From Methylopila sp. M107 (GTDB lineage: Bacteria; Pseudomonadota; Alphaproteobacteria; Rhizobiales; Methylopilaceae), in the NCBI RefSeq assembly GCF_000384475.1, contig NZ_ARWB01000001.1:1220176-1284175 (forward strand): a stretch of 64,000 bases of DNA, in the 5' to 3' direction. Numbering within the stretch: position 1 is the first letter of the stretch; each line of letters starts with the position of its first letter. Below are positions 1 through 64,000 of this stretch, piece after piece. A program made the position numbers and the translations under genes. Under the pieces are notes generated by a model. The model saw only the letters and a program-made list of their open reading frames with translations. It ran no database searches and had not been told where the DNA came from.

Positions 1-653
1 ATGACTTCCTGGATCTTGTACGACCGCAGCCGGCGCGGTTTGCGCTCCGGCAGTTCCTCCAGCGCGTCGCCCGCGCCGATCGACTCGACCGGATGGTCTT
101 CCTCGTCGCCATGATCGTCGTGGTCGGCGTCGGCCTTGTCGGCCTGCTCCTCGACGTGTTCGGCGACGGCGGCTTCGGCCTCATCTACGGCGCCGGCGGT
201 CTCCTCGTTGGAGTCGCTCGCCTCGGCGCCCTCGGCGTCGCCGTCGCCATCGGCGGCTTCGGAGACCGTCGCGTCGCCCTCGGGGCTCGCCTTCGGGCGG
301 GCGCGGCCGCGCCTGCGCCGACCGCCGGCCGACGGCTTCTCGGCCGCGGCCTCTTCCTCGGCGTGCGCCTTCTCGTCTTCCGCGATCAGCGCCTGACGGT
401 CGGCGACCGGGATCTGGTAGTAGTCCGGGTGGATCTCGCTGAAGGCGAGGAAGCCGTGGCGGTTGCCGCCATATTCGATGAACGCCGCCTGCAGCGAGGG
501 TTCGACCCGCGTCACCTTCGCGAGGTAGATGTTCCCGCGCAGCTGCTTGCGGTTGGCGCTCTCGAAGTCGAATTCCTCGACGCGGGAGCCTCGCACCACA
601 ACGACGCGGGTCTCTTCCGCGTGTGTGGCGTCGATGAGCATTTTGTTGGCCAT
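1..653 (-). CDS. rne: Ribonuclease E, N-terminal part (runs off the window)
   Basis: Endoribonuclease that initiates mRNA decay and rRNA/tRNA processing. About 217 N-terminal residues are visible, beginning MANKMLIDATHAEETRVVVV, which is typical of the family. An S1-type RNA-binding segment follows (GNIYLAKVTRVEPSLQAAFI, then GFLAFSEIHPDYY). From about residue 90 to 205 there is a long Ala/Glu/Asp-rich low-complexity insertion that starts with a basic patch, after which the fold resumes with RRLRSYKIQEV at the window edge. Such an insertion inside the S1 region is characteristic of alphaproteobacterial RNase E. ATG is at 651-653. The catalytic domain and the C-terminal scaffold lie outside the window. 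Confidence 0.9.
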   Translation of the reverse strand, partial: MANKMLIDATHAEETRVVVVRGSRVEEFDFESANRKQLRGNIYLAKVTRVEPSLQAAFIEYGGNRHGFLAFSEIHPDYYQIPVADRQALIAEDEKAHAEEEAAAEKPSAGGRRRRGRARPKASPEGDATVSEAADGDGDAEGAEASDSNEETAGAVDEAEAAVAEHVEEQADKADADHDDHGDEEDHPVESIGAGDALEELPERKPRRLRSYKIQEV

Positions 654-1300
654 GTAGGTAACTCGTATGTGCGGCCGGGCGGGCCGCCCTCGGCGAGCGA
701 GGGCAGGGCGCGGCGAACGCGCGATCGGCGCCCGGCGGTGTGTGTCAGGGTTTGGAACGGATCGCCGGCGCGCGCTGACGCCAAAGTGGCGATCGATGCG
801 GCGCAGGCGAAAGGCGAGCGCCGGCTGCGCCGGCGCGTGGAAATCCCGGTTGAAGCGATGTCGGCGTGGTTCGCCGTGCGCATTCCTCGAGAAGCCTCGC
901 CAAAGAAACAGGGCGGCCCGATCGGTCGGGCGCGTCCGGAAGATACCGTGTCGTCAGCGTCGCGGACGACAGCTCGTCGTCGATCCCCGTGCGCGGCGTC
1001 GTTTCGAGGGCCAGTCGCTGTCAGGCGATAAGTCGGCGCCTCGTTTCGGAAGCCGCGAAGACCGCCGAGCGCGATGTCGAGACTCGTCTCAATACTCGCG
1101 TGAGCGCCGGTTCTTAACCGACCAGTCGCATATTTGACAAGCGCTTGACGGCGTTAAACGACGCGAAACCACAAGATCCACCGGACTTTCCGGAGACAGG
1201 CGCCCGAAACGTCCGCTATTTTCAGAGATGATTAACCAAGCGCCACATAACTGGTAGAAGCGGCCCCGGGGCCAACGCCGAGTGGAGACGCGCGCCCGCG
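654..1300. other. Intergenic region between divergent rne and amiC
   Basis: A 647-bp stretch separating two divergently transcribed genes, so it should hold both promoters and the rne leader. RNase E leaders are often long because the enzyme autoregulates its own mRNA, which could explain the size (inference). A TTGACA hexamer occurs at about 1135-1140 pointing towards amiC, but no convincing -10 box follows at normal spacing. The open frames here lack family resemblance and are judged non-coding. Confidence 0.5.
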
Positions 1301-2500
1301 ATGATTCGCAAGGTTCTCGCGATATTGCTGACAGCGCTGCCCCTCTGGGGAGCGGCGGTCGCGCGCGCCGAACCGGTCGCGGTCGCCACCGACGCGCGGC
1401 TCGTCGGAGACGACCAGCGCACGCGCCTCGTGGTCGACCTCAGCGCCTCCGCGCCCATCAAGGCGTTTACGCTCGCCGATCCCTACCGCGTGATCATCGA
1501 CCTGCCGGACGTCGCCTTCAAGCTGCCCGAGAAGGCGGGCCGAACGGGCAGGGGGCTGATCAGCGCCTACCGATACGGCGTGCTGGCGCCGGGCCGGTCG
1601 AGGATCGTGGTCGACGTCAAGCGGCCCGTGGCGATCGACAAGGCCTTTGTGCTCGATCCCGTCGAGGGGCAGCCGGCCCGCCTCGTGCTCGACCTGACGC
1701 CGAGCGACCGGAAGACTTTCCTGCAGTCGAGCTCGGTCGCCGAAAAGGCTCCGGCGTCCGACGTCACCTCTGCGATCTCTGCGCCCGAGGAGGCGCGTCC
1801 CCTGGTGGTGATCGACCCCGGCCATGGCGGCGTCGATCCGGGCGCTTCGGGGCCGGAGGGCGCGAGCGAGAAGGACATCGTGCTGGCTTTCGCCAAGAGC
1901 CTGAAGGCCAAGATCGAAGCCTCGGGCCGCCGCGCCGTGCTGACGCGAGACGACGACACCTTCGTGTCGTTGCCGGCGCGCGTGAAGGCCGCGCGCGACG
2001 CCGACGCCGCTCTCATGATCTCGATCCATGCCGACACGCTGCACGACGCCGACGCCGTACGCGGCGCGACCGTCTACACGCTCTCGGACAAGGCCTCGGA
2101 CCGGCGCGCCGAGAAACTCGCCGAGAAGGAGAACCGCTCCGACATGATCGCGGGGCTCGATCTCTCCGACGAGCCCGAGGAGGTCGCCGGCATCTTGTTC
2201 GATCTCACCATGCGCGAGACGAAATCCTTCACCTCCCAGTTCGCGCGGGGACTGGTGCGCGAACTGAAGGGCGCGGCCCAGATGAACAAGAACCCGCTGC
2301 GCTCGGCGGGCTTTCGCGTGCTGAAGGCGCCGGACGTGCCATCTGTCCTGCTCGAGCTCGGCTATCTGTCGAGCAAGGAGGACGCCAGGCTGATGATGTC
2401 GGACGCCTGGCGCGAGAAGGCGACCGGCGCGGTGGCGCAGGCGATCGACCGCTACTTCGAGACGCGTATCGCCCAGGGCACACTCGGTCGCGTAAACTGA
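1301..2500 (+). CDS. amiC: N-acetylmuramoyl-L-alanine amidase (AmiC type)
   Basis: Periplasmic zinc amidase that cleaves the stem peptide from MurNAc during cell separation. The 399-aa protein has a signal peptide (about residues 1-24, ending GAAVARA), an AMIN domain (about 25-130) that would localise it to peptidoglycan or the septum, and an Amidase_3 domain (about 165-390). Zinc and catalytic signatures are visible: VVIDPGHGGVDPG, SEKDIVLAF, MISIHADT and LLELGYLSSKED. ATG 1301 directly precedes a typical MIRKVLAILLTALP signal. It lies upstream of PBP1A in the same orientation, separated by 144 bp, so wall cleavage and synthesis genes are neighbours. Confidence 0.93.
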   Translation: MIRKVLAILLTALPLWGAAVARAEPVAVATDARLVGDDQRTRLVVDLSASAPIKAFTLADPYRVIIDLPDVAFKLPEKAGRTGRGLISAYRYGVLAPGRSRIVVDVKRPVAIDKAFVLDPVEGQPARLVLDLTPSDRKTFLQSSSVAEKAPASDVTSAISAPEEARPLVVIDPGHGGVDPGASGPEGASEKDIVLAFAKSLKAKIEASGRRAVLTRDDDTFVSLPARVKAARDADAALMISIHADTLHDADAVRGATVYTLSDKASDRRAEKLAEKENRSDMIAGLDLSDEPEEVAGILFDLTMRETKSFTSQFARGLVRELKGAAQMNKNPLRSAGFRVLKAPDVPSVLLELGYLSSKEDARLMMSDAWREKATGAVAQAIDRYFETRIAQGTLGRVN

Positions 2501-2644
2501 GCCGCTGGACGCAGCGCCGCACATTCTCCACAAAGCGGCGTGATGCCGTCTGATAAGCTGCCCGCGCCGGATCACGGTCGCGTAAGTGCGGCGCGGGGCG
2601 CGTGCGACGGGGATGCGTCGCTCCGGCGGTGACGAGGGAAACGG

Positions 2645-5089
2645 GTGCGCCTTCTACTCAGGTTCTTCGGCTTCCTGTTCGCGACCGGCGCGCTGCTCGC
2701 GCTCGTCGGGGCGGCTGTCATCGGCGTGTTCGTGCTGAAATATTCGCGCGAACTGCCGGATTACGAGCAGCTGTCGAAATACGAGCCGCCGATCATGACG
2801 CGGCTGCACGCGAATGACGGCAGGCTGATCGCCGAATACGCCAAGGAGCGGCGCCTGTTCGTACCGATCCAGTCGGTCCCCTCGCGGCTCGTGGGGTCGT
2901 TCCTCTCGGCGGAGGACAAGTCGTTCTACGAGCATGGCGGCCTGGACTTCTTCGGAATCGCGCGCGCCGCCGTCACCAATTTCCAGAACGCCGGCCGCCG
3001 CCCCCAGGGCGCCTCGACGATCACTCAGCAGGTCGCGAAGAACTTCCTGCTGACCTCCGACCAGAACTACGAGCGCAAGATCAAGGAAGCGCTGCTGTCG
3101 CTGCGGATCGAGCAGACCTATTCGAAGGACCGCATCCTAGAGCTCTATCTCAACGAGATCTATTTCGGCATGGGCGCGTACGGCGTCGGAGCCGCCTCGC
3201 TGGTCTATTTCGACAAGGCGGTGAACGAGCTCGACCTCGCGGAGAGCGCCTATCTGGCGGCGCTGCCCAAGGCGCCGAACAACTACCATCCCTACCGCTA
3301 CCCGGAGCGCGCCATGGAGCGCCGCAACTGGGTGATCGATCGCATGGTCGAGAACGGCTACGCGACCCGCGAGGAGGCCGACGCCGCCAAGAAGGAGCCG
3401 CTCGACGTCAAGCCGCGCCCGACCGGCGTGCAGCTCGCCGACAGCGAATACTTCAACGAGGAGGTGCGCCGCGTCCTCTACGAGCGCTACGGCGAAAAGG
3501 GCCTCTACGAAGGCGGCCTGTCGGTCCGCACCACGCTCGACCCGAAGCTGCAGACGCTTGCGCGCAAGTCGCTGAGCGCGGGCCTCATCCGCTTCGACGA
3601 GCAGCGCGGCTGGCGCGGCGCGCCCAAGGAGATCGATCCGCGCGGCGACTGGGGCGTGGCGCTCGCCGACGTGCCGGCGCTCGGCGACACACCGTGGAAG
3701 CTTGCGGTCGTGCTCGACTCCGGCGCGAGCGAGGCGACCATCGGCCTGCAGCCGGGCCGCGAGAAATCCGGCGCCGTCGAACGCGAACGCGTCACCGGCC
3801 GGATCGGGCTCGAAGGCGTGCGTTGGGCCAAATGGGCGACCGGGCCGGAGCGCGGCCGCGCCGTGAAGACCGTCTCGCAGGTCCTGAAGGCCGGCGACGT
3901 GGTCTATGTCGAGCACCTGAAGGAAGGCTCGACCGACTACCGCCTCCGGCAGGTGCCGAACATCTCCGGCGGCATGGTTGCGATGGACCCGTTCACCGGC
4001 CGCGTGCTGGCGCTCGCCGGCGGCTTCTCCTACGACGAGAGCCAGTTCAACCGCGCCACGCAGGCGCTCCGGCAGCCTGGCTCCTCGTTCAAGCCGTTCA
4101 TCTACGCGGCGGCGCTCGACAATGGCTACACGCCGTCATCGGTGGTGCTCGACGCCGCGATCGAGGTCGATCAGGGCCCCGGCATCGGCGTCTGGCGCCC
4201 GGAGAACTACGCCAAGAAGTTCTATGGTCCGCAGACCCTGCGCTTCGGCATCGAGAAGTCACGCAACGTCATGACGGTGCGGCTCGCCCAGGACATGGGC
4301 ATGCCGCTGATTTCAGAATACGCCAAGCGCTTCGGCGTGATGGACGACCTGCCGCGCCTCCTGTCGATGTCGCTGGGCGCCGGCGAGACGACGGTGCTCC
4401 GCATGACCGCGGCCTATGCGATGTTCGCCAATGGCGGAAAGCGCGTCGTGCCGACCGTGATCGACCGGGTGCAGGACCGCACCGGCAAGACGGTCTATCG
4501 CCACGACGACCGCCAGTGCATCGGCTGCACCGCGACCGCCTGGGCCAATCAGGACGAGCCGAAGATCGTGGACACCCGCGAGCAGGTGCTCGACCCGATG
4601 ACGGCATATCAGGTCACCTCGATGCTGGAGGGCGTCGTGCTGCGCGGCACCGCGACCAGCCTGAAGTCGGTCGGCCGGCCGATCGCCGGCAAGACCGGCA
4701 CCACCAACGACTACAAGGACGCCTGGTTCGTCGGCTTCTCGCCGGACCTCGTGGTCGGCGTCTACCTTGGCTACGACAAGCCGCATTCGATGGGCGAGGG
4801 GGAGACCGGCGGCGAAGTCGCGGCGCCGGTGTTCGGCGAGTTCATGAAGGCCGCGCTCGCCGACAAGCCCGCGACGCCGTTCCGCGTGCCGCCTGGCATC
4901 AAGCTGATCCGCATCAATCCGTCCACCGGAATGCGCGCCGACGGCGGCAAGGTCATCCTCGAAGCGTTCAAGCCGGGCACCGCCCCGCCGGACAGCTACT
5001 CGATCATCGGCCAGGCCTCCCCTCGCAGCGAAACAGTGACGCCCGACGCGGACCGCGCCGTGCGGCAGGGCACCGGCGGGCTGTACTGA
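2645..5089 (+). CDS. mrcA: Penicillin-binding protein 1A, bifunctional transglycosylase/transpeptidase
   Basis: Inner-membrane class A PBP (814 aa) that polymerises lipid II and crosslinks peptidoglycan. There is an N-terminal membrane anchor (about residues 7-31). The GT51 glycosyltransferase motifs are EDKSFYEHGGLD, GASTITQQVAKN and LYLNEIYFG. A linker/OB-like region follows at about 320-425. The transpeptidase domain carries SSFK (in RQPGSSFKPFIY), SRN (in KSRNVMT) and KTGTTND. The start is GTG at 2645; the protein sequence MRLLLRFFGFLFATGALLA from that codon is the normal anchor. All catalytic motifs are intact. Confidence 0.95.
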   Translation: MRLLLRFFGFLFATGALLALVGAAVIGVFVLKYSRELPDYEQLSKYEPPIMTRLHANDGRLIAEYAKERRLFVPIQSVPSRLVGSFLSAEDKSFYEHGGLDFFGIARAAVTNFQNAGRRPQGASTITQQVAKNFLLTSDQNYERKIKEALLSLRIEQTYSKDRILELYLNEIYFGMGAYGVGAASLVYFDKAVNELDLAESAYLAALPKAPNNYHPYRYPERAMERRNWVIDRMVENGYATREEADAAKKEPLDVKPRPTGVQLADSEYFNEEVRRVLYERYGEKGLYEGGLSVRTTLDPKLQTLARKSLSAGLIRFDEQRGWRGAPKEIDPRGDWGVALADVPALGDTPWKLAVVLDSGASEATIGLQPGREKSGAVERERVTGRIGLEGVRWAKWATGPERGRAVKTVSQVLKAGDVVYVEHLKEGSTDYRLRQVPNISGGMVAMDPFTGRVLALAGGFSYDESQFNRATQALRQPGSSFKPFIYAAALDNGYTPSSVVLDAAIEVDQGPGIGVWRPENYAKKFYGPQTLRFGIEKSRNVMTVRLAQDMGMPLISEYAKRFGVMDDLPRLLSMSLGAGETTVLRMTAAYAMFANGGKRVVPTVIDRVQDRTGKTVYRHDDRQCIGCTATAWANQDEPKIVDTREQVLDPMTAYQVTSMLEGVVLRGTATSLKSVGRPIAGKTGTTNDYKDAWFVGFSPDLVVGVYLGYDKPHSMGEGETGGEVAAPVFGEFMKAALADKPATPFRVPPGIKLIRINPSTGMRADGGKVILEAFKPGTAPPDSYSIIGQASPRSETVTPDADRAVRQGTGGLY

Positions 5090-5114
5090 CTGCGGTCCGT
5101 GGTGCAGCTCAACC

Positions 5115-5190
5115 GTCATCGACGGGCTTGACCTGGCGATCCATCTCTTGAGCAAAGGGGATGGATGCCCGGCTCCAGGCCGGGCATGAC
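5115..5190. repeat. Dispersed intergenic palindromic repeat, copy A
   Basis: Begins GTCAT and ends ATGAC. The right arm is an internal hairpin (GCCCGGC..GCCGGGC). It lies between PBP1A and the CDF transporter and belongs to the same family as copies at 5866, 12989, 15848, 23824 and the interrupted copy around the IS110. Confidence 0.6.
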
Positions 5191-5228
5191 GGCGCGCATT
5201 GTTTCGGACGGGGCAAGCCGATTCTCCG

Positions 5229-5825
5229 ATGACCGACGCCGCAGCCTCAGTCTCTCTCCGCCGCGCCGTCGCGATCGTCGCGGCGCTGAACCTCGGCTAT
5301 TTCGGGCTCGAGTTCGCCGTCGCGCTCGCGATCGGATCGGTCTCGCTGATCGCCGACAGCGTCGACTTTCTGGAAGACGCGTCCATCAATGTGCTGATCC
5401 TGCTGGGCCTCGCATGGTCGACGCGGGCGCAGGCGCGGCTCGGCATGGCGCTCGCGGCGATCATTCTGATCCCAGGCCTTGCGACGCTCTGGATGGCGTG
5501 GGCGAAGTTCTCAGCGCCGGTCGCGCCGGAGCCTGTCGCGCTGACGCTGGCGGGGGCGGGGGCGCTTGGCGTCAACCTGACCTGCGCGCTGATTCTCGCG
5601 AAATATCGGGCGGCGAGCGGCAGCCTGACCAAGGCGGCGTTTCTCTCGGCGCGCAACGACGCGCTGGCGAATGTCGCGATCATCGCGGCCGGCGGGGCCA
5701 CGGCGTGGACGCTGTCGGCGTGGCCGGACCTGATCGTCGGGCTCGCAATCGCCGCGATGAACGCGGACGCTGCGCGCGAAGTGTGGGAGGCCGCCCGCGA
5801 GGAAGCGCGGGCGGCGGAAGCTTGA
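5229..5825 (+). CDS. Cation transporter, CDF-like membrane protein
   Basis: A 198-aa polytopic membrane protein resembling the transmembrane domain of cation diffusion facilitators, which export divalent metals by proton antiport. Motif-like acidic residues sit in the second helix (SLIADSVDFLEDASIN), and a matching ND pair occurs in LSARNDALANVAIIAAGG. About six hydrophobic segments are present. It is shorter than classical CDF proteins and lacks the C-terminal cytoplasmic dimerisation domain. The substrate cannot be inferred. ATG 5229 was chosen because the longer frame upstream runs into the intergenic repeat. Confidence 0.75.
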   Translation: MTDAAASVSLRRAVAIVAALNLGYFGLEFAVALAIGSVSLIADSVDFLEDASINVLILLGLAWSTRAQARLGMALAAIILIPGLATLWMAWAKFSAPVAPEPVALTLAGAGALGVNLTCALILAKYRAASGSLTKAAFLSARNDALANVAIIAAGGATAWTLSAWPDLIVGLAIAAMNADAAREVWEAAREEARAAEA

Positions 5826-5865
5826 GGGCTGATTCGGGAAATCGCGAGCGGTCAAAGCCAACCTC

Positions 5866-5956
5866 GTCATGCCCCGGTTCAGCCGGGGCATCCAGGCTTC
5901 CGCATCGCAACGCTCGACGATCGACCCTGGATCCCCTGGATAAACCGGGGCATGAC
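5866..5956. repeat. Dispersed intergenic palindromic repeat, copy B
   Basis: GTCATGCCCCGG at the left and CCGGGGCATGAC at the right form a perfect outer inverted repeat. The left end carries its own hairpin (CCCCGG..CCGGGG) and an inner GGATCC-containing arm. It lies between the convergent CDF and EthD-like genes, where it could act as a bidirectional structured terminator (inference). Confidence 0.65.
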
Positions 5957-5958
5957 AA

Positions 5959-6270
5959 TCAGCCTTCGGTGGCGTCGATCACCGCGATGGTCGGGTCGCC
6001 GCCGGTCGAATAGTTCGGGATGTCGGCGACCGCCGTCTGGCCTTCCGGCGACGACAGCGCCGCGCCGAGCGCGTCCGGGCTCTCGAAGGTCCCGACAAAA
6101 ATCCAGAAATACGCGCCTTCGCCGCCGTCCGGACCGGTCGAGGGGCCGAAGCTGTGCGCGCCGAGGCCCGGCATCTTCCTCACGAGCGGCATGTGCGTGC
6201 CGCGGAAATAGCTGTCGAAGGCCGCCGGGTCCTTGGGCTTCGGATACATGACGACGAGCTTGGTGCTCAC
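5959..6270 (-). CDS. EthD family protein
   Basis: A 103-aa protein with the EthD/dimeric alpha-beta barrel pattern: VVMYPKPKDPAAFDSYF, HMPLVRKMPGL and a C-terminal YFWIFVGTFESPDALGAAL. Members are small ferredoxin-like-fold proteins, some associated with ether or quinone degradation, but most have no assigned reaction. The likely start is GTG at 6268-6270, because upstream codons do not resemble the family. It is convergent with the CDF gene and divergent from prfB. Confidence 0.75.
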   Translation of the reverse strand: MSTKLVVMYPKPKDPAAFDSYFRGTHMPLVRKMPGLGAHSFGPSTGPDGGEGAYFWIFVGTFESPDALGAALSSPEGQTAVADIPNYSTGGDPTIAVIDATEG

Positions 6271-6433
6271 AGGGGGCCTCGCTTTCGGGAAGGGGATTTT
6301 GGACCGGTGCGGTCCGCGACAGAGGTATGGCGCGTCGGGCTCATCGGCCAAGGCATCGTTTGCAGTGCGGTGCGCAGCGGGATATTGCTCCCGCGCAAAC
6401 ATCACCCCGAACCGGATTCCCAAAGCCCTCGCC

Positions 6434-7558
<1,125 letters not shown>

Positions 7559-7562
<4 letters not shown>

Positions 7563-8794
7563 CCCTTCGCCACCAGCAACCGCCCGGCGTTCAAAAACCT
7601 GAGCGGGTTGACCGCCTCGCCGTTGACCCGCGTCTCATAGTGCAGGTGCGGGCCGGTCGAGCGACCGGTCGAGCCGACCCGGCCGACGGTCGCGCCGATG
7701 CGAAGCTCGTCGCCGACAGCGACCTCGATCGACGATAGGTGCCCGTATCGCGTCGACAGGCCATTGCCGTGGTCGATCTCGACCATGTTGCCGTAGCCGC
7801 CGCTCCAGCCCGCCGACACGACGCGGCCATGCGCCGTCGCCTTCACGGGCGCGCCGTAGTCGATGTCGAAGTCGAGCCCTGAGTGGAAGGCGAGCCGACC
7901 GAGAAACGGGTCGGTACGCGCTCCAAAGCCGCTGGAGAGCGACGCGCCGCGCGACGGGGTGCGGATCGGCGTCCGGTCGAGGCCGCGCTCGAACGCCAGG
8001 ATCACGGCGCGCTCGGCGGAAATCTGGTCGAGCCGGGCTTCAAAGGTCAGGGCGCCGGCGGGCAGGGGCTCGAAGGGTCCGCCGCGGCCCTTTCCGTCTG
8101 AGGGCAGCGCCGGCCTCGCGACGCCCGCAGCGTCGTAGACGCGCTCGAGCGTGGCGCGGCGCGCCCGGTTCCGGGCCGACAGTCCATCGAGGGCGCGGTC
8201 CTGCAGCGCCTGGGCGGCGTCGAGCGAGGCCGCGACGTGTTCGGCCTTGCGGGCGCCGCTCTCGCTGCGGCGCTCTTCCGTGGGCTCGCGGTCGACGCTT
8301 TCGAGCGCGCGCGCCGCGTCGTCGACCGGCGCGGGTTTTGGCGCGAAGGACAGCGCGGCCTCGTCTGCCGCGGCGTCCTGCGCCCCGGCGCCTGCGAGTT
8401 CGGCGATGCGCGCCTGGCGCTTCTCCATCAGGCTTTGCCTGAGGCCGAGCTCCGTCAGCCGCTCGTCGAGCCCGGCCTTCTCGACCATGCGACGGGTGCG
8501 GACGCGCTCCAGCTCGTCACGCAGGGCGCTGATCTGCGCCTCGTAGGCGCGCGACGACGCCTTCGCCCCCTGCCGGATCTCCGCCATGACCGTGTCGTGG
8601 AACAGCATGTATCCGGCGGCCGACACGCTCCAGGCGGTCACGCCGAGAAGCGCTGCGAAGCAAGCGATGACGCCGTAGCGGGGCAGGCGGATCGCGGTCC
8701 GTTTGCCGCCGCGTTCGATCACGATCCGGTCCGCTCCATCGGAGGACCTGCCGAACCTGTCATCGTCGAACCGCATGAGCGTCCCCGGATCCAA
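7559..8794 (-). CDS. M23 family metallopeptidase (LytM/EnvC-like)
   Basis: A 411-aa envelope protein with one N-terminal transmembrane segment (about residues 38-60), a coiled-coil/charged region (about 75-130) and an Ala-rich linker. A C-terminal LytM domain carries the zinc motifs HSGLDFDIDYG, the GHLS segment and GPHLHYETR, so the peptidase looks intact. It should hydrolyse or regulate hydrolysis of peptidoglycan peptides in the periplasm. ATG at 8794 gives MDPGTLMRFDDD; ATG 7 is a possible shorter start. It is convergent with prfB. Confidence 0.85.
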
Positions 8795-8846
8795 TCTGGC
8801 TCCGGGCGATCATGGTCGGTTAGGGTTAATTCCCGCATAACGAAGG

Positions 8847-9323
8847 CTATACGTGGAGCGCCTTCGCGGCCGCCAGCACCTCCTCGGCGTGGCCCGCGAC
8901 CTTCACCTTGTCCCACACGCGGGCGATCCGCCCGTCCGGGCCGATCAGCACCGTCGTGCGCTCCACGCCCATATATTTGCGGCCGTACATGCTCTTCTGG
9001 GCCCACACGCCGTAGGCCTCCAGCATCGCTTTGGATTCGTCGGCGGCGAGCGCGAGATCGAGGCCGTGCTTGGCGCGGAACTTGTCGTGGCTCGCCGCGC
9101 TGTCGGGCGAGACCCCGACGATCTCCGCGCCAACGGCGGCGAACGCGCCCTTCAGCCGGTTGAATTCGATGGCTTCCTTGGTGCAGCCGCTGGTGTCGTC
9201 CTTTGGATAGAAGTAAAGCACCACCGTCTTGCCTGCGAAATCCTTCAGGCGCACGGTCTCGCCGCCCGCGCCCGGCAGTTCGAAATCCGGCGCCGGAGCG
9301 CCCAGTTCGAGGGTTGAGCTCAT
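8847..9323 (-). CDS. bcp: Thioredoxin-dependent peroxiredoxin Bcp (PrxQ type)
   Basis: A 158-aa thiol peroxidase. The peroxidatic Cys lies in YPKDDTSGCTKEA, the usual PrxQ context, but the second Cys five residues upstream seen in many Bcp proteins is absent (the motif is DTSGCT). The fold extends through VGVSPDSAASHDKF to the end of the protein. A start at ATG 9323 has a GGGAG sequence about nine bases upstream. In-frame ATGs at 9332 and 9341 are alternatives. Divergent from the AsmA-like gene. Confidence 0.9.
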   Translation of the reverse strand: MSSTLELGAPAPDFELPGAGGETVRLKDFAGKTVVLYFYPKDDTSGCTKEAIEFNRLKGAFAAVGAEIVGVSPDSAASHDKFRAKHGLDLALAADESKAMLEAYGVWAQKSMYGRKYMGVERTTVLIGPDGRIARVWDKVKVAGHAEEVLAAAKALHV

Positions 9324-9482
9324 CGTCGTCATCTCCCGCATCACGAAAACGCCGGTATGGTGCGACATGAGAGCCGCGGGCGAATCGCGGCCGATGAACC
9401 ATGGGCCGGCGGCGGCGTCCACCAGTCCGTCGACGCTGCGCGCGAGATGAGGCGCGACGATGCCGGAGACGCCGACCAGCTG

Positions 9483-12400
9483 ATGCCGAAGGCCGAGAAG
9501 CCAGATCGCGCGTCGCCGATGCGCGCCGCAGCGTTCCCCTGGATCGGCCGGCGCGCCGCGCGAGCGCGAGCCGACGGACGTCAGCCCTCGCCGATGCCGA
9601 GCTGGCGCCGGATTCTCAGGATCGTCGCGGGGGCCGGGTTCGGCGCGGGCCTGCTCGCGGTCGCGGCCTGGCTCGCCATTCTCTACCTTCCCGTCCCCGC
9701 TTCGCAGGTCATTCCGCGCGTGAAGGCCGCGATCGAGCAGAGGCTCGGCCCGGATTACGCGGTCGCGATCGCGGACGCGGAGCTGCAGCGCGATGGCAAG
9801 GGCGTCGAACTGCGGCTGGTGGACCTGGAGATCGCGAAGGCCGGCGGCGGTCCGGTGCTGGCGAGCGTGCCGCGCGCCGAACTCGAACTCGATGGCCTCA
9901 GCCTGCTCAGCGGCGAGGTGAGGGTGCGCCGCGTCCACGTCACCGACCCGAAGCTCGACCTGCGGTTCGACACCACCGTCGACCAGGCTTCGAAGAACTC
10001 CGACCTGCCGGAACGCATCCTCAAGGCGATCGGCGATCTCGACCGGCTGCTCGGCCCCGACGGCGCCGCCGGCGCGCTGCAGGAGGTCAACGTGGTCGGC
10101 GCGACCCTGCTGGTCGCTCCCCGCGCCCGCGCGCCGCTGTCGTTCCGCGACGTCGACCTGCGCCTCGCCCGGGGCGCCGGCGGCGCGATCGCATTGACGG
10201 CCGCCTCGTCCCGGGCCGACAACCGATGGTCGAGCGCGCTGACCGTGTCCGCGGCCAATCCCGAGAGCGGCCGGATGATCGATCTCGGGCTCGAAAACAT
10301 CGACCTTGCGCCCTATTCGGCCCCCTTCGCCGAGAAGGCGGGCGCCTCGCCCGTCGCCGGCCGGCTGTCGGGCCATCTCAGCGCCCGCATCGGGACCGAT
10401 TCGAAGCTCGCCGCCGGCGACGGGCGGATCGAGGCCCGCGACCTCGTCTTCACGCCGCCGGCGAAGCCCGCGGATGACAAGCCGATCGGTCCGATCGGCG
10501 TCGAGCGCCTGCAGCTCGCGCTCAACTGGGACCCGGTGCGGCGCGGCGTCGTGATCGGCCCGTCTCAGATCCGCGGCAAAGGCGGGCAGGGCGGCTTCAC
10601 GGGCTTTCTCGCCGCCCCTCAGGCGCCCAGCGCCTCCTGGCTCGTCCAGATCGACGGCCGCGACGTGTTGCTCGCAGGCGAGACGGCGGAGGAGGCGCCG
10701 CTTCGTCTCGACCGGCTCGACGTCGCGGCGAGCTTCGATCCCGCCAAGGGCGAACTCGACGTCAGCAAGGCGCAGTTCCTGGGCCCCACGGCGCGCGCCG
10801 CCGCGACCGCGACCGTCCGCTTCGAGGGCGACAGCCCGGCCGTCAAGCTCGGCCTGACGAGCGAGCCGATGCCGACCTCAGCGGTGAAGCGTCTGTGGCC
10901 CTTTTTCCTCGCCTCGTCGGTGCGCAGCTGGGTCATCGAAAACGTCGGCGCCGGAACGGTCGACGGCATGTCGCTCACCATCGACCTGCCGCCGAACGTG
11001 CTCCATACGCTCGGGCCGCACGATCCGCTGCCGGACGGCTCGATGCTGCTCGACATCGCCTTCTCGAACGGCGTGGTGCGCGGCGGGCCGGCTCTGCCAT
11101 GGCTCGAGGGCGCCAAGGGACGCGTGCTCTCCACCGCCCGCAAGACCGACGTTTCGATCGAACGGGCGGTCGTGTCCGGCGGCGGCGACGCCGAAGGACA
11201 GCTCGCGGTCTCGAACGTGCTGCTGAGCGTGCCGGACCTCGCGCCGCGCTATCCGAAGGCGCGCCTGACGCTCAAGGCCGAAGGCTCGCTGCGGCGCGCT
11301 CTCGGGCTGCTCGGCAGCGGCGCGTTCGGCGCCAATCCGATCCCGCAGCAGATCGATGTCGCCAAGGTGTCGGGCCGCGTGGCGAGCGACGTCGCGGTGG
11401 ACCTCGAACTCAGCCATGAGGACGGCAAGGCCCCGCCGCCGACGGTGAGCGCGAGCGCCGACATGCGCGACGTCAGGATCGCGGGGGTGTTCGCGAGCCG
11501 GAACTTCGAGAAGGGCGCGCTGCAGCTCAAGGTGGGCGAGGGCGCGACCTCTCTGACCGGCAAGGGACAGGTCGGCGGCGCGCCGGCGACCGTCCAGATG
11601 GTCGAGATCCCCGGAACGCCCGTGCGTCGCAAGCTCAACGTGCTGCTGACCGCCGACGCCGCCGACCTGCAGCGCCTCGGCCTCGACATTCCGGGGTCCA
11701 TGCGAGGCGAGATCCCGCTCTCGGCCGACGTGATGCTGGACGAGCCCCGCGCGCCGATGAATGTCAGCGCCGACCTCGCAAGGGTCGGGATCGACGGCGT
11801 CGTTCCGGGCTTCAAGAAGCCCGCGGGTCGCCCCGGCAAGCTCAGCTTCGTGGTCGAGAAGGGCGCGGACAAGACGGTCATCAAGGATTTCGCGCTGGAG
11901 AGCGGCGACCGCAGCGTTCGCGGAACGATCGAGTTCGGCCCGAAGGGCGACCTGCTCTCCGCCACCCTGCCGATCTACCGGCCGGGGCCCGGCGACGACG
12001 CCAAGGTCGAGATCGACAAGGCCAAAGGCGGGGTGACCAAGGTCGCCGTGCAGGGCGCCTCGCTCGACCTCAAGCCGCTGCTAGACCGCGTGCGCGGCAA
12101 GCCGACTTCAGCGGGCGCGGCGGCCGACAAGTCCGATTCGGGCGCCGTGCCGAAGGACCTCGACGTCACCGCCAAGCTTGGCACAGGCCTCGGCTATGGC
12201 GGCGAGGCGATCGCCGGACTCGACATGAAGCTGATCGTGCGCGGCGGCAAGGTGACCGACGCCGACGGCACCGGCCGCATCGGCTCAGGCCCGATCTCGG
12301 TCGCGACCGGCGAGAACGGACGCCTCGCGATCGCCGGCGGCGACGCCGGGTCGTTCTTCCGCTTCGCCGATCTTTACGGGCGGATTGACGGCGGGTCTTT

Positions 12401-12968
12401 CACGCTGTCGGCGTCGCTCGCGGGCGGGCCGGGCGTGCTGAAGATCAACAAGTTCTCGGTGCGCAACGAAACCGCGCTCGAGACGGCGCGGCGCGCCACC
12501 AACGCCGACCAGGACACGCCTGCGGAAACGCGCCAGGCGAGCGCGCCGACGCGCTTCGACAAGATGCAGGTCGTGTTCGTCCAGCAGTCCGGCATGATCC
12601 GCGTCAGCGAGGCGTCGGTCTACGGGCCGACGATCGGCGCGACGCTCGAAGGCACCGTCAACTATGCGGCCGACCGCGTCGATCTGGTCGGCACCTTCGT
12701 GCCGATGTACGCCCTGAACAATCTTGTGAGCCGGGTTCCGATCATCGGCGCGCTGCTCGGCGGGGGCAAGAATGGCGGGCTGGTCGGCGTGACCTTCCAG
12801 GTGAAGGGCGGCGCGACCTCGCCGACGGTGTCGGTCAATCCGATGTCCGTCGTGGCGCCGGGCTTCTTCCGAAAGCTGTTCGAGTTCCGTCAGAACGAGC
12901 AGGGCGGCCGCGCCGAGCCGGTGACGGGCTCGACGCCGCGCTCAGGCGCGGACGCGGCGGATCGCTGA
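9483..12968 (+). CDS. AsmA-like / DUF3971 giant envelope protein (YhdP-like)
   Basis: About 1,161 aa with one N-terminal membrane anchor (GFGAGLLAVAAWLAILYL) and a long beta-rich periplasmic body that ends in an AsmA-like C-terminal segment (GTVNYAADRVDLVGTFVPMY, then GVTFQVKGGATSPTVSVNP). Proteins of this architecture are proposed to form grooved bridges for phospholipid transport between the membranes. The start is uncertain: ATG 9483 is used, but ATG 9447 and 9357 are in frame upstream. It is flanked by a short palindrome before tyrS. Function is assigned by architecture only. Confidence 0.82.
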   Translation: MPKAEKPDRASPMRAAAFPWIGRRAARARADGRQPSPMPSWRRILRIVAGAGFGAGLLAVAAWLAILYLPVPASQVIPRVKAAIEQRLGPDYAVAIADAELQRDGKGVELRLVDLEIAKAGGGPVLASVPRAELELDGLSLLSGEVRVRRVHVTDPKLDLRFDTTVDQASKNSDLPERILKAIGDLDRLLGPDGAAGALQEVNVVGATLLVAPRARAPLSFRDVDLRLARGAGGAIALTAASSRADNRWSSALTVSAANPESGRMIDLGLENIDLAPYSAPFAEKAGASPVAGRLSGHLSARIGTDSKLAAGDGRIEARDLVFTPPAKPADDKPIGPIGVERLQLALNWDPVRRGVVIGPSQIRGKGGQGGFTGFLAAPQAPSASWLVQIDGRDVLLAGETAEEAPLRLDRLDVAASFDPAKGELDVSKAQFLGPTARAAATATVRFEGDSPAVKLGLTSEPMPTSAVKRLWPFFLASSVRSWVIENVGAGTVDGMSLTIDLPPNVLHTLGPHDPLPDGSMLLDIAFSNGVVRGGPALPWLEGAKGRVLSTARKTDVSIERAVVSGGGDAEGQLAVSNVLLSVPDLAPRYPKARLTLKAEGSLRRALGLLGSGAFGANPIPQQIDVAKVSGRVASDVAVDLELSHEDGKAPPPTVSASADMRDVRIAGVFASRNFEKGALQLKVGEGATSLTGKGQVGGAPATVQMVEIPGTPVRRKLNVLLTADAADLQRLGLDIPGSMRGEIPLSADVMLDEPRAPMNVSADLARVGIDGVVPGFKKPAGRPGKLSFVVEKGADKTVIKDFALESGDRSVRGTIEFGPKGDLLSATLPIYRPGPGDDAKVEIDKAKGGVTKVAVQGASLDLKPLLDRVRGKPTSAGAAADKSDSGAVPKDLDVTAKLGTGLGYGGEAIAGLDMKLIVRGGKVTDADGTGRIGSGPISVATGENGRLAIAGGDAGSFFRFADLYGRIDGGSFTLSASLAGGPGVLKINKFSVRNETALETARRATNADQDTPAETRQASAPTRFDKMQVVFVQQSGMIRVSEASVYGPTIGATLEGTVNYAADRVDLVGTFVPMYALNNLVSRVPIIGALLGGGKNGGLVGVTFQVKGGATSPTVSVNPMSVVAPGFFRKLFEFRQNEQGGRAEPVTGSTPRSGADAADR

Positions 12969-12988
12969 GTTGCGGCTGACGGACTGCC

Positions 12989-13016
12989 GTCATGCCCGAG
13001 CAAGCACGGGCATGAC
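12989..13016. repeat. Dispersed intergenic palindromic repeat, minimal copy C
   Basis: A 28-bp hairpin, GTCATGCCCG..CGGGCATGAC, between the convergent AsmA-like and tyrS genes. It is the shortest version of the family and probably serves as a structured 3' end for both transcripts (inference). Confidence 0.65.
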
Positions 13017-13049
13017 GATCGAAATGACCTTGGCCAAGCGGGAAAGTCT

Positions 13050-14309
13050 CTATCCCCGCGGCCGCAGCAGCACGTGCTTCTTCTTGCCGAGCGAGAGTTT
13101 TATCACGCCCTCCGGCGTCAGGTCGGCGGCCGTCAGGACGACGCGGTCGTCCGGCGCCGGCTTGTCGTTGACGCGCAGGCCGCCGCCCTTGATCAGCCGC
13201 CGCGCTTCGCCGTTCGAGGCGACGAGGCCGGCCACTTCAGCGAACGCCTGCAGCACGCCGAGCCCGCCTGCGAGCAAGGCGGCGTCGATCTCGACGGTCG
13301 GCAGACTTTCGGCGAGCGCGCCCTCCTCGAAGGTCTTGCGCGCCGTCTCGGCCGCGGCCTCGGCGGCCGCGCGGCCGTGGACGATCGCGGTCGCCTCGGT
13401 CGCCAGCACCTTCTTGGCCTCGTTGATTTCGCTGTCCTTGAGCGCCGAAAGCCGCGCGATCTCGTCGAGCGGCAGATCGGTGAACAGTTTTAGGAACCGC
13501 TCGACGTCCGCGTCGTCGGCGTTGCGCCAGAACTGCCAGAACGCGAAGGGGTCGGTCATGTCGGCGTTGAGCCAGACCGCGCCCGAGGCCGTCTTGCCCA
13601 TCTTGGCGCCGGACGCGGTGGTGATCAGCGGGCAGGTGAGGGCGAACAGCTGATTGCCGTCGACGCGGCGGCCGAGCTCGATGCCGTTGACGATGTTGCC
13701 CCACTGGTCGGAGCCTCCCATCTGCAGCCGGCAGCCGTAGCGGCGGCTGAGCTCCAGGAAGTCGTAGGCCTGCAGGATCATGTAGTTGAATTCGAGGAAC
13801 GAGAACGGTTGTTCCTGCTCGAGCCGCGACTTCACGCTGTCGAAGGAGAGCATGCGGTTGACGGAGAAGTGCCGGCCGATCTCGCGCAGGAATGGCACAT
13901 ATTCGAGCCGGTCCAGCCATTCGGCGTTGTCGACCATGACGGCGTCGCTCGGGCCCTCGCCGAACGCCATGAACTGCGTGAAGACCGCCTTGATGGTCTC
14001 CTTGTTCCGCGCGATCGCGGCGTCGTCGAGCAGCGGGCGCTGCTCGTTGCGGAAGGACGGATCGCCCACCTTGGTGGTGCCGCCGCCCATCAGCACGATC
14101 GGCTTGTGGCCGGCCTGCTGGAGCCGGCGCAGCATCATGATGTTGGCCATGTGCCCGACATGGAGCGACGGGGCCGTCAGGTCGTAGCCGATATAGGCCG
14201 TGACCGGCCCCTCGAGCGCCAGCGCGTCGAGCGCGTGGGGCTCGGAGATCTGGTGGATCTGGCCGCGCTCGTCATAGAGGCGCAGCAGGTCGGACTTGTA
14301 GGCGGACAT
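13050..14309 (-). CDS. tyrS: Tyrosyl-tRNA synthetase
   Basis: Charges tRNA-Tyr. The 419-aa class I synthetase has the HIGH-like motif HVGH ([11 protein letters not shown]), the KMSKS-equivalent KMGKTASG, and a C-terminal S4 RNA-binding domain ([19 protein letters not shown]). Its length is normal. Start is ATG 14307-14309 ([16 protein letters not shown]); the longer upstream frame is not conserved in character. It faces the AsmA-like gene and is divergent from the tlde1 gene. Confidence 0.95.
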
Positions 14310-14571
14310 CGGAAGAGCTCTTCGGGCGTTCGAGGCGCGGTGTGTAGCAGGTTCGCGCGCCAAATCCATGCGCGCGTCCGGCCGATGTTTTCGCGCGCCG
14401 CGCAGGCGTCCGCAAAGCGCCGCGAACGGCCAAGACCCAGCAAAGATGGTTAACGAATATGCGCAACACTTCGTGAAGACTGAGCAGCTCCACGGCGCGT
14501 AACCGTCGCCCGAGCCCGCGAACGTCTTGCCAGTAAACGACCGCGCCGTTGGCGTTTGGGGAAGCCGGTCG

Positions 14572-15804
14572 ATGAGTACATGCGTTCGCGTCTCCCGCCG
14601 GCGTCATTGGGCGGGGCCGGTCGGTCTGTTCTTCGCGTTGACGCTGGCTGGCGGCGCCGTGTTCGCCGCTCTGCTGACGGCGGCGTCGGTCGCGACCGAA
14701 AACCTCGTCGTCGCGATGAGTCACCGCCCGGACGCCGTCGACGGCCCGCACGAGGCTCGGCGGATCGCCCACCCGTCGCCCCGCCGCGACGTGGTCGCGT
14801 CGCTCTACGCCGACCGTGATCTTCTGGACGGTCTGTTCCATGACGCCGAAGCCGGCCGGCGCGACGACGCCGCGCTGGGGGCGCGGCTCGCCGACGCTTC
14901 TTCGCCGGCCGGACGGACGCGTTCGGCCGCGCAGCGCATGTCGCAGCCGCCAGCGAAACAGCCCGAACAGTGCGAGGCGAAGCTTGAAGCCGCGCCACGG
15001 GTGATCTCGGCCAACGCGCCGGTGCAGCTCGCCGCGCTGACCCCGGCGACGCGTCCGGTTCCGGTCGCGGAGACCGAGACTCCGGTCGCTGGGCCCGTAG
15101 CGGAGGTCGATCGCGCCGCCGCGCCGGCCGTCGCGTCGATCGCAGAGCCCATCCGCATCGTCCCGATCCCGAAGCCGCGCCCCGCCGATTTCGCGCGCAT
15201 GGCCTCTGCGCCGGCGCGCGTTCCGGTCCGGCTTGAAACGGCGGCGCCCGAAGCGCCGGCGGTCCGCGTGGCCCGGTCCGCCGCTCTGGCTTACGCGGCG
15301 CCCGAACTCGAAACGAAGTCCGAAGGCCCCAGCGACTTCTTCCGCAAGCTGCTCGACCAGGACAGCCCCATCCAGCTGCCGCAGCGCAGGAGCGGGGTTG
15401 CGGTCTACGACATCGCCTCCGCGACGGTCCGCCTGCCGAACGGCGAGCGGCTGGAGGCTCATTCGGGCCTCGGCCACCGGCAGGACAATCCGGCCTATGT
15501 CCGCGAGAAGAACCACGGGCCGACGCCGCCCAACGTCTACGACCTCAGGATGCGCGAAGCTCTGTTCCACGGGGCCGCCGCGATCCGCCTGCTGCCGCGC
15601 GACCAGAAGAAGGTGTTCAACCGCGACGGCCTTCTTGCGCATCCGTACATGTATGTCGGCGGCGGCAGCCGCTCGCAGTCCAACGGCTGCGTCGTGTTCA
15701 AGGACTACGCGCGGTTCCTGAGGGCCTTCAAGGCCGGCGAGATCGCACGCCTCGTCGTGGTGCCGAACATGGCCGAGCTGGGCACGTATATGGCGGGGCT
15801 TTGA
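14572..15804 (+). CDS. tlde1 (DUF2778) domain envelope protein
   Basis: A 410-aa protein with an N-terminal membrane segment (about residues 14-40), a long Pro/Ala-rich linker and a C-terminal tlde1/DUF2778 domain. The conserved block reads [21 protein letters not shown], then [17 protein letters not shown] with the putative catalytic His and Cys. Tlde1 enzymes are L,D-transpeptidase-like exchangers or carboxypeptidases that act on peptidoglycan. The anchored chromosomal form here is more likely a housekeeping wall enzyme than a type VI effector (inference). A GGGGAAG sequence 7-8 bp before ATG 14572 supports the start. Confidence 0.78.
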
Positions 15805-15847
15805 GGGGCGACGGATCTCGATCCGAGCGGTCTGACCCGGCAAGACC

Positions 15848-15910
15848 GTCATGCCCGGCGGAGCCGGGTATCCACGAATTCCTGAGACCCGAGACAAGCT
15901 CGGGCATGAC
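15848..15910. repeat. Dispersed intergenic palindromic repeat, copy D
   Basis: GTCATGCCCGG at the left and CGGGCATGAC at the right, with the internal half-site GGGTATCC characteristic of the family. It lies between the tlde1 gene and anmK, which run in the same direction. Confidence 0.6.
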
Positions 15911-15996
15911 GGCCGTGGCGGCATCGCCTCTCGTCCGGATTGAGCGGCGGCGCAGAGACCGTCATTATCGATTCTCTTGACGACACGGAGCTTTCC

Positions 15997-17091
15997 ATGC
16001 GCGCGATCGGCCTGATGAGCGGAACCTCCTTCGACGGCGTCGACATCGCGCTGGTCGAGACCGACGGCGAGCGCATCGAGCGCTTCGGGCCGAGCGGCTA
16101 CTACCCCTATGACGCGTCCGACCGCGCCGTGCTGGCGCGCGCGCTCGACGCGGCGGCGTCGCTCACCGACCGCGCCGCGCGGCCCGGCGTGATCGCGATC
16201 GCCGAGGCGATCGTGAACGGCAAGCACCGCATGGCGGTCGAGAGCTTCCTGTCGGGCAACGACATCGAGCGCGTCGACATCGACGTCATCGGCTTCCACG
16301 GCCAGACCGTGCTGCACCGGCCCGACGCCGGCCTAACCGTCCAGATCGGCGACGGCGAGGCGCTGGCGCGGTCGCTTGGCCGGCCCGTCGTCTACGATTT
16401 CCGCGCGGCCGACGTCGCGGCGGGCGGGCAGGGGGCGCCGCTCGCGCCCACCATCCATCCGGTCCTGACGGCGGAGCTGGACCTGCCGAAACCGCTCGCG
16501 GTGCTCAACCTCGGCGGCGTCGGCAACGTCACCTATATCGGCCGGGACGGCGAACTCGTCGCCTTCGACACCGGCCCGGCCAACGCCCTGATGGACGACC
16601 GGATCTTCCGGGAGACCGGACAGCCGTTCGACAGCGACGGCGCCTTCGCGGCCGCGGGCCAGGTCGACGAGGCGATCGTCGGGCGGCTGATGTCGCATCC
16701 CTATTTCGAGGCGCGGCCGCCGAAATCGCTCGACCGCAACGCGTTCGACGCCGCGCTGACGGACGGCCTGCCGCTCGCCGACGCGCTGGCGACGCTCGCG
16801 GCCTTCACGGCGCAGTCGGTCGCGCGCGGCGCCGAACATCTGCCGGAGCGGCCCGCGCTCTGGGTCGTCGCAGGCGGCGGCGCGCGCAATCCGACGCTGC
16901 TCGGCATGCTGTCGAACCGGCTCGGCGCCGAAGTGCGGACGGCCGACCATGTCGGCCTGTCGGCCGACGCGCTGGAGGCGCAGGCCTTCGCGGTGCTGGC
17001 GGTGCGCAGCCTCAAGGGCCTGCCGCTGACCTATCCGGGAACCACGGGCGCGCCGCGGCCGATGACCGGCGGGGTGCTGGCGCGGCCGTGA
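15997..17091 (+). CDS. anmK: Anhydro-N-acetylmuramic acid kinase
   Basis: A 364-aa enzyme of peptidoglycan recycling that hydrates and phosphorylates anhydroMurNAc to MurNAc-6-P. Signatures are the N-terminal MSGTSFDGVDIALVE, IGFHGQTVLHRP, LNLGGVGNVTYI and the C-terminal GGGARNPTLLGML. A GGAG sequence lies 7-8 bases before ATG 15997. It follows the tlde1 envelope gene and is divergently arranged with tyrS, a common alphaproteobacterial neighbourhood. Confidence 0.93.
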   Translation: MRAIGLMSGTSFDGVDIALVETDGERIERFGPSGYYPYDASDRAVLARALDAAASLTDRAARPGVIAIAEAIVNGKHRMAVESFLSGNDIERVDIDVIGFHGQTVLHRPDAGLTVQIGDGEALARSLGRPVVYDFRAADVAAGGQGAPLAPTIHPVLTAELDLPKPLAVLNLGGVGNVTYIGRDGELVAFDTGPANALMDDRIFRETGQPFDSDGAFAAAGQVDEAIVGRLMSHPYFEARPPKSLDRNAFDAALTDGLPLADALATLAAFTAQSVARGAEHLPERPALWVVAGGGARNPTLLGMLSNRLGAEVRTADHVGLSADALEAQAFAVLAVRSLKGLPLTYPGTTGAPRPMTGGVLARP

Positions 17092-17141
17092 CGGGGCCCT
17101 GAAGTCGGGCGCGTATGGATTTGGCCCACGACGCATGCCGT

Positions 17142-17179
17142 CCCTTCTCCCGCTTGCGGGAGAAGGTAAGGATGAGGGG
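17142..17179. repeat. CTCTCCCGC-type intergenic repeat, left copy
   Basis: Contains TTCTCCCGCTTGCGGGAGAA, a self-complementary hairpin followed by GGTAAGGATGAGGGG. It is inverted with respect to the copy at 17253-17290, so both together form a 149-bp nested palindrome after anmK. Confidence 0.65.
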
Positions 17180-17252
17180 AAGTGGCGCGGGTCCCTGCAT
17201 GAAGAGCCCGTCCGCTCGGGATCCATTTCATTCCGAATTCTCAGCGCTGACG

Positions 17253-17290
17253 CCCCTCACCCTTACCCTCTCCCGCAAGCGGGAGAGGGG
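17253..17290. repeat. CTCTCCCGC-type intergenic repeat, right copy
   Basis: CCCCTCACCCTTACC followed by the hairpin CTCTCCCGCAAGCGGGAGAG. It differs from the reverse complement of the left copy at only a few positions. This repeat type is common between genes in Hyphomicrobiales genomes (established knowledge), and it has no coding potential. Confidence 0.65.
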
Positions 17291-17351
17291 GCGGATGCGT
17301 GACGCATACTCGTAAGGTTCAGCGGCTGGCGTCGATCGCGGACCCGCCGCG

Positions 17352-18239
17352 TCAGGCGGCCCGCAGCTTGCGGATGATCGCCTTGATGAAGCCGTCGCCC
17401 TTCGCGCGCGGCGAGACGTAGTCGGCCGCGGTGTATTCGGCGGGCCGTCCGTCCTCGTGCAGCAGGTAGAGCGGCGGGTCGACCTGAACCACCAGGTTCA
17501 CGAACAGCCGGCTCTTGTCGCTCGGCTGGCGGACCGTCACGCCATGCACCGAATCGAGCGAGTTCACGAACAGCACCACCGTGTTCTTGGCGTAAGGCAC
17601 TGTCGTCACCGTCTCGAGATGGCGGTCGTCGACATAGGCGCCGTCGAACAGCGCGTTGCGTTTCTCGGCCGTGTCGTATTCGGGCCGGAAGCGCGAGATC
17701 GTCAGGTCGCCGCCGATCGCGTCGTAATCGTCGGGCCGCATGTAGAACAGGCCAGAGAACAGCTTGTCGCCGAGGTCGAGATGGCTGGTGCGGACCGAGC
17801 CCGCGGTCGTGACCGGCGTGTTGCCGCTGATCATCGCGTCGAGCAGCACGCTCGCATTCGCGAAATCGGCGAGCTTGCGCGTGCCGGCGCGCTTGGCGAG
17901 CGCGGCCTTGTTCGGAAAGCGATGCGGATAGAGCGCGCAGATGTCCTCGTGGAACAGCTCGATCAGCTCGTCATAGAACGCCTGCGAGGCGTGATAGGCG
18001 ATGAAGTCGCGCCACAGCGGCGAGAGGCTCGGATTCTTCGCGACCTTGTAGGCGAAGTAGTTCCAGCGCTCATTGTTCTTGCGCGTGTCGACGCCGAGCG
18101 CCTTCGGGTCGGGGAACGAGGCCGCGAGCTCGGCGTAGAGCTCCTCGGGCAGAGCGTTGTGCAGCACGAGATGCGGAAAGGGATCCGTCCGCACGTCGGC
18201 GCGCGTGGCGCCTCGAATGATCGACAGAGACTCCCGCAT
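17352..18239 (-). CDS. 2-oxoglutarate/Fe(II)-dependent oxygenase-like protein
   Basis: A 295-aa cytosolic protein with the facial triad arrangement of 2OG-Fe(II) dioxygenases: an HxD motif in SVRTSHLDLGDKLFSGLFYM, and a distal His plus an Arg for 2-oxoglutarate in DSVHGVTVRQPSDKSRLFV. The substrate is unknown; relatives hydroxylate peptides or small metabolites. ATG 18237-18239 was chosen because it begins the compact MRESLSIIRGA sequence; a longer frame upstream adds only 17 residues. It is transcribed on the same strand as the membrane protein at 18321-19532. Confidence 0.75.
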   Translation of the reverse strand: MRESLSIIRGATRADVRTDPFPHLVLHNALPEELYAELAASFPDPKALGVDTRKNNERWNYFAYKVAKNPSLSPLWRDFIAYHASQAFYDELIELFHEDICALYPHRFPNKAALAKRAGTRKLADFANASVLLDAMISGNTPVTTAGSVRTSHLDLGDKLFSGLFYMRPDDYDAIGGDLTISRFRPEYDTAEKRNALFDGAYVDDRHLETVTTVPYAKNTVVLFVNSLDSVHGVTVRQPSDKSRLFVNLVVQVDPPLYLLHEDGRPAEYTAADYVSPRAKGDGFIKAIIRKLRAA

Positions 18240-18320
18240 GGTCCCTCTCCTTGATTTACGGCCGGTGTTCACTTCAACGCTAAAGGACACAACAAGCCGG
18301 CAAATTTCGCAAGCGCAAGC

Positions 18321-19532
18321 TCAGTCGATCCAGGTTTCGTGACCCGGTCCTGCGCGCGCCGGGCCGACCGCGACGCTTCTGTCGTCGGTCCCGACTGCAA
18401 GCGTCCAGAGCGCGTCGTCGTCTTTGTCCTCGGTCGGCACGCGGGCGCAATAGAGGATCAGGCTCTGCGGTCCCTCGGCTGGCGCCGGGCGCCGGCAGAC
18501 CGTGAACACGCCGGCGGACGTGACGAGCCGGCGGATGTCGCAGTCCTGCTCGAGCCCGAAGTCGCGCCGCGCGTCGAAATAGCCGTCGAGCGCGTCGAGG
18601 CTGCGATGATGCCGGACGACGATCCACCCCGAATCGAGCGCGGCGTCGGGCCTGTCGACCGGCGCGACTGTCGCGTCCTCGACGCCGTCGATGTCGTCTT
18701 CCGCAAAGGCGTAGGCGACATGGGCCTCGCGCTCCGCGTCGGGGCCGCCCGCCCGGTTCCAGGCGAAACCGGAGATCCGGAACAGCTGCGGGAAGGTCAC
18801 GCCGGCGTCGGGGCAGCGCACGCCGCCTCGCCGGAACTCGGAGAGCCGGACGACCTTGCCCCATTCGCGCGCCGCGGGCCGGGCGATGGCTGGCGCGGGC
18901 CGCGCAGGCGCGGCGGCGATCGCGGCCCGCTCAGTGACCGGCGCGAACTCCGCGAGCAGCAGCGCCGAGAGATAAGCGAGCGCCGCCGCGAGCTCGCCCA
19001 GGTCGTTGAGGAACCCCGCGACCTCGGACCCGCCCGCAAGCCGGTTCTCGCCGACCGACAGCCAGCCGGCATATTGCGCGAGGATCTGCAAGCCGACGCC
19101 GGCCCCGACCGCGAGCGTCGCCTCGCGCCGCGTCTCGAAGCGTCGGCTCGCGAGGATGAAAAGTCCCGCGGCGCAGATCCAGAGCGCGATGGAGACGTTC
19201 ATCTCCTGCGCGTCCGAAAGCGACTGCAGGACGAGTTCGACGACGTCGCCGTCGATCGCGATCAGCGTCATTCCGAAAAGCGCGGCGCCCCAGGCGTTGC
19301 GCAGCGTCTCGTCGGCGCGGTTGGTCCTGAGCTGCAGCGCGGCCCACGCCATGCCCATGACGGCGACGACGTTGCTGCTGAGCTCGATCGGCGCGGTGTC
19401 GCGCCAGTGGGGAACGCCGCTGATCGCCTGGATCAGCATGACCGCCGCGATGACCACGCCCGCCGAAAGCGTCAGCCGCCGGGGCGAGGAGGTCAGCGGG
19501 ACCAAAGCTGCGCGGGCGGTGGACTGCGGCAC
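18321..19532 (-). CDS. Membrane protein of unknown function
   Basis: A 403-aa protein. The N-terminal half has about six hydrophobic segments (near residues 20-40, 52-72, 82-103, 114-131, 138-156 and 170-190). The C-terminal half (about 195-403) is soluble, with no motif that I recognise. It may sense something at the membrane, but nothing in the sequence proves that. It ends about 80 bp upstream of the 2OG oxygenase gene on the same strand, so co-transcription is possible. Confidence 0.65.
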   Translation of the reverse strand: MPQSTARAALVPLTSSPRRLTLSAGVVIAAVMLIQAISGVPHWRDTAPIELSSNVVAVMGMAWAALQLRTNRADETLRNAWGAALFGMTLIAIDGDVVELVLQSLSDAQEMNVSIALWICAAGLFILASRRFETRREATLAVGAGVGLQILAQYAGWLSVGENRLAGGSEVAGFLNDLGELAAALAYLSALLLAEFAPVTERAAIAAAPARPAPAIARPAAREWGKVVRLSEFRRGGVRCPDAGVTFPQLFRISGFAWNRAGGPDAEREAHVAYAFAEDDIDGVEDATVAPVDRPDAALDSGWIVVRHHRSLDALDGYFDARRDFGLEQDCDIRRLVTSAGVFTVCRRPAPAEGPQSLILYCARVPTEDKDDDALWTLAVGTDDRSVAVGPARAGPGHETWID

Positions 19533-19628
19533 GTGCTGGCCTTCGCCTTGTTCTTATGCCGCCAAGCTGTCGCCGCCCGACGCTCCTGTCTAGGCGCTAT
19601 CGGGCTACCACTATCAGCCGATTATGGC

Positions 19629-20321
19629 TCAGGCGGCGTTCTCGTCGTCGCTCGGGGCGGGGAGCGCGGCCGGCGGCTCGATCGCGCCGAGGCGCTTGTC
19701 CAGATAGGCGTTCACCTCGACCAGGAGTTCGTCGACGCGGTTCTCGAAGAAGTGGTTCGCGCCCGGGATGATCGACTGGTCGATCACGATGCCGCGCTGG
19801 GTCTTCAGCTTCTCGATCAGCGTCTGCACGTCCTTCATCGGCGCGACGCGGTCCTGGTCGCCATGGACGAACAGGCCCGAGGATGGGCAGGGGGCCAGGA
19901 ACGAGAAGTCGAAGCGGTTCGCCGGCGGGGCGACCGAGATGAAGCCCTCGACCTCGGGACGGCGCATCAGCAGCTGCATGCCGATCCAGGCGCCGAACGA
20001 CACGCCCGCGATCCAGCAGGCGCGCGCGTCGGGGTTCAGCGCCTGCGCCCAGTCGAGCGCGGAGGCGGCGTCCGAGAGCTCGCCGGAGCCATGGTCGAAA
20101 TTGCCCTGGCTGCGGCCGACGCCGCGGAAATTGAAGCGCAGGACCGAAAAGCCCCGGTTCAGGAAGGCGTAGTAGAGATTGTACACGATCTGGTTGTTCA
20201 TCGTGCCCCCGAACTGCGGATGCGGGTGCAGGATGAGCGCGATCGGCGCGCGACGGCGCTTGGCGGGGTGGTAACGTCCCTCGAGCCGGCCGGCGGGGCC
20301 GCTGAAGATCACCTCGGGCAT
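19629..20321 (-). CDS. Alpha/beta hydrolase
   Basis: A 230-aa serine hydrolase of the YsgA/dienelactone-hydrolase-like group. The oxyanion motif is LHPHPQFGGTMNN, the nucleophile elbow is GVSFGAWIG, the acidic residue lies in VHGDQDRV and the catalytic His in GANHFFENR. It is cytosolic, since no signal peptide is visible. ATG 20321. The substrate is unknown. Divergent from the unrecognised gene at 20504. Confidence 0.85.
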   Translation of the reverse strand: MPEVIFSGPAGRLEGRYHPAKRRRAPIALILHPHPQFGGTMNNQIVYNLYYAFLNRGFSVLRFNFRGVGRSQGNFDHGSGELSDAASALDWAQALNPDARACWIAGVSFGAWIGMQLLMRRPEVEGFISVAPPANRFDFSFLAPCPSSGLFVHGDQDRVAPMKDVQTLIEKLKTQRGIVIDQSIIPGANHFFENRVDELLVEVNAYLDKRLGAIEPPAALPAPSDDENAA

Positions 20322-20503
20322 TTTGGATCCTTGAGCTTTGCGCGGCGCTGGCGCTGGCGAGGAGCGCGGCCTTGCGCGACGGTTCGGCTGTCTCTAGCAC
20401 GGAAGGGACGTCGAAAAGCAAGGTTCGCGTGCGGTCTCAGGCGCAGTACGCTCGCAAGGCCGGGCCAGCGATTGCGGGCCGAAGACGCGAGAGGATTGCA
20501 GCG

Positions 20504-21034
20504 TTGGCGAAACGCAAGCGGCGCGGCGACGTCGTCAAAACCATCGACGACCTCCGCGTGGAGGACTTTCAGGCGTTTCCGGTGTGGGAGTTCACGAACT
20601 GCCACGAGGAAACGCTCGACGAGACGGCCGTTCGCCCCGTGGAACGCCTCCCGGCGACCGATCTGGACGGCAAGATCGTCGGAACGGAAGTAGCGCTGGC
20701 GAATGGACGGCGCGTCTGGGCCCTCATTGCAAACGTCGACGTGGCCGACCCCAGAATGACAGAACACTTTCTGGACATCTCACTGGAGCATGACGGGCGC
20801 TGGTTTCCCGTGGCCAACAATGCCGCGTTCGATTTCGCCGAGAGGGGTCCGGATCGTGCGGCCGAGTTTATGGGGCTCCACGTCGATGACGTGTTCCCGA
20901 TCAGCTATGATCTCCGGGAAATCGCGACTGGCGACGTCCGTTCGCTGCAGGGAGAAATTCCGAAGGAACCGCGCGAGCGGCTTACCCTCGAAGAACGTTT
21001 CGCGCTGATCTTTCCGGAACCGGACGGCGGCTGA
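20504..21034 (+). CDS. Unrecognised protein
   Basis: A 176-aa soluble protein. The likely start is TTG 20504 with GAGG about ten bases upstream, giving a basic N-terminus (AKRKRRGDVV). The frame can extend to ATG 20372, but that would reach close to the divergent hydrolase start. The middle (VWEFTNCHEETLDETAVRP) and a beta-rich part (GTEVALANGRRVWALIANV) resemble no family I can name. It lies 25 bp before the cysteine desulfurase gene in the same orientation, so it could be co-transcribed with the suf block. Confidence 0.55.
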   Translation: MAKRKRRGDVVKTIDDLRVEDFQAFPVWEFTNCHEETLDETAVRPVERLPATDLDGKIVGTEVALANGRRVWALIANVDVADPRMTEHFLDISLEHDGRWFPVANNAAFDFAERGPDRAAEFMGLHVDDVFPISYDLREIATGDVRSLQGEIPKEPRERLTLEERFALIFPEPDGG

Positions 21035-21059
21035 ACTAACAACTGGCGCAAAGGACGTC

Positions 21060-22238
21060 ATGCCCGTGTCTCGCGTCTATCTTGACCACAACGCCACGAC
21101 CGCGACGCGGCCGGCCGTGATCGCCGCCATGGCGCAGGCGATGGCCGCGACCGGCAATCCGTCCTCCATCCACGCCGAGGGCAGGGCCAAGCGCGCGCTG
21201 GTCGAAGCCGCGCGCCGGCAGGTCGCGGCGCTCGTCGGCGCGGACCCGGCCTGCGTCACGTTCACGAGCGGCGGCACGGAGGCGTCGAACCTCGCGCTGT
21301 CGCCGTCGATCCGCGACGCCTGCGATCCGCGGCCGGTGACGAAACTGATCGTGTCCGCGGGCGAGCACCCCGCCGTGATGCTCGGCCGGCGTTTCGCCCG
21401 GCCGCAGCTCGAAATGGCGAGAATCGGCGGCGACGGGATCGTAGACCTCGGCGTCATCGATTTGCTCTTCTCCCGCCACCGGGAGGAGCATCCGAACGAA
21501 CGCATGATGCTGGCTCTCATGCTCGCCAACAACGAGACGGGCGTCATCCAGCCGGTCGCCGAGGCCGCCGCCGTCGCGAAGCGGTACGGCGGCCTGGTCC
21601 ATGTCGACGCCGTGCAGGCGGCGGGCAAGATTCCGGTCGACGTCAGGGCGCTCGGCGCCGACTTCATGGCGATCGCCGCGCACAAGTTCGGCGGCCCCGC
21701 CGGCGTCGGCGCGCTGATCCGCGCGCATGAGGCGCTCCACATCGAAGAGCCCGTCATCCGCGGCGGCGGGCAGGAAAAGGGCTGGCGCGGCGGCACGGAG
21801 AACGTGCCCGGGATCGTCGGCATGGGCGTCGCGGCGGCCGATGCGCTCGCCGGCCTTCCCGCCTTCGCGGCGCTCGCGCAGCACAGGGATGCGCTGGAGG
21901 CGGGCCTGCGGCGCATCGCCGAAACCACCGTGTTCGGCGAGGCTGCGCCGCGGCTCCCCAACACCAGCTGTTTTTCAGCCCGCGGGCTCGCGTCCGACCG
22001 GGCGATGATCGCGCTCGATCTTGCAGGGATAGCGGTTTCGGCCGGCTCCGCCTGCTCGTCGGGAAAAGCGAAAGCCTCGCCGGTGCTTGACGCGATGGGC
22101 GTCAATCACGATCTGTCGATGGGAATGCTGCGGATCAGCTTCGGCTGGTCGTCAAATCCGATGGACGGCGAACGCTTCCTCGAGGCCTTCGCGAGGATCG
22201 CCGGCCGTCAAAGCGGGACGGCGCAGAGCGCAGCTTAA
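21060..22238 (+). CDS. Cysteine desulfurase (NifS/IscS-like)
   Basis: A 392-aa PLP enzyme that takes sulfur from cysteine to supply Fe-S cluster assembly. It starts VSRVYLDHNATT and has SGGTEASN, the PLP-binding Lys in AIAAHKFGGPAG and the persulfide Cys in AVSAGSACSSGKAKAS, a long loop typical of group I desulfurases. ATG 21060. It sits 103 bp upstream of sufB and is the probable sulfur donor of this suf operon. The group II enzyme SufS is not found in the window. Confidence 0.92.
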   Translation: MPVSRVYLDHNATTATRPAVIAAMAQAMAATGNPSSIHAEGRAKRALVEAARRQVAALVGADPACVTFTSGGTEASNLALSPSIRDACDPRPVTKLIVSAGEHPAVMLGRRFARPQLEMARIGGDGIVDLGVIDLLFSRHREEHPNERMMLALMLANNETGVIQPVAEAAAVAKRYGGLVHVDAVQAAGKIPVDVRALGADFMAIAAHKFGGPAGVGALIRAHEALHIEEPVIRGGGQEKGWRGGTENVPGIVGMGVAAADALAGLPAFAALAQHRDALEAGLRRIAETTVFGEAAPRLPNTSCFSARGLASDRAMIALDLAGIAVSAGSACSSGKAKASPVLDAMGVNHDLSMGMLRISFGWSSNPMDGERFLEAFARIAGRQSGTAQSAA

Positions 22239-22341
22239 GATATTGTAAGCCTGCTGGGCGTTTCGCATGCGCGAAAGCCCTGCTAGAGAGTTTCCAATCA
22301 GGGCCGCGCGCCCCCGAAGCGCGGCCGAGGAGTTTGCGAGA

Positions 22342-23814
<1,473 letters not shown>

Positions 23815-23823
23815 TTCAGCGGC

Positions 23824-23926
23824 GTCATCCCGGACAGCCTAAGGCCGCGCCGGGATCGTTCTCACGAACAGGCGCCATTATCGGAAGACGACCACGGATT
23901 GCCGCTGTCGCGGCGTCCGGGATGAC
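23824..23926. repeat. Dispersed intergenic palindromic repeat, copy E
   Basis: GTCATCCCGG at the left and CCGGGATGAC at the right, 103 bp in total, lying inside the suf operon between sufB and sufC. Hairpins here could alter the sufB:sufCD stoichiometry by stabilising or attenuating the mRNA (inference). Confidence 0.65.
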
Positions 23927-23946
23927 GAATGTCGAACGGGAAGAGA

Positions 23947-24696
<750 letters not shown>

Positions 24697-24710
24697 CGGT
24701 GGGCGATGTC

Positions 24711-26027
24711 ATGAACGCTGAAGTCAGACCCATACGGACCGCGGCCGAGACCGCGCTCGGCGAAGCCTATGCGTCGGTTCGCGCGGACCTGCCGGGGGGC
24801 GAGACCGCGCGGCTCGTCCGCGACGCCGCATTCGCAAACGTCGAACGCGCGGGCCTGCCGAACCGCCGCGTCGAGGACTGGAAATATACCGACCTTCGCG
24901 CGCTGATGCGCGACATCCGGCCGTTCCCGGCGGCGCCCGTCGCGGCGGATGTCGAGGGGGCGAGGACGCTGCTGTCGTTCGGCGACGTCGACGCCCAGCG
25001 CGTGGTGTTCGTCAACGGCCGCCTCGTGCCGGAACTCTCCGACGTCGACGGCGTGGAGGGCGGCGTCTCGATCGCGCCGCTCGCGGTCGCGCTCGCGGGC
25101 GACGCGGCCTCGGCGCTCGCGCTGAAGGGCCTGCCGAAGAACAACGTGCCGACCGAGCTGAATACGGCGTTCGTGGCGGACGGGCTGGTGATCGCGGTCG
25201 CCGACGGGGTCGCGGCGCAGCGCCCGATCCATGTCGCGAACATCCAGACCGGCGAGGGCCACGCTTCCTACGGCCGCGTGCTGATTTCGATCGGGCGGGG
25301 CGGTTCGCTCACTTTCCTCGAAAGCCATGTCGGCGAGGGCGGCGCGCATCAGACCAACACGCTGGTCGGCGTCGACCTGGCGGATGAGGCGAGGCTGACG
25401 CTGGTCAAGCTGCAGGACGAGAACCTCGCGACGCTGCATCTCGCGACGCTCGCGGTCCGGCTCGGCGCACGCTCGAAGCTCGATACGGTCACGCTCTCGG
25501 CGGGCTCCGCCGCCGCGCGCCAGCAGATCCAGCTCGACTACGCCGGCGACCACGCCGAGGCGAACGTCACGGGCGCGGGCTTCGCCGGCGGTCGCCGTCA
25601 TCTCGACACGACGCTGGTGGTCGACCACGCGACGCTCCACTGCTCCAGCCGCGAGCTGTTCAAGACCGCGCTCGACGGCGAGGCGCGCTCTGTGTTCCAG
25701 GGCAAGATCGTGGTGCGGCCCGGCGCCCAGAAGACCGACGGCAAGATGATGGCGAACGCGCTGCTCCTCTCGGAGGGCGCAGAGGCGGACGCCAAACCCG
25801 AACTCGAGATCTTCGCCGACGACGTCGTCTGCGGCCATGGCGCGACGGTCGGCCAGCTCGACGACGAGCTGCTGTTCTACCTCAAGGCCCGCGGCATCCC
25901 GCAGGCCGAGGCCGAGGCGCTGTTGGTTCAGGCCTTCGTCGGCGAGGTGCTGGAGGCCATCGAGATCGACCCCTTGCGCGAGGCGCTGATGGCGCGCGCC
26001 GAAAGGTGGCTCGTCGAGCGCAGCTGA
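24711..26027 (+). CDS. sufD: Fe-S cluster assembly protein SufD
   Basis: A 438-aa paralogue and partner of SufB in the SufBCD scaffold. N-terminal GLPNRRVEDWKYTDLRAL and C-terminal DDVVCGHGATVGQLDDELLF (with the conserved His) are typical. ATG 24711. In many related genomes the operon continues with sufS and small assembly factors. Here it ends at sufD and is followed by an IS110 element, and no such genes follow in the window. Confidence 0.94.
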   Translation: MNAEVRPIRTAAETALGEAYASVRADLPGGETARLVRDAAFANVERAGLPNRRVEDWKYTDLRALMRDIRPFPAAPVAADVEGARTLLSFGDVDAQRVVFVNGRLVPELSDVDGVEGGVSIAPLAVALAGDAASALALKGLPKNNVPTELNTAFVADGLVIAVADGVAAQRPIHVANIQTGEGHASYGRVLISIGRGGSLTFLESHVGEGGAHQTNTLVGVDLADEARLTLVKLQDENLATLHLATLAVRLGARSKLDTVTLSAGSAAARQQIQLDYAGDHAEANVTGAGFAGGRRHLDTTLVVDHATLHCSSRELFKTALDGEARSVFQGKIVVRPGAQKTDGKMMANALLLSEGAEADAKPELEIFADDVVCGHGATVGQLDDELLFYLKARGIPQAEAEALLVQAFVGEVLEAIEIDPLREALMARAERWLVERS

Positions 26028-26240
26028 GGGCGTCGGACGCGCATGCGTCTCCGGTCCTCTATTGGGAGGGTGGGGCGTCATTCCGGCTGCAGCGAAGCGG
26101 AAGGCCGGAATCCAGACACACGAACGATTCCCGGCATGGCGGAGATGGCTGTGGATCTGGATTCCTGTGTGTCTCGCCTATGGCATTGTGTTGGCGGGCG
26201 AGAGACCGTTGGATTCCTGATCGCTTGAGATCGCGGCAGC

Positions 26241-26295
26241 CGGCTCGGTCCTCGCCCGCCTGTACAAACCCAACCTGAACAGTTGACCGAGGCCG
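26241..26295 (+). ncRNA. Candidate IS110 bridge-RNA stem-loop
   Basis: CGGCTCGGTC (26241-26250) pairs with GACCGAGGCCG (26285-26295), leaving a loop of about 34 nt, in the non-coding left end of the IS. IS110 recombinases are guided by a structured RNA transcribed from this position (established for IS621). Only a predicted helix is visible, so the assignment is tentative. Confidence 0.35.
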
Positions 26296-26329
26296 CGCCA
26301 ACGGACCTCGCATCACAGGGATAGGCGCG

Positions 26330-27271
26330 ATGATCATAACCCCTGGCTTCATCGGTTGCGACGTCTCCAAAGCTCATCTCGACATTTTCGACGGCGGCCT
26401 CGGCCGGCCTGAACGCATCCCGAACTGCGCGGAGGCGATCGCGGCGCTCTGCGAACGCTGGCGCTCGCGCGAGGTCTTCGCTCTGTTCGAAGCCACCGGA
26501 CGCTACGATGCGGGCCTGCGGCTCGCGCTCGACGCGGCGGGCATTCCTTACGCCCGCGTCAACCCGGCCCATGCCCGCGCCTTCGCGCGCGCCAAGGGAC
26601 GGCTCGCCAAAACCGACGCGATCGACGCTGAAAGCCTGGCCGCCATGGCCATGACGCTGAGGCCCGATCCCAGCCCCGCCCGCAGTGCGGTCCGCGACCG
26701 CCTGGCGGCGCTCGGCGGTCGCCGCGACCAGCTAGTCGCCGATCGCGCCCGCGAGAAAGCGCGGCGCGAAGCGCTCGACGAGCCCGCCGTGGCGGACGAC
26801 ATCGCCGCCCATCTCGACTTCCTCGATGGCCGCATCAAAGCGCTCGAGGCCGCGATCGCGGCGCTCGTCGCGGCCGAGGCCGAGCTGGCCCAGGACCAAG
26901 CGCTACTGCGTTCGATTCCGGGCTTCGGGCCGATCGCGACCACCGTCATGCTCTCAGTCATGCCGGAGCTCGGCCGCCGCGACCCGAAGGCCATCGCGGC
27001 GCTCGCGGGCCTCGCCCCGATCAATCGTGACAGCGGCGCGTTCCGCGGCAAGCGCGCGATCGGCGGCGGACGGCGGCGCGTGCGACGGGCGCTCTACATG
27101 GCCGCGCTCGCGGCGATCAAGACCAGGCAGCGCTTCGCCGACATCTACAAAGCCATGATCGCCAAGGGAAAACCGCCCAAGGTCGCGATCATCGCCATCG
27201 CCCGGAAGCTCCTCGTTGTCGCAAACGCAGTCCTGCGAGATCAGACACCCTTCAAAGCAGAACACGCCTGA
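26330..27271 (+). CDS. IS110 family transposase (DEDD recombinase)
   Basis: A 313-aa recombinase. The N-terminal RuvC-like DEDD domain begins FIGCDVSKAHLDIFD, with further acidic residues in LFEATGRYD and KTDAIDAESLA. A helical linker follows, then the C-terminal Transposase_20 domain with the helix-hairpin-helix LLRSIPGFGPIATTV and the Ser-containing INRDSGAFRGKR. The reading frame is full length and apparently intact, so the element may still be mobile. ATG 26330. Confidence 0.92.
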   Translation: MIITPGFIGCDVSKAHLDIFDGGLGRPERIPNCAEAIAALCERWRSREVFALFEATGRYDAGLRLALDAAGIPYARVNPAHARAFARAKGRLAKTDAIDAESLAAMAMTLRPDPSPARSAVRDRLAALGGRRDQLVADRAREKARREALDEPAVADDIAAHLDFLDGRIKALEAAIAALVAAEAELAQDQALLRSIPGFGPIATTVMLSVMPELGRRDPKAIAALAGLAPINRDSGAFRGKRAIGGGRRRVRRALYMAALAAIKTRQRFADIYKAMIAKGKPPKVAIIAIARKLLVVANAVLRDQTPFKAEHA

Positions 27272-27424
27272 AAACACAGTTGCCGGCCCTCCGGCCGGAA
27301 TGACGGTTCAATGTGTCCGGTCGCGCTCTTGCGAAGCGGCGACGCTGCGGCTTTTGTGTTGACGCTTCGAACGCTTTCCCCTCCGGCGCTCCGGCGGCTG
27401 ACGGGACCGGAACCGCGCAAGCCC

Positions 27425-28381
27425 ATGCCCTTCCCAAAACTCCTCGAAGGCCGCCTTGCGCTTCCTGTCATCGGCGCGCCGATGTTCATCGTTTCGGGCC
27501 CCGATCTCGTGCTCGCGCAGTGCAAGGCGGGGATCGTCGGCTCGTTCCCGGCGCTGAACGCGCGGCCCGCTGAGGCGCTCGATCTCTGGCTCACACGGAT
27601 CGAGACCGAGCTCGCCGCATTCGCGGCCGAGAACCCCGACCTGCCGGTCGCGCCCTTCGCGGTGAACCAGATCGTCCACGCCTCGAATGCAAGGCTCGGC
27701 GAGGATATGGCGGTCTGCGCGCGCCATCGGGTTCCGATCGTCATCACCTCGCTCCGCCCGCCGACCGAGGTGGTGAAGGCTGTCCACGACTGGGGCGGGA
27801 TCGTGCTGCACGACGTCGTCTCGATCCGGCACGCCGAGAAGGCGATCGAGGCGGGGGTCGACGGGCTGATCCTGGTCGCGGCGGGCGCCGGCGGTCATGC
27901 CGGACCGCTCAGCCCATTTGCGCTCGTCCAGGAAGCGCGCGCCATCTTCGACGGGCCGCTGATCCTTTCCGGCGCGATCGCGACCGGCGCGGCTGTGCTG
28001 GCCGCGCAGGCGATGGGCGCGGACCTCGCTTATGTCGGCACGCGCTTCATCGCCTCGGACGAGGCGAACGCCGATCCCGCCTACAAGAGCATGCTGGCGA
28101 CGAGCGCGGCGAGCGACATCGTCTACACCTCGCTGTTCACCGGCGTCGCGGGGAACTACCTCAAACCGTCGATCGCGGCCGCCGGCCTCGACCCGGACGC
28201 CTTGCCGGACGGCGACAAGTCGAAGATGGATTTCGGTGCCTTTTCCGCCGCCAAGGCGTGGCGCGACGTGTGGGGGGCGGGGCAGGGGGTCGGCGCAATC
28301 GCCGAGACGCTGCCCGCCGCCGAAATCGTGCGCCGGATGGCGGCCGAGCACCGGGCCGCGAAGGCGACGCTCGCGGGCTGA
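27425..28381 (+). CDS. Nitronate monooxygenase-like FMN oxidoreductase
   Basis: A 318-aa TIM-barrel flavoprotein of the NMO/2-nitropropane dioxygenase family: PVIGAPMFIVSGP, HDVVSIRHAEKA, LILVAAGAGGHAGP with the FMN-binding/catalytic His, and ADLAYVGTRFIASDEA. It probably oxidises alkyl nitronates or related compounds using O2; the real substrate is unknown. ATG 27425 gives the typical short N-terminus; the longer frame runs into the repeat. Confidence 0.85.
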   Translation: MPFPKLLEGRLALPVIGAPMFIVSGPDLVLAQCKAGIVGSFPALNARPAEALDLWLTRIETELAAFAAENPDLPVAPFAVNQIVHASNARLGEDMAVCARHRVPIVITSLRPPTEVVKAVHDWGGIVLHDVVSIRHAEKAIEAGVDGLILVAAGAGGHAGPLSPFALVQEARAIFDGPLILSGAIATGAAVLAAQAMGADLAYVGTRFIASDEANADPAYKSMLATSAASDIVYTSLFTGVAGNYLKPSIAAAGLDPDALPDGDKSKMDFGAFSAAKAWRDVWGAGQGVGAIAETLPAAEIVRRMAAEHRAAKATLAG

Positions 28382-28838
28382 CCCGCGGCGGCCCGGCATG
28401 GCCGGCCGCTCCGGCCGTCCGGACCATCCCTGGCCGCATGCATTTCCGAGAGAATGAGGCGTTTCGGCGGAGCGCCCCTGGCCGCGTCGGCCAGCCCATG
28501 CGGCCGGCCGGCCGCATTGACCCCTCGCCCAGTCGGTGACCCGGAGCGGTCTGTCCGGCAATCAGCGGAGCGACCCGCGACCACGCGACTCCAGGCGCGA
28601 GCAGCTCCTGCATCGCCAGCCACCTGTTCGAAGGCGCAGGTGGCGGAAGAGGTGTCCGCCTAACTAGGCTTTACCGGCCTTCCTGCTCCAGTTCCTTACC
28701 CGTGAAAAGATCAATATCTATCGGCAGTTAGGTGCTCGACTAACTTACTCAGTGGATCTAGCCTGCACCGCCCTTCACTCCAATAGCCGTTGTCTGCTAG
28801 GGATAGCGCTGGGGTATACGGGCGGTTGGGAGTGTGAG
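28382..28838. other. Intergenic region holding the left end of the island
   Basis: A 457-bp stretch between the NMO gene and the integrase. Up to 28640 it is GC-rich and shows nothing recognisable. From 28655 onward the base composition falls, consistent with the switch to acquired DNA just after the 14-bp repeat. The integrase promoter should lie in 28660-28835. Confidence 0.5.
28641..28654. repeat. attL: 14-bp direct repeat of the tRNA-Ser 3' end
   Basis: TGGCGGAAGAGGTG is identical to 42906-42919, the CCA end and 3' acceptor arm of tRNA-Ser(UGA). The match stops on both sides. It lies 185 bp upstream of the integrase start. Such a repeat is what tRNA-targeting tyrosine integrases leave. 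Confidence 0.75.
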
Positions 28839-30095
28839 ATGACGACGGGAAGGTCGATGAACAGACTTTCCGCGAGGTCGGTTGCGACAGCGCCGGCGGG
28901 CCGCCACGCGGACGGCGGCAACCTCTACCTTTTGGTGACCACGACCGGCGCGAAGTCGTGGTTGCTCATTTTTCGTCACGACGGACGGCAACGCGAGATG
29001 GGGCTAGGCGCGGTTCGCTCTGTCTCGCTCGCTCGTGCGCGAGAACTCGCCGCCGCTGCGCGGGCGCAGCTTTCTGACGGTATCGATCCGATCGAAGCGC
29101 GGAGGCAGAGCAGGGAAGAGGCATCGCGCGCCAGTAGGCGCGTTCCAACCTTCGGCGAGGCCGCGGATCAGATCATCGAGTCCATGGAGTCCGGCTGGCG
29201 TAACTCCAAACACCGCGCCCAATGGCGTATGACGCTTGGGCGAGCGCGTGACCCGGAAGGCGAGCTGACGGGGGAGGGATATTGCCTGGCGCTTGCCGAC
29301 AAGCCTGTTAACGAGGTCACGACCGCAGACGTCCTCGCAGTGTTGCGACCTATCTGGAGCGAGAAGGCAGAGACCGCCTCGCGTGTTCGAGGGCGGATCG
29401 AGGCCGTTCTGAATGCAGCAAAGGCCGAAGGGTTTCGGTCAGGCGAAAACCCCGCGCTCTGGCGCGGACATCTCGACAGGCTGCTCGCCAAGCGTCAGAA
29501 GCTTCAGCGCGGGCATCATAGGGCGCTCGCCTACGAGGATCTTCCAGCGTTCGTAGCGGACTTGCGCGGCCGGGATGGCGTCGCGCCTCTCGCGCTTGAA
29601 TTTGCCATCTTGACCGCCAGTCGAACAGGGGAAGTGCTCGGCGCAAGACGGAGCGAATTCGACCTCGATCGGCGTCTGTGGTCGATCCCCGCGGCGCGTA
29701 TGAAGGCGGGTCGTTCACATCGCGTGCCGCTCGTTGAGCGTGCGGTCGAGATCCTCGCCGAGCTTGAGCCTCTCCGTCGGGACGCGAGCACACCAGACGC
29801 CGTTATGTTTCCGTCGCCACGGCGCTCGAATGAGCCTCTCTCCAACATGGCATTGGCCACCGTGCTCAAGCGTATGGATTATTCCGTAACGACACATGGC
29901 TTTCGCTCGACATTTCGCGATTGGGCGGGCGACCAAACGAATTTCGCACGGGAGGTGGTGGAGGCGGCGCTGGCGCATTCAATTCGCGACGCGACGGAGG
30001 CGGCCTATAGGCGCCAAGATGCGTTAGAGAAGCGCCGAGAACTTATGAACGCCTGGGCGAGGTACGCCGCACCATCGACCGTTGAGGCCGACTAA
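28839..30095 (+). CDS. int: P4-type tyrosine recombinase integrase
   Basis: A 418-aa integrase with an N-terminal DUF4102-like arm-binding domain (RHADGGNLYLLVTTTGAKSW, RQREMGLGAVRSVSLARARE), a core-binding domain (about 105-205) and a catalytic domain with Arg in TASRTGEVLGAR, HGFRS in THGFRSTFRDWAG, a further His in LAHSIRD and the Tyr nucleophile in EAAYRRQD. It should integrate the element at the tRNA-Ser end and, with a directionality factor, excise it. The start is ATG 28839 behind GGGAG; an earlier start codon is in frame at 28752. Confidence 0.93.
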   Translation: MTTGRSMNRLSARSVATAPAGRHADGGNLYLLVTTTGAKSWLLIFRHDGRQREMGLGAVRSVSLARARELAAAARAQLSDGIDPIEARRQSREEASRASRRVPTFGEAADQIIESMESGWRNSKHRAQWRMTLGRARDPEGELTGEGYCLALADKPVNEVTTADVLAVLRPIWSEKAETASRVRGRIEAVLNAAKAEGFRSGENPALWRGHLDRLLAKRQKLQRGHHRALAYEDLPAFVADLRGRDGVAPLALEFAILTASRTGEVLGARRSEFDLDRRLWSIPAARMKAGRSHRVPLVERAVEILAELEPLRRDASTPDAVMFPSPRRSNEPLSNMALATVLKRMDYSVTTHGFRSTFRDWAGDQTNFAREVVEAALAHSIRDATEAAYRRQDALEKRRELMNAWARYAAPSTVEAD

Positions 30096-30162
30096 AGGGT
30101 GCCTGGGCGCCGCCGATTTTGACTCGGCTAGCTATGCGTCGAGCGCTACGTTCCGCACTTAC

Positions 30163-30202
30163 GATCATTGATTAGACGATTTTGAATAACCTGATCATTG
30201 AT
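30163..30202. repeat. Pair of 10-bp direct repeats GATCATTGAT
   Basis: Perfect copies at 30163-30172 and 30193-30202, 30 bp apart start to start (about three helical turns), in AT-richer non-coding DNA just after int. Likely protein-binding sites: integrase arm sites, excisionase sites or an operator for the following genes. Confidence 0.45.
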
Positions 30203-30219
30203 CCTTGTAATGCGGTCGA

Positions 30220-30462
30220 GTGGCCGCCTGTGGAAAAGTCTATCAACGCCAAATCCAAGCCTATATGCGTAGCGCAAACGCCGATTTGGCTCGGGTGCTG
30301 ATAACTGAGCAATTTCGGTCTGCACAAACCTTCATGGTCCGTCATGGTCGGTGCTGGAGATGTAACGAATCCGGCGAAGACATCGGCGTGAATTGCTCGC
30401 AATGTCCGCCCAACGATTTCCCCGGAGCGGATTATGCAAATTCCAAACACTACCCCCGTTGA
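30220..30462 (+). CDS. Possible small zinc-finger protein
   Basis: An 80-aa frame from GTG 30220 (ATG 30265 is an alternative) with a neat CWRC-x10-CSQC pair that looks like a zinc ribbon. It overlaps the start of the next gene by 29 bp in another frame and shows no strong ribosome-binding site, so it may be spurious. If real it is a small DNA- or protein-binding factor of the island. Confidence 0.35.
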   Translation: MAACGKVYQRQIQAYMRSANADLARVLITEQFRSAQTFMVRHGRCWRCNESGEDIGVNCSQCPPNDFPGADYANSKHYPR

Positions 30463-30634
30463 TCGAAGAGCCTTTCCAGTTCGCGGCGCAGCTGAATGGC
30501 TGTCCGTAAGCGAGTCTTACATTTGGAAAATGGCTCGCAATGGAAAGATCAAGCTTACCCGCGTGGGTGGGAGAACGTTGATCTTTAGCGAGGACCTAGA
30601 GCGCTTCATCGCAGAGATGCGAGCTTCATCTTAA
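30434..30634 (+). CDS. Excisionase/AlpA-like helix-turn-helix protein
   Basis: A 66-aa protein of the MerR/AlpA excisionase fold: FPVRGAAEWLSVSESYIWKMARNGKIKLTRVGG followed by a LIFSEDLERFI helix. In P4-like and PICI elements such proteins activate excision or early transcription. Its location just after int, near the GATCATTGAT repeats, fits a recombination directionality factor (inference). Confidence 0.75.
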   Translation: MQIPNTTPVDRRAFPVRGAAEWLSVSESYIWKMARNGKIKLTRVGGRTLIFSEDLERFIAEMRASS

Positions 30635-30642
30635 AACGAAAA

Positions 30643-30679
30643 CAGCCGCGCCATGCCGGGCGCGACTGCTTCATTTTTC
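30643..30679 (+). terminator. Probable intrinsic terminator after the HTH gene
   Basis: AGCCGCGCC and GGGCGCGACT form a stem of about nine pairs (one mismatch) with a short loop, followed after a few bases by ATTTTTC and preceded by an A-rich run. It would separate the int/excisionase unit from the replication genes. Confidence 0.55.
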
Positions 30680-30710
30680 ACTCGCCCCCGCGACGGGAAG
30701 AGATCAAGTA

Positions 30711-31424
30711 ATGACGAATATTAGCACGCCGCGCGGGCGTGAGCAATCTAACGCGCCGGACTTCGTGCGGATACTGAAAACAGATCAACTAGTACCGCGC
30801 GAGCGCGGGTTGATCAACGCGTCTTTGATCGCCGCTGAAGCCGCCCCCGACGGCCACGTCCAAGTCGATGTCTGGCCGGTCTTTCGCCTAGGCGGACGGC
30901 ATCTGCGCGGCGCGTTTCGCTGCCCTCAGTGTGAACAGGTCCATGTCGTCGGGCTGTCTGATCCGTTTATCAGATGCCCGGCGTGTCGGGGGAGAGTTGC
31001 GCCAGGCGCAAGGCGCATCGGCGATGTCAGGACGGTTTGGCGAATGCCGGAAGACACGCCCGAGCCGGTCGCTCATGACGTTGATCATCCTGAAATCGGA
31101 TGGTGTCCCGCGATGCTCGCGGAAGAGCTCCGTGGCATCGCCAAGACCCTCCGGCGTCGCAAAGATGGCCGTCCGACAAGCCGGGAACGGCAACGGCTGT
31201 TTGAGGCGCTCCGCGGCCTTCTACGGTGTCGCGCCTTCGAAGTGGCATTAGCTGAGCGATTAGATGGGGGGGAGTCCCGTCGTGACATCGCGGTCAGCCG
31301 CCGAGAGCTTTGCCACGAGATTTATCGTCGACATGCCGGGCCGGGCCGCACTTCGTTCGCCCGAACTGTCGATGTCGGGGGCAGGGCGCTCGAGCACCTG
31401 TTCTATCGAGGGTCGCTCTGGTGA
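30711..31424 (+). CDS. Zinc-ribbon protein upstream of the helicase
   Basis: A 237-aa protein of no family that I recognise. Residues about 66-95 hold CPQC-x14-CPAC, a zinc ribbon like those in primase and DNA-binding proteins; the C-terminal half is helical and Arg-rich (SRRDIAVSRRELCHEI). The stop codon overlaps the GTG of the helicase gene (GTGA), so the two are translationally coupled. The helicase lacks a recognisable primase domain, so this protein could supply the nucleic-acid-binding part (inference, no Toprim motif seen). Confidence 0.6.
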   Translation: MTNISTPRGREQSNAPDFVRILKTDQLVPRERGLINASLIAAEAAPDGHVQVDVWPVFRLGGRHLRGAFRCPQCEQVHVVGLSDPFIRCPACRGRVAPGARRIGDVRTVWRMPEDTPEPVAHDVDHPEIGWCPAMLAEELRGIAKTLRRRKDGRPTSRERQRLFEALRGLLRCRAFEVALAERLDGGESRRDIAVSRRELCHEIYRRHAGPGRTSFARTVDVGGRALEHLFYRGSLW

Positions 31425-32944
31425 GCGCGCCCCTCGACGACGCCATCACCGGCACCGACGACCCGTTCGACGCGGGCGACAAGGTCGACGAACAGATGCT
31501 GAGGCGAACTCTAATGGCGGCCGCGGGGCCGCTGGTTGACGTAGCCAATCATATCGACCCCCTCACCGGCGACTTTCGACCGCTTCCGCCCGCGCCGGTG
31601 GTCTGGGCCGAGGTCCTGCTATTTGAGGCATTCACTTTGAGCGGTGGCGAGCCAGATCTCATCTATTGGAATGACGCATGGTGGCGCTGGGAGGGGTCAC
31701 ACTGGAAGGAATCGAGCGACGGCGAGATCGAGGCCGAGGCTTACCGCGTGTTTCATCGCAAGCGGCTCTACCGCAAAGCGCTCGACGATATAAACGACGC
31801 GCCGCCGTTTAACCCAGATGGCAAAAAGCTCACCGAAACGCTCCGCGCGCTTCGCGCCCGAGTTCGCGTCGCTGGCACAGTCGAGCCGTTCCAATGGTTT
31901 GGCCGACGTCCCACCGATCCCGACCCTGCGGACCTGATCCCCTGCCAAAACGGCTTATTCAACCTCCGTACTAAAAGGCTGATGGCGGCGGACAGGCGCT
32001 TTATGGCGACGAGCGTGGGCGACTGGACGTTCGATCGTACTGTGACCGCCCCGCGCTTTATGGGCTTCGTCGAAAGCGTATGGCCGGGCGACGCGACGAC
32101 CCAGGGGTTTTTCCAAGAAATCCTTGGGTACATGCTCTCGGGAGACCGATCGCTTCAAAAAATTCCGGCGCTCATTGGGCCGCCCCGATCGGGCAAATCT
32201 CTCATCGCCCGAATTCTCGACAGCGCAGTCGGCAGCGGCCTCTACACGGCGCTATCGACTGCGCAGTTCGCCGAAAACTTCGGTCTGCAAGGCACCATCG
32301 GAAAGCGCGTCGCCGCGATACCGGACCTTCGGCTCAAACGGCAGGTCGATCACGGCGCCTTTGCCGAACGCCTTCTAACGATGTCCGGCGAGGACTCCGC
32401 CAGCATCCCCCAGAAGCATCGCGCCGACTGGCGAGGTTCACCCTCGGCCAAATTCATCTTCGCCGCCAATGAGCTTCCGGACCTCCGCGACGATAGCGGA
32501 GCTATCGCCAACCGCCTCGCTCCGCTCGTTTTCAGAAAATCATTCCTCGGCGTGGAAGATCCGAAGCTGTTCGATGCCATGCGCCGGGAGCTGGCGTGGA
32601 TCGTCAACTGGGCGGCGCTAGGCCTTGCGCGACTGAGGAAGCGCGGTTCGTTCGAGTTGCCCCAAGCGAGCCGCGACCTAATAGCGACCGCGACCGAAAG
32701 CGCGTCTCCAATAACCGCCTTCGTTCGTGAGCGATGCGAGCTCGACGAAAAGCGCGAGACATCCGTCGGTCTCATGCTCGACGTCTACAATGCCTGGCGG
32801 ATCGACGCTGGCGAGAAGCCGGCTAACGCCAATGCGCTCAGTCGAGGGCTCCGTGCAGCATATCAAATTGAGACCCGTCGAGAGCGAGGACCACGGTCGG
32901 CTGTCCGAGGCCGCGTCTATGGCGGTATTGGGATCGTGTCATGA
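31421..32944 (+). CDS. P4/D5-type phage replicative helicase
   Basis: A 507-aa SF3 helicase of the phage/plasmid primase P4 C-terminal family. A D5_N-like region precedes the motor (LIPCQNGLFNLRTKRLMA; FFQEILGYMLSGD). Walker A is GPPRSGKS (residues 253-260), and the sensor-like segment KFIFAANELPDLRDDSGAIANRL follows as in P4 alpha and VirE-like proteins. It is shorter than P4 alpha and has no visible primase active site. It should unwind the element's own origin; candidate binding repeats begin 15 bp after its stop codon. Confidence 0.85.
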   Translation: MSAPLDDAITGTDDPFDAGDKVDEQMLRRTLMAAAGPLVDVANHIDPLTGDFRPLPPAPVVWAEVLLFEAFTLSGGEPDLIYWNDAWWRWEGSHWKESSDGEIEAEAYRVFHRKRLYRKALDDINDAPPFNPDGKKLTETLRALRARVRVAGTVEPFQWFGRRPTDPDPADLIPCQNGLFNLRTKRLMAADRRFMATSVGDWTFDRTVTAPRFMGFVESVWPGDATTQGFFQEILGYMLSGDRSLQKIPALIGPPRSGKSLIARILDSAVGSGLYTALSTAQFAENFGLQGTIGKRVAAIPDLRLKRQVDHGAFAERLLTMSGEDSASIPQKHRADWRGSPSAKFIFAANELPDLRDDSGAIANRLAPLVFRKSFLGVEDPKLFDAMRRELAWIVNWAALGLARLRKRGSFELPQASRDLIATATESASPITAFVRERCELDEKRETSVGLMLDVYNAWRIDAGEKPANANALSRGLRAAYQIETRRERGPRSAVRGRVYGGIGIVS

Positions 32945-33263
32945 TCGGGATTTTCGGCGTGTCCGCCGTGTGTCCGCGTTGTCCCGAAAATGGCGGACAC
33001 GAGAAAGACAACGATATCAATATGTTGTCCGGCTGCGTCCGCGTGTCCGCTATTTTTCGTTCCAAGAGTCTTTCGCGGAAACAGGACACCAATGTCAGTC
33101 GTAGGAAGCACAATAGAGAAAAATGGCGGACACAGCGGACACGGACGCACGCGGCGGAAATTAACACGCTGATAACGCAGCCTTTTTCGTGCCCAAAGCT
33201 TTCGGCGGCCGATACCGTTAGAATAGCGGACACGTCCATGGATCGCCTGATGGGCGTCGCACC
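32945..33263. other. Candidate replication origin with seven GCGGACAC iterons
   Basis: This stretch of about 320 bp has seven exact GCGGACAC/GTGTCCGC octamers: 32959-32966 (-), 32970-32977 (-), 32993-33000 (+), 33043-33050 (-), 33126-33133 (+), 33135-33142 (+) and 33226-33233 (+). Four copies share an A-rich flank (consensus AAAATRGCGGACAC). Two are 11 bp apart and two 9 bp apart. A longer imperfect repeat, TTTTTCGT..CCAA..TTTCG.CGG, occurs at about 33053-33078 and 33184-33209. The position directly after a P4-type helicase gene suggests an iteron origin. Confidence 0.6.
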
Positions 33264-33671
33264 ATGATTGTGCCCCGCCAGCGCCCCGACGACCCGGCCG
33301 GTGAGCTCTCGGCATGGCTGCGCGCCGTCGCGGCTCACATGTCCCCCGAGGCCGCCAAGATGGCCGGCGAGGTCGAGCGCGGCCTTTTGCAAAGCTCGCG
33401 GGCGCCGGGACCTCGCCCGGCCACCATCGACGCCGACAACGCGCTCCGTCGCCTCAAGCGACTTCTTTATCCGGCGATCTCGGCAAACGCCGCAGCGACG
33501 GAAATGGCAAGGCTTGCGGCTCGATACGAGGCGGTCGGCTGGAAGCGAGACCGAGAGGCAGGGCTTGCCCCGACGGAAGAGCCCCACCGAACATTCTTCA
33601 AGCTCCTGACGGTCGACAAGAAGCTATCTCAAAGATCAATTCGCAGAGCGATTGAAGGTGAAAGGTTATGA
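33264..33671 (+). CDS. Unrecognised island protein
   Basis: A 135-aa soluble, Arg/Ala-rich, mostly helical protein (GELSAWLRAVAAHMSPEAAKMAG in the N-terminal part; DKKLSQRSIRRAIEGERL at the end). No family recognised. It starts at ATG 33264 directly after the iteron region and runs in the same direction as the helicase. It may belong to replication or its control, but nothing proves that. Confidence 0.55.
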   Translation: MIVPRQRPDDPAGELSAWLRAVAAHMSPEAAKMAGEVERGLLQSSRAPGPRPATIDADNALRRLKRLLYPAISANAAATEMARLAARYEAVGWKRDREAGLAPTEEPHRTFFKLLTVDKKLSQRSIRRAIEGERL

Positions 33672-33750
33672 TCTATTCGTTGTCCAAACAGATGTGATTT
33701 ATTTGGACAACGCGAGTCGGCAAGATGTCGCTAGAGCGGAGAAGAAGCCA

Positions 33751-34149
33751 ATGTCGGCCAACAATATCGATCTCAATCGCCTGCGACACCTTATTGACCT
33801 CGCGCAAACGCAGGCAGACCGGAGGCGGCGTCTTGGCGAGACGTATCGCCGACGGCGCGATGATCGAAGGCGCATCGAGATTGAGATCGAGACCTATGGT
33901 CAGGCGCGCCACGGGATCTTCCCGACCCGACCGGCACAATCAGCCGGCCCTCGCCGTTCGCACGAGGACCTTCTCGCTCAGCGATTGACCGACGCGCGTA
34001 TGGCCGAAGGCGAAGCATTGGCCGCGCAGGAAAACGCGACCCGCGAGGGCGCGCCTTCCATGACACTGGCTCGCGAAGCCGCCGAATACGCACGGTCGGT
34101 TCTACGGGACCGATGCCCCGTCGATATTGTTGAGCACCTGGAATCTTAA
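33751..34149 (+). CDS. Unrecognised charged coiled-coil-like protein
   Basis: 132 aa from ATG 33751, which has GGAG about ten bases upstream; a longer frame begins at 33652 but carries no better signal. The N-terminal two thirds are rich in Arg/Glu/Gln (QADRRRRLGETYRRRRDDRR) and likely helical. There are no Cys clusters or membrane segments. Two bases separate it from the next gene, so they form one transcription unit. Confidence 0.6.
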   Translation: MSANNIDLNRLRHLIDLAQTQADRRRRLGETYRRRRDDRRRIEIEIETYGQARHGIFPTRPAQSAGPRRSHEDLLAQRLTDARMAEGEALAAQENATREGAPSMTLAREAAEYARSVLRDRCPVDIVEHLES

Positions 34150-34151
34150 CC

Positions 34152-34679
34152 ATGGCCAAGACCGCAACTAAATCCGCGCTCGACGAAATCGAAGTCTTCC
34201 GAGACCGCATTAACGAGGTCCGCGAGGCGATCGAAGCTGCGGAGCGCGCGCCCGTCGACCTTGCCACGGTGAAAGAGCGTGTTGCTGGTTTCGTCGATAG
34301 TCAGGTCGACGAAGCAAGAGAATGGCTCGGCGTTTCAGCCTTTGCCGGTCGTCAAGGGGCGATGGGGCATCTCGGCGACTTACAGTTCGGTTCGGCGTTC
34401 TCTCGCGCACCCTTCGGCGTACTGGCCCAGTTCGTCGGACGCGAGGCCATTCAGAACAAGCTCATCGAGATGGCCGCACCGAGCGCCGCGGGCGGCGTTG
34501 GCGAGGGCGAACGCATGGCGACAGTCGCTAGCCGGACGCGAGAGCTCGGCGAGCTTGAGCGATCCGAAGAGGCTGCGATCCGCGCCCTCGAAGAGCATGG
34601 CGAGGTCATCATCCGCCGCCCCGACGCTAATCCGGCGATCGTGCTCGCCCGCGATCTCAACCTTGTGGAGGCTGAGTAA
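34152..34679 (+). CDS. Unrecognised island protein
   Basis: A 175-aa protein: a helical, acidic N-terminus (DEIEVFRDRINEVREAIEAAE), a Gly/Ala-rich central part with mild hydrophobicity and a C-terminal helical region ending DLNLVEAE. It resembles structural or morphogenetic small proteins of phages only in composition. Its TAA stop overlaps the ATG of the next gene (TAATG), indicating translational coupling. Confidence 0.55.
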   Translation: MAKTATKSALDEIEVFRDRINEVREAIEAAERAPVDLATVKERVAGFVDSQVDEAREWLGVSAFAGRQGAMGHLGDLQFGSAFSRAPFGVLAQFVGREAIQNKLIEMAAPSAAGGVGEGERMATVASRTRELGELERSEEAAIRALEEHGEVIIRRPDANPAIVLARDLNLVEAE

Positions 34680-34840
34680 TGGCGATCGACAACAAAGAGC
34701 TTTGGCGACGTGCTTTGAAGCCGAAGCAGACGGCGGCCGAAACCGCGCCGGCACCCGTCGCAACCGTCCGTAAAGGGCCCGATGCGTTCAAACTAGCGCT
34801 CTGGAAAGCAGCGCTGCGCGTGCCGGCCGAGCGCCAATGA
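34679..34840 (+). CDS. Small unrecognised protein (53 aa)
   Basis: Starts at ATG 34679 overlapping the previous stop codon and ends at TGA 34838-34840. It encodes a basic 53-residue product (MAIDNKELWRRALKPK at the start, LALWKAALRVPAERQ at the end). The two Trp-containing ALxxP-like segments suggest a short amphipathic protein. It is kept because of the overlap coupling and consistent orientation. Confidence 0.5.
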   Translation: MAIDNKELWRRALKPKQTAAETAPAPVATVRKGPDAFKLALWKAALRVPAERQ

Positions 34841-35065
34841 CTTCCCTTTGCGGCCTGCCTTGGCCTCGGCTGGCCGCGATCGCCCGGCCGGCTCGTCACC
34901 GGTCGATATCTGCCCGTCGTCTGGCTTCGTCACCGGGCGGCGGGCGGCGACCCCGGCACAAAGCGGGTCCTTGGGACGGGGCCCCTACTGCGGGGAGCGC
35001 GGCCGCGCAGGCTTTCGCTAGCGGGTTAGAAAAAATTTTCACTTAAGTTTCAGGGGGTTAAAAGG

Positions 35066-35554
35066 TTGAGCGTTCAGCGGCTATCTAAGGCGAAATTTGC
35101 CTCCTTGCTCGGCGTCACCCCGCCTAGAGTATCTCAGTATGCAAAGCTTGGCCTACCAGTCGAGCCAGACGGAAAGATCGACCCGGACGTCGCACTAAAG
35201 TGGCTTAAGTCGAACGTTAAGTCCGCAGCGTCCTCGACCAAAAACCCGGCCGATACATCTGGCCTGATCGAAATGCGTATCAGGTTGATCGAAGTTCAGG
35301 TCGCTCGCGGCGAGGTCGCACTTCAGCGCGAGCGCGGCGAGGTCATCGATAAGGACGTCATCGTTCGGTTCGTCGTCGACTGGAATACAAAGATCAAGAT
35401 CGGCTTGCTGAACTTCGCGGCCAGGCGCGGCCCCGGCATCGCGGCGAAAGTCGGCGCCGCTGAGGTCGAACTCATCGGCCTGCTAGAAGCTGCGATGCGC
35501 GAACATATGAATGAGATGGCCGACGAGCCGCTGCCGATGGGCATCCAAGCATGA
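35066..35554 (+). CDS. Phage terminase small subunit (Nu1-like)
   Basis: A 162-aa DNA-packaging initiator. The N-terminal winged helix-turn-helix (LSKAKFASLLGVTPPRVSQYAKLGLP) would recognise a packaging site, and a helical region (LIEMRIRLIEVQVARGEVALQRERGEVIDKDVI) corresponds to the oligomerisation/TerL-contact part of Nu1-like proteins. The start is TTG 35066 behind GGGGG. In satellites such as PICIs a private TerS redirects the helper's TerL to satellite DNA. No TerL gene is in the island. Confidence 0.72.
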   Translation: MSVQRLSKAKFASLLGVTPPRVSQYAKLGLPVEPDGKIDPDVALKWLKSNVKSAASSTKNPADTSGLIEMRIRLIEVQVARGEVALQRERGEVIDKDVIVRFVVDWNTKIKIGLLNFAARRGPGIAAKVGAAEVELIGLLEAAMREHMNEMADEPLPMGIQA

Positions 35555-36783
35555 GGCTTGATCTCGCCCATATCGCCGGAAGCACGTTTAACACGCCGCT
35601 TTTGATGCACCGCCGGCGCCTCGACACCGCGCTTGCGGCGCTCGGACCGCGCATCCTTGAAGGTGCCGCGGCGGGCCGACAGATCAATGCCGACAAAATC
35701 GCTGCGGCTATGGCGAGGCGCCAATGCGGCGATATTGGCGTCGTTCGCATGTATACCGGTGGCGCCTACCTGACGGATTTGGGCATCGGCGTGCTTCCGA
35801 TTCTCGGCACGCTCGTTCGGCGCGGAACTTGGCTCGATGCCGAGTGCGGCCTCATGAGCTACGGCCTTATCCGGCAGGGGTTCGACGACATGCTCGCGGA
35901 CCCCAGCGTGCGTGGCGTCGTCGCCGAGTACGACACGCCAGGCGGCGAGGCCGGCGGATGTTTCGACCTCGCGCGTCATATGCGGGCTGCGGCGAAGGCG
36001 GCCAGGAAGCCGCTGTGGTCGCACGCCAACGAACTCGCGGCCTCTGCAGGCTATGCGCTGGCGTCCGCGGGCGAGCGGATTTGGATAGCGACGACAGGCG
36101 AGGTCGGGTCTATCGGCGTCGTCGCGGCTCACGTCGACATGAGCAAGGCCGACGAAAGAGCCGGCCTCAAATGGACCTATATTTTCAAGGGCGAGCGGAA
36201 GGTCGACGGCAACCCGCATGAGCCTCTCAGCGGCGCCGCGGACAAGGCCGTCCGCGCCGACGTCTCGGCGCTTTACGACATGTTCGTCGACCTTGTGGCC
36301 GGACATCGCGGGATTTCCGCTCAGCGGGTGCGCGAAACCGAGGCAGGGTGCTTTAGAGGCGACGCAGCGGTTCAACAGAAGCTCGCCGATAAGGTCGGCA
36401 CGCTCGAGGACGCGATCGGGGCGCTAGCAGAGAAAATCGGAGTGGAAACGTCGTTGTCCTCTCAGCCGTCGGCCCGGCGAGTTCAACAAGCGGCCGCGCG
36501 CCACCCGGAGGTCATCGCCGCTCTCGCGGCTGACCGCACCCGCAGCGCAGCACTTACGGCGCTCGGCGTCATGGCCGCCAAGCTCGGCGTGACCTTTGAC
36601 GCCTCGGCCGCAATCGCCGGCAACGTCGGTGTACAGGCCGCTCGAAATGCTGTGCTCAACGCCGCGGCCGAGAAAGATGAAGCGGTCATCACCTGTAGCG
36701 GTCCGGGAACAGCGGAACAGAGCGACCGCACTGGCACCGCGTCGACTCGCGCGATGTGGCGCAAAGCGCTGCAGAGGGCATGA
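35551..36783 (+). CDS. S49-family prohead protease (lambda gpC-like)
   Basis: A 410-aa SppA/ClpP-fold serine protease. The substrate groove region is GVVAEYDTPGGEAGG, the Ser nucleophile lies in ANELAASAGYALASAG and the catalytic Lys in GERKVDGNPHEPLSG. The C-terminal 120 residues are Ala-rich and helical, as in proteins that also carry a scaffold part. In phages it matures the portal/capsid shell; here it has no capsid or portal partner. ATG overlaps the TerS stop (ATGA), and the stop is 3 bp from the tape-measure gene. Confidence 0.82.
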   Translation: MRLDLAHIAGSTFNTPLLMHRRRLDTALAALGPRILEGAAAGRQINADKIAAAMARRQCGDIGVVRMYTGGAYLTDLGIGVLPILGTLVRRGTWLDAECGLMSYGLIRQGFDDMLADPSVRGVVAEYDTPGGEAGGCFDLARHMRAAAKAARKPLWSHANELAASAGYALASAGERIWIATTGEVGSIGVVAAHVDMSKADERAGLKWTYIFKGERKVDGNPHEPLSGAADKAVRADVSALYDMFVDLVAGHRGISAQRVRETEAGCFRGDAAVQQKLADKVGTLEDAIGALAEKIGVETSLSSQPSARRVQQAAARHPEVIAALAADRTRSAALTALGVMAAKLGVTFDASAAIAGNVGVQAARNAVLNAAAEKDEAVITCSGPGTAEQSDRTGTASTRAMWRKALQRA

Positions 36784-36786
36784 TCC

Positions 36787-38697
36787 ATGTCGCAGAGCGA
36801 AGCCAAGGTCGTCCTATCAGTCGTCGACCGCATCACGGGTCCGCTCGCCGGGATTCAGGCGCGCATCAATCGTCTTACTGCGCCCATCCGCAACATCGGG
36901 CGCGCCATCGGCGACATCGGCCGCGCCGCCGGCGTCGACCGCCTTGCCGGGCGTGTCACCGAGCTCGGTCGCCGCATCGGCCATACCACGCAACTCGCGC
37001 GCGGCCTTATCGCCCCGCTGGCGCTCGCCGCCGGCGTGGGGCTCACGTTCGGCGCGCGCGATCTCATCAAGACGAACGCCCAATTCGAGAAGTTCGGGAC
37101 GGTCCTCGAAACCGTCCTCAAGTCGCCCGAGAAGGCGCAAAAGGCGCTCGGCTGGATCTCGACGTTTGCGGCAAAGACGCCTTACGAACTCGCCGAGACG
37201 ACCGGCGCGTTCGTGAAGCTCACGTCTTATGGCATCGACCCGGTCAAGGGCTCGCTACTGAGCGCCGGCAACGCGGCCGCGGCTATGGGGAAGCCGCTAA
37301 ACCAGGCGGTCGAGGCCATCGCCGACGCAATGAGCGGCGAAAATGAGCGCCTTAAAGAGTTCGGCATCACGACGTCGAAGGCCGGCGGCAAAATCATGTA
37401 TTCGTGGGTCGAAAACGGAAAGCAGATGACGGCCTCCGCGAAAAAAAATTCGCGCGAGCAGATCCTGTCTGTAATCAACGGGATTTGGAATCGTCAGTAT
37501 ACCGGCGCGATGGACAAGCTTTCCGCGACTTGGGACGGCATGGTCGGCAATCTCAAAGATCAGTGGGCGCGCGGAATGCTCGCCATCGGCAAGGCCGGAT
37601 TTTTTGATTACATAAAGGGCCGGCTCGCGTCCTTGCTGGATTACGTCAAGGGCCTTGCGGACTCGGGTCGTCTCGCGGAAATCGGCAAACAGATCAGTGA
37701 CGGCCTCGTCGGCGGAGTGAAGGCCGTCGAGGAGGCGCTGCGCGCCGTCAATTGGGGCGACGTTTGGGAAAGCGTGAAAGCCGGCGTCGAGGTCGTCAAG
37801 AGCGTCGGCGCGGCGTTAGGCTGGCTATCCGGGCTCGTCGGCGGCCCCGTCCAGGCGGCGCTTTTGGTCCTCGGGACGTTTACGCTCGCGCCGCTTCTTG
37901 CGTCCATCATCTCGGTGGGCGCGGCGTTCGCTTCGGTTCTGCTAGCTCTGCTCTCGCCGGCGGGAGCCGTTATCGTCGCCATAGCTGCGCTAGCAGGGGC
38001 TGCGGCGCTCGTCTATCGAAATTGGGAACCGATCAAGAGGCTATTCAGCGACATTTGGGCGAAACTGTCCGAGGTTCCCCAGTTCAAGGCATTCGAGAAC
38101 GTCAACGCGACGTTTTACGCGGCCGGCGTCGCGATCGTCGACTCTCTGTGGAGTGGCATCCAGTCGGTCTTCTCGTCGCGCATTGGCAACGGCCTGCGCG
38201 CCGAACTCGCCATCCTTACGAATTGGATGCCGGAATGGCTTAAGGGGCGGCTCGGCCTGTCTGAAATCGGCAGGTCCTTGCCGACCGGCGGCGCGAGCGG
38301 TTCCTATGCGCCGCCAACGCCGGCAATCCCCGGCGCGCCCGCGTCTGGCACGCCCGGCGTCGGCGCAGCGCAACAGGGCGGCGCATCGGGCGGATGGACG
38401 CCGTCGAGCCCCTGGGCGGGCGCTACGCCGCCTTCCAACGCAAGCGCGAACGGTCGCGTTGCCGGGGCCTTCGCCGCCCCCGCGGCGGCTCCTGCACCCG
38501 CCCCGGCGCCGGCCGTCGTCCCGATCGTCTCGGCGCAGCCGGACATTAACGTGAGCGCGCCGCTTAACCTCGACGCCGCCTTTAATTGGTCGAGCGCTGA
38601 CGCGACGTTGGCGCAAGTTCGCTCGCTGTTGGAACGTTACCGCGCGGAGAGCGAAGCACGCATCCGAGCGGCTACAGCGTCAGCCTTAGCGGACTGA
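36787..38697 (+). CDS. Phage tail tape measure protein
   Basis: A 636-aa protein. The N-terminal part contains VVLSVVDRITGPLAGIQARI and a tape_meas_nterm signature (GNAAAAMGKPLNQAVEAIADAMSGENERLKEFGI). Two hydrophobic segments follow at about residues 345-420. A Pro/Gly/Ala-rich low-complexity stretch (about 500-585) precedes a helical C-terminus. If it works as a ruler it predicts a rather short siphovirus-like tail. An A8 tract (37441-37448) lies in the frame, but the protein continues normally after it. Confidence 0.8.
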   Translation: MSQSEAKVVLSVVDRITGPLAGIQARINRLTAPIRNIGRAIGDIGRAAGVDRLAGRVTELGRRIGHTTQLARGLIAPLALAAGVGLTFGARDLIKTNAQFEKFGTVLETVLKSPEKAQKALGWISTFAAKTPYELAETTGAFVKLTSYGIDPVKGSLLSAGNAAAAMGKPLNQAVEAIADAMSGENERLKEFGITTSKAGGKIMYSWVENGKQMTASAKKNSREQILSVINGIWNRQYTGAMDKLSATWDGMVGNLKDQWARGMLAIGKAGFFDYIKGRLASLLDYVKGLADSGRLAEIGKQISDGLVGGVKAVEEALRAVNWGDVWESVKAGVEVVKSVGAALGWLSGLVGGPVQAALLVLGTFTLAPLLASIISVGAAFASVLLALLSPAGAVIVAIAALAGAAALVYRNWEPIKRLFSDIWAKLSEVPQFKAFENVNATFYAAGVAIVDSLWSGIQSVFSSRIGNGLRAELAILTNWMPEWLKGRLGLSEIGRSLPTGGASGSYAPPTPAIPGAPASGTPGVGAAQQGGASGGWTPSSPWAGATPPSNASANGRVAGAFAAPAAAPAPAPAPAVVPIVSAQPDINVSAPLNLDAAFNWSSADATLAQVRSLLERYRAESEARIRAATASALAD

Positions 38698-38699
38698 AA

Positions 38700-39134
38700 A
38701 TGACCGACATTCCAACTTTGCATTCTTTCGATCGCGCGGTTGTCCAACGGATCGCAGAGTTCGGGGGCCTGCCCATTCTGCTCACCCCCATCGTTACGGC
38801 GATCGACGATCGCCGTGATCCAGATTCCGGGGCGGCCGAGAGCCTTTGGACGGTAGAGGCGTCAGTCGAGGGAGGTCCGCGGCTTCAATGCCAGATCGCG
38901 ATAGCAAAAAGCGCGGCGGAATCTTCAGACTGGCTCGCTTCCTATGAACCAGTTTTGGTCGCGACCTCCAACGATACTCGCCGGGGGGCGCTATCGGCCG
39001 TCTCCTATGATCTCGTCCCTCTGAGAAAAGGTGCCGAGTTTGCCGCTGGGCTCAGGGCATTGCGCGGGGAGATCAGCCGCCTGTACGCCCTGAAATGTAT
39101 TCGTCCACCAAAATACATATTCATTTGTGCCTAG
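38700..39134 (+). CDS. Unrecognised protein after the tape measure
   Basis: A 144-aa protein, starting at ATG 38700 directly after the tape measure stop codon. It is beta-rich in its first 100 residues (LWTVEASVEGGPRLQCQIAI, LSAVSYDLVPLRKGA), compatible with a small tail component, but no family is recognised. The last 12 codons (ending PPKYIFICA) are AT-rich and run through an inverted repeat, so the natural C-terminus is uncertain. Confidence 0.55.
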   Translation: MTDIPTLHSFDRAVVQRIAEFGGLPILLTPIVTAIDDRRDPDSGAAESLWTVEASVEGGPRLQCQIAIAKSAAESSDWLASYEPVLVATSNDTRRGALSAVSYDLVPLRKGAEFAAGLRALRGEISRLYALKCIRPPKYIFICA

Positions 39135-39249
39135 GATTGTCATTTTGCAAATCGAATTGACGTTATACAAATAGTTATGACGTAATTACTCGTTGCAAAT
39201 CGGCTCAAATGGAGACATTTATCTATTCGTGGATCAACGGAGGCCGATT
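39095..39249. promoter_or_regulatory. AT-rich control region with inverted and direct repeats
   Basis: ATGTATT (39095-39101) and AATACAT (39112-39118) form a 7-bp inverted repeat. TTGCAAATCG occurs twice (39145-39154 and 39193-39202). Between these, TTGACG and an ACGTAA sequence 17 bp later could be a promoter. It lies just before the gene pair that ends in HTH regulators, so an operator role is likely. Confidence 0.4.
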
Positions 39250-39582
39250 ATGCTTGCACTGATTGAGCGCACTTCATTCGACGGGCGGGTAGGCAGCGAT
39301 GACGACGCCATGTTGGCTGCGTTGAGAGCGGGATCGGCACTCCGCCTTCGCGTAGACTCGGCGGCCTGCACCGACGAGGAGGCCGACGACCTGTTGGCGC
39401 GCATCGTGGAAATTGATGACGCGATACCGCGCCTCAGAGCGTCAACCGCCGCCGGCGCTGCAGTCGCACTCCGTGAGGCTCGCCGCCAGTGGGAACTTCA
39501 TCATGCCCGGCCCGGCGAGCCTGGACACGACGTAATGAGTTCGCTGCTGGCTGCGGCCGACATATTGGGTGCATCGGCGTGA
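39250..39582 (+). CDS. Unrecognised small protein before the regulators
   Basis: A 110-aa protein from ATG 39250, which has GGAGG seven bases upstream. It is mostly helical and acidic (DDDAMLAALRAGSALRLRV; EADDLLARIVEIDDAI). Its stop overlaps the GTG of the next gene (GTGA), so it is translated together with the HTH protein. No family recognised. Confidence 0.55.
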   Translation: MLALIERTSFDGRVGSDDDAMLAALRAGSALRLRVDSAACTDEEADDLLARIVEIDDAIPRLRASTAAGAAVALREARRQWELHHARPGEPGHDVMSSLLAAADILGASA

Positions 39583-39803
39583 GTCCCCTGCTCACGGTCA
39601 ATGAGGTCGCCGAGCGGCTGCGTGTATCCGCAAAAACCTTGAGCCGGTGGAGGACCCTGGGGCAGGGGCCGCATTTCCTGAAATTGGGCGGAGGCATTAA
39701 GTACCGCGAGAGCGACCTTGAGGATTGGATCGAGAACCGCGGGCGAACGGCGACACGCTCAGGCACCGCGGCGAACGCCGACATTAAGAAGGGCGCTCGG
39801 TGA
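39579..39803 (+). CDS. Small helix-turn-helix DNA-binding protein
   Basis: A 74-aa excisionase-type wHTH: LLTVNEVAERLRVSAKTLSRWRTLGQGPHFLKLGGGIKYRESDLEDWI. It starts at GTG 39579 and overlaps the preceding stop. A second small wHTH besides that at 30434 suggests separate regulators for recombination and for this right-hand operon. It is followed by a 4-bp overlap with the next gene. Confidence 0.72.
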   Translation: MSPLLTVNEVAERLRVSAKTLSRWRTLGQGPHFLKLGGGIKYRESDLEDWIENRGRTATRSGTAANADIKKGAR

Positions 39804-40363
39804 CGAGAACGAGGCCGCTCCCGCAAATCTCGCTAGCGCGCCAGCCGGATGCGATGGCCGCTATAGAAGCGGGCGTCGCGGCCAGTGGCGGAAGCATGCG
39901 GCTTGCTTGTCGTCGAGCCGGCGTATCGCGCAATGCCTATTATGCTTGGCGGTCAGGGGCCCGCGCACCAAGCGCCCCGAAGCTTGTCGAACTCGCTGCA
40001 CAAGCGGGCTATGAGGTCGTGCTCGTAGGCCACGGTCGCACCTTCGCCTTGACCGACTTTCCAGGCGTAATGGCGGCGCTGGACACCCGTCGACGCCGCA
40101 TGAAGATCTCCATCCTCACGTTAGAAGAACGCTCGGGCATCGCCAGCCGATCATATAGCTATTGGCTTACGGGGCGGCGCCAGCCGGCGGTTCTCGCGCT
40201 CTCGACCCTCGCCGAGACGCTCGGCTTTTCTCTTCTCATGCGCCCGCGAGAGGACCCGAGCGACCCTCGCGTCGTCGCGCTCGCGCCGGCGGCCGAGGCG
40301 CTATCCGAACGGCTCACGACGCTGGCCGGCATCACGAACGCGATCATGGCGCACGCACGCTAA
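39800..40363 (+). CDS. Double HTH transcriptional regulator
   Basis: 187 aa from GTG 39800 with two helix-turn-helix-like segments: the first in GGSMRLACRRAGVSRNAYYAWRSGARAPSAPKL, the second in ISILTLEERSGIASRSYSYWLTGRRQPAVLALSTLAETLGFSLLM. Its tandem XRE-like arrangement suggests a repressor or a regulator of the neighbouring R-M genes or of helper-responsive induction (inference). Confidence 0.6.
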   Translation: MTRTRPLPQISLARQPDAMAAIEAGVAASGGSMRLACRRAGVSRNAYYAWRSGARAPSAPKLVELAAQAGYEVVLVGHGRTFALTDFPGVMAALDTRRRRMKISILTLEERSGIASRSYSYWLTGRRQPAVLALSTLAETLGFSLLMRPREDPSDPRVVALAPAAEALSERLTTLAGITNAIMAHAR

Positions 40364-40375
40364 CCTTCGGCGAGG

Positions 40376-40421
40376 CGATGGGACTTGGCACCGCGTCGAG
40401 CAGCCCTGCGAAGTCCCATCG
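40376..40421. terminator. Inverted repeat between convergent genes
   Basis: CGATGGGACTT (40376-40386) pairs perfectly with AAGTCCCATCG (40411-40421) around a 24-nt loop, between the HTH regulator and the convergent methyltransferase. There is no T-tract. It is either a bidirectional attenuator-like structure or a protein-binding palindrome. Confidence 0.35.
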
Positions 40422-40437
40422 GATAGAAGCCAGCGGC

Positions 40438-41586
40438 CTACTCGGCCGCGTCTATGAGCGCGGCGCGGCCGAGTGAGGCCCCACGCATACGGACTGTACG
40501 TAGAGCGACGCGTTCGCTGTCAGTCATCGTCATCGCGGCGGGGCGCGACGCCGGGTCGCCATGAAGGCCTTCAGGGTCGATCGTCCAGCCCATCTGCTCA
40601 GCCATCGATCGTGCGACGGCGGCCGCGAGCGGCGGAGGAACCGCGTTGCCGACCTGCCTGTACTGCTGAAGTCGCGGGATCCGGTCCGGCCAGATGAAAT
40701 CGTCCGAGAACCCCTGAATGCGCGCGCTCTCGCGCACGGTGATGACCCGGTCGTAGCTGTAGTGGACGGGCCTCAGCGGGCTGAAGTTCCCGCTGCCCGC
40801 GCGCAGCGTGTACGACGGCTTCTGCGCATGGAGACGGTCGTGGAACGACCCCTTCTCCCGCTTGCCCGGCTGTAGCGTCGAGAAGCGGCGGACCATGTCG
40901 GCGCTGTGGGCGGTAGGCTCGTGATTGTGGACGCCGTTCGCGCCGAACTCGCCCGCGTCCGGGAGGTCGCCAATGGCGTCACTCGCCGTCGCGAAAGGCA
41001 GGCGCCCAGGGCCGTGCGTCGGCTCGGGGAACGATACCGACTTCCGGCCCTTGAAGCCCAGCAGGATGAGCCGCTTGCGCCCCTGCGGCACGCCGAAGTC
41101 CGCGGCCGAAAGGACCTCGAACTTCACCGAATAGCCGAGGGCGCGGAGGTCGGCGGCGGCCTTCTTCAGGACGACGCCGCCCTCGATAGTGACCAAGTTC
41201 GGGACATTCTCGAGCAGGATGGCCTTGGGTGCCAGCTCGCGGACGATGCGCACGTACTGCGCCATCAAGTCCGCGCGGATGTCCTCGGCGCCCCGACGCT
41301 TGCCGACGATCGAGAACGGCTGACACGGCGGTCCGCCGATGAGGAAGTCGACCGACGTCAGCCCGGCGCTGTGGAGGAGATACTCGCCCGTCACGTTCGA
41401 CAGGTTCGCCGCGACGCCAATGGAGCCACGGTAGGCGTGGTTGTAATTGTAGGCGTCGACCGCGCGGAGATCGAGTTCGAAGCCCGCGGCGACGTGGAGG
41501 CCCGCGTCTAGGAAGCCCGTCGACAGGCCACCGCATCCGGCGAAAAGCTCGATCCCGATGGGCTTGCGTGACGTCATCTGGCTCAC
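40438..41586 (-). CDS. C5-cytosine DNA methyltransferase
   Basis: A 382-aa type II modification enzyme: motif I FAGCGGLSTGFLDAG, motif IV GGPPCQPFS with the catalytic Cys near residue 88, motif VI LLENVPNLV, motif VIII QGRKRLILLGF, motif X YRQVGNAVPPPLA. The recognition sequence cannot be read from the sequence. Its GTG (41586) overlaps the stop of the endonuclease gene (GTGA); ATG 41577 is an alternative. It protects the island's host DNA from the paired nuclease. Confidence 0.92.
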   Translation of the reverse strand: MSQMTSRKPIGIELFAGCGGLSTGFLDAGLHVAAGFELDLRAVDAYNYNHAYRGSIGVAANLSNVTGEYLLHSAGLTSVDFLIGGPPCQPFSIVGKRRGAEDIRADLMAQYVRIVRELAPKAILLENVPNLVTIEGGVVLKKAAADLRALGYSVKFEVLSAADFGVPQGRKRLILLGFKGRKSVSFPEPTHGPGRLPFATASDAIGDLPDAGEFGANGVHNHEPTAHSADMVRRFSTLQPGKREKGSFHDRLHAQKPSYTLRAGSGNFSPLRPVHYSYDRVITVRESARIQGFSDDFIWPDRIPRLQQYRQVGNAVPPPLAAAVARSMAEQMGWTIDPEGLHGDPASRPAAMTMTDSERVALRTVRMRGASLGRAALIDAAE

Positions 41587-42536
41587 TGCTGAGGCACGTT
41601 GGTGGCTCGAATCGCGGCGATCTGAGCTTCAGAAGGGTTGATCATATAGCTTGCGTTTTTGACAACCTTCAGAGCCGACGCCTTAGTCGCGAGATTAAAC
41701 TCCATGAAGTGGATCACGGATTGGAAGTCTACTTTCACGGCGAGCGGTCTGATCGTGTGGTGCGGGTAGTAGTGCTTCGCGTAGGCGATCATGTTCAATA
41801 TCTGCACGAGGTTGAGGGCGTCCGAGACCGCCTTTGCCTCGATAGGGAAGATCACCGGGATCTCATCCTCGCTCTGTCCGATGCCAACGTCTATGGCGTC
41901 GAGCTCTGCCTGCCCGAGGCCGGGAACCGACTTCCGTACGTGAGAGCGCAGGCGATAGATCGTCATGCCCGCAAAGTGGTCAAGTAGTCGGCAGTACCCG
42001 ACGACCGACAGCAGCGCCTGCTCGTCCATCTCGGCCACTGTCTCGGGCAGTAGGCGCCGCACAGGCATCGGGGTGTGGTCGATTGTGGCGATGGGTGTGC
42101 TCGCCGGCGGCTCGATGATGCCTGCCTGCGCCCGCTCGAACTGGTACTGACCGCGGCCGACGCCGCGCAAAACATGAAATCCCTTTTCGAGGATCTCTTG
42201 TGGAAGGACGGTTCGTGATCGCATGCGGTAGATCACATCAGCAGCGTTCCGAGCAGAAATCTTGTCCGGGTTCGGCGACGTCGCGCGAACAGCGTCCACT
42301 GCGTTGCGGATATCATCGAGGCTGAAGAGCACGCTCGACGCCCCCGGGCGGAAGCGATCTTGAAAAATCTTCAGAATGACCGGGACGTACACCTTGGAGT
42401 TTCGGCCGTGCGACTGCAGGCTCTTGGGCTTCTTGCCCGCGGGCACCTCATCGATGCTGACGACCTCGGTGACCTTGTCCTTCTTCGTCGCGCGCTTGCG
42501 CTTAGGCGCGCTCGCGTCGAGGTCGTCTTCCGCCAC
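41583..42536 (-). CDS. Putative type II restriction endonuclease (PD-(D/E)xK-like)
   Basis: A 317-aa protein with a basic N-terminal tail (PKRKRATKKDK) and a plausible PD-(D/E)xK core: D216 in AIDVGIG and E233-A-K235 in FPIEAKAVSDALN. It precedes and overlaps the C5 methyltransferase, the standard arrangement of an R-M pair. Start is GTG 42534-42536 behind GGAGGG. It has no clear family name and is assigned by motif and neighbourhood. Cleavage specificity is presumably the methyltransferase target. Confidence 0.68.
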   Translation of the reverse strand: MAEDDLDASAPKRKRATKKDKVTEVVSIDEVPAGKKPKSLQSHGRNSKVYVPVILKIFQDRFRPGASSVLFSLDDIRNAVDAVRATSPNPDKISARNAADVIYRMRSRTVLPQEILEKGFHVLRGVGRGQYQFERAQAGIIEPPASTPIATIDHTPMPVRRLLPETVAEMDEQALLSVVGYCRLLDHFAGMTIYRLRSHVRKSVPGLGQAELDAIDVGIGQSEDEIPVIFPIEAKAVSDALNLVQILNMIAYAKHYYPHHTIRPLAVKVDFQSVIHFMEFNLATKASALKVVKNASYMINPSEAQIAAIRATNVPQQ

Positions 42537-42905
42537 GTGATTCCCTCCCAGGATGAGCGGGAGCAGATCATACCTAGTTCAGAGCCGGTAGTAGGGACGG
42601 ATACAGGCGGCGTCAAAGCGGTTTGGCCCCGCCCGCGTTCGGTCAGCGGGACACTAGCGCTTCGTTGTGCTGCGGCTCCTCGCGGCTGAGAAGTTCGCCG
42701 ACCTGGGAGAGGGCGAGCCCCTCGGACTAGCCCGTGCTGGCAAAGAACCGGCGGAGGTGGCCGCGCCAGCCGGCCGGCATTCAGCTCATTTGAGGAGCCG
42801 ATCTGTCCCTAAAAAACGTTTTCAGCAACCTCGGCGCTGTGCTGGGGCTAATGCTAGGGAAGGAGTGATCGGCATCGGTATTCGTGCTCAATTATGAACG
42901 GTTTT
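42537..42905. other. Right end of the island, no gene seen
   Basis: A 369-bp region between the endonuclease start and the tRNA. It should hold the promoter of the R-M operon near its left edge. A 76-aa frame on the plus strand has no ribosome-binding site or family signal and was not called. An A-run/T-run (CTAAAAAACGTTTTCAG) near 42806-42825 is the only visible small palindrome. Confidence 0.45.
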
Positions 42906-42919
42906 TGGCGGAAGAGGTG
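42906..42919. repeat. attR: island right end inside tRNA-Ser
   Basis: TGGCGGAAGAGGTG, identical to 28641-28654. Here it reads, on the minus strand, as the 3' acceptor end and CCA of the tRNA, so the tRNA gene is complete after integration. Confidence 0.75.
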
Positions 42920-42995
42920 GGATTCGAACCCACGGTGGAGTCGCCCCCACGGCGGTTTTCAAGACCGCTGCCTTAAACCACTCGGCCACCCTTCC
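42906..42995 (-). tRNA. tRNA-Ser (anticodon UGA)
   Basis: A 90-nt class II tRNA on the minus strand with encoded CCA. The acceptor GGAAGGG pairs with CTCTTCC, the anticodon arm GCGGT-CTTGAAA-ACCGC gives anticodon TGA, a long variable arm (CGTGGGGGCGACTCCACCG) identifies serine, and the T arm is GTGGG-TTCGAAT-CCCAC. Its 3' end is the integration target of the island. Confidence 0.96.
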
Positions 42996-43246
42996 GTCCG
43001 GCAGGTGTTTTGCGCGATGGCGCCCGTCGCCGCAACTCCCTTGGGCCGACGTCGTGGCTCCGGCGAAATGCGCCCAAAGTCGCACCTCTAGATTTTACGC
43101 CGCATTCTCGCCGCATTCTGACCCCCATTTCCCCATCTATGCGGCGTGGCGCACCAGTGCGCGACGCTCGACAATACGAGCGGTCGAACGTGCGCCCCGT
43201 CTCCATGGGCGCACAGATCGCGCGGCGCAGAGGTTAAGGGCATGGC

Positions 43247-44458
43247 TTGTCTGACGGATCTGCCGGCGTGACCGATCGGACAGCCTTCGTCGCCATTGCA
43301 CTTGAAACGCCCGCACGGGCTCGAACAATCACACATGCGGCGGGGCTCATCGGGCTGTGCGTGGCGCTGGCGGGATGTTCCGCGCATGAGCGTCAGACGT
43401 CCGCCGCGCCGCAGCCGAGCGCGCCGCCGCCGGCCGTCGCAGTCTCGCAGGTCTCGGACGTTCCCGTCGGCGTTGCGCCGGTCGCGCCGCAATCCGGCGC
43501 GATCAAGGCCGTCGTCGTGACGGCGAAGGCTCAGCCGGCAGGTCCGACGGCGAAGCTCGGCAAATCGGGCGGCGGTCTCGCCTCCTGGTACGGCGATCGA
43601 TTCCACGGCCGCAAGACCGCAAGCGGCGAGCGGTTCGATATGGCGTCGCTCTCGGCCGCGCATCCGTCCTTTCCGCTGCCGTCCTATGTGCGCGTCACGA
43701 ATGTCAGCAACGGCCGCTCGCTTGTTGTCAGGGTCAATGACCGCGGGCCGTTCCACGGCGGCCGGGTGATCGACGTGTCGAGCCGCGCCGCCGACATTCT
43801 CGGCTTTCGCAGCCATGGCGTCGGCACGGTCAAGCTCGATTATGTCGGCAAGGCTCCGTCCTCCAGCGACGACCGGCGTCTGCTCGCCTCCTATCAGGAG
43901 TTCGGACGGCCGAGCCTTCCTCCGGGCGTGCAGATGGCCGGGCTCGCGCCGGTCTCGGATTTGGAGCTTGCGGCCGACAACGGATCGGGCGGCGCCTATG
44001 CGGTCGCGAGCCGCACCGTCGTGGCCTCGGCCGACTACGTGATGGCGTCGGCGGCCTCGGCCGCCTCGACGGCTAAGTCCGCCGCCGAGAAGACCGCTTC
44101 CACGGCGCGGACCGTCGTCCGCAAGATCCTTCCCGAGCACAAGGCCTCGCCCGAGGCCGCTCCGCCGGCCGAAGGGTCGGGCATGGCGCTCGCCTCCGCC
44201 GAAGCGGTCGCCGCGCCCACCGCCTATGCGCCGCCGCAGCCCGTCGTCGCCGCGCTTCCGGCCGCGATCGCCGCGCCGCGCGCGAAGCGCGTCGTCGCGC
44301 CGGCCGAGCCCGCGCTTGCGAGCGTCGCGCCGTCGGTGAGATCGGCCGGCGCGCCGATGGACGTGTCGTCGCGGATCGCCGCGAGCTTCCAGGACTTCGC
44401 GCCGTCGTCCGTCGCGGTCGAGACCGGCGCGTCGGTCCGGGCCGAAGGCGTCCGCTAA
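43247..44458 (+). CDS. rlpA: RlpA-family septal lipoprotein (lytic transglycosylase-like)
   Basis: A 403-aa envelope protein. The N-terminus carries a lipobox (VALAGCSAHE), so it is probably lipidated. An Ala/Pro-rich linker leads to a double-psi beta-barrel domain (GLASWYGDRFHGRKTASGERFD, VRVTNVSNGRSLVVRVNDRGPF, VIDVSSRAADILGF). The C-terminal half is an Ala-rich disordered tail without a SPOR domain. In some bacteria RlpA cleaves denuded septal glycan. The start is unclear: TTG 43247 and GTG 43268 are possible, neither with a good ribosome site. Confidence 0.82.
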   Translation: MSDGSAGVTDRTAFVAIALETPARARTITHAAGLIGLCVALAGCSAHERQTSAAPQPSAPPPAVAVSQVSDVPVGVAPVAPQSGAIKAVVVTAKAQPAGPTAKLGKSGGGLASWYGDRFHGRKTASGERFDMASLSAAHPSFPLPSYVRVTNVSNGRSLVVRVNDRGPFHGGRVIDVSSRAADILGFRSHGVGTVKLDYVGKAPSSSDDRRLLASYQEFGRPSLPPGVQMAGLAPVSDLELAADNGSGGAYAVASRTVVASADYVMASAASAASTAKSAAEKTASTARTVVRKILPEHKASPEAAPPAEGSGMALASAEAVAAPTAYAPPQPVVAALPAAIAAPRAKRVVAPAEPALASVAPSVRSAGAPMDVSSRIAASFQDFAPSSVAVETGASVRAEGVR

Positions 44459-44548
44459 CCCTTCCTTGGGACATGCGGCCCGCCGCATTGTCGCCGTCAC
44501 GTTTCCGCCGTACCCTTCGGCGGGTCTTGTCGTGCGGCGGTCGTGGTC

Positions 44549-45781
44549 ATGGTGATGCGTAGTCTTTTGCCCGGGTCGCGCCTTGGCGTGGCGGCCGTCG
44601 CCGCCGCCCTGCTGTCGGTCTCGCCGTCGCCGCAGGCGATCGTGTCGCCGGCCGTCGCCGCCACGAAGGAGGCCAAGCCCTCCGCGCCGACCGAGGCGCC
44701 CTTCGCCTTCCTCTACGACGTGACCTCCGACGCCACTCTGTACGCCGCCAAGGCCGACATGCCGACGCCGCCCGCCAGCATGGCGACGCTGATGACGCTC
44801 GAGCTCGTCTTCAAGGCGTTGAAGGAAGGACGGCTAACTCGTGACCAGACGTTCCGCGTCACCGAGGACGCCTGGCGGCGCGGCGGAGCCGTGTCGCGCA
44901 GCTCCACCATGTTCGCCAAGCTCAATTCCGAGGTCGCGATCTCGGACCTCCTGCGTGGCGTCATCGTGCAGTCCGGGACGGACGCCGCCATCACGCTCGC
45001 GACCGGTCTGGCCGGCTCCGAGCAGGCATTCGTCGGGCTGATGAACCAGCGCGCAAAGGAGCTTGGGCTCAGCTATTCGGTGTTCCGCAACGCGACCGGC
45101 CAGCCCGATCCCGAGCAGAAGATGACGGCGCGCGACGTCGCCAAGCTCGCGACCCACATCGTCGACGCCTATCCGGACTACTACCGGATCTTCGCCGAGC
45201 CCGAATTCACCTGGGGCAAGATCACCCAGCGCAACCGCAATCCGCTGCTCGCCGACTATGCCGGCGCGGATGGCCTCAAAACCGGCTTCACCGACGATTC
45301 GGGCTATGGGCTGGTCGGCTCCGTGATGCGCGACGGACGGCGGCTGATCATCGTGGTGAACGGGCTCGAGACGGCCAAGAGCCGCGCCGAAGAGGCCCGA
45401 AAACTGCTTGACTGGGGGTTCAACGCCTTCGAGCAGCGCCGTCTGTTCGAGGGGGACGACCCGGTCGCGGAGGCGCGGGTGTTCGGCGGGGCGGCGATGC
45501 ATGTGGCGCTCGTGGCGCAGAAGCCCGTCGACCTTCTCGCCCCGAAGGGCGACGATGCGCGTGTGGTGGCGCGGGTCAGCTATGACGGGCCGATCGCCGC
45601 GCCTGTCGCCAAGGGCCAGCGCGTCGGCACGCTGAAGGTGTGGCGCGGCCAGATGCTCACGATCGAGACGCCTGTCTATGCGAACGCCGACGTGCCGGTC
45701 GGCGATCTCAGCCGCCGCGCGCTCGACGGCGCGCTGGAACTCGTCAGCGGCTGGGTGGGCCAGGTCGCCGAAAAGATCTGA
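44549..45781 (+). CDS. PBP5-like D-Ala-D-Ala carboxypeptidase family protein with altered catalytic motifs
   Basis: A 410-aa exported protein (signal peptide about residues 1-38) with the S11 peptidase fold and C-terminal PBP5 domain. KTG is intact (GADGLKTGFTDDSGYG), but the SxxK motif reads SMAT (Ser 44777-44779, Thr codon 44786-44788) and the SxN motif reads SGT (44972-44980). Loss of the general-base Lys should abolish DD-carboxypeptidase activity. It may be a non-catalytic regulator or decoy, or bind peptidoglycan. It overlaps tmk by one base. Confidence 0.85.
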   Translation: MVMRSLLPGSRLGVAAVAAALLSVSPSPQAIVSPAVAATKEAKPSAPTEAPFAFLYDVTSDATLYAAKADMPTPPASMATLMTLELVFKALKEGRLTRDQTFRVTEDAWRRGGAVSRSSTMFAKLNSEVAISDLLRGVIVQSGTDAAITLATGLAGSEQAFVGLMNQRAKELGLSYSVFRNATGQPDPEQKMTARDVAKLATHIVDAYPDYYRIFAEPEFTWGKITQRNRNPLLADYAGADGLKTGFTDDSGYGLVGSVMRDGRRLIIVVNGLETAKSRAEEARKLLDWGFNAFEQRRLFEGDDPVAEARVFGGAAMHVALVAQKPVDLLAPKGDDARVVARVSYDGPIAAPVAKGQRVGTLKVWRGQMLTIETPVYANADVPVGDLSRRALDGALELVSGWVGQVAEKI

Positions 45782-46473
45782 TGCCGGGCCGCTTCGTCAC
45801 ATTCGAAGGCGGGGAGGGGGTCGGCAAGTCGACGCAGATCCGCCGCCTCGCCGAACGCCTCGCCGATCTCGGCCACGACGTCGTCCTGACCCGGGAACCG
45901 GGCGGCTCGCCGCGCGCCGAGCGGCTGCGCGAGGTTTTGCTGGCGGGCCACGCCAAACGCTTCGGGACATTTGCGGAGACCGCCCTGATCGCGTCCGCTC
46001 GCGCCGATCATGTCGACCGCGTCATCCGGCCGGCGCTGCAGCGAGGCGCCATCGTGCTCTGCGACCGCTTCATCGATTCCACGCGCGCCTATCAGGGCGC
46101 GCTGGGCGGGCTTCCGGCCGACGCGATCCGGGCGCTGGAGCGGGTCGCGACCGCGGGCGCGTTCCCCGATCTGACGATCGTGCTGGACGCGCCCGTCGAC
46201 CGCAGTCTCGAACGGGTGCGCAGGCGAGGGCAGGGGGCCGCGGCCGACCGGTTCGAAGCGGAGGACGCGTCCTTTCATGCAAAGCTCCGCACGGCCTTCG
46301 TCGAAATCGCGCGGTCCGAACCTGAGCGCTGCGTGCTGATCGACGCGGAAGGTCCGGAGGCCGTTGTGGGGGCGCGCGTCTGGGAGATGGTCTCCCGGCG
46401 CCTTCGGCTCGCCGAAGCCGAGAGCGGGGCCAAGAGCAGCGCAGGCGGCGGCGCCAAGAGTCTCGCAGGATGA
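45781..46473 (+). CDS. tmk: Thymidylate kinase
   Basis: A 230-aa dTMP kinase, essential for dTTP synthesis. The P-loop is FEGGEGVGKST, the DRF motif lies in LCDRFIDSTRAYQG, and the phosphate-binding region TREPGGSPRAERLRE is present. ATG 45781 overlaps the PBP5-like stop codon (TGATG), the stop of tmk overlaps holB by 4 bp: a tight operon for DNA-replication functions. The C-terminus carries an extra Ala/Gly-rich tail. Confidence 0.95.
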   Translation: MPGRFVTFEGGEGVGKSTQIRRLAERLADLGHDVVLTREPGGSPRAERLREVLLAGHAKRFGTFAETALIASARADHVDRVIRPALQRGAIVLCDRFIDSTRAYQGALGGLPADAIRALERVATAGAFPDLTIVLDAPVDRSLERVRRRGQGAAADRFEAEDASFHAKLRTAFVEIARSEPERCVLIDAEGPEAVVGARVWEMVSRRLRLAEAESGAKSSAGGGAKSLAG

Positions 46474-47528
46474 TCGAAGCCGATGGGCCGCCCGAGGCCG
46501 ACCGTCGCGACGGCTGTCCACACCCGCGCGAGACCGCGCGCCTCGTCGGCCACCGGGACGCCGAGCAGGCGCTGCTGTCGGCATTCCGTTCGGGCCGGAT
46601 GCATCACGCCTGGCTGATCACCGGACCCGAGGGCGTCGGCAAGGCGACGCTCGCCTATCGCATGGCGCGGTTCGCCTTCGCGTATTCCGATCCCGCTGCC
46701 GCTCAAGGCGCGCTCGACCTCGCGGTCGCAGAGGACGATCCGGCGTTCCGGCGCGTGGCGCGGCTCGCCCATCCCGACCTGCTGTTGCTGCGGCGCGGAT
46801 GGAACGCGGACCGCAAGACCCACTATGGCGACATCCGCGTCGACGACGTCCGGCGCGCGACGTCCTTCTTCGGTTCGACAACGGGCGAGGGCGGCTGGCG
46901 GGTCGCGATCGTCGACGCCGCCGACGACCTCAATGGCGCGTCGGCCAATGCGCTGCTGAAATCGCTCGAGGAGCCGCCGGCCCGGACCATCTTCCTGCTC
47001 GTCGCCGCGACCCCGCGGGCGCTTCCCGCGCCGGTGCGCTCGCGTTGCCGCACCCTCGCGCTGCAGGCGCTTGGATCAACGGACGTTGAGGAAATCCTCA
47101 ACGGTCTGCCGGAGGTGGCGGACGCCCACGACGTCGACGAACGCGCGACCGCGGCGGAACTCGCAGACGGCAGCGTCGCGCGGGCGCTCTCGCTGCTGCG
47201 GACCGACGGCGCCGCGCTCAGGCGCGCGGTCGCGGGCCTTCTCGATCACCTGCCGGCGGTCGACGTGAAAGCGAGCCATGCGCTTGCCGAAGACCTCGCG
47301 CGGAAGGGCGCGGAGGAGCGCTTTTCGCTGTTCGTCGGCCTCGTCGGCGACTGGCTGCACGACCGGGTGAGGGTGAGGGCGCTCTCGGGCGAACCGCGCC
47401 TTGCGCGTTTCGCGGAGACATGGGAGAAAACCGCCCGCGCCGCCCGCGAGGTCGAGATCTTCAATCTCGACCGCCGACCCTTCGTCCTAGAGACGCTGAC
47501 CGAGCTCTCCGGCCTCGCGCGCCGCTGA
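46470..47528 (+). CDS. holB: DNA polymerase III subunit delta-prime
   Basis: A 352-aa clamp-loader subunit. AAA+ features: [25 protein letters not shown], and the [20 protein letters not shown] core with SRC-like [12 protein letters not shown]. It loads the beta clamp together with gamma/tau and delta. Overlap of its ATG with the tmk stop, followed by metG 31 bp downstream, matches the common alphaproteobacterial order dacA-tmk-holB-metG-tatD. Confidence 0.93.
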
Positions 47529-47559
47529 CGCGGGCTCCGACCGAGACCGAAGAACAGCG

Positions 47560-49122
47560 ATGCCGGACGCCAAGAAGCCCTACTATATCACCACCGCGAT
47601 CGCCTATCCCAACGGCGCGCCGCATATCGGACACGTCTACGAGGCGATCGCGACCGACGCGATCGCGCGGTTCCACGCGCTCGACGGGCGGGACGTGCGC
47701 TTCCTGACCGGCACCGACGAGCACGGCCTGAAGATGTCCCAGACCGCGGCGCGCGAGGGCGTGAAGCCATTCGACTGGGCGACCACGAACGCGGCGCGCT
47801 TCAAGGCGATGGACGAGCGCTACGGGATCTCGTTCGACCGCTTCATCCGCACCACCGATAAGGACCATTACGCCGCGAGCCAGGAGCTATGGCGGCGGAT
47901 GGCGGCGTCCGGCGACGTCTATCTCGGCAAGTACGAAGGCTGGTACTCGGTCCGCGACGAAGCCTATTTCGACGAGAGCGAGACGACCGTCGGCGAGGGG
48001 GGCAAGCGCTTCGCGCCGTCGGGCGCGCCAGTCGAGTGGGTGGTGGAGGAGAGCTACTTCTTCCGCCTGTCGGCCTATCAGGACCGGCTGCTGAAGCTCT
48101 ACGAGGACGAGCCCGGCTTCATCGGCCCGGACGCGCGACGGAACGAAGTTCTGGCCTTCGTCAATCGCGGCCTGCAGGACCTCTCGATCAGCCGCACGAC
48201 GTTCGATTGGGGCGTGCCCGTGCCGGGCGACCCGAAACACGTCATGTATGTCTGGGTGGACGCGCTCACGAACTACATCACCGGCGCGGGATTTCCGGAC
48301 GAGGCGTCGGAGCTGTGGCGCTACTGGCCGGCGGACCTGCACGTCATCGGCAAGGACATCATCCGCTTCCACACGGTGTTCTGGCCGGCCTTCCTGATGT
48401 CGGCGGGGATCCCGCTGCCGAAACGCGTGTTCGCGCACGGCTTCCTGTACAATCGCGGGGAGAAGATGTCGAAGTCGGTCGGCAACGTGGTCGATCCCTT
48501 CGCGCTCGCCGACGGCTATGGCGTCGACGCCGTCCGCTACTTCCTGCTGCGCGAGGTGCCGTTCGGCCAGGACGGCTCCTACAGCCACGACGCGATCGTC
48601 GGGCGGCTGAACGCCGACCTCGCCAACGACCTCGGCAACCTCGCCCAGCGCTCGCTGTCGATGATCGGCAAGAACTGCGACGGCGAGGTTCCGACGCCCG
48701 GCGCCTTCACGGACGCCGACGCCGCGCTGCTGGCCTCCGTCGATGCGCTGTTGGGGAAGACGCGCTCGGCCTTCGACGACCTCGCTCTGCACACCGTCCT
48801 GTCGACGATCTGGGCCGTGGTGGCGGACGCCAACCGCTACTTTGCGAGCCAGGAGCCCTGGGCGCTGAAGAAGACCGATCCGGAGCGCATGGCGACGGTG
48901 CTCTACGTCACCGCCGAGACCGTGCGTCAGGTCGCCATTCTGGCGCAGCCTTTCGTTCCGGAGTCGGCGTCGAGGCTGCTCGGACTGCTTGGCGTTCCGG
49001 ACGATCGGCGCGATTTCGCGGCGCTGGGGCAGGGCGGACGGCTGGCTCCCGGGGCCGCTCTGCCGGCGCCCCAGCCGGTCTTTCCGCGCTTCGTCGAGCC
49101 TCCGACCGAGGCCGCTCAGTGA
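47560..49122 (+). CDS. metG: Methionyl-tRNA synthetase
   Basis: A 520-aa class I enzyme: HIGH motif in [19 protein letters not shown] in [13 protein letters not shown]. The connective region contains [12 protein letters not shown] without a Cys-based zinc knuckle, which fits the MetG2-type short form. There is no C-terminal dimerisation (EMAP-like) domain. ATG 47560. The stop overlaps the possible GTG start of tatD. Confidence 0.95.
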
Positions 49123-49133
49123 GCGGCGACGCC

Positions 49134-49946
49134 ATGACCATCGTCGACAGCCACTGTCATCTCGACTTCGAAGACTTCGCGCCCGAACGCGACGCCATCG
49201 TCGCGCGGGCGCACGCGGCCGGCGTCGGGCTGATGGTCACGATCTCGACCCGCGTTCGCCGTTTCGAGCAGGTCCTCGCGCTGGTCGAGCGTTATCCGGG
49301 CGTGTTCGGCACGGTCGGCACCCATCCGCACAACGCCCATGAAGAACTCGACGTCACGACGGAAGAGCTCATCCGGCTGGCGGACCACCCGAAGATCGTG
49401 GGCCTCGGCGAGGCGGGCCTCGACTACCATTACGAGGGCGACTACGCCGCGCAGGAGCAGGGTTTCCGAACCCACATCGCGGCCGCGCGCGAGACCGGCC
49501 TGCCGCTCGTCATTCATTCCCGCGCGGCCGACGAGCGCATGATCGCGGTTCTGGAGGAGGAGACGGGGAAGGGCGCCTTCCCGGCCGTGCTGCACTGCTT
49601 TTCCTCCGGCGCGGAACTCGCGCGGCGAGGCGTCGCGCTCGGCCTCTACGTGTCGTTCTCCGGCATCCTGACTTTCAAGCGCTCCGAAGAGCTGCGCGCC
49701 ATCGCGGCCGAGGTTCCAGCCGACCGGCTGCTGGTCGAGACCGACGCGCCCTATCTCGCGCCCGAACCGTTCCGCGGCAAACGCAACGAACCCGCCCACA
49801 CTACGCGCACCGCGAAAGTGCTGGGCGACGTGCGCGGCTGGAGCGAGGCCGAGGCCGCCCGCATCACGACAGACAATTTCTTCAGATTGTTCAGCAAGGT
49901 GGACAGGGAAGCTCTCGTATCGCCAAAAGCCGAGGACGCCGCGTGA
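49134..49946 (+). CDS. tatD: TatD-family metal-dependent DNase
   Basis: A 270-aa TIM-barrel hydrolase, HxH in DSHCHLDFEDF, metal ligands in GLGEAGLDYHY, VIHSRAADE and HCFSSG, terminal ETDAPYLAPEP. TatD proteins are 3'-5' exonucleases linked to DNA repair. ATG 49134 is preferred; GTG 49119 would overlap the metG stop. The next gene starts 4 bp before its stop. Confidence 0.93.
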   Translation: MTIVDSHCHLDFEDFAPERDAIVARAHAAGVGLMVTISTRVRRFEQVLALVERYPGVFGTVGTHPHNAHEELDVTTEELIRLADHPKIVGLGEAGLDYHYEGDYAAQEQGFRTHIAAARETGLPLVIHSRAADERMIAVLEEETGKGAFPAVLHCFSSGAELARRGVALGLYVSFSGILTFKRSEELRAIAAEVPADRLLVETDAPYLAPEPFRGKRNEPAHTTRTAKVLGDVRGWSEAEAARITTDNFFRLFSKVDREALVSPKAEDAA

Positions 49947-50743
49947 CGCTGCGCGTCACCATCCTCGGCTGCGGATCGTCCGGCGGGGTGCCGCGGGTCG
50001 CGAGCGGCTGGGGGAAATGCGATCCGAACGAGCCCCGCAACCGGCGCCGGCGCTGCTCGATCATGGTCGAGCAGGTAGCTGACGACGGCGGCGTCACCCG
50101 CGTCGTCGTCGACACCGGCCCGGATCTGAGGGAACAGCTGCTGAGCGCCGGCGTCGACCGCCTCGACGGCGTGCTCTACACCCATGAGCATGCGGACCAT
50201 ACGCACGGCATCGACGACCTGCGGCCGCTCGCGATCCACGGCTCGGGGCTCGTCGAAATCTGGTGCGACGAGAGGATGTCGGGCTTCCTGAACGAGCGCT
50301 TCGGCTATGTCTTCCACACGCCGCCCGGCAGCGACTATCCGCCGATCCTCAAGGAACGCAGGCTCGTCGCCGGCCTCGCGACGCGGATCGAAGGGCAGGG
50401 CGGCGTGCTCGAAGCGCTTCCTTTCGAGGTGGCGCACGGCCGCGAGCGCGCGCTCGGATTCCGCTTCGGCGCCCTCGCCTATCTGCCTGACGTCAATGAC
50501 ATTCCGGACGTCGCGGCGGAGCAGCTGGCGGGCCTCGACGTCTGGATCGTCGACGCGTTGCGCGACACGCCGCATCCCTCGCATTTCTCGCTCGACGAGG
50601 CGCTCGGCTGGATCGATCGGATCAAGCCGCGCCGTGCGATCCTCACCAATCTCCACACCGACCTCGACTACCGGACGCTGAAGGCACGGCTGCCGGACAA
50701 TATCGACGTCGCCTTCGACGGCATGGTCATCGAGACGGCGTGA
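49943..50743 (+). CDS. MBL-fold metallohydrolase (PhnP-like)
   Basis: A 266-aa metallo-beta-lactamase-fold phosphodiesterase-like enzyme: the metal motif THEHADHTHGIDDL, N-terminal LGCGSSGGVPR and C-terminal ILTNLHTDLDYRTL. Relatives act as cyclic phosphodiesterases (PhnP) or carbamoyltransferase partners; the substrate here is unknown. It follows tatD with a 4-bp overlap (GTG start), as in many Hyphomicrobiales genomes. Confidence 0.88.
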   Translation: MTLRVTILGCGSSGGVPRVASGWGKCDPNEPRNRRRRCSIMVEQVADDGGVTRVVVDTGPDLREQLLSAGVDRLDGVLYTHEHADHTHGIDDLRPLAIHGSGLVEIWCDERMSGFLNERFGYVFHTPPGSDYPPILKERRLVAGLATRIEGQGGVLEALPFEVAHGRERALGFRFGALAYLPDVNDIPDVAAEQLAGLDVWIVDALRDTPHPSHFSLDEALGWIDRIKPRRAILTNLHTDLDYRTLKARLPDNIDVAFDGMVIETA

Positions 50744-50793
50744 GTTCGGCGGGCGTCGGCGCTCGCAGTCCCGATGGTCCACAGGCGCATCGC

Positions 50794-51855
50794 ATGTCCC
50801 GCTTCCTGATCTACGGCGCGACCGGCTACACGGGGACGCTCTGCGCCGAACACGCCGCCGCTGTTGGGCTGAGCCCGATCCTCGCAGGCCGCGACGCCGC
50901 GAAGGCGAGGGCGCTTGGAGAGCGGCTGGGGCTCGACTGGCGCGCCTTCCCGCTCGACGAACCGACGCGGCTCGCCAATGGCCTCGCCGGCGTCTCGGCC
51001 GTGCTTCACGTCGCCGGCCCGTTCTCCGCGACCTCACGGCCGATGGCCGACGCCTGCCTCAACGCCGGCGTCCACTATGTCGACGTCACCGGCGAGATCG
51101 AGGTGTTCGAGGCCCTGGCGGCGCGGGACGTGGAAGCGAAAGCGAGGGCGGTCGCCCTCCTCCCGGGCGCAGGCTTCGACGTCGCGCCGAGCGACTGCCT
51201 CGCGGCCCATGTCGTGCGCCGCCTGCCCTCCGCGACGCGGCTGAGGCTCTCGATCGGCGGCTTCGGCGGCCTGTCGGGCGCAAGCCGCGGAACCGCCAAG
51301 ACCATGCTGGAGGCCGCTGGCCATGGCTGCCGGGCAAGGCGCGGCGGGCGGATCGTCACGCTGGACGCCGCGCCTCGCGGCGTGGTCGATTTCGGCGCAG
51401 GCCCGCGGCCGACCGTCGGCGTGAGCTGGGGCGACGTCTCGACCGCGTTCCGCTCGACCGGCGTCCCGGACATCGACGTCGCCTTCGAGGCGACGCCTGC
51501 GATGCGCAAGGCCGCGACCGCGCCGAAGCTCGCACGCCGGCTTCTGGGCGCCGGGCTGACGCAGCGGCTGCTGAAGCGGCTCATCGAGACCCGGCTGCCG
51601 CCCGGGCCGACGGCGGAGCAGCGAGCGGCCGGCGGAACCGTCATCGTCGCCGAGGTGTGGGACGACGCAGGCGGCTCGGCCGCGAGCCGCCTGACGACGC
51701 CGGACGCCTATGCGCTGACCGCCTTGACGGCGGTCGAGACCGCGCGGCGCGCTGCGGCGGGCGAGATCGCGCCAGGCTGCCAGACGCCAGCGACGGCTTT
51801 CGGACCTGACTTCATATTGTCGTTCCAAGACGCTGTCAGAACTGACATTTTTTGA
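50794..51855 (+). CDS. Saccharopine dehydrogenase-like NAD(P)-binding protein
   Basis: A 353-aa oxidoreductase of the trans-acting enoyl reductase / saccharopine dehydrogenase NADP-binding group. The Rossmann motif is IYGATGYTGTLCAEHA, followed by AGRDAAKARALGERL and VDVTGEIEVFEALAARD. It may reduce a lipid or amino acid intermediate, the substrate being unassigned. ATG 50794. Its last 20 bases overlap the convergent cytochrome b561 gene. Confidence 0.82.
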   Translation: MSRFLIYGATGYTGTLCAEHAAAVGLSPILAGRDAAKARALGERLGLDWRAFPLDEPTRLANGLAGVSAVLHVAGPFSATSRPMADACLNAGVHYVDVTGEIEVFEALAARDVEAKARAVALLPGAGFDVAPSDCLAAHVVRRLPSATRLRLSIGGFGGLSGASRGTAKTMLEAAGHGCRARRGGRIVTLDAAPRGVVDFGAGPRPTVGVSWGDVSTAFRSTGVPDIDVAFEATPAMRKAATAPKLARRLLGAGLTQRLLKRLIETRLPPGPTAEQRAAGGTVIVAEVWDDAGGSAASRLTTPDAYALTALTAVETARRAAAGEIAPGCQTPATAFGPDFILSFQDAVRTDIF

Positions 51856-52393
51856 TGTCTCGATGAAGCGCTGTCGGCAGCATCCCGATGAGCGTGTCGT
51901 CGCGATTCCCGAAATGGTGCTTGAGAGCGGCGGCGACATGACCGCCGATCAGCGCCGCGAAGACAATCGCGAGGCTAAGATGCAGTGCGGCCGCGACGGC
52001 GAAGGTCGAGGCGTCCGGCGAAACGAGATCCGGCATCCGGAACAGGCCGAAGAACAGCGTTGGGATCTCGAGCGGCGAGGCGGAGGCCGTCGCCCAGCCG
52101 CTCAGCGGCGTCGCGAACAGCAGCGCCCACAACAGGGCCCGTCCAATTCGGACAAGCGATCGTTCGAGCCTTCCGGAGGGCAGGGCGGGCGCCCTCCTCA
52201 CGCCGAGATGCGCGACGCGCAGCAGGACGACGCCAAGCGCCACGAAGCCGAACGACTTGTGCAGTTGGAACAGGTCGAACCGCTCCGCCATCGGGATCGA
52301 CGGGCTCATCATCTTCCAGCCGAGCACGAGCAGCCCGATCACGAGCGCGGCTGTCGCCCAGTGCAACGCCTTCGCGGTCCCGCTCCAGCGCAT
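51836..52393 (-). CDS. Cytochrome b561 family protein
   Basis: A 185-aa inner-membrane di-heme cytochrome with four transmembrane segments. Haem-ligand His candidates lie in KALHWATAALV, LHKSFGF, AALHLSLAIVF and IGGHVAAALKHHF. It may oxidise quinol or pass electrons to periplasmic partners. It lies immediately after a YceI gene on the same strand, a recurrent pair (YceI proteins bind isoprenoids or quinone-like ligands). Confidence 0.88.
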   Translation of the reverse strand: MRWSGTAKALHWATAALVIGLLVLGWKMMSPSIPMAERFDLFQLHKSFGFVALGVVLLRVAHLGVRRAPALPSGRLERSLVRIGRALLWALLFATPLSGWATASASPLEIPTLFFGLFRMPDLVSPDASTFAVAAALHLSLAIVFAALIGGHVAAALKHHFGNRDDTLIGMLPTALHRDIKKCQF

Positions 52394-52402
52394 CGCCTGC
52401 CC

Positions 52403-53050
52403 TCAGTTTCCAACGACTGTCCGGGTCGACACTCGTATCGAGACGTCGTCGGACACAAGCGGGATCGCCTCCTTCATGCCGAAATCGCTGCGGCGGATCA
52501 CGGCGGTCGCCGTCAGTCCCAGCGCAGCGCGGCTTTCGGCGCCGTCGACCGCGACACGCACTGTCAATGGCCGCGTGACGCCGTGGAGCGTGAGATCGCC
52601 GCGCACTTCGACGCTCGCGGCGTCGAGCTTCCGGACCGACGTCGAGCGGAAGCTCATCTGCGGATAGTCCGTGGCGTCGAGGAACGTGCCCTTGATGTAG
52701 TCGTCGAGCTGGCGGGAGCCGGTGTCGACGGACGCGGTCGCGACCGTGAAATCGACGCTGCTGTTCTGCGGCTTGTCGAAGTCGACGTCGAGCCGCGCCG
52801 AGACCGAGCGGAACTCGCCATGGGTCTTGCCGAATCCGAGCGAGCCTATGTCGAAGCCGACATGGGTTTTGGATTGGTCGATGGCGTGATTTGCGCCGGC
52901 CTGCGCCGCGCTGGACAAGGCGAGCGTCAGCGACAGGCGCCGGCGAGCCGGAATTTGACGAAGTCCATGGCGATGGATCCGATCCTGATGCGTTGTGCGG
53001 CAGGTTGCGCCGCGCCGGCGATCGCCAGACTGACGGGCATCGTCAGCCAA
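52403..53050 (-). CDS. YceI family periplasmic protein
   Basis: The frame encodes a YceI lipocalin-like protein: AIDQSKTHVGFDIGSLGFGKTHGEFRSVSA, then FTVATASVDTGSRQLDDYIKGTFLDA and LTLHGVTRPLTVRV. YceI proteins bind polyisoprenoid or amphiphilic ligands. A signal-like segment (LSLTLALSSAAQA) is present, but no ATG precedes it in frame. The only frame start is TTG 53050. A competing frame has ATG (52968) and then stops after 13 codons, so a 1-base error or real frameshift near 52930 is likely. Confidence 0.8.
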   Translation of the reverse strand: MADDARQSGDRRRGATCRTTHQDRIHRHGLRQIPARRRLSLTLALSSAAQAGANHAIDQSKTHVGFDIGSLGFGKTHGEFRSVSARLDVDFDKPQNSSVDFTVATASVDTGSRQLDDYIKGTFLDATDYPQMSFRSTSVRKLDAASVEVRGDLTLHGVTRPLTVRVAVDGAESRAALGLTATAVIRRSDFGMKEAIPLVSDDVSIRVSTRTVVGN

Positions 53051-53573
53051 ATGTCAGGTAGCGAGTTCCATAATATATCTTATGCGACTCGTGGACAGGC
53101 GGTCGGACAGTCGGTTTGGACGGGTTGCGGGCGACGGTGCAGCGCGGCGTCGGAAGCTCTTCCAGCGTGCCGCCCTGCTCCACGACCAGCCGTCCCTCAG
53201 GCGTGAGCGCGGCGGCGATCCGGCGCAGCGCCTGCGCCTCGACTTCAGGATGGCGGCCATCGAGCGCGCCGACCCGCACCGCGATTGCGAGGTCATAGGC
53301 GGGCTCGCCGGGCGCGAGCGCGAATGCCTCGACGGCGCAGAGCCGCAGGCTGAGCCGACCGGCGGCGATCTCTTTGCGGCAGGCGGCCTCGGCCAGCGTG
53401 ATCGCCTTCGCAGAGCGGTCGACGCCGAGCACGTGGCCGTCGCCGATCCGCGCCGCTATCGCGCGCGCCAGCGCGCCAGGGCCGCAGCCGAACTCGATGA
53501 CCCTCACGCCCGACGACAGCGGGAGCGCTTCGGCGACCCGGAGGAGGCGCGGGGAGTGAGCCGGGGCGCTCAT
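53043..53573 (-). CDS. Class I SAM-dependent methyltransferase
   Basis: A 176-aa methyltransferase with the Rossmann motif VIEFGCGPGALARAIAARIG, the acidic residue in LGVDRSAKAITLA and the later YDLAIAVRVGALDGRHPEVEAQALRRIAAAL. It is small, without an extra domain. The substrate is unknown. Start ATG 53571-53573. Its end overlaps the YceI frame start. Confidence 0.78.
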   Translation of the reverse strand: MSAPAHSPRLLRVAEALPLSSGVRVIEFGCGPGALARAIAARIGDGHVLGVDRSAKAITLAEAACRKEIAAGRLSLRLCAVEAFALAPGEPAYDLAIAVRVGALDGRHPEVEAQALRRIAAALTPEGRLVVEQGGTLEELPTPRCTVARNPSKPTVRPPVHESHKIYYGTRYLTFG

Positions 53574-53647
53574 CGTCTTCCCGCCCTGCCCTTGACCGCT
53601 CAGCAGGGTTGCGCGAGGGCTCGGGCGAACCGGTTCGAGGTCCTGTC

Positions 53648-54475
53648 ATGACGCCCTCAAGAGACATTTTTCGCCTGATCGAGATCATGGCGGCGCTGAG
53701 GACGCCCGTCACGGGCTGCCCGTGGGACCTCGAGCAGAGCTTCGAGACGATCGCGCCCTACACGATCGAGGAGGCCTACGAGGTCGCCGACGCCATCCAG
53801 CGCGCCGACATGCTCGACCTGAGGGACGAGCTGGGAGACCTGCTGCTGCAGGTCGTCTACCACGCCCGTCTCGCCGAGGAGCGCGGCGCCTTCGCGTTCG
53901 GCGACGTGGTCCAGGCGGTCACGGCCAAGATGGTCCGCCGGCATCCGCATGTGTTCGGCGACGCGCGCGGGCTCGGGACCGAAGCCGTCAACGCGCAGTG
54001 GGACCGCATCAAGGCGGAGGAAAAGGCGGCGAGGGCGGCGGAGCGCGGCGCGGTCGAGGAACGGCCCGCGAGCCTCATGGACGCCGCCCCGATCGCCCTG
54101 CCCGGCCTGACGCGCGCCGTGAAGCTCCAGAAGCAAGCGGCGACCGTCGGGTTCGACTGGGACGACATCGCGCTCGTCGTCGGCAAGATCCACGAGGAGG
54201 CGGAGGAGGTCGCGGAGGCCGTCGAAAGCGGCGACCGGGACGCGATCGAGGACGAGATCGGCGACCTGTTCTGCGCCGTCGCCAACCTTGCGCGCCACGC
54301 AGGGATCGATCCGGAAGCCGCGGTCCGTCGCTCCAACGCCAAGTTCGAGCGGCGGTTCCGCGCCATCGAGGCGGCGCTTGCGGCGCAGGGACGGACGCCG
54401 ACCGACAGCGACCTCACCGAGATGGACGCGCTCTGGAACGCCGCCAAGGCGGTCGAGCGGGCCGCGAAGGGGTAG
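53648..54475 (+). CDS. mazG: Nucleoside triphosphate pyrophosphohydrolase MazG
   Basis: A 275-aa house-cleaning enzyme hydrolysing (d)NTPs to monophosphates. Two MazG domains: the first with CPWDLEQSF and EEAYEVADAIQRADMLDLRDELGDLL (EExxE..ExxD metal site), the second around KIHEEAEEVAEAVESGDRDAIEDEIGDLF. ATG 53648 with a GAGG-like site upstream. The two domain signatures are both intact. Confidence 0.95.
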   Translation: MTPSRDIFRLIEIMAALRTPVTGCPWDLEQSFETIAPYTIEEAYEVADAIQRADMLDLRDELGDLLLQVVYHARLAEERGAFAFGDVVQAVTAKMVRRHPHVFGDARGLGTEAVNAQWDRIKAEEKAARAAERGAVEERPASLMDAAPIALPGLTRAVKLQKQAATVGFDWDDIALVVGKIHEEAEEVAEAVESGDRDAIEDEIGDLFCAVANLARHAGIDPEAAVRRSNAKFERRFRAIEAALAAQGRTPTDSDLTEMDALWNAAKAVERAAKG

Positions 54476-54578
54476 GGCCGATCGGTCCGGCAGGGGTCGG
54501 TCCCCTGCCCCCGCGTCAGTGGCTTGGACGCGCCGGATCGCGGAGCAGATATGCCCAAATCCTCCGCGGCAGTCGGGT

Positions 54579-54833
54579 TCAGGCCGCTGCTTCCTCGGCC
54601 TCGAACGCGTCCTGGATGTGAAGCGCAAGCGCGGCCCCCGAGGCGCGCAGGATCGCCCTGTATTCGCGCCTCGTATCGGCGCTGAGCCGAAGCTCGGGGT
54701 CCTCGAGCATCTCGGCGAAGCCGATCAGGTCGTTGGCGTAAGTCCTTATCGGCGCGACGAGATTTCGATCTGCGGGACACGCGCCGAAACGTTCGGCGGC
54801 ATGCATGCGGCCGTCGATCTGAAGTTCGGACAT
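54579..54833 (-). CDS. Small unrecognised protein
   Basis: An 84-aa acidic helical protein (start ATG 54831-54833, with GAGGGGAA about eight bases upstream; a longer frame to 54869 exists). No membrane segment or motif recognised. It lies alone between mazG and an esterase gene on the minus strand. Confidence 0.5.
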   Translation of the reverse strand: MSELQIDGRMHAAERFGACPADRNLVAPIRTYANDLIGFAEMLEDPELRLSADTRREYRAILRASGAALALHIQDAFEAEEAAA

Positions 54834-54984
54834 GGAAGCGTTCCCCTCGACTGCGAGGAATCCTCTCACGGCGGATTCCGGCAGGTCAATGGTTTATTTG
54901 TGGCGAACGGACAACCTCCGCGGGAGGCACGCGGAGAAAGCGCGGACGGATCAACCGCGCCCGCAGGCGCCGCCCTGCGCCGAG

Positions 54985-55995
54985 TCAGTTCGCCGCAGCC
55001 CGCTGGCCTGCCCCGCCCTCTTTGAACGCATCTCGCAGGAAGGCGTTGATCCGACCGATCGCCAGTCGACCCTCCGGCAGGAAGCTCGCAAAGGCCTGCC
55101 AGACATGCGGCATGCGCGGCCAGACCTCGAGGTCGCAGGGCACGCCGGCGGCGCGAAGGCCGGCGTGCAGCCGCCGCGCGTCGTCGAGCAGGATCTCGTC
55201 GCTGCCGCACTGGATGAGCGTCGGCGGAAGTCCCGTCAGGTCGCCGAAGATCGGCGACAGCAGCGGGTTGCGCGCGTCGAAGCCCGGCGCGTAGGCCTGC
55301 ACCACGCTCGGCAGGCCGCGGATGTGGAGCAGCGGATCGAGCAAAGCGTTGAGGCGGAAACTGTCGCCGCTCGCGGTGAAATCCGTGAACGGCGAGAGGC
55401 CGACGGCGGCGGACGGCATTGGCGCGCCGAGCTCCTTGAGCTTGAGCAGCAGCGCGAAGACGAGATTGCCGCCCGCCGAGTCGCCCGCGATCGCGAGCCT
55501 CGACCCGTCGATCCCGCGCGCGACGAGTTCGAGATAGGCGGCGGCGGCGTCTTCGATCGCGGCCGGAAACGGGTGTTCGGGCGCGAGGCGATAATCGAGC
55601 ACGATCACTTCGGCGTCCACGCCGCGCGCGATGCGGCCGGCGATCCCGCGATGGGTGCGCGGCGAGCCGCAGCAGAACGCACCGCCATGCAGGTAGAGGA
55701 CATGCCGGTCGGGCGCCCTGCCCGTCCGCGCATGCGCTTCCGCCGGCAGGCCCGCGAGCGTCGTCGGCCGGCGCGCGACGCCGAACGGCTGGTCCGGCGC
55801 GAGCCGCGCCAGCCTGTCGACGGATCGGCGGATGCGTGCGATGTCGGGCGAGGCGTGCACGCGCGACTTGAAGCCGTAGCGCATCACGATGCGGAGCAGA
55901 CGCGCCTGGGCGCTGAGGGCCCGCGACGCCGACAGGTTTCCGGGAAGGCCGTCGACCCGCATTGCGTGTTCGGAATCAGGCTGGAAAGGACGCAT
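54985..55995 (-). CDS. Alpha/beta hydrolase, HSL-family esterase/lipase
   Basis: A 336-aa serine hydrolase of the hormone-sensitive-lipase group: oxyanion motif HGGAFCCGS, nucleophile elbow GDSAGGN, and C-terminal Asp/His of the triad in SDEILLDDARRLHAGL and PRMPHVWQAF. It is cytosolic with no signal peptide. Start ATG 55993-55995. It is divergent from parE. Probably hydrolyses short-chain esters. Confidence 0.88.
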   Translation of the reverse strand: MRPFQPDSEHAMRVDGLPGNLSASRALSAQARLLRIVMRYGFKSRVHASPDIARIRRSVDRLARLAPDQPFGVARRPTTLAGLPAEAHARTGRAPDRHVLYLHGGAFCCGSPRTHRGIAGRIARGVDAEVIVLDYRLAPEHPFPAAIEDAAAAYLELVARGIDGSRLAIAGDSAGGNLVFALLLKLKELGAPMPSAAVGLSPFTDFTASGDSFRLNALLDPLLHIRGLPSVVQAYAPGFDARNPLLSPIFGDLTGLPPTLIQCGSDEILLDDARRLHAGLRAAGVPCDLEVWPRMPHVWQAFASFLPEGRLAIGRINAFLRDAFKEGGAGQRAAAN

Positions 55996-56083
55996 TTCGG
56001 ATCGAACCCCGCGGCGGCGCCGCTCGGCTTATGCAACACTGTCGATCTTCGTCCGCCAAGACGAATCAGCGATCAAGGCGAAT

Positions 56084-58129
<2,046 letters not shown>

Positions 58130-58177
58130 CGACGTCGGGCTCCAGGCGCGAAGCCCGCTTGGGGGAGGTCGTCCCCG

Positions 58178-59146
58178 TCAGGTGAGCCTTGCGACGAGGT
58201 CGATCCGGACATGGACCGCGCGGGTCGCGCGGATGTTGTATCTGCGGTCCATCCAGAACGGCAACGTCACCTCGCCGACGGCGGTCGACGCGCCGAAATA
58301 GATCTGCGGCACGTCGGGTTCGGGGAAGCCGACACGCCAGATCTTGAACGCGCCGCCGGCCGATCCTGCCGACAGCGTGATGCGCGCCACGATGCCGATG
58401 CCGCCCGTTCCCAGCGTCTCCGCCGGCGCGAGCGTGATTGCGAGCGTCGCGTTGGCCGCAAGCTTGCCTCCCGTCGCCGTCGTATCGAAGACGCGCGGCG
58501 GTTCCGGCAGCACATGTGCTTCCGCGCCGCCGTGCGACAGGCCGACGCGCACGCCGTTGATGATCGTTTGACTCCCCTGATCGCAGGGAAAGCCGAGCAG
58601 CAACTTCGTGCCGGTCGGATACGGTCCGAAGTTCGCCTCGGGAACGACCGACTTGAATGCGCGAACACCCGCGCCTGACGTGATCGGCGTGTCCGCGACG
58701 GTGACGAAGAGGGTCGATACTCCGGCTCTCCAGAGGCGCGCGAGCGCGGTGACCGTGCCTGTGCTGACGTTGTAGGCGTACCACTCGATCTCGCGAACCA
58801 GCGCGCCATACGGTACCTCGATCGAGGCCCACAATACCGACGGCGTCGTGGCGTAGCAGCCGCCGCTGCTGCTCCAAGCGCGCGCCGAGGACGAGGATTC
58901 AGGCGTGAAGTCGAAGTAGCTCAGGTGCCGATAGGTGAAGCGGAAGGTGGTGGGGCTCGCGAGGGTCGGCGGAACAAGAGCCGCACCCGCGGACGCCGAT
59001 CCCGAAGCGCCGGGCCCGCCGTCCGCTGCGCCGGCCGCTGCGGCCGGGCTGGCAGCGACAGCACCGAGAGCCGTTCCAGCGAGCAGCCCGCCCGCAAGAA
59101 GCTCACGGCGGGCGAGTCCCGGCGTGTCTGAATCGCCATCTGTCAT
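58178..59146 (-). CDS. Tat-exported protein of unknown function
   Basis: A 322-aa protein with a twin-arginine signal (ARRELLAGGLLAGTALGAVAASPA), so it is exported folded. After an Ala/Gly-rich linker there is a beta-rich region (FRFTYRHLSYFDFTPESSSS, VREIEWYAYNVSTGTVTALARLW), typical of a carbohydrate-binding or phage/adhesin-like sandwich, but no family is recognised. It stands alone on the minus strand. Confidence 0.6.
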   Translation of the reverse strand: MTDGDSDTPGLARRELLAGGLLAGTALGAVAASPAAAAGAADGGPGASGSASAGAALVPPTLASPTTFRFTYRHLSYFDFTPESSSSARAWSSSGGCYATTPSVLWASIEVPYGALVREIEWYAYNVSTGTVTALARLWRAGVSTLFVTVADTPITSGAGVRAFKSVVPEANFGPYPTGTKLLLGFPCDQGSQTIINGVRVGLSHGGAEAHVLPEPPRVFDTTATGGKLAANATLAITLAPAETLGTGGIGIVARITLSAGSAGGAFKIWRVGFPEPDVPQIYFGASTAVGEVTLPFWMDRRYNIRATRAVHVRIDLVARLT

Positions 59147-59373
59147 CGCAGGTTCTCCCCAGATTGAGCGGCCGCCGGATCAGATCGCGACGGCCCGACG
59201 GTCGAACTGACGCTGTGTTTTATGTCCGAGATTGGCTCCTTTTTGGAGGGTGACCCTGTGGCGGTCCCGCTGCAACAAGAATTCGCGACGCGCTCGCTTC
59301 ATCGGGAAGGGGTGAAAACCGCGGGTCCAGGCTCCATCTTCATTGGCGACATCACATGTCGGGAGCCGGAACC

Positions 59374-59877
59374 ATGCAGCGTCGCGCGAGTCTCGTCCTG
59401 ACGGCGGCCCTCACGATGGCGGCGTTTCCCGTGCTCGCGCAGGCCCCATCCCCCGCCCCTGCCCTGCCGGAAAGCGCCAGTCCGCAACAGGACGAGCCCA
59501 AGGCCGCCGACCGGCAGCCCTCCCCCGGCGACAAGGTCGGCGTTCCGGCCAAGGTCTGGGCGGTGCGCATCGCCGGCGGGTGGGAGGCGAACGGCAGGAA
59601 GGGATTTTCGCGCGTCATCGGCGCCTTCGAAGGCGACAAGCAGAAGCTCACCGTCCAGTGGCTCGCAGAGCCCGACGGGCAGGTGATCGACTCCACCGAA
59701 CTCGACGATCCGGAGGCCGCCAAGCTGACTTTCGGGGACCTGCGCGCCGAGCCGGAGGACAGTGGCGGCGTCACCATGTTTCTCGACACGATTCCGGACA
59801 GCGACGGCCTTCGCGACACCTGGGTCCTGGTGATCGGCGACCCCGGCGACGCGCGCTTCGGTCCGGCGACCAACTGA
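59374..59877 (+). CDS. Small exported protein
   Basis: A 167-aa protein with an N-terminal signal peptide (MQRRASLVLTAALTMAAFPVLAQ), a Pro-rich linker and a beta-rich C-terminal part (WAVRIAGGWEANGRKGFSRVIGAFEGDKQKLTV). No family recognised. ATG 59374. It lies upstream of the rhlE-type gene in the same orientation, separated by about 160 bp. Confidence 0.6.
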   Translation: MQRRASLVLTAALTMAAFPVLAQAPSPAPALPESASPQQDEPKAADRQPSPGDKVGVPAKVWAVRIAGGWEANGRKGFSRVIGAFEGDKQKLTVQWLAEPDGQVIDSTELDDPEAAKLTFGDLRAEPEDSGGVTMFLDTIPDSDGLRDTWVLVIGDPGDARFGPATN

Positions 59878-60036
59878 CGACCCCGGCGCGTCCGACGCTG
59901 GCGCGTCGCTGAATTTGACATTCCCGCCAAAAAGCCTCATTTCCCAGCGCGATCGCTTGGTTCCGCGCGCGTCCGGCGCGCAGGCGCCCGTGGCCGCCGC
60001 TCCGGCTGCGCCCCTATCCGATCACGCAAGGACGTT

Positions 60037-61524
60037 ATGAGCTTTTCAGAACTCGGCCTCAGCCCGAAGGTGCTCGCCGCCGTCGAGGCGTCCGGCTACA
60101 CCACCCCGACGCCGATCCAGGCGGCCGCAATCCCGCACGTTCTGGCGCGCCGGGACGTGCTGGGCATCGCGCAGACCGGCACGGGCAAGACGGCCTCATT
60201 CACCCTGCCGATGCTGACCCGGCTGGAAACCGGCCGCGCCCGCGCGCGGATGCCGAGAACGCTGATCCTCGAGCCGACCCGCGAACTCGCCGCGCAGGTC
60301 GAGGAGAGCTTCGCGAAGTATGGCCAGAACCACAAGTTCTCGATGGCGCTGCTGATCGGCGGCGTGTCGTTCGGCGATCAGGACGCCAAGCTCTCCCGCG
60401 GCGTCGACGTGCTGATCGCCACGCCCGGCCGGCTGCTCGATCACTCCGAGCGCGGCAAGCTCCTGCTGACCGGCATCGAGATTCTCGTGATCGACGAGGC
60501 CGACCGGATGCTCGACATGGGCTTCATCCCGGACATCGAGCGCATCTGCAAGCTGATCCCCGGATCGCGCCAGACGCTGTTCTTCTCCGCCACGATGCCG
60601 CCGGAGATCCAGCGGCTGACCCAGCAGTTCCTGCGCGATCCCGAGCGGATCGAGGTCGCGAAGCCGTCCACCACGGCCAAGACCGTCACGCAGCTGCTGG
60701 TCGCCACGGGCGACGAGTCTTCCGACAAGCGCGACGCGCTGCGCCGCGTGATCCGCGACAGCGAGAACTTCAAGAACGCGATCGTGTTCTGCAACCGCAA
60801 GCGCGACGTCGCCGTGGTGCTCAATTCGCTGAAGAAGCACGACTTCAAGGTCGCGGCGCTGCATGGCGACATGGACCAGCGCGCCCGGATGGCGGCGCTC
60901 GACAGCTTCAAGACCGGCGAGGTCGACCTGCTCGTAGCGAGCGACGTCGCAGCGCGCGGCCTCGACATTCCGGCGGTGAGCCACGTCATCAACTACGACG
61001 TGCCGATCCACGCCGAAGACTATGTGCATCGTATCGGCCGGACGGGCCGCGCGGGCCTCACCGGCGTCGCGATCAGCCTGGTCGCGCCGTCCGACCGCAA
61101 GCACCTGGGCGCTATCGAAAAATTGACCGGCGACTCGATCGAATGGCGCAACGGCGGCGCAGCCTCCGACGTCGGAGACGAAGAGCCGACCGGCCGCCGC
61201 GCAGGCCGCGGACGGTCGCGCCGTGGAGGCGGCGGCGACGCCGTAGAGGCGAAGCCCGCTGAAGAGAAGCTTGCGGAGGCGGCGCCGGCGCCGCGCGAAG
61301 GCTCGCGACGCGGGTCCCGCCGGAGGGGCGGCGACGCGCCGGCGGCCGAAGCGGCCGCGCCTGCTCCCGCTCCGCGACCGGAGCCTCAACGGTCCGCTCC
61401 TGCGCAGGTCGACGCGCCGCGGCGCGGGCGTCGCGACGCCGATGACGGCGACAACGGCAAGGTTGTCGGCCTCGGCGACCACGTTCCGGCCTTTCTTCTG
61501 CGTCCCGTCCGCATCAAGGCCTGA
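60037..61524 (+). CDS. rhlE: DEAD-box RNA helicase (RhlE type)
   Basis: A 495-aa ATP-dependent RNA helicase. Motifs: Q (GYTTPTPIQAAAIP), I (AQTGTGKTASF), II DEAD (VIDEADRMLDMGF), III SAT (FFSATMPPE), VI (HRIGRTGRAG). A low-complexity Arg/Ala/Gly/Glu-rich C-terminal tail (about residues 385-480) probably binds RNA. It is likely involved in ribosome assembly or cold adaptation. ATG 60037. Confidence 0.92.
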   Translation: MSFSELGLSPKVLAAVEASGYTTPTPIQAAAIPHVLARRDVLGIAQTGTGKTASFTLPMLTRLETGRARARMPRTLILEPTRELAAQVEESFAKYGQNHKFSMALLIGGVSFGDQDAKLSRGVDVLIATPGRLLDHSERGKLLLTGIEILVIDEADRMLDMGFIPDIERICKLIPGSRQTLFFSATMPPEIQRLTQQFLRDPERIEVAKPSTTAKTVTQLLVATGDESSDKRDALRRVIRDSENFKNAIVFCNRKRDVAVVLNSLKKHDFKVAALHGDMDQRARMAALDSFKTGEVDLLVASDVAARGLDIPAVSHVINYDVPIHAEDYVHRIGRTGRAGLTGVAISLVAPSDRKHLGAIEKLTGDSIEWRNGGAASDVGDEEPTGRRAGRGRSRRGGGGDAVEAKPAEEKLAEAAPAPREGSRRGSRRRGGDAPAAEAAAPAPAPRPEPQRSAPAQVDAPRRGRRDADDGDNGKVVGLGDHVPAFLLRPVRIKA

Positions 61525-61630
61525 TCGCGCTAACCATCGGAATTAAGACGGCCTTTATCGTTGTCTCGGAAAATGGGCCTACGCGTCGCGTGCGGAAGAA
61601 TCCGCCCGACGCGCGGGGATTGACGAGACA

Positions 61631-62698
61631 ATGTCGGCCAGGATCGACTACGACCGTACGTTCGCGTTCTGCGAATCCGCGGTGCAGCGCATACGCTTGC
61701 ATCAGCATCCGGCCTACCCACGAAATTACGAGCTCTGGTACACTTACGCGACCGGCTACAACGCCGCGCTCAATCGCGCGATCAACGAGGCGTTGAAGAC
61801 CGCGCCGACCATCACCGAGCAGGAACTCGATCTCCTCTACGAGACCTATCTGTCGCCGCTTCGGCTGTCGGAGCGCGTCGACAGCATCGGCACGCGCATC
61901 CTGGCGGAAATCGCCGAGGTGACGGACATCCTCAAGGACGCCCGCGCGCAGAACGGCGAGTACACCAAGACGCTGGAGCGGCTGGCCGTCGAGGCGGACG
62001 GCCTGGGCGATCTCGGCCGCGCGCTCGGGACCATCGCCCGGACGATGCTCGCGGCGACCGGCGAGATGACGCAGCGCACCCTGCTGCTGGAATCTCAGCT
62101 GGCGAGTTCGCAGGACGAGATGCAGGAGCTGCACAACACGCTCGAGGTGATCCGCGCGGAGTCGCTGACCGATCCGCTGACCGGCCTCGCCAACCGCAAG
62201 TTCCTGCAGGGCACGCTCGACCGGTCGATCGCGGACGCGGCGAACGGCCAGCGCTTCTCGATGCTCGTCATCGACATCGACCACTTCAAGACGTTCAACG
62301 ACACCTACGGCCACCTGACCGGCGACCAGGTGCTCCGTCTGGTCGCGCTGGCGTTGAAGCAGAACGTCAAGGGACAGGATCTCGCCTCGCGTTTCGGCGG
62401 CGAGGAGTTCGCGATCATCCTTCCCGACACGGCGCTCTCGGGAGCCGCCGCCGTCGGCGACCGCATTCGTCGGGCCGTGATGGCGAAGGATCTGGTCAAG
62501 CGCTCGACCGGCGAACATCTTGGACGCATCACCGTTTCGGTCGGCGTCGCGACCTGGCGTCGCGGCGACAGCGCCCAGACCGTGATCGACCGGGCCGACC
62601 GCTGCATGTACGCGGCCAAGCGCGCCGGCCGGAACATGGTCGTCACCGAGGACGATCCTCGCGCTGCGGACCACGCGGTTGTCGGCAAGGTCGCCTGA
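61631..62698 (+). CDS. Diguanylate cyclase (GGDEF domain)
   Basis: A 355-aa protein with an unassigned helical N-terminal region (about 1-170, some coiled-coil) and a C-terminal GGDEF domain: DPLTGLANRKFL, LVIDIDHFKTFNDTYGHLTGD and active-site RFGGEEFAII, so it should make c-di-GMP. The inhibitory site normally R-x-x-D reads KGQD upstream of GGEEF, so product inhibition may be weak. No transmembrane segment is visible, so it is a cytosolic enzyme. Confidence 0.88.
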   Translation: MSARIDYDRTFAFCESAVQRIRLHQHPAYPRNYELWYTYATGYNAALNRAINEALKTAPTITEQELDLLYETYLSPLRLSERVDSIGTRILAEIAEVTDILKDARAQNGEYTKTLERLAVEADGLGDLGRALGTIARTMLAATGEMTQRTLLLESQLASSQDEMQELHNTLEVIRAESLTDPLTGLANRKFLQGTLDRSIADAANGQRFSMLVIDIDHFKTFNDTYGHLTGDQVLRLVALALKQNVKGQDLASRFGGEEFAIILPDTALSGAAAVGDRIRRAVMAKDLVKRSTGEHLGRITVSVGVATWRRGDSAQTVIDRADRCMYAAKRAGRNMVVTEDDPRAADHAVVGKVA

Positions 62699-62728
62699 CC
62701 CGAAGCGGGCTCAGGCGACCTCGTTTTT
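62689..62728 (+). terminator. Intrinsic terminator overlapping the diguanylate cyclase stop codon
   Basis: GGTCGCCTGA (62689-62698) and TCAGGCGACC (62711-62720) form a perfect 10-bp stem with an inner CCCG-aag-CGGG hairpin, then TCGTTTTTC. The stop codon TGA is inside the left arm of the stem. It would end the plus-strand transcript and lies just before the convergent OYE gene. Confidence 0.8.
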
Positions 62729-62738
62729 CTTCAACGGT

Positions 62739-63848
62739 TCAGGCTGCCTTCTCGGCTTCCGACAGCGCGGGATAGTCAGTGTAGCCCTTGGCCCCGCCGC
62801 CATAGAGCGTCGCCTTGTCGAGCTCCGCGAACGGCGCGCCGCGACGGATGCGCTCCACGAGATCCGGGTTCGAGATGAACGGGCGTCCGAACGCCACGGC
62901 GTCCACCGCCCCGGACGACACCCGCTCGGCCGCGAGCGCCGCGTCATAGCCGTTGTTGCCGATATAGGCGCCCTTGAAGACCGAGCGCAGCACCGAGAGG
63001 TCGAACCCGCCCTCCGGCGCGCGCGCGCCTTGGGTCTCGCCCTCGATCAGGTGGATGTAAGCGACGCCGATCTCCTGAAGCCGCTCGACCGCCCTGGTGA
63101 ACAGCGGCTCGGGGTTTGAGTCGGCGATGTCGTTGAACGGGCTGAGCGGCGACAGGCGTACGCCGACCCGGTCCGCGCCGATGGCGTCGGCCGCGGCGGC
63201 GGTCGCCTCGGCAAGAAAGCGGGTGCGGTTCTCGACAGAGCCGCCATAGGCGTCGGCGCGCGTGTTCGTGCTGTCACGCAGGAACTGGTCGATCAGGTAG
63301 CCGTTCGCGGCATGCACCTCGACGCCGTCGAAACCCGCGGCCCTCGCGTTCGCGGCCGCCTTTCCGTATTGCGCGATCACGCCGGAAATCTCGTCGAGTT
63401 CGAGCGCGCGCGGCGTCACCATCGGCTTGAAGCCGTTTTCCGTGAACGCCTGCCCTTCGGGTTTAACGGCCGACGGCGCGACCGGCAGGACGCCGCCTGG
63501 CTGAAGATCCGGATGCGAGATGCGCCCGACATGCCAGAGCTGCAGCACGATGCGCCCGCCCTTGGCGTGAACGGCGTCGGTGACGAGCTTCCAACCGGCG
63601 ATCTGCTCGTCGGAGTAAACCCCCGGCGTCCAGGCGTAGCCCTGCCCCTCAGGCATGATCTGGGTCGCCTCGGCGATGATCAGGCCGGCCGAGGCGCGCT
63701 GGGCGTAGTAGTCCGCGTTCAGCTGGCGCGGCGCGAGCGTCTTGGCGTCGGCGCGCGAACGCGTGAGCGGCGCCATGACGATGCGGTTGGGAAGGTCAAG
63801 CGCGCCGATCTTGAGCGGCTCGAAGATGGCGTCGGCGGAATGCGACAT
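62739..63848 (-). CDS. Old Yellow Enzyme family alkene reductase
   Basis: A 369-aa FMN-dependent NADPH oxidoreductase: N-terminal LPNRIVMAPLTRSRA, ligand-binding His in EVHAANGYLIDQFL, active-site segment RVGVRLSPLSPFND and FMN-phosphate region AVAFGRPFISNPDLVERI. It reduces activated alkenes, quinones or nitro-compounds. ATG at 63846-63848; a longer frame upstream to 63938 has no family match. Confidence 0.92.
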   Translation of the reverse strand: MSHSADAIFEPLKIGALDLPNRIVMAPLTRSRADAKTLAPRQLNADYYAQRASAGLIIAEATQIMPEGQGYAWTPGVYSDEQIAGWKLVTDAVHAKGGRIVLQLWHVGRISHPDLQPGGVLPVAPSAVKPEGQAFTENGFKPMVTPRALELDEISGVIAQYGKAAANARAAGFDGVEVHAANGYLIDQFLRDSTNTRADAYGGSVENRTRFLAEATAAAADAIGADRVGVRLSPLSPFNDIADSNPEPLFTRAVERLQEIGVAYIHLIEGETQGARAPEGGFDLSVLRSVFKGAYIGNNGYDAALAAERVSSGAVDAVAFGRPFISNPDLVERIRRGAPFAELDKATLYGGGAKGYTDYPALSEAEKAA

Positions 63849-64000
63849 CAGGGTCAAACTCCCGAAAAGAAATGTGGTACAGGGCTGTCGCCCGTTCCGG
63901 TTCGGGAAATAGATAGGTCGGCGACCCCCGCGGCGCATCCTGGCCGCGCCGATATCGCGCGCAATCGCCGTCTTGCGCCGACGCCGTCAGCGAGAGGAGA
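63849..64000. other. Right edge, no gene visible
   Basis: 152 bp upstream of the OYE gene. It likely holds its promoter; no coding frame or structured site was recognised. Confidence 0.4.

Follow-up and report, generated by a model that had tools for sequence, protein, structure and literature searches.

The DNA analyzed here is a 64,000-nt window of contig NZ_ARWB01000001.1 from the methylotrophic bacterium Methylopila sp. M107, to which all coordinates refer. It contains a unit of 14,265 bp bounded by two exact copies of the 14-bp direct repeat TGGCGGAAGAGGTG, attL at 28641-28654 and attR at 42906-42919, as the first-pass annotation of this DNA had stated, and a scan of both strands revealed just these 2 copies in the whole window. 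On the right, the repeat coincides with the 3' end, including CCA, of a tRNA-Ser(UGA) gene on the reverse strand (42906-42995), the integration target, and the left copy reproduces this end exactly. The GC content per kb was 0.56-0.67 inside the island and mostly 0.65-0.73 outside it, where it dipped to 0.63-0.64 at 22-24 kb. In the sister genomes G208 and G205 the island is absent from the same tRNA-Ser site, and the distance from the left-flank gene to the tRNA is 1.6 and 1.9 kb, respectively, compared with 14.5 kb here. The island is a real mobile unit with precise ends, att sites and an integrase of its own.

The left part of the island is encoded on the forward strand. It starts with an integrase (28842-30095; Arm-DNA-bind_3, Phage_int_M and Phage_integrase), which is 63% identical to that of a related island in genome G142 described below, followed by an AlpA/excisionase-like HTH_17 protein identified in family scans (30434-30634), a protein designated ZnR (30711-31424) and a P4/D5-type primase-helicase (31421-32944; D5_N, DUF5906, TIGR01613). 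The helicase is 46% identical to the G142 copy, and its matches to plasmids were all below 60% identity. ZnR had been called a zinc-ribbon protein; the CxxC pairs of such a protein are present, but no Pfam family scored above cut-off. Three small genes come next: o135 (33264-33671), with a partial match in the related island of genome G170 (E 7e-5 across 30% of its length), o165 (33652-34149) and o175 (34152-34679). The o175 product is predicted to be helical (AlphaFold model with a mean pLDDT of 85), and fold searches with it matched nothing at E<=0.001.

A 59-bp cos-like element (34965-35023, forward strand) ends 43 bp upstream of a gene for a Nu1-type terminase small subunit, TerS (35066-35554; phrog_57, E 9.8e-23). 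TerS matched no Pfam or NCBIfam family and no named phage, and is 55% identical to the TerS of the G170 island and about 31-34% identical to that of phage G397. An S49 head protease with a scaffold-like C-terminal part follows (35551-36783; phrog_53, 8.6e-95), in which both Ser165 and Lys217, presumably the catalytic residues, are present. This protein also touches the S49 section of the long portal profile phrog_21, and as the sole query of viral contigs it gave no match. The adjoining gene encodes a tail tape-measure protein (TMP) of 636 aa (36787-38697; TMP_3, 5.8e-19; phrog_973, 1.1e-43) and is directly followed by o144 (38700-39134), for which the structure model was poor and unusable, and by o129 (39193-39582). 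The gene of a second HTH_17 protein (39489-39803) overlaps o129 and has an uncertain start codon; the HTH_3 regulator behind it (39800-40363) resembles a phage G397 regulator (35% identity over 78%). All of these genes lie on the forward strand. On the reverse strand, a type II pair occupies the right end, consisting of a C5 cytosine DNA methylase found in family scans (40438-41586) and a restriction enzyme (41583-42536; PADLOC PDLC03404, E 4.9e-41) that matched no Pfam or NCBIfam family.

The family scans thus recovered the integrase, AlpA-like protein, helicase, TerS, S49 protease, TMP and restriction-modification pair named in the first-pass annotation. They also agreed with its negative findings: TerL, portal, capsid, tube and baseplate were not recognized among the scanned island proteins (Pfam, PHROGs). 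A sheath was not recognized either, and the gene set of a complete virion is lacking among these proteins.

A similar gene order was found in 3 of the 18 family genomes, this host counted. The related islands are in two other genomes of the genus (G142 and G170), one of which is Methylopila sp. Yamaguchi; they measure 14,857 and 15,066 bp, each is located at another tRNA gene, and the att repeats lie in tRNA genes in all three. The common order is integrase, zinc protein, helicase, small satellite-only genes, a subset of head genes, TMP, two further satellite-only genes and an HTH gene. The head subset varies: TerS and protease here, TerS and a scaffold-like fragment as the sole remainder of the S49 protein in G170, and portal and protease in G142. 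The TMP is retained in 3/3 islands. Five small genes are shared by all three, of which ZnR, o165 and o175 were traced by BLAST, whereas for o144 and o129 BLAST found relatives in G142, and their G170 counterparts are assigned from position and alignment alone (25% and 31%, respectively). Neither these five genes nor o135 had relatives in any of the 102 phage-type loci compared, a set that includes some stretches from one contig and one island, while the second HTH_17 gene, also present in all three islands, had relatives in 4/102.

Outside these islands, genome G004 of the same taxonomic order carries a different, 12.5-kb island at a tRNA-Lys gene, with capsid and decoration genes and a TMP of separate origin. 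Weak ZnR matches were seen in G029 and in G360, where the locus holds no such island. TMP matches were also found in G030 and G151, and in G119, G126, G141, G099 and G079 they lie inside longer gene runs.

The presence of TerS, S49 protease and TMP in phage order, all akin to phage genes, could mean that the island is a decayed prophage resembling the phage AcaML1, with the genes for TerL, portal and capsid and most of those for the tail lost by deletion. Such decay is hard to reconcile with three islands in three tRNA genes that have five small genes in common, with relatives of these in none of the phage-type loci. In addition, the integrase, helicase and reading frames of the island are intact, and four gene pairs almost touch, with spacings of 2, -4, 3 and 2 bp. 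The island TMPs form one clade (support 100/99) in a tree from which L076, L103 and L105, 3 of 31 listed loci, were dropped, having no matching gene call. Values of dN/dS were 0.13-0.38 across 11 comparisons, of which nine have dS >1, two set an island against a phage and one forms part of another; they cannot date when selection acted. We consider a decayed prophage highly improbable and a phage satellite the most likely identity of the island. The first-pass annotation had described a satellite that would depend on a helper and had gained morphogenesis genes as well as a restriction system, and this reading is supported: a similar gene order recurs in two further genomes at other tRNA genes, and relatives of the satellite-only genes occur in 0/102 phage-type loci. 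Neither of the outcomes it had named as contradicting it, a lack of recurrence and homologues in full prophages, appeared.

The stretch before terS, mostly noncoding, holds the conserved cos-like element rather than iterons. The claim of an iteron-rich region found no support: an 11-mer reached at most 5 approximate copies in any of the 142 overlapping 300-bp stretches, and 2 of the 12 best stretches exceeded 30 dinucleotide shuffles each (4 vs 3), an excess that chance would give, both within genes (terS and tmp). A lambda cosN-like 12-mer, GGGCGGCGACCC at 34942, was dropped because its count was near expectation (1 of 3 matches, 1.98 expected), because it had no match in the G170 gap and because the sole G142 match had two mismatches and lay on the other strand.

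The 59-bp element near terS is common to the three islands and three IMG/VR phages, which also carry relatives of the islands' TerS, portal and S49 protease. Its exact 22-bp core occurs in the 18 family genomes at the three island sites only, and the same three sites were the only ones with the exact 20-bp core in 397 genomes of the order. An exact 19-bp scan of IMG/VR returned 1 contig, phage G397; in the two other phages, located via portal rather than through cos, it lies 1.6 and 2.5 kb ahead of terS. AcaML1-like phages with the element include IMGVR_UViG_2693429792_000001 and IMGVR_UViG_2921289301_000015, whose identifiers look like those of isolates. The full element was present in 3/17 portal-related loci, G397 among the three, and L280, one further such locus, has a diverged form. 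Flanking parts accompanied the 18-bp core in 1/45 loci, namely phage G397. A gapped form was found at 22 other IMG/VR loci, a few of them near-copies, and 10/22 have a relative of GpA-type TerL, compared with 0/44 control loci with the 18-bp core alone. From its conservation and place, the element is most likely a cos site. As it is shared with phages bearing related TerS, portal and S49 genes, we regard it as very probable that it corresponds to the cos site of the helper and that the helper would be a contractile-tailed phage of the AcaML1-like type.

AcaML1 itself (JX507079) is a complete phage with the order Nu1-gpA-portal-S49 and an S49 protein 47% identical over 73%; unlike the island, it showed no copy of the element across the 40.8 kb that were searched. 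Phage G397 is related to the islands through its portal (63%), S49 protein (41%) and the N-terminal part of its TMP, the only part that aligns with the island TMPs; the best PHROG of this TMP is phrog_2276, another TMP family, and its tree position is unsure owing to a long branch. The best full-length TMP match in viral contigs was IMGVR_UViG_3300048849_000185 (45%; its portal 70%), with no element in the stretches examined. The search for a resident helper covered GpA-type TerL and Phage_portal_2, and the sole match to both in the whole genome lies ~1 Mb off in another element. Close relatives of the G397 portal were absent from the three island hosts outside the G142 island. Searching for the shared packaging element was a practical route to a candidate helper where none is resident.

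Taken together, we hypothesize that the island is probably a phage satellite at tRNA-Ser(UGA) with the following cycle. A contractile-tailed helper resembling AcaML1, with a Nu1/gpA terminase, a lambda-type portal and an S49 protease, would enter the cell or become induced, whereupon the satellite would excise by its own integrase and AlpA and replicate by its own P4-type helicase. Its DNA would be cut and packaged at the 59-bp element by the helper TerL, with the TerS of either satellite or helper. The S49/scaffold protein may change or substitute the head-assembly protein of the helper, the satellite TMP may substitute the helper TMP in the tail, and transfer would proceed in particles that consist of helper proteins and have a chimeric tail. 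The restriction-modification pair would be cargo in a variable end slot.

Of 125 IMG/VR TMP loci 80 were kept, and tblastn detected a sheath at 47/80 and not at 33/80. Among 5 of these 33 for which gene maps were read, L077 resembles the G004 island, L080 has apparent Mu-type transposition genes and three look phage-like.

The same genes could serve assembly interference, in which TerS, the scaffold fragment and TMP would act as decoys, ruining the heads and tails of the helper and guarding the host, with transfer secondary. Tail-assembly blockers do exist in satellites and prophages: Tab targets the TMP (PMC10884400), Tai stops tail assembly (PMC11364771) and Rta of PLE11 acts against the TMP of ICP1 (PMC12987554). 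As these accounts describe them, however, the three are not tape measures themselves. Reduction of the G170 S49 protein to its scaffold-like part would suit a decoy, but full TMPs of 614-636 aa and a cos-like element suggest use in particles, and we find interference unlikely. Alternatively, the satellite TMP might produce shorter tails fitting a small head, as two phage TMPs near by full-length similarity have 728 and 806 aa. There is no consistent shortening, since the TMP of G397, which shares the cos-like element, has 612 aa, and particles of PmCI172 have small heads with tails of normal length (PMC6092414); such reprogramming of tail length is quite improbable.

P4-like satellites resemble the island in having an AlpA-like HTH protein and a P4-family primase/helicase (here with TIGR01613 over cut-off). 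The P4 module comprises sid, psu, delta and epsilon, none of which was named in island scans with Pfam, PHROGs and NCBIfam profiles, compared by name only; unlike for P4-like satellites, the likely helper is not P2-like. P4 shares cos with its helper (PMC6092414), an arrangement that the island would have in common with it. The PICIs EcCICFT073 and PmCI172 have an integrase, alpA and a replication gene in ~15 kb (PMC6092414), a layout that the island repeats with int-alpA-helicase in 14.27 kb and att sites in tRNA-Ser. Some Gram-negative PICIs carry homologues of head genes, and the helper of PmCI172 is Mu-like and contractile-tailed; the likeness is one of description, and the passages describing these two PICIs make no mention of a tape measure (PMC6092414). 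The cf-PICIs also have phage head genes and encode TerS, TerL, portal, capsid and connectors (PMC10690885, PMC12987554), and putative tmp genes are indicated for some in the legend of Extended Data Fig. 10 (PMC12987554). TerL, portal, capsid and connectors were not recognized in the island.

A close parallel is provided by the PLEs of Vibrio cholerae, satellites of the contractile-tailed phage ICP1 with their own TMP (PMC12987554), the helper type being a predicted one here. A chimeric tail on the satellite's own TMP was demonstrated for them in 2026: the PLE11 TMP is incorporated in PLE particles, and tmp deletions in three PLEs lower transduction by ~96% to 99.9% (PMC12987554). Experimental tests of the satellite-TMP mechanism so far come from this one other family. 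The first-pass annotation needs the correction that satellite tape measures have been published (PMC12987554); the alphaproteobacterial variant is new. Unlike the island, PLEs have a TAC beside the TMP, and PLE11 also a baseplate hub (PMC12987554); neither was recognized beside the island TMP in family scans with Pfam, PHROGs, PADLOC and NCBIfam. Beyond what PLEs have, the Methylopila islands carry TerS, S49/scaffold or portal genes, and their att repeats lie in tRNA genes. It is possible, and we suggest it tentatively, that they are a lineage separate from PLEs and cf-PICIs, set apart from these by their descriptions, in which the TMP is never lost, head genes are swapped and tail takeover is the core; the separate TMP gain in G004 would then mean that satellites of Alphaproteobacteria arrived at tail takeover convergently. 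The benefit of tail takeover to satellites is left open in the PLE report (PMC12987554). With a second family that has a candidate helper class and a predicted cos, this question becomes testable outside Vibrio, and three natural variants with differing head genes and a constant TMP allow one to ask what transfer needs.

The island is present as a single copy in the one-contig 4.45-Mb genome of Methylopila sp. M107 (window, positions 1,220,176-1,284,175). The 14-bp direct repeat described in the first-pass annotation was recovered and delimits a unit of 14,265 bp, the right copy being the 3' end, including the CCA, of a tRNA-Ser(UGA) gene. The left flank was found at the tRNA-Ser site in three of eight genomes (G208, G205 and G034) and was absent from the 15 kb covered in each of the other five. 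The distance from the left-flank gene (27425-28381 in the window) to the same tRNA-Ser, by which the G208 and G205 sites were judged to lack the island, was 1.6 kb in G208, 1.9 kb in G205, 5.5 kb in G034 and 14.5 kb in the window. An IS110-type transposase gene (26330-27271) lies near the left end of the island.

Scans with Pfam, PHROGs, NCBIfam and PADLOC named an integrase, an AlpA-like HTH protein, a P4-type helicase, a Nu1-type small terminase subunit (TerS), an S49 head protease and a tape measure protein (TMP), together with two HTH proteins, a C5 methylase and a type II restriction enzyme. Most of the gene content proposed earlier, restriction-modification pair included, was borne out; an iteron-rich region was unsupported. 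The S49 protein retains Ser165 and Lys217, presumably the catalytic pair, at positions aligned with phage relatives. Four gene pairs, from o165 through o144, almost abut, and the 386-bp gap between o175 and terS starts with a 53-codon open frame.

The predicted recurrence of the gene order was confirmed by similar islands at other tRNA genes in two further genomes of the genus. The TMP search gave matches in 11 of 199 genomes of the order, the window's own included. Islands of the same build were located in G142 (tRNA-Ser(CGA), 15,066 bp, 14-bp repeat) and in G170, Methylopila sp. Yamaguchi (tRNA-Arg(CCG), 14,857 bp, 54-bp repeat; contig C17, NZ_BAUX01000017.1, 94,176 bases). By BLAST, ZnR (a protein with CxxC pairs), o165, o175 and the second HTH protein occur in the same order in all three. 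Counterparts of o144 and o129 were identified by BLAST in G142; in G170 the assignment relies solely on gene position and alignment (25-31% identity). The G170 integrase is distant from that of the window (24%), and its helicase belongs to a different PHROG family. ZnR profile matches were restricted to 3 of 18 family genomes, and to three strong and two weak matches among 397 genomes of the order. All three Methylopila islands retain the TMP, and their head genes differ: TerS and S49 in the window; TerS and a 181-aa protein that matches S49 solely in its scaffold-like C-terminal part in G170; and a portal (phrog_21, E 2e-93) and S49 in G142, where TerS was not found. At its variable end (L016:15615-15899), the G142 island encodes a 94-aa protein that by eye resembles HicB-type antitoxins, with no PADLOC match.

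Such an island could also be what remains of a decayed prophage. Relatives of ZnR, o108, o135, o165, o175, o144 and o129 were found in none of 102 phage-type loci (80 gathered via TMP, 17 via portal and 5 in other ways; the set includes several stretches from the same contig and one island, L077), and relatives of the helicase, second HTH_17 and HTH_3 proteins occurred in 1, 4 and 1 of them, respectively. dN/dS was 0.13-0.38 across 11 comparisons, with dS above 1 in nine. When 35 TMPs (4 island, 31 phage) were placed in a tree, the three Methylopila island TMPs formed a single clade (support 100/99), with IMG/VR phage 3300048849_000185 and a prophage of Aureimonas as neighbours. Judged from sequence, prophage decay does not appear to explain the element, and the absence of relatives of the small island genes from the 102 phage-type loci and the single TMP clade favour the original reading: it is very probably a phage satellite.

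Another family of the same order yielded an island in G004 (C7, 327,834-340,392, L018/L019; 12,512 bp between 47-bp repeats, tRNA-Lys), which encodes integrase-like, AlpA-like and primase/helicase proteins, TerS, a capsid-protease fusion, a decoration protein and a TMP. Neither TerL (the large terminase subunit) nor portal was named among its seven scanned proteins, the unscanned called proteins being at most 200 aa, the integrase-like one excepted. Its TMP stands apart from those of Methylopila, with a single origin in 0% of 200 bootstrap trees, and represents a separate, second origin. L077 is likewise an island with a TMP, a decoration protein and a capsid-protease fusion, and IMG/VR contig 2828001536_000006 is a near relative. 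Outside the window, the M107 genome carries a second compact element (~2,283,900-2,295,500, L055/L056) with an integrase relative, decoration protein, capsid-protease fusion, portal, GpA TerL and TerS relative, and no tail genes were seen. It looks like a capsid-forming satellite, and a similar element is present in G206:C4.

Within the gap before terS, one block was conserved across the three Methylopila islands (local scores 63 and 68; the maxima over 100 letter shuffles were 42 and 33). It consists of GGGTCCT, ~18 bp, TGCGGGGRRCGCGGCCGCGCA and then CTAGC; in the window its end is 43 bp from terS, in G170 its start is 178 bp upstream of that gene, and in G142 it precedes the portal gene. The exact 22-bp core occurred only at the three island sites in 18 family genomes, as did the exact 20-bp core in 397 order genomes, where one-mismatch matches look like background. 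An exact 19-bp scan of IMG/VR returned a single contig, phage G397, with the element 2.25 kb upstream of terS. An 18-bp core occurs at 45 IMG/VR loci, of which only G397 has the full set of flanking parts, 43 having none and one having one part. Phages gathered separately by portal alone contained the full element in 3 of 17 loci, G397 among them, and a diverged form in one. The latter (L280:202-276) precedes terS on an IMG/VR contig of 10.3 kb that belongs to this phage group. A gapped form (GGGTCCT, 14-21 bp, GCGGGGANCGCG) matched 22 further IMG/VR loci, a few being near-copies of one another; 10 carry a relative of the G397 GpA-type TerL and 6 of its portal, compared with none of 44 loci having the 18-bp core only. 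In these 10 of the 22 loci (L262-L276, L148 not counted), the GpA-type TerL is only 24-46% identical to that of G397. Most likely, the element is a cos site used by GpA-terminase phages, and the gapped motif may mark such sites widely.

PHROGs named TerS, TerL, portal, S49, decoration, major head, tail sheath and TMP genes in G397, which also has an integrase-like gene; the gene for its putative tube carries the PHROGs label 'head closure'. Its portal and S49 are 63% and 41% identical to those of G142. Those AcaML1-like phages (contractile-tailed, Nu1/gpA terminase) that share the full element are very probably the helper type, an estimate raised slightly by the PHROGs naming of the phage proteins and the gapped-form loci. 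The HTH3 regulator of the window (39800-40363) resembles a regulator of G397 (37504-37983; 35% identity over 78%), which might allow cross-talk between the two.

The scaffold-only protein kept in G170 suggests that any effect of the satellite on head assembly would rest on the scaffold part of S49, not on proteolysis. Use of the satellite TMP in chimeric tails is somewhat favoured. The island TMPs have 614-636 aa, that of G397 has 612, and those of two close phages have 728 and 806, so the lengths do not consistently predict shorter tails.

The cos-sharing phage contigs measure 39.8 and 43.7 kb, with a third of 30.0 kb of uncertain completeness, and the satellites are about one third of the first two. 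This ratio fits the size rule for PICIs, which PMC6092414 puts at about one third of their helper, and is consistent with packaging into small heads or as multimers. The literature searched, which lacked bioRxiv preprints altogether and the majority of subscription journals, yielded no paper on a Hyphomicrobiales satellite with a tape measure. As PMC12987554 describes for Vibrio PLE satellites, which build their own TMP into particles, the principle of a satellite-encoded TMP is already published.
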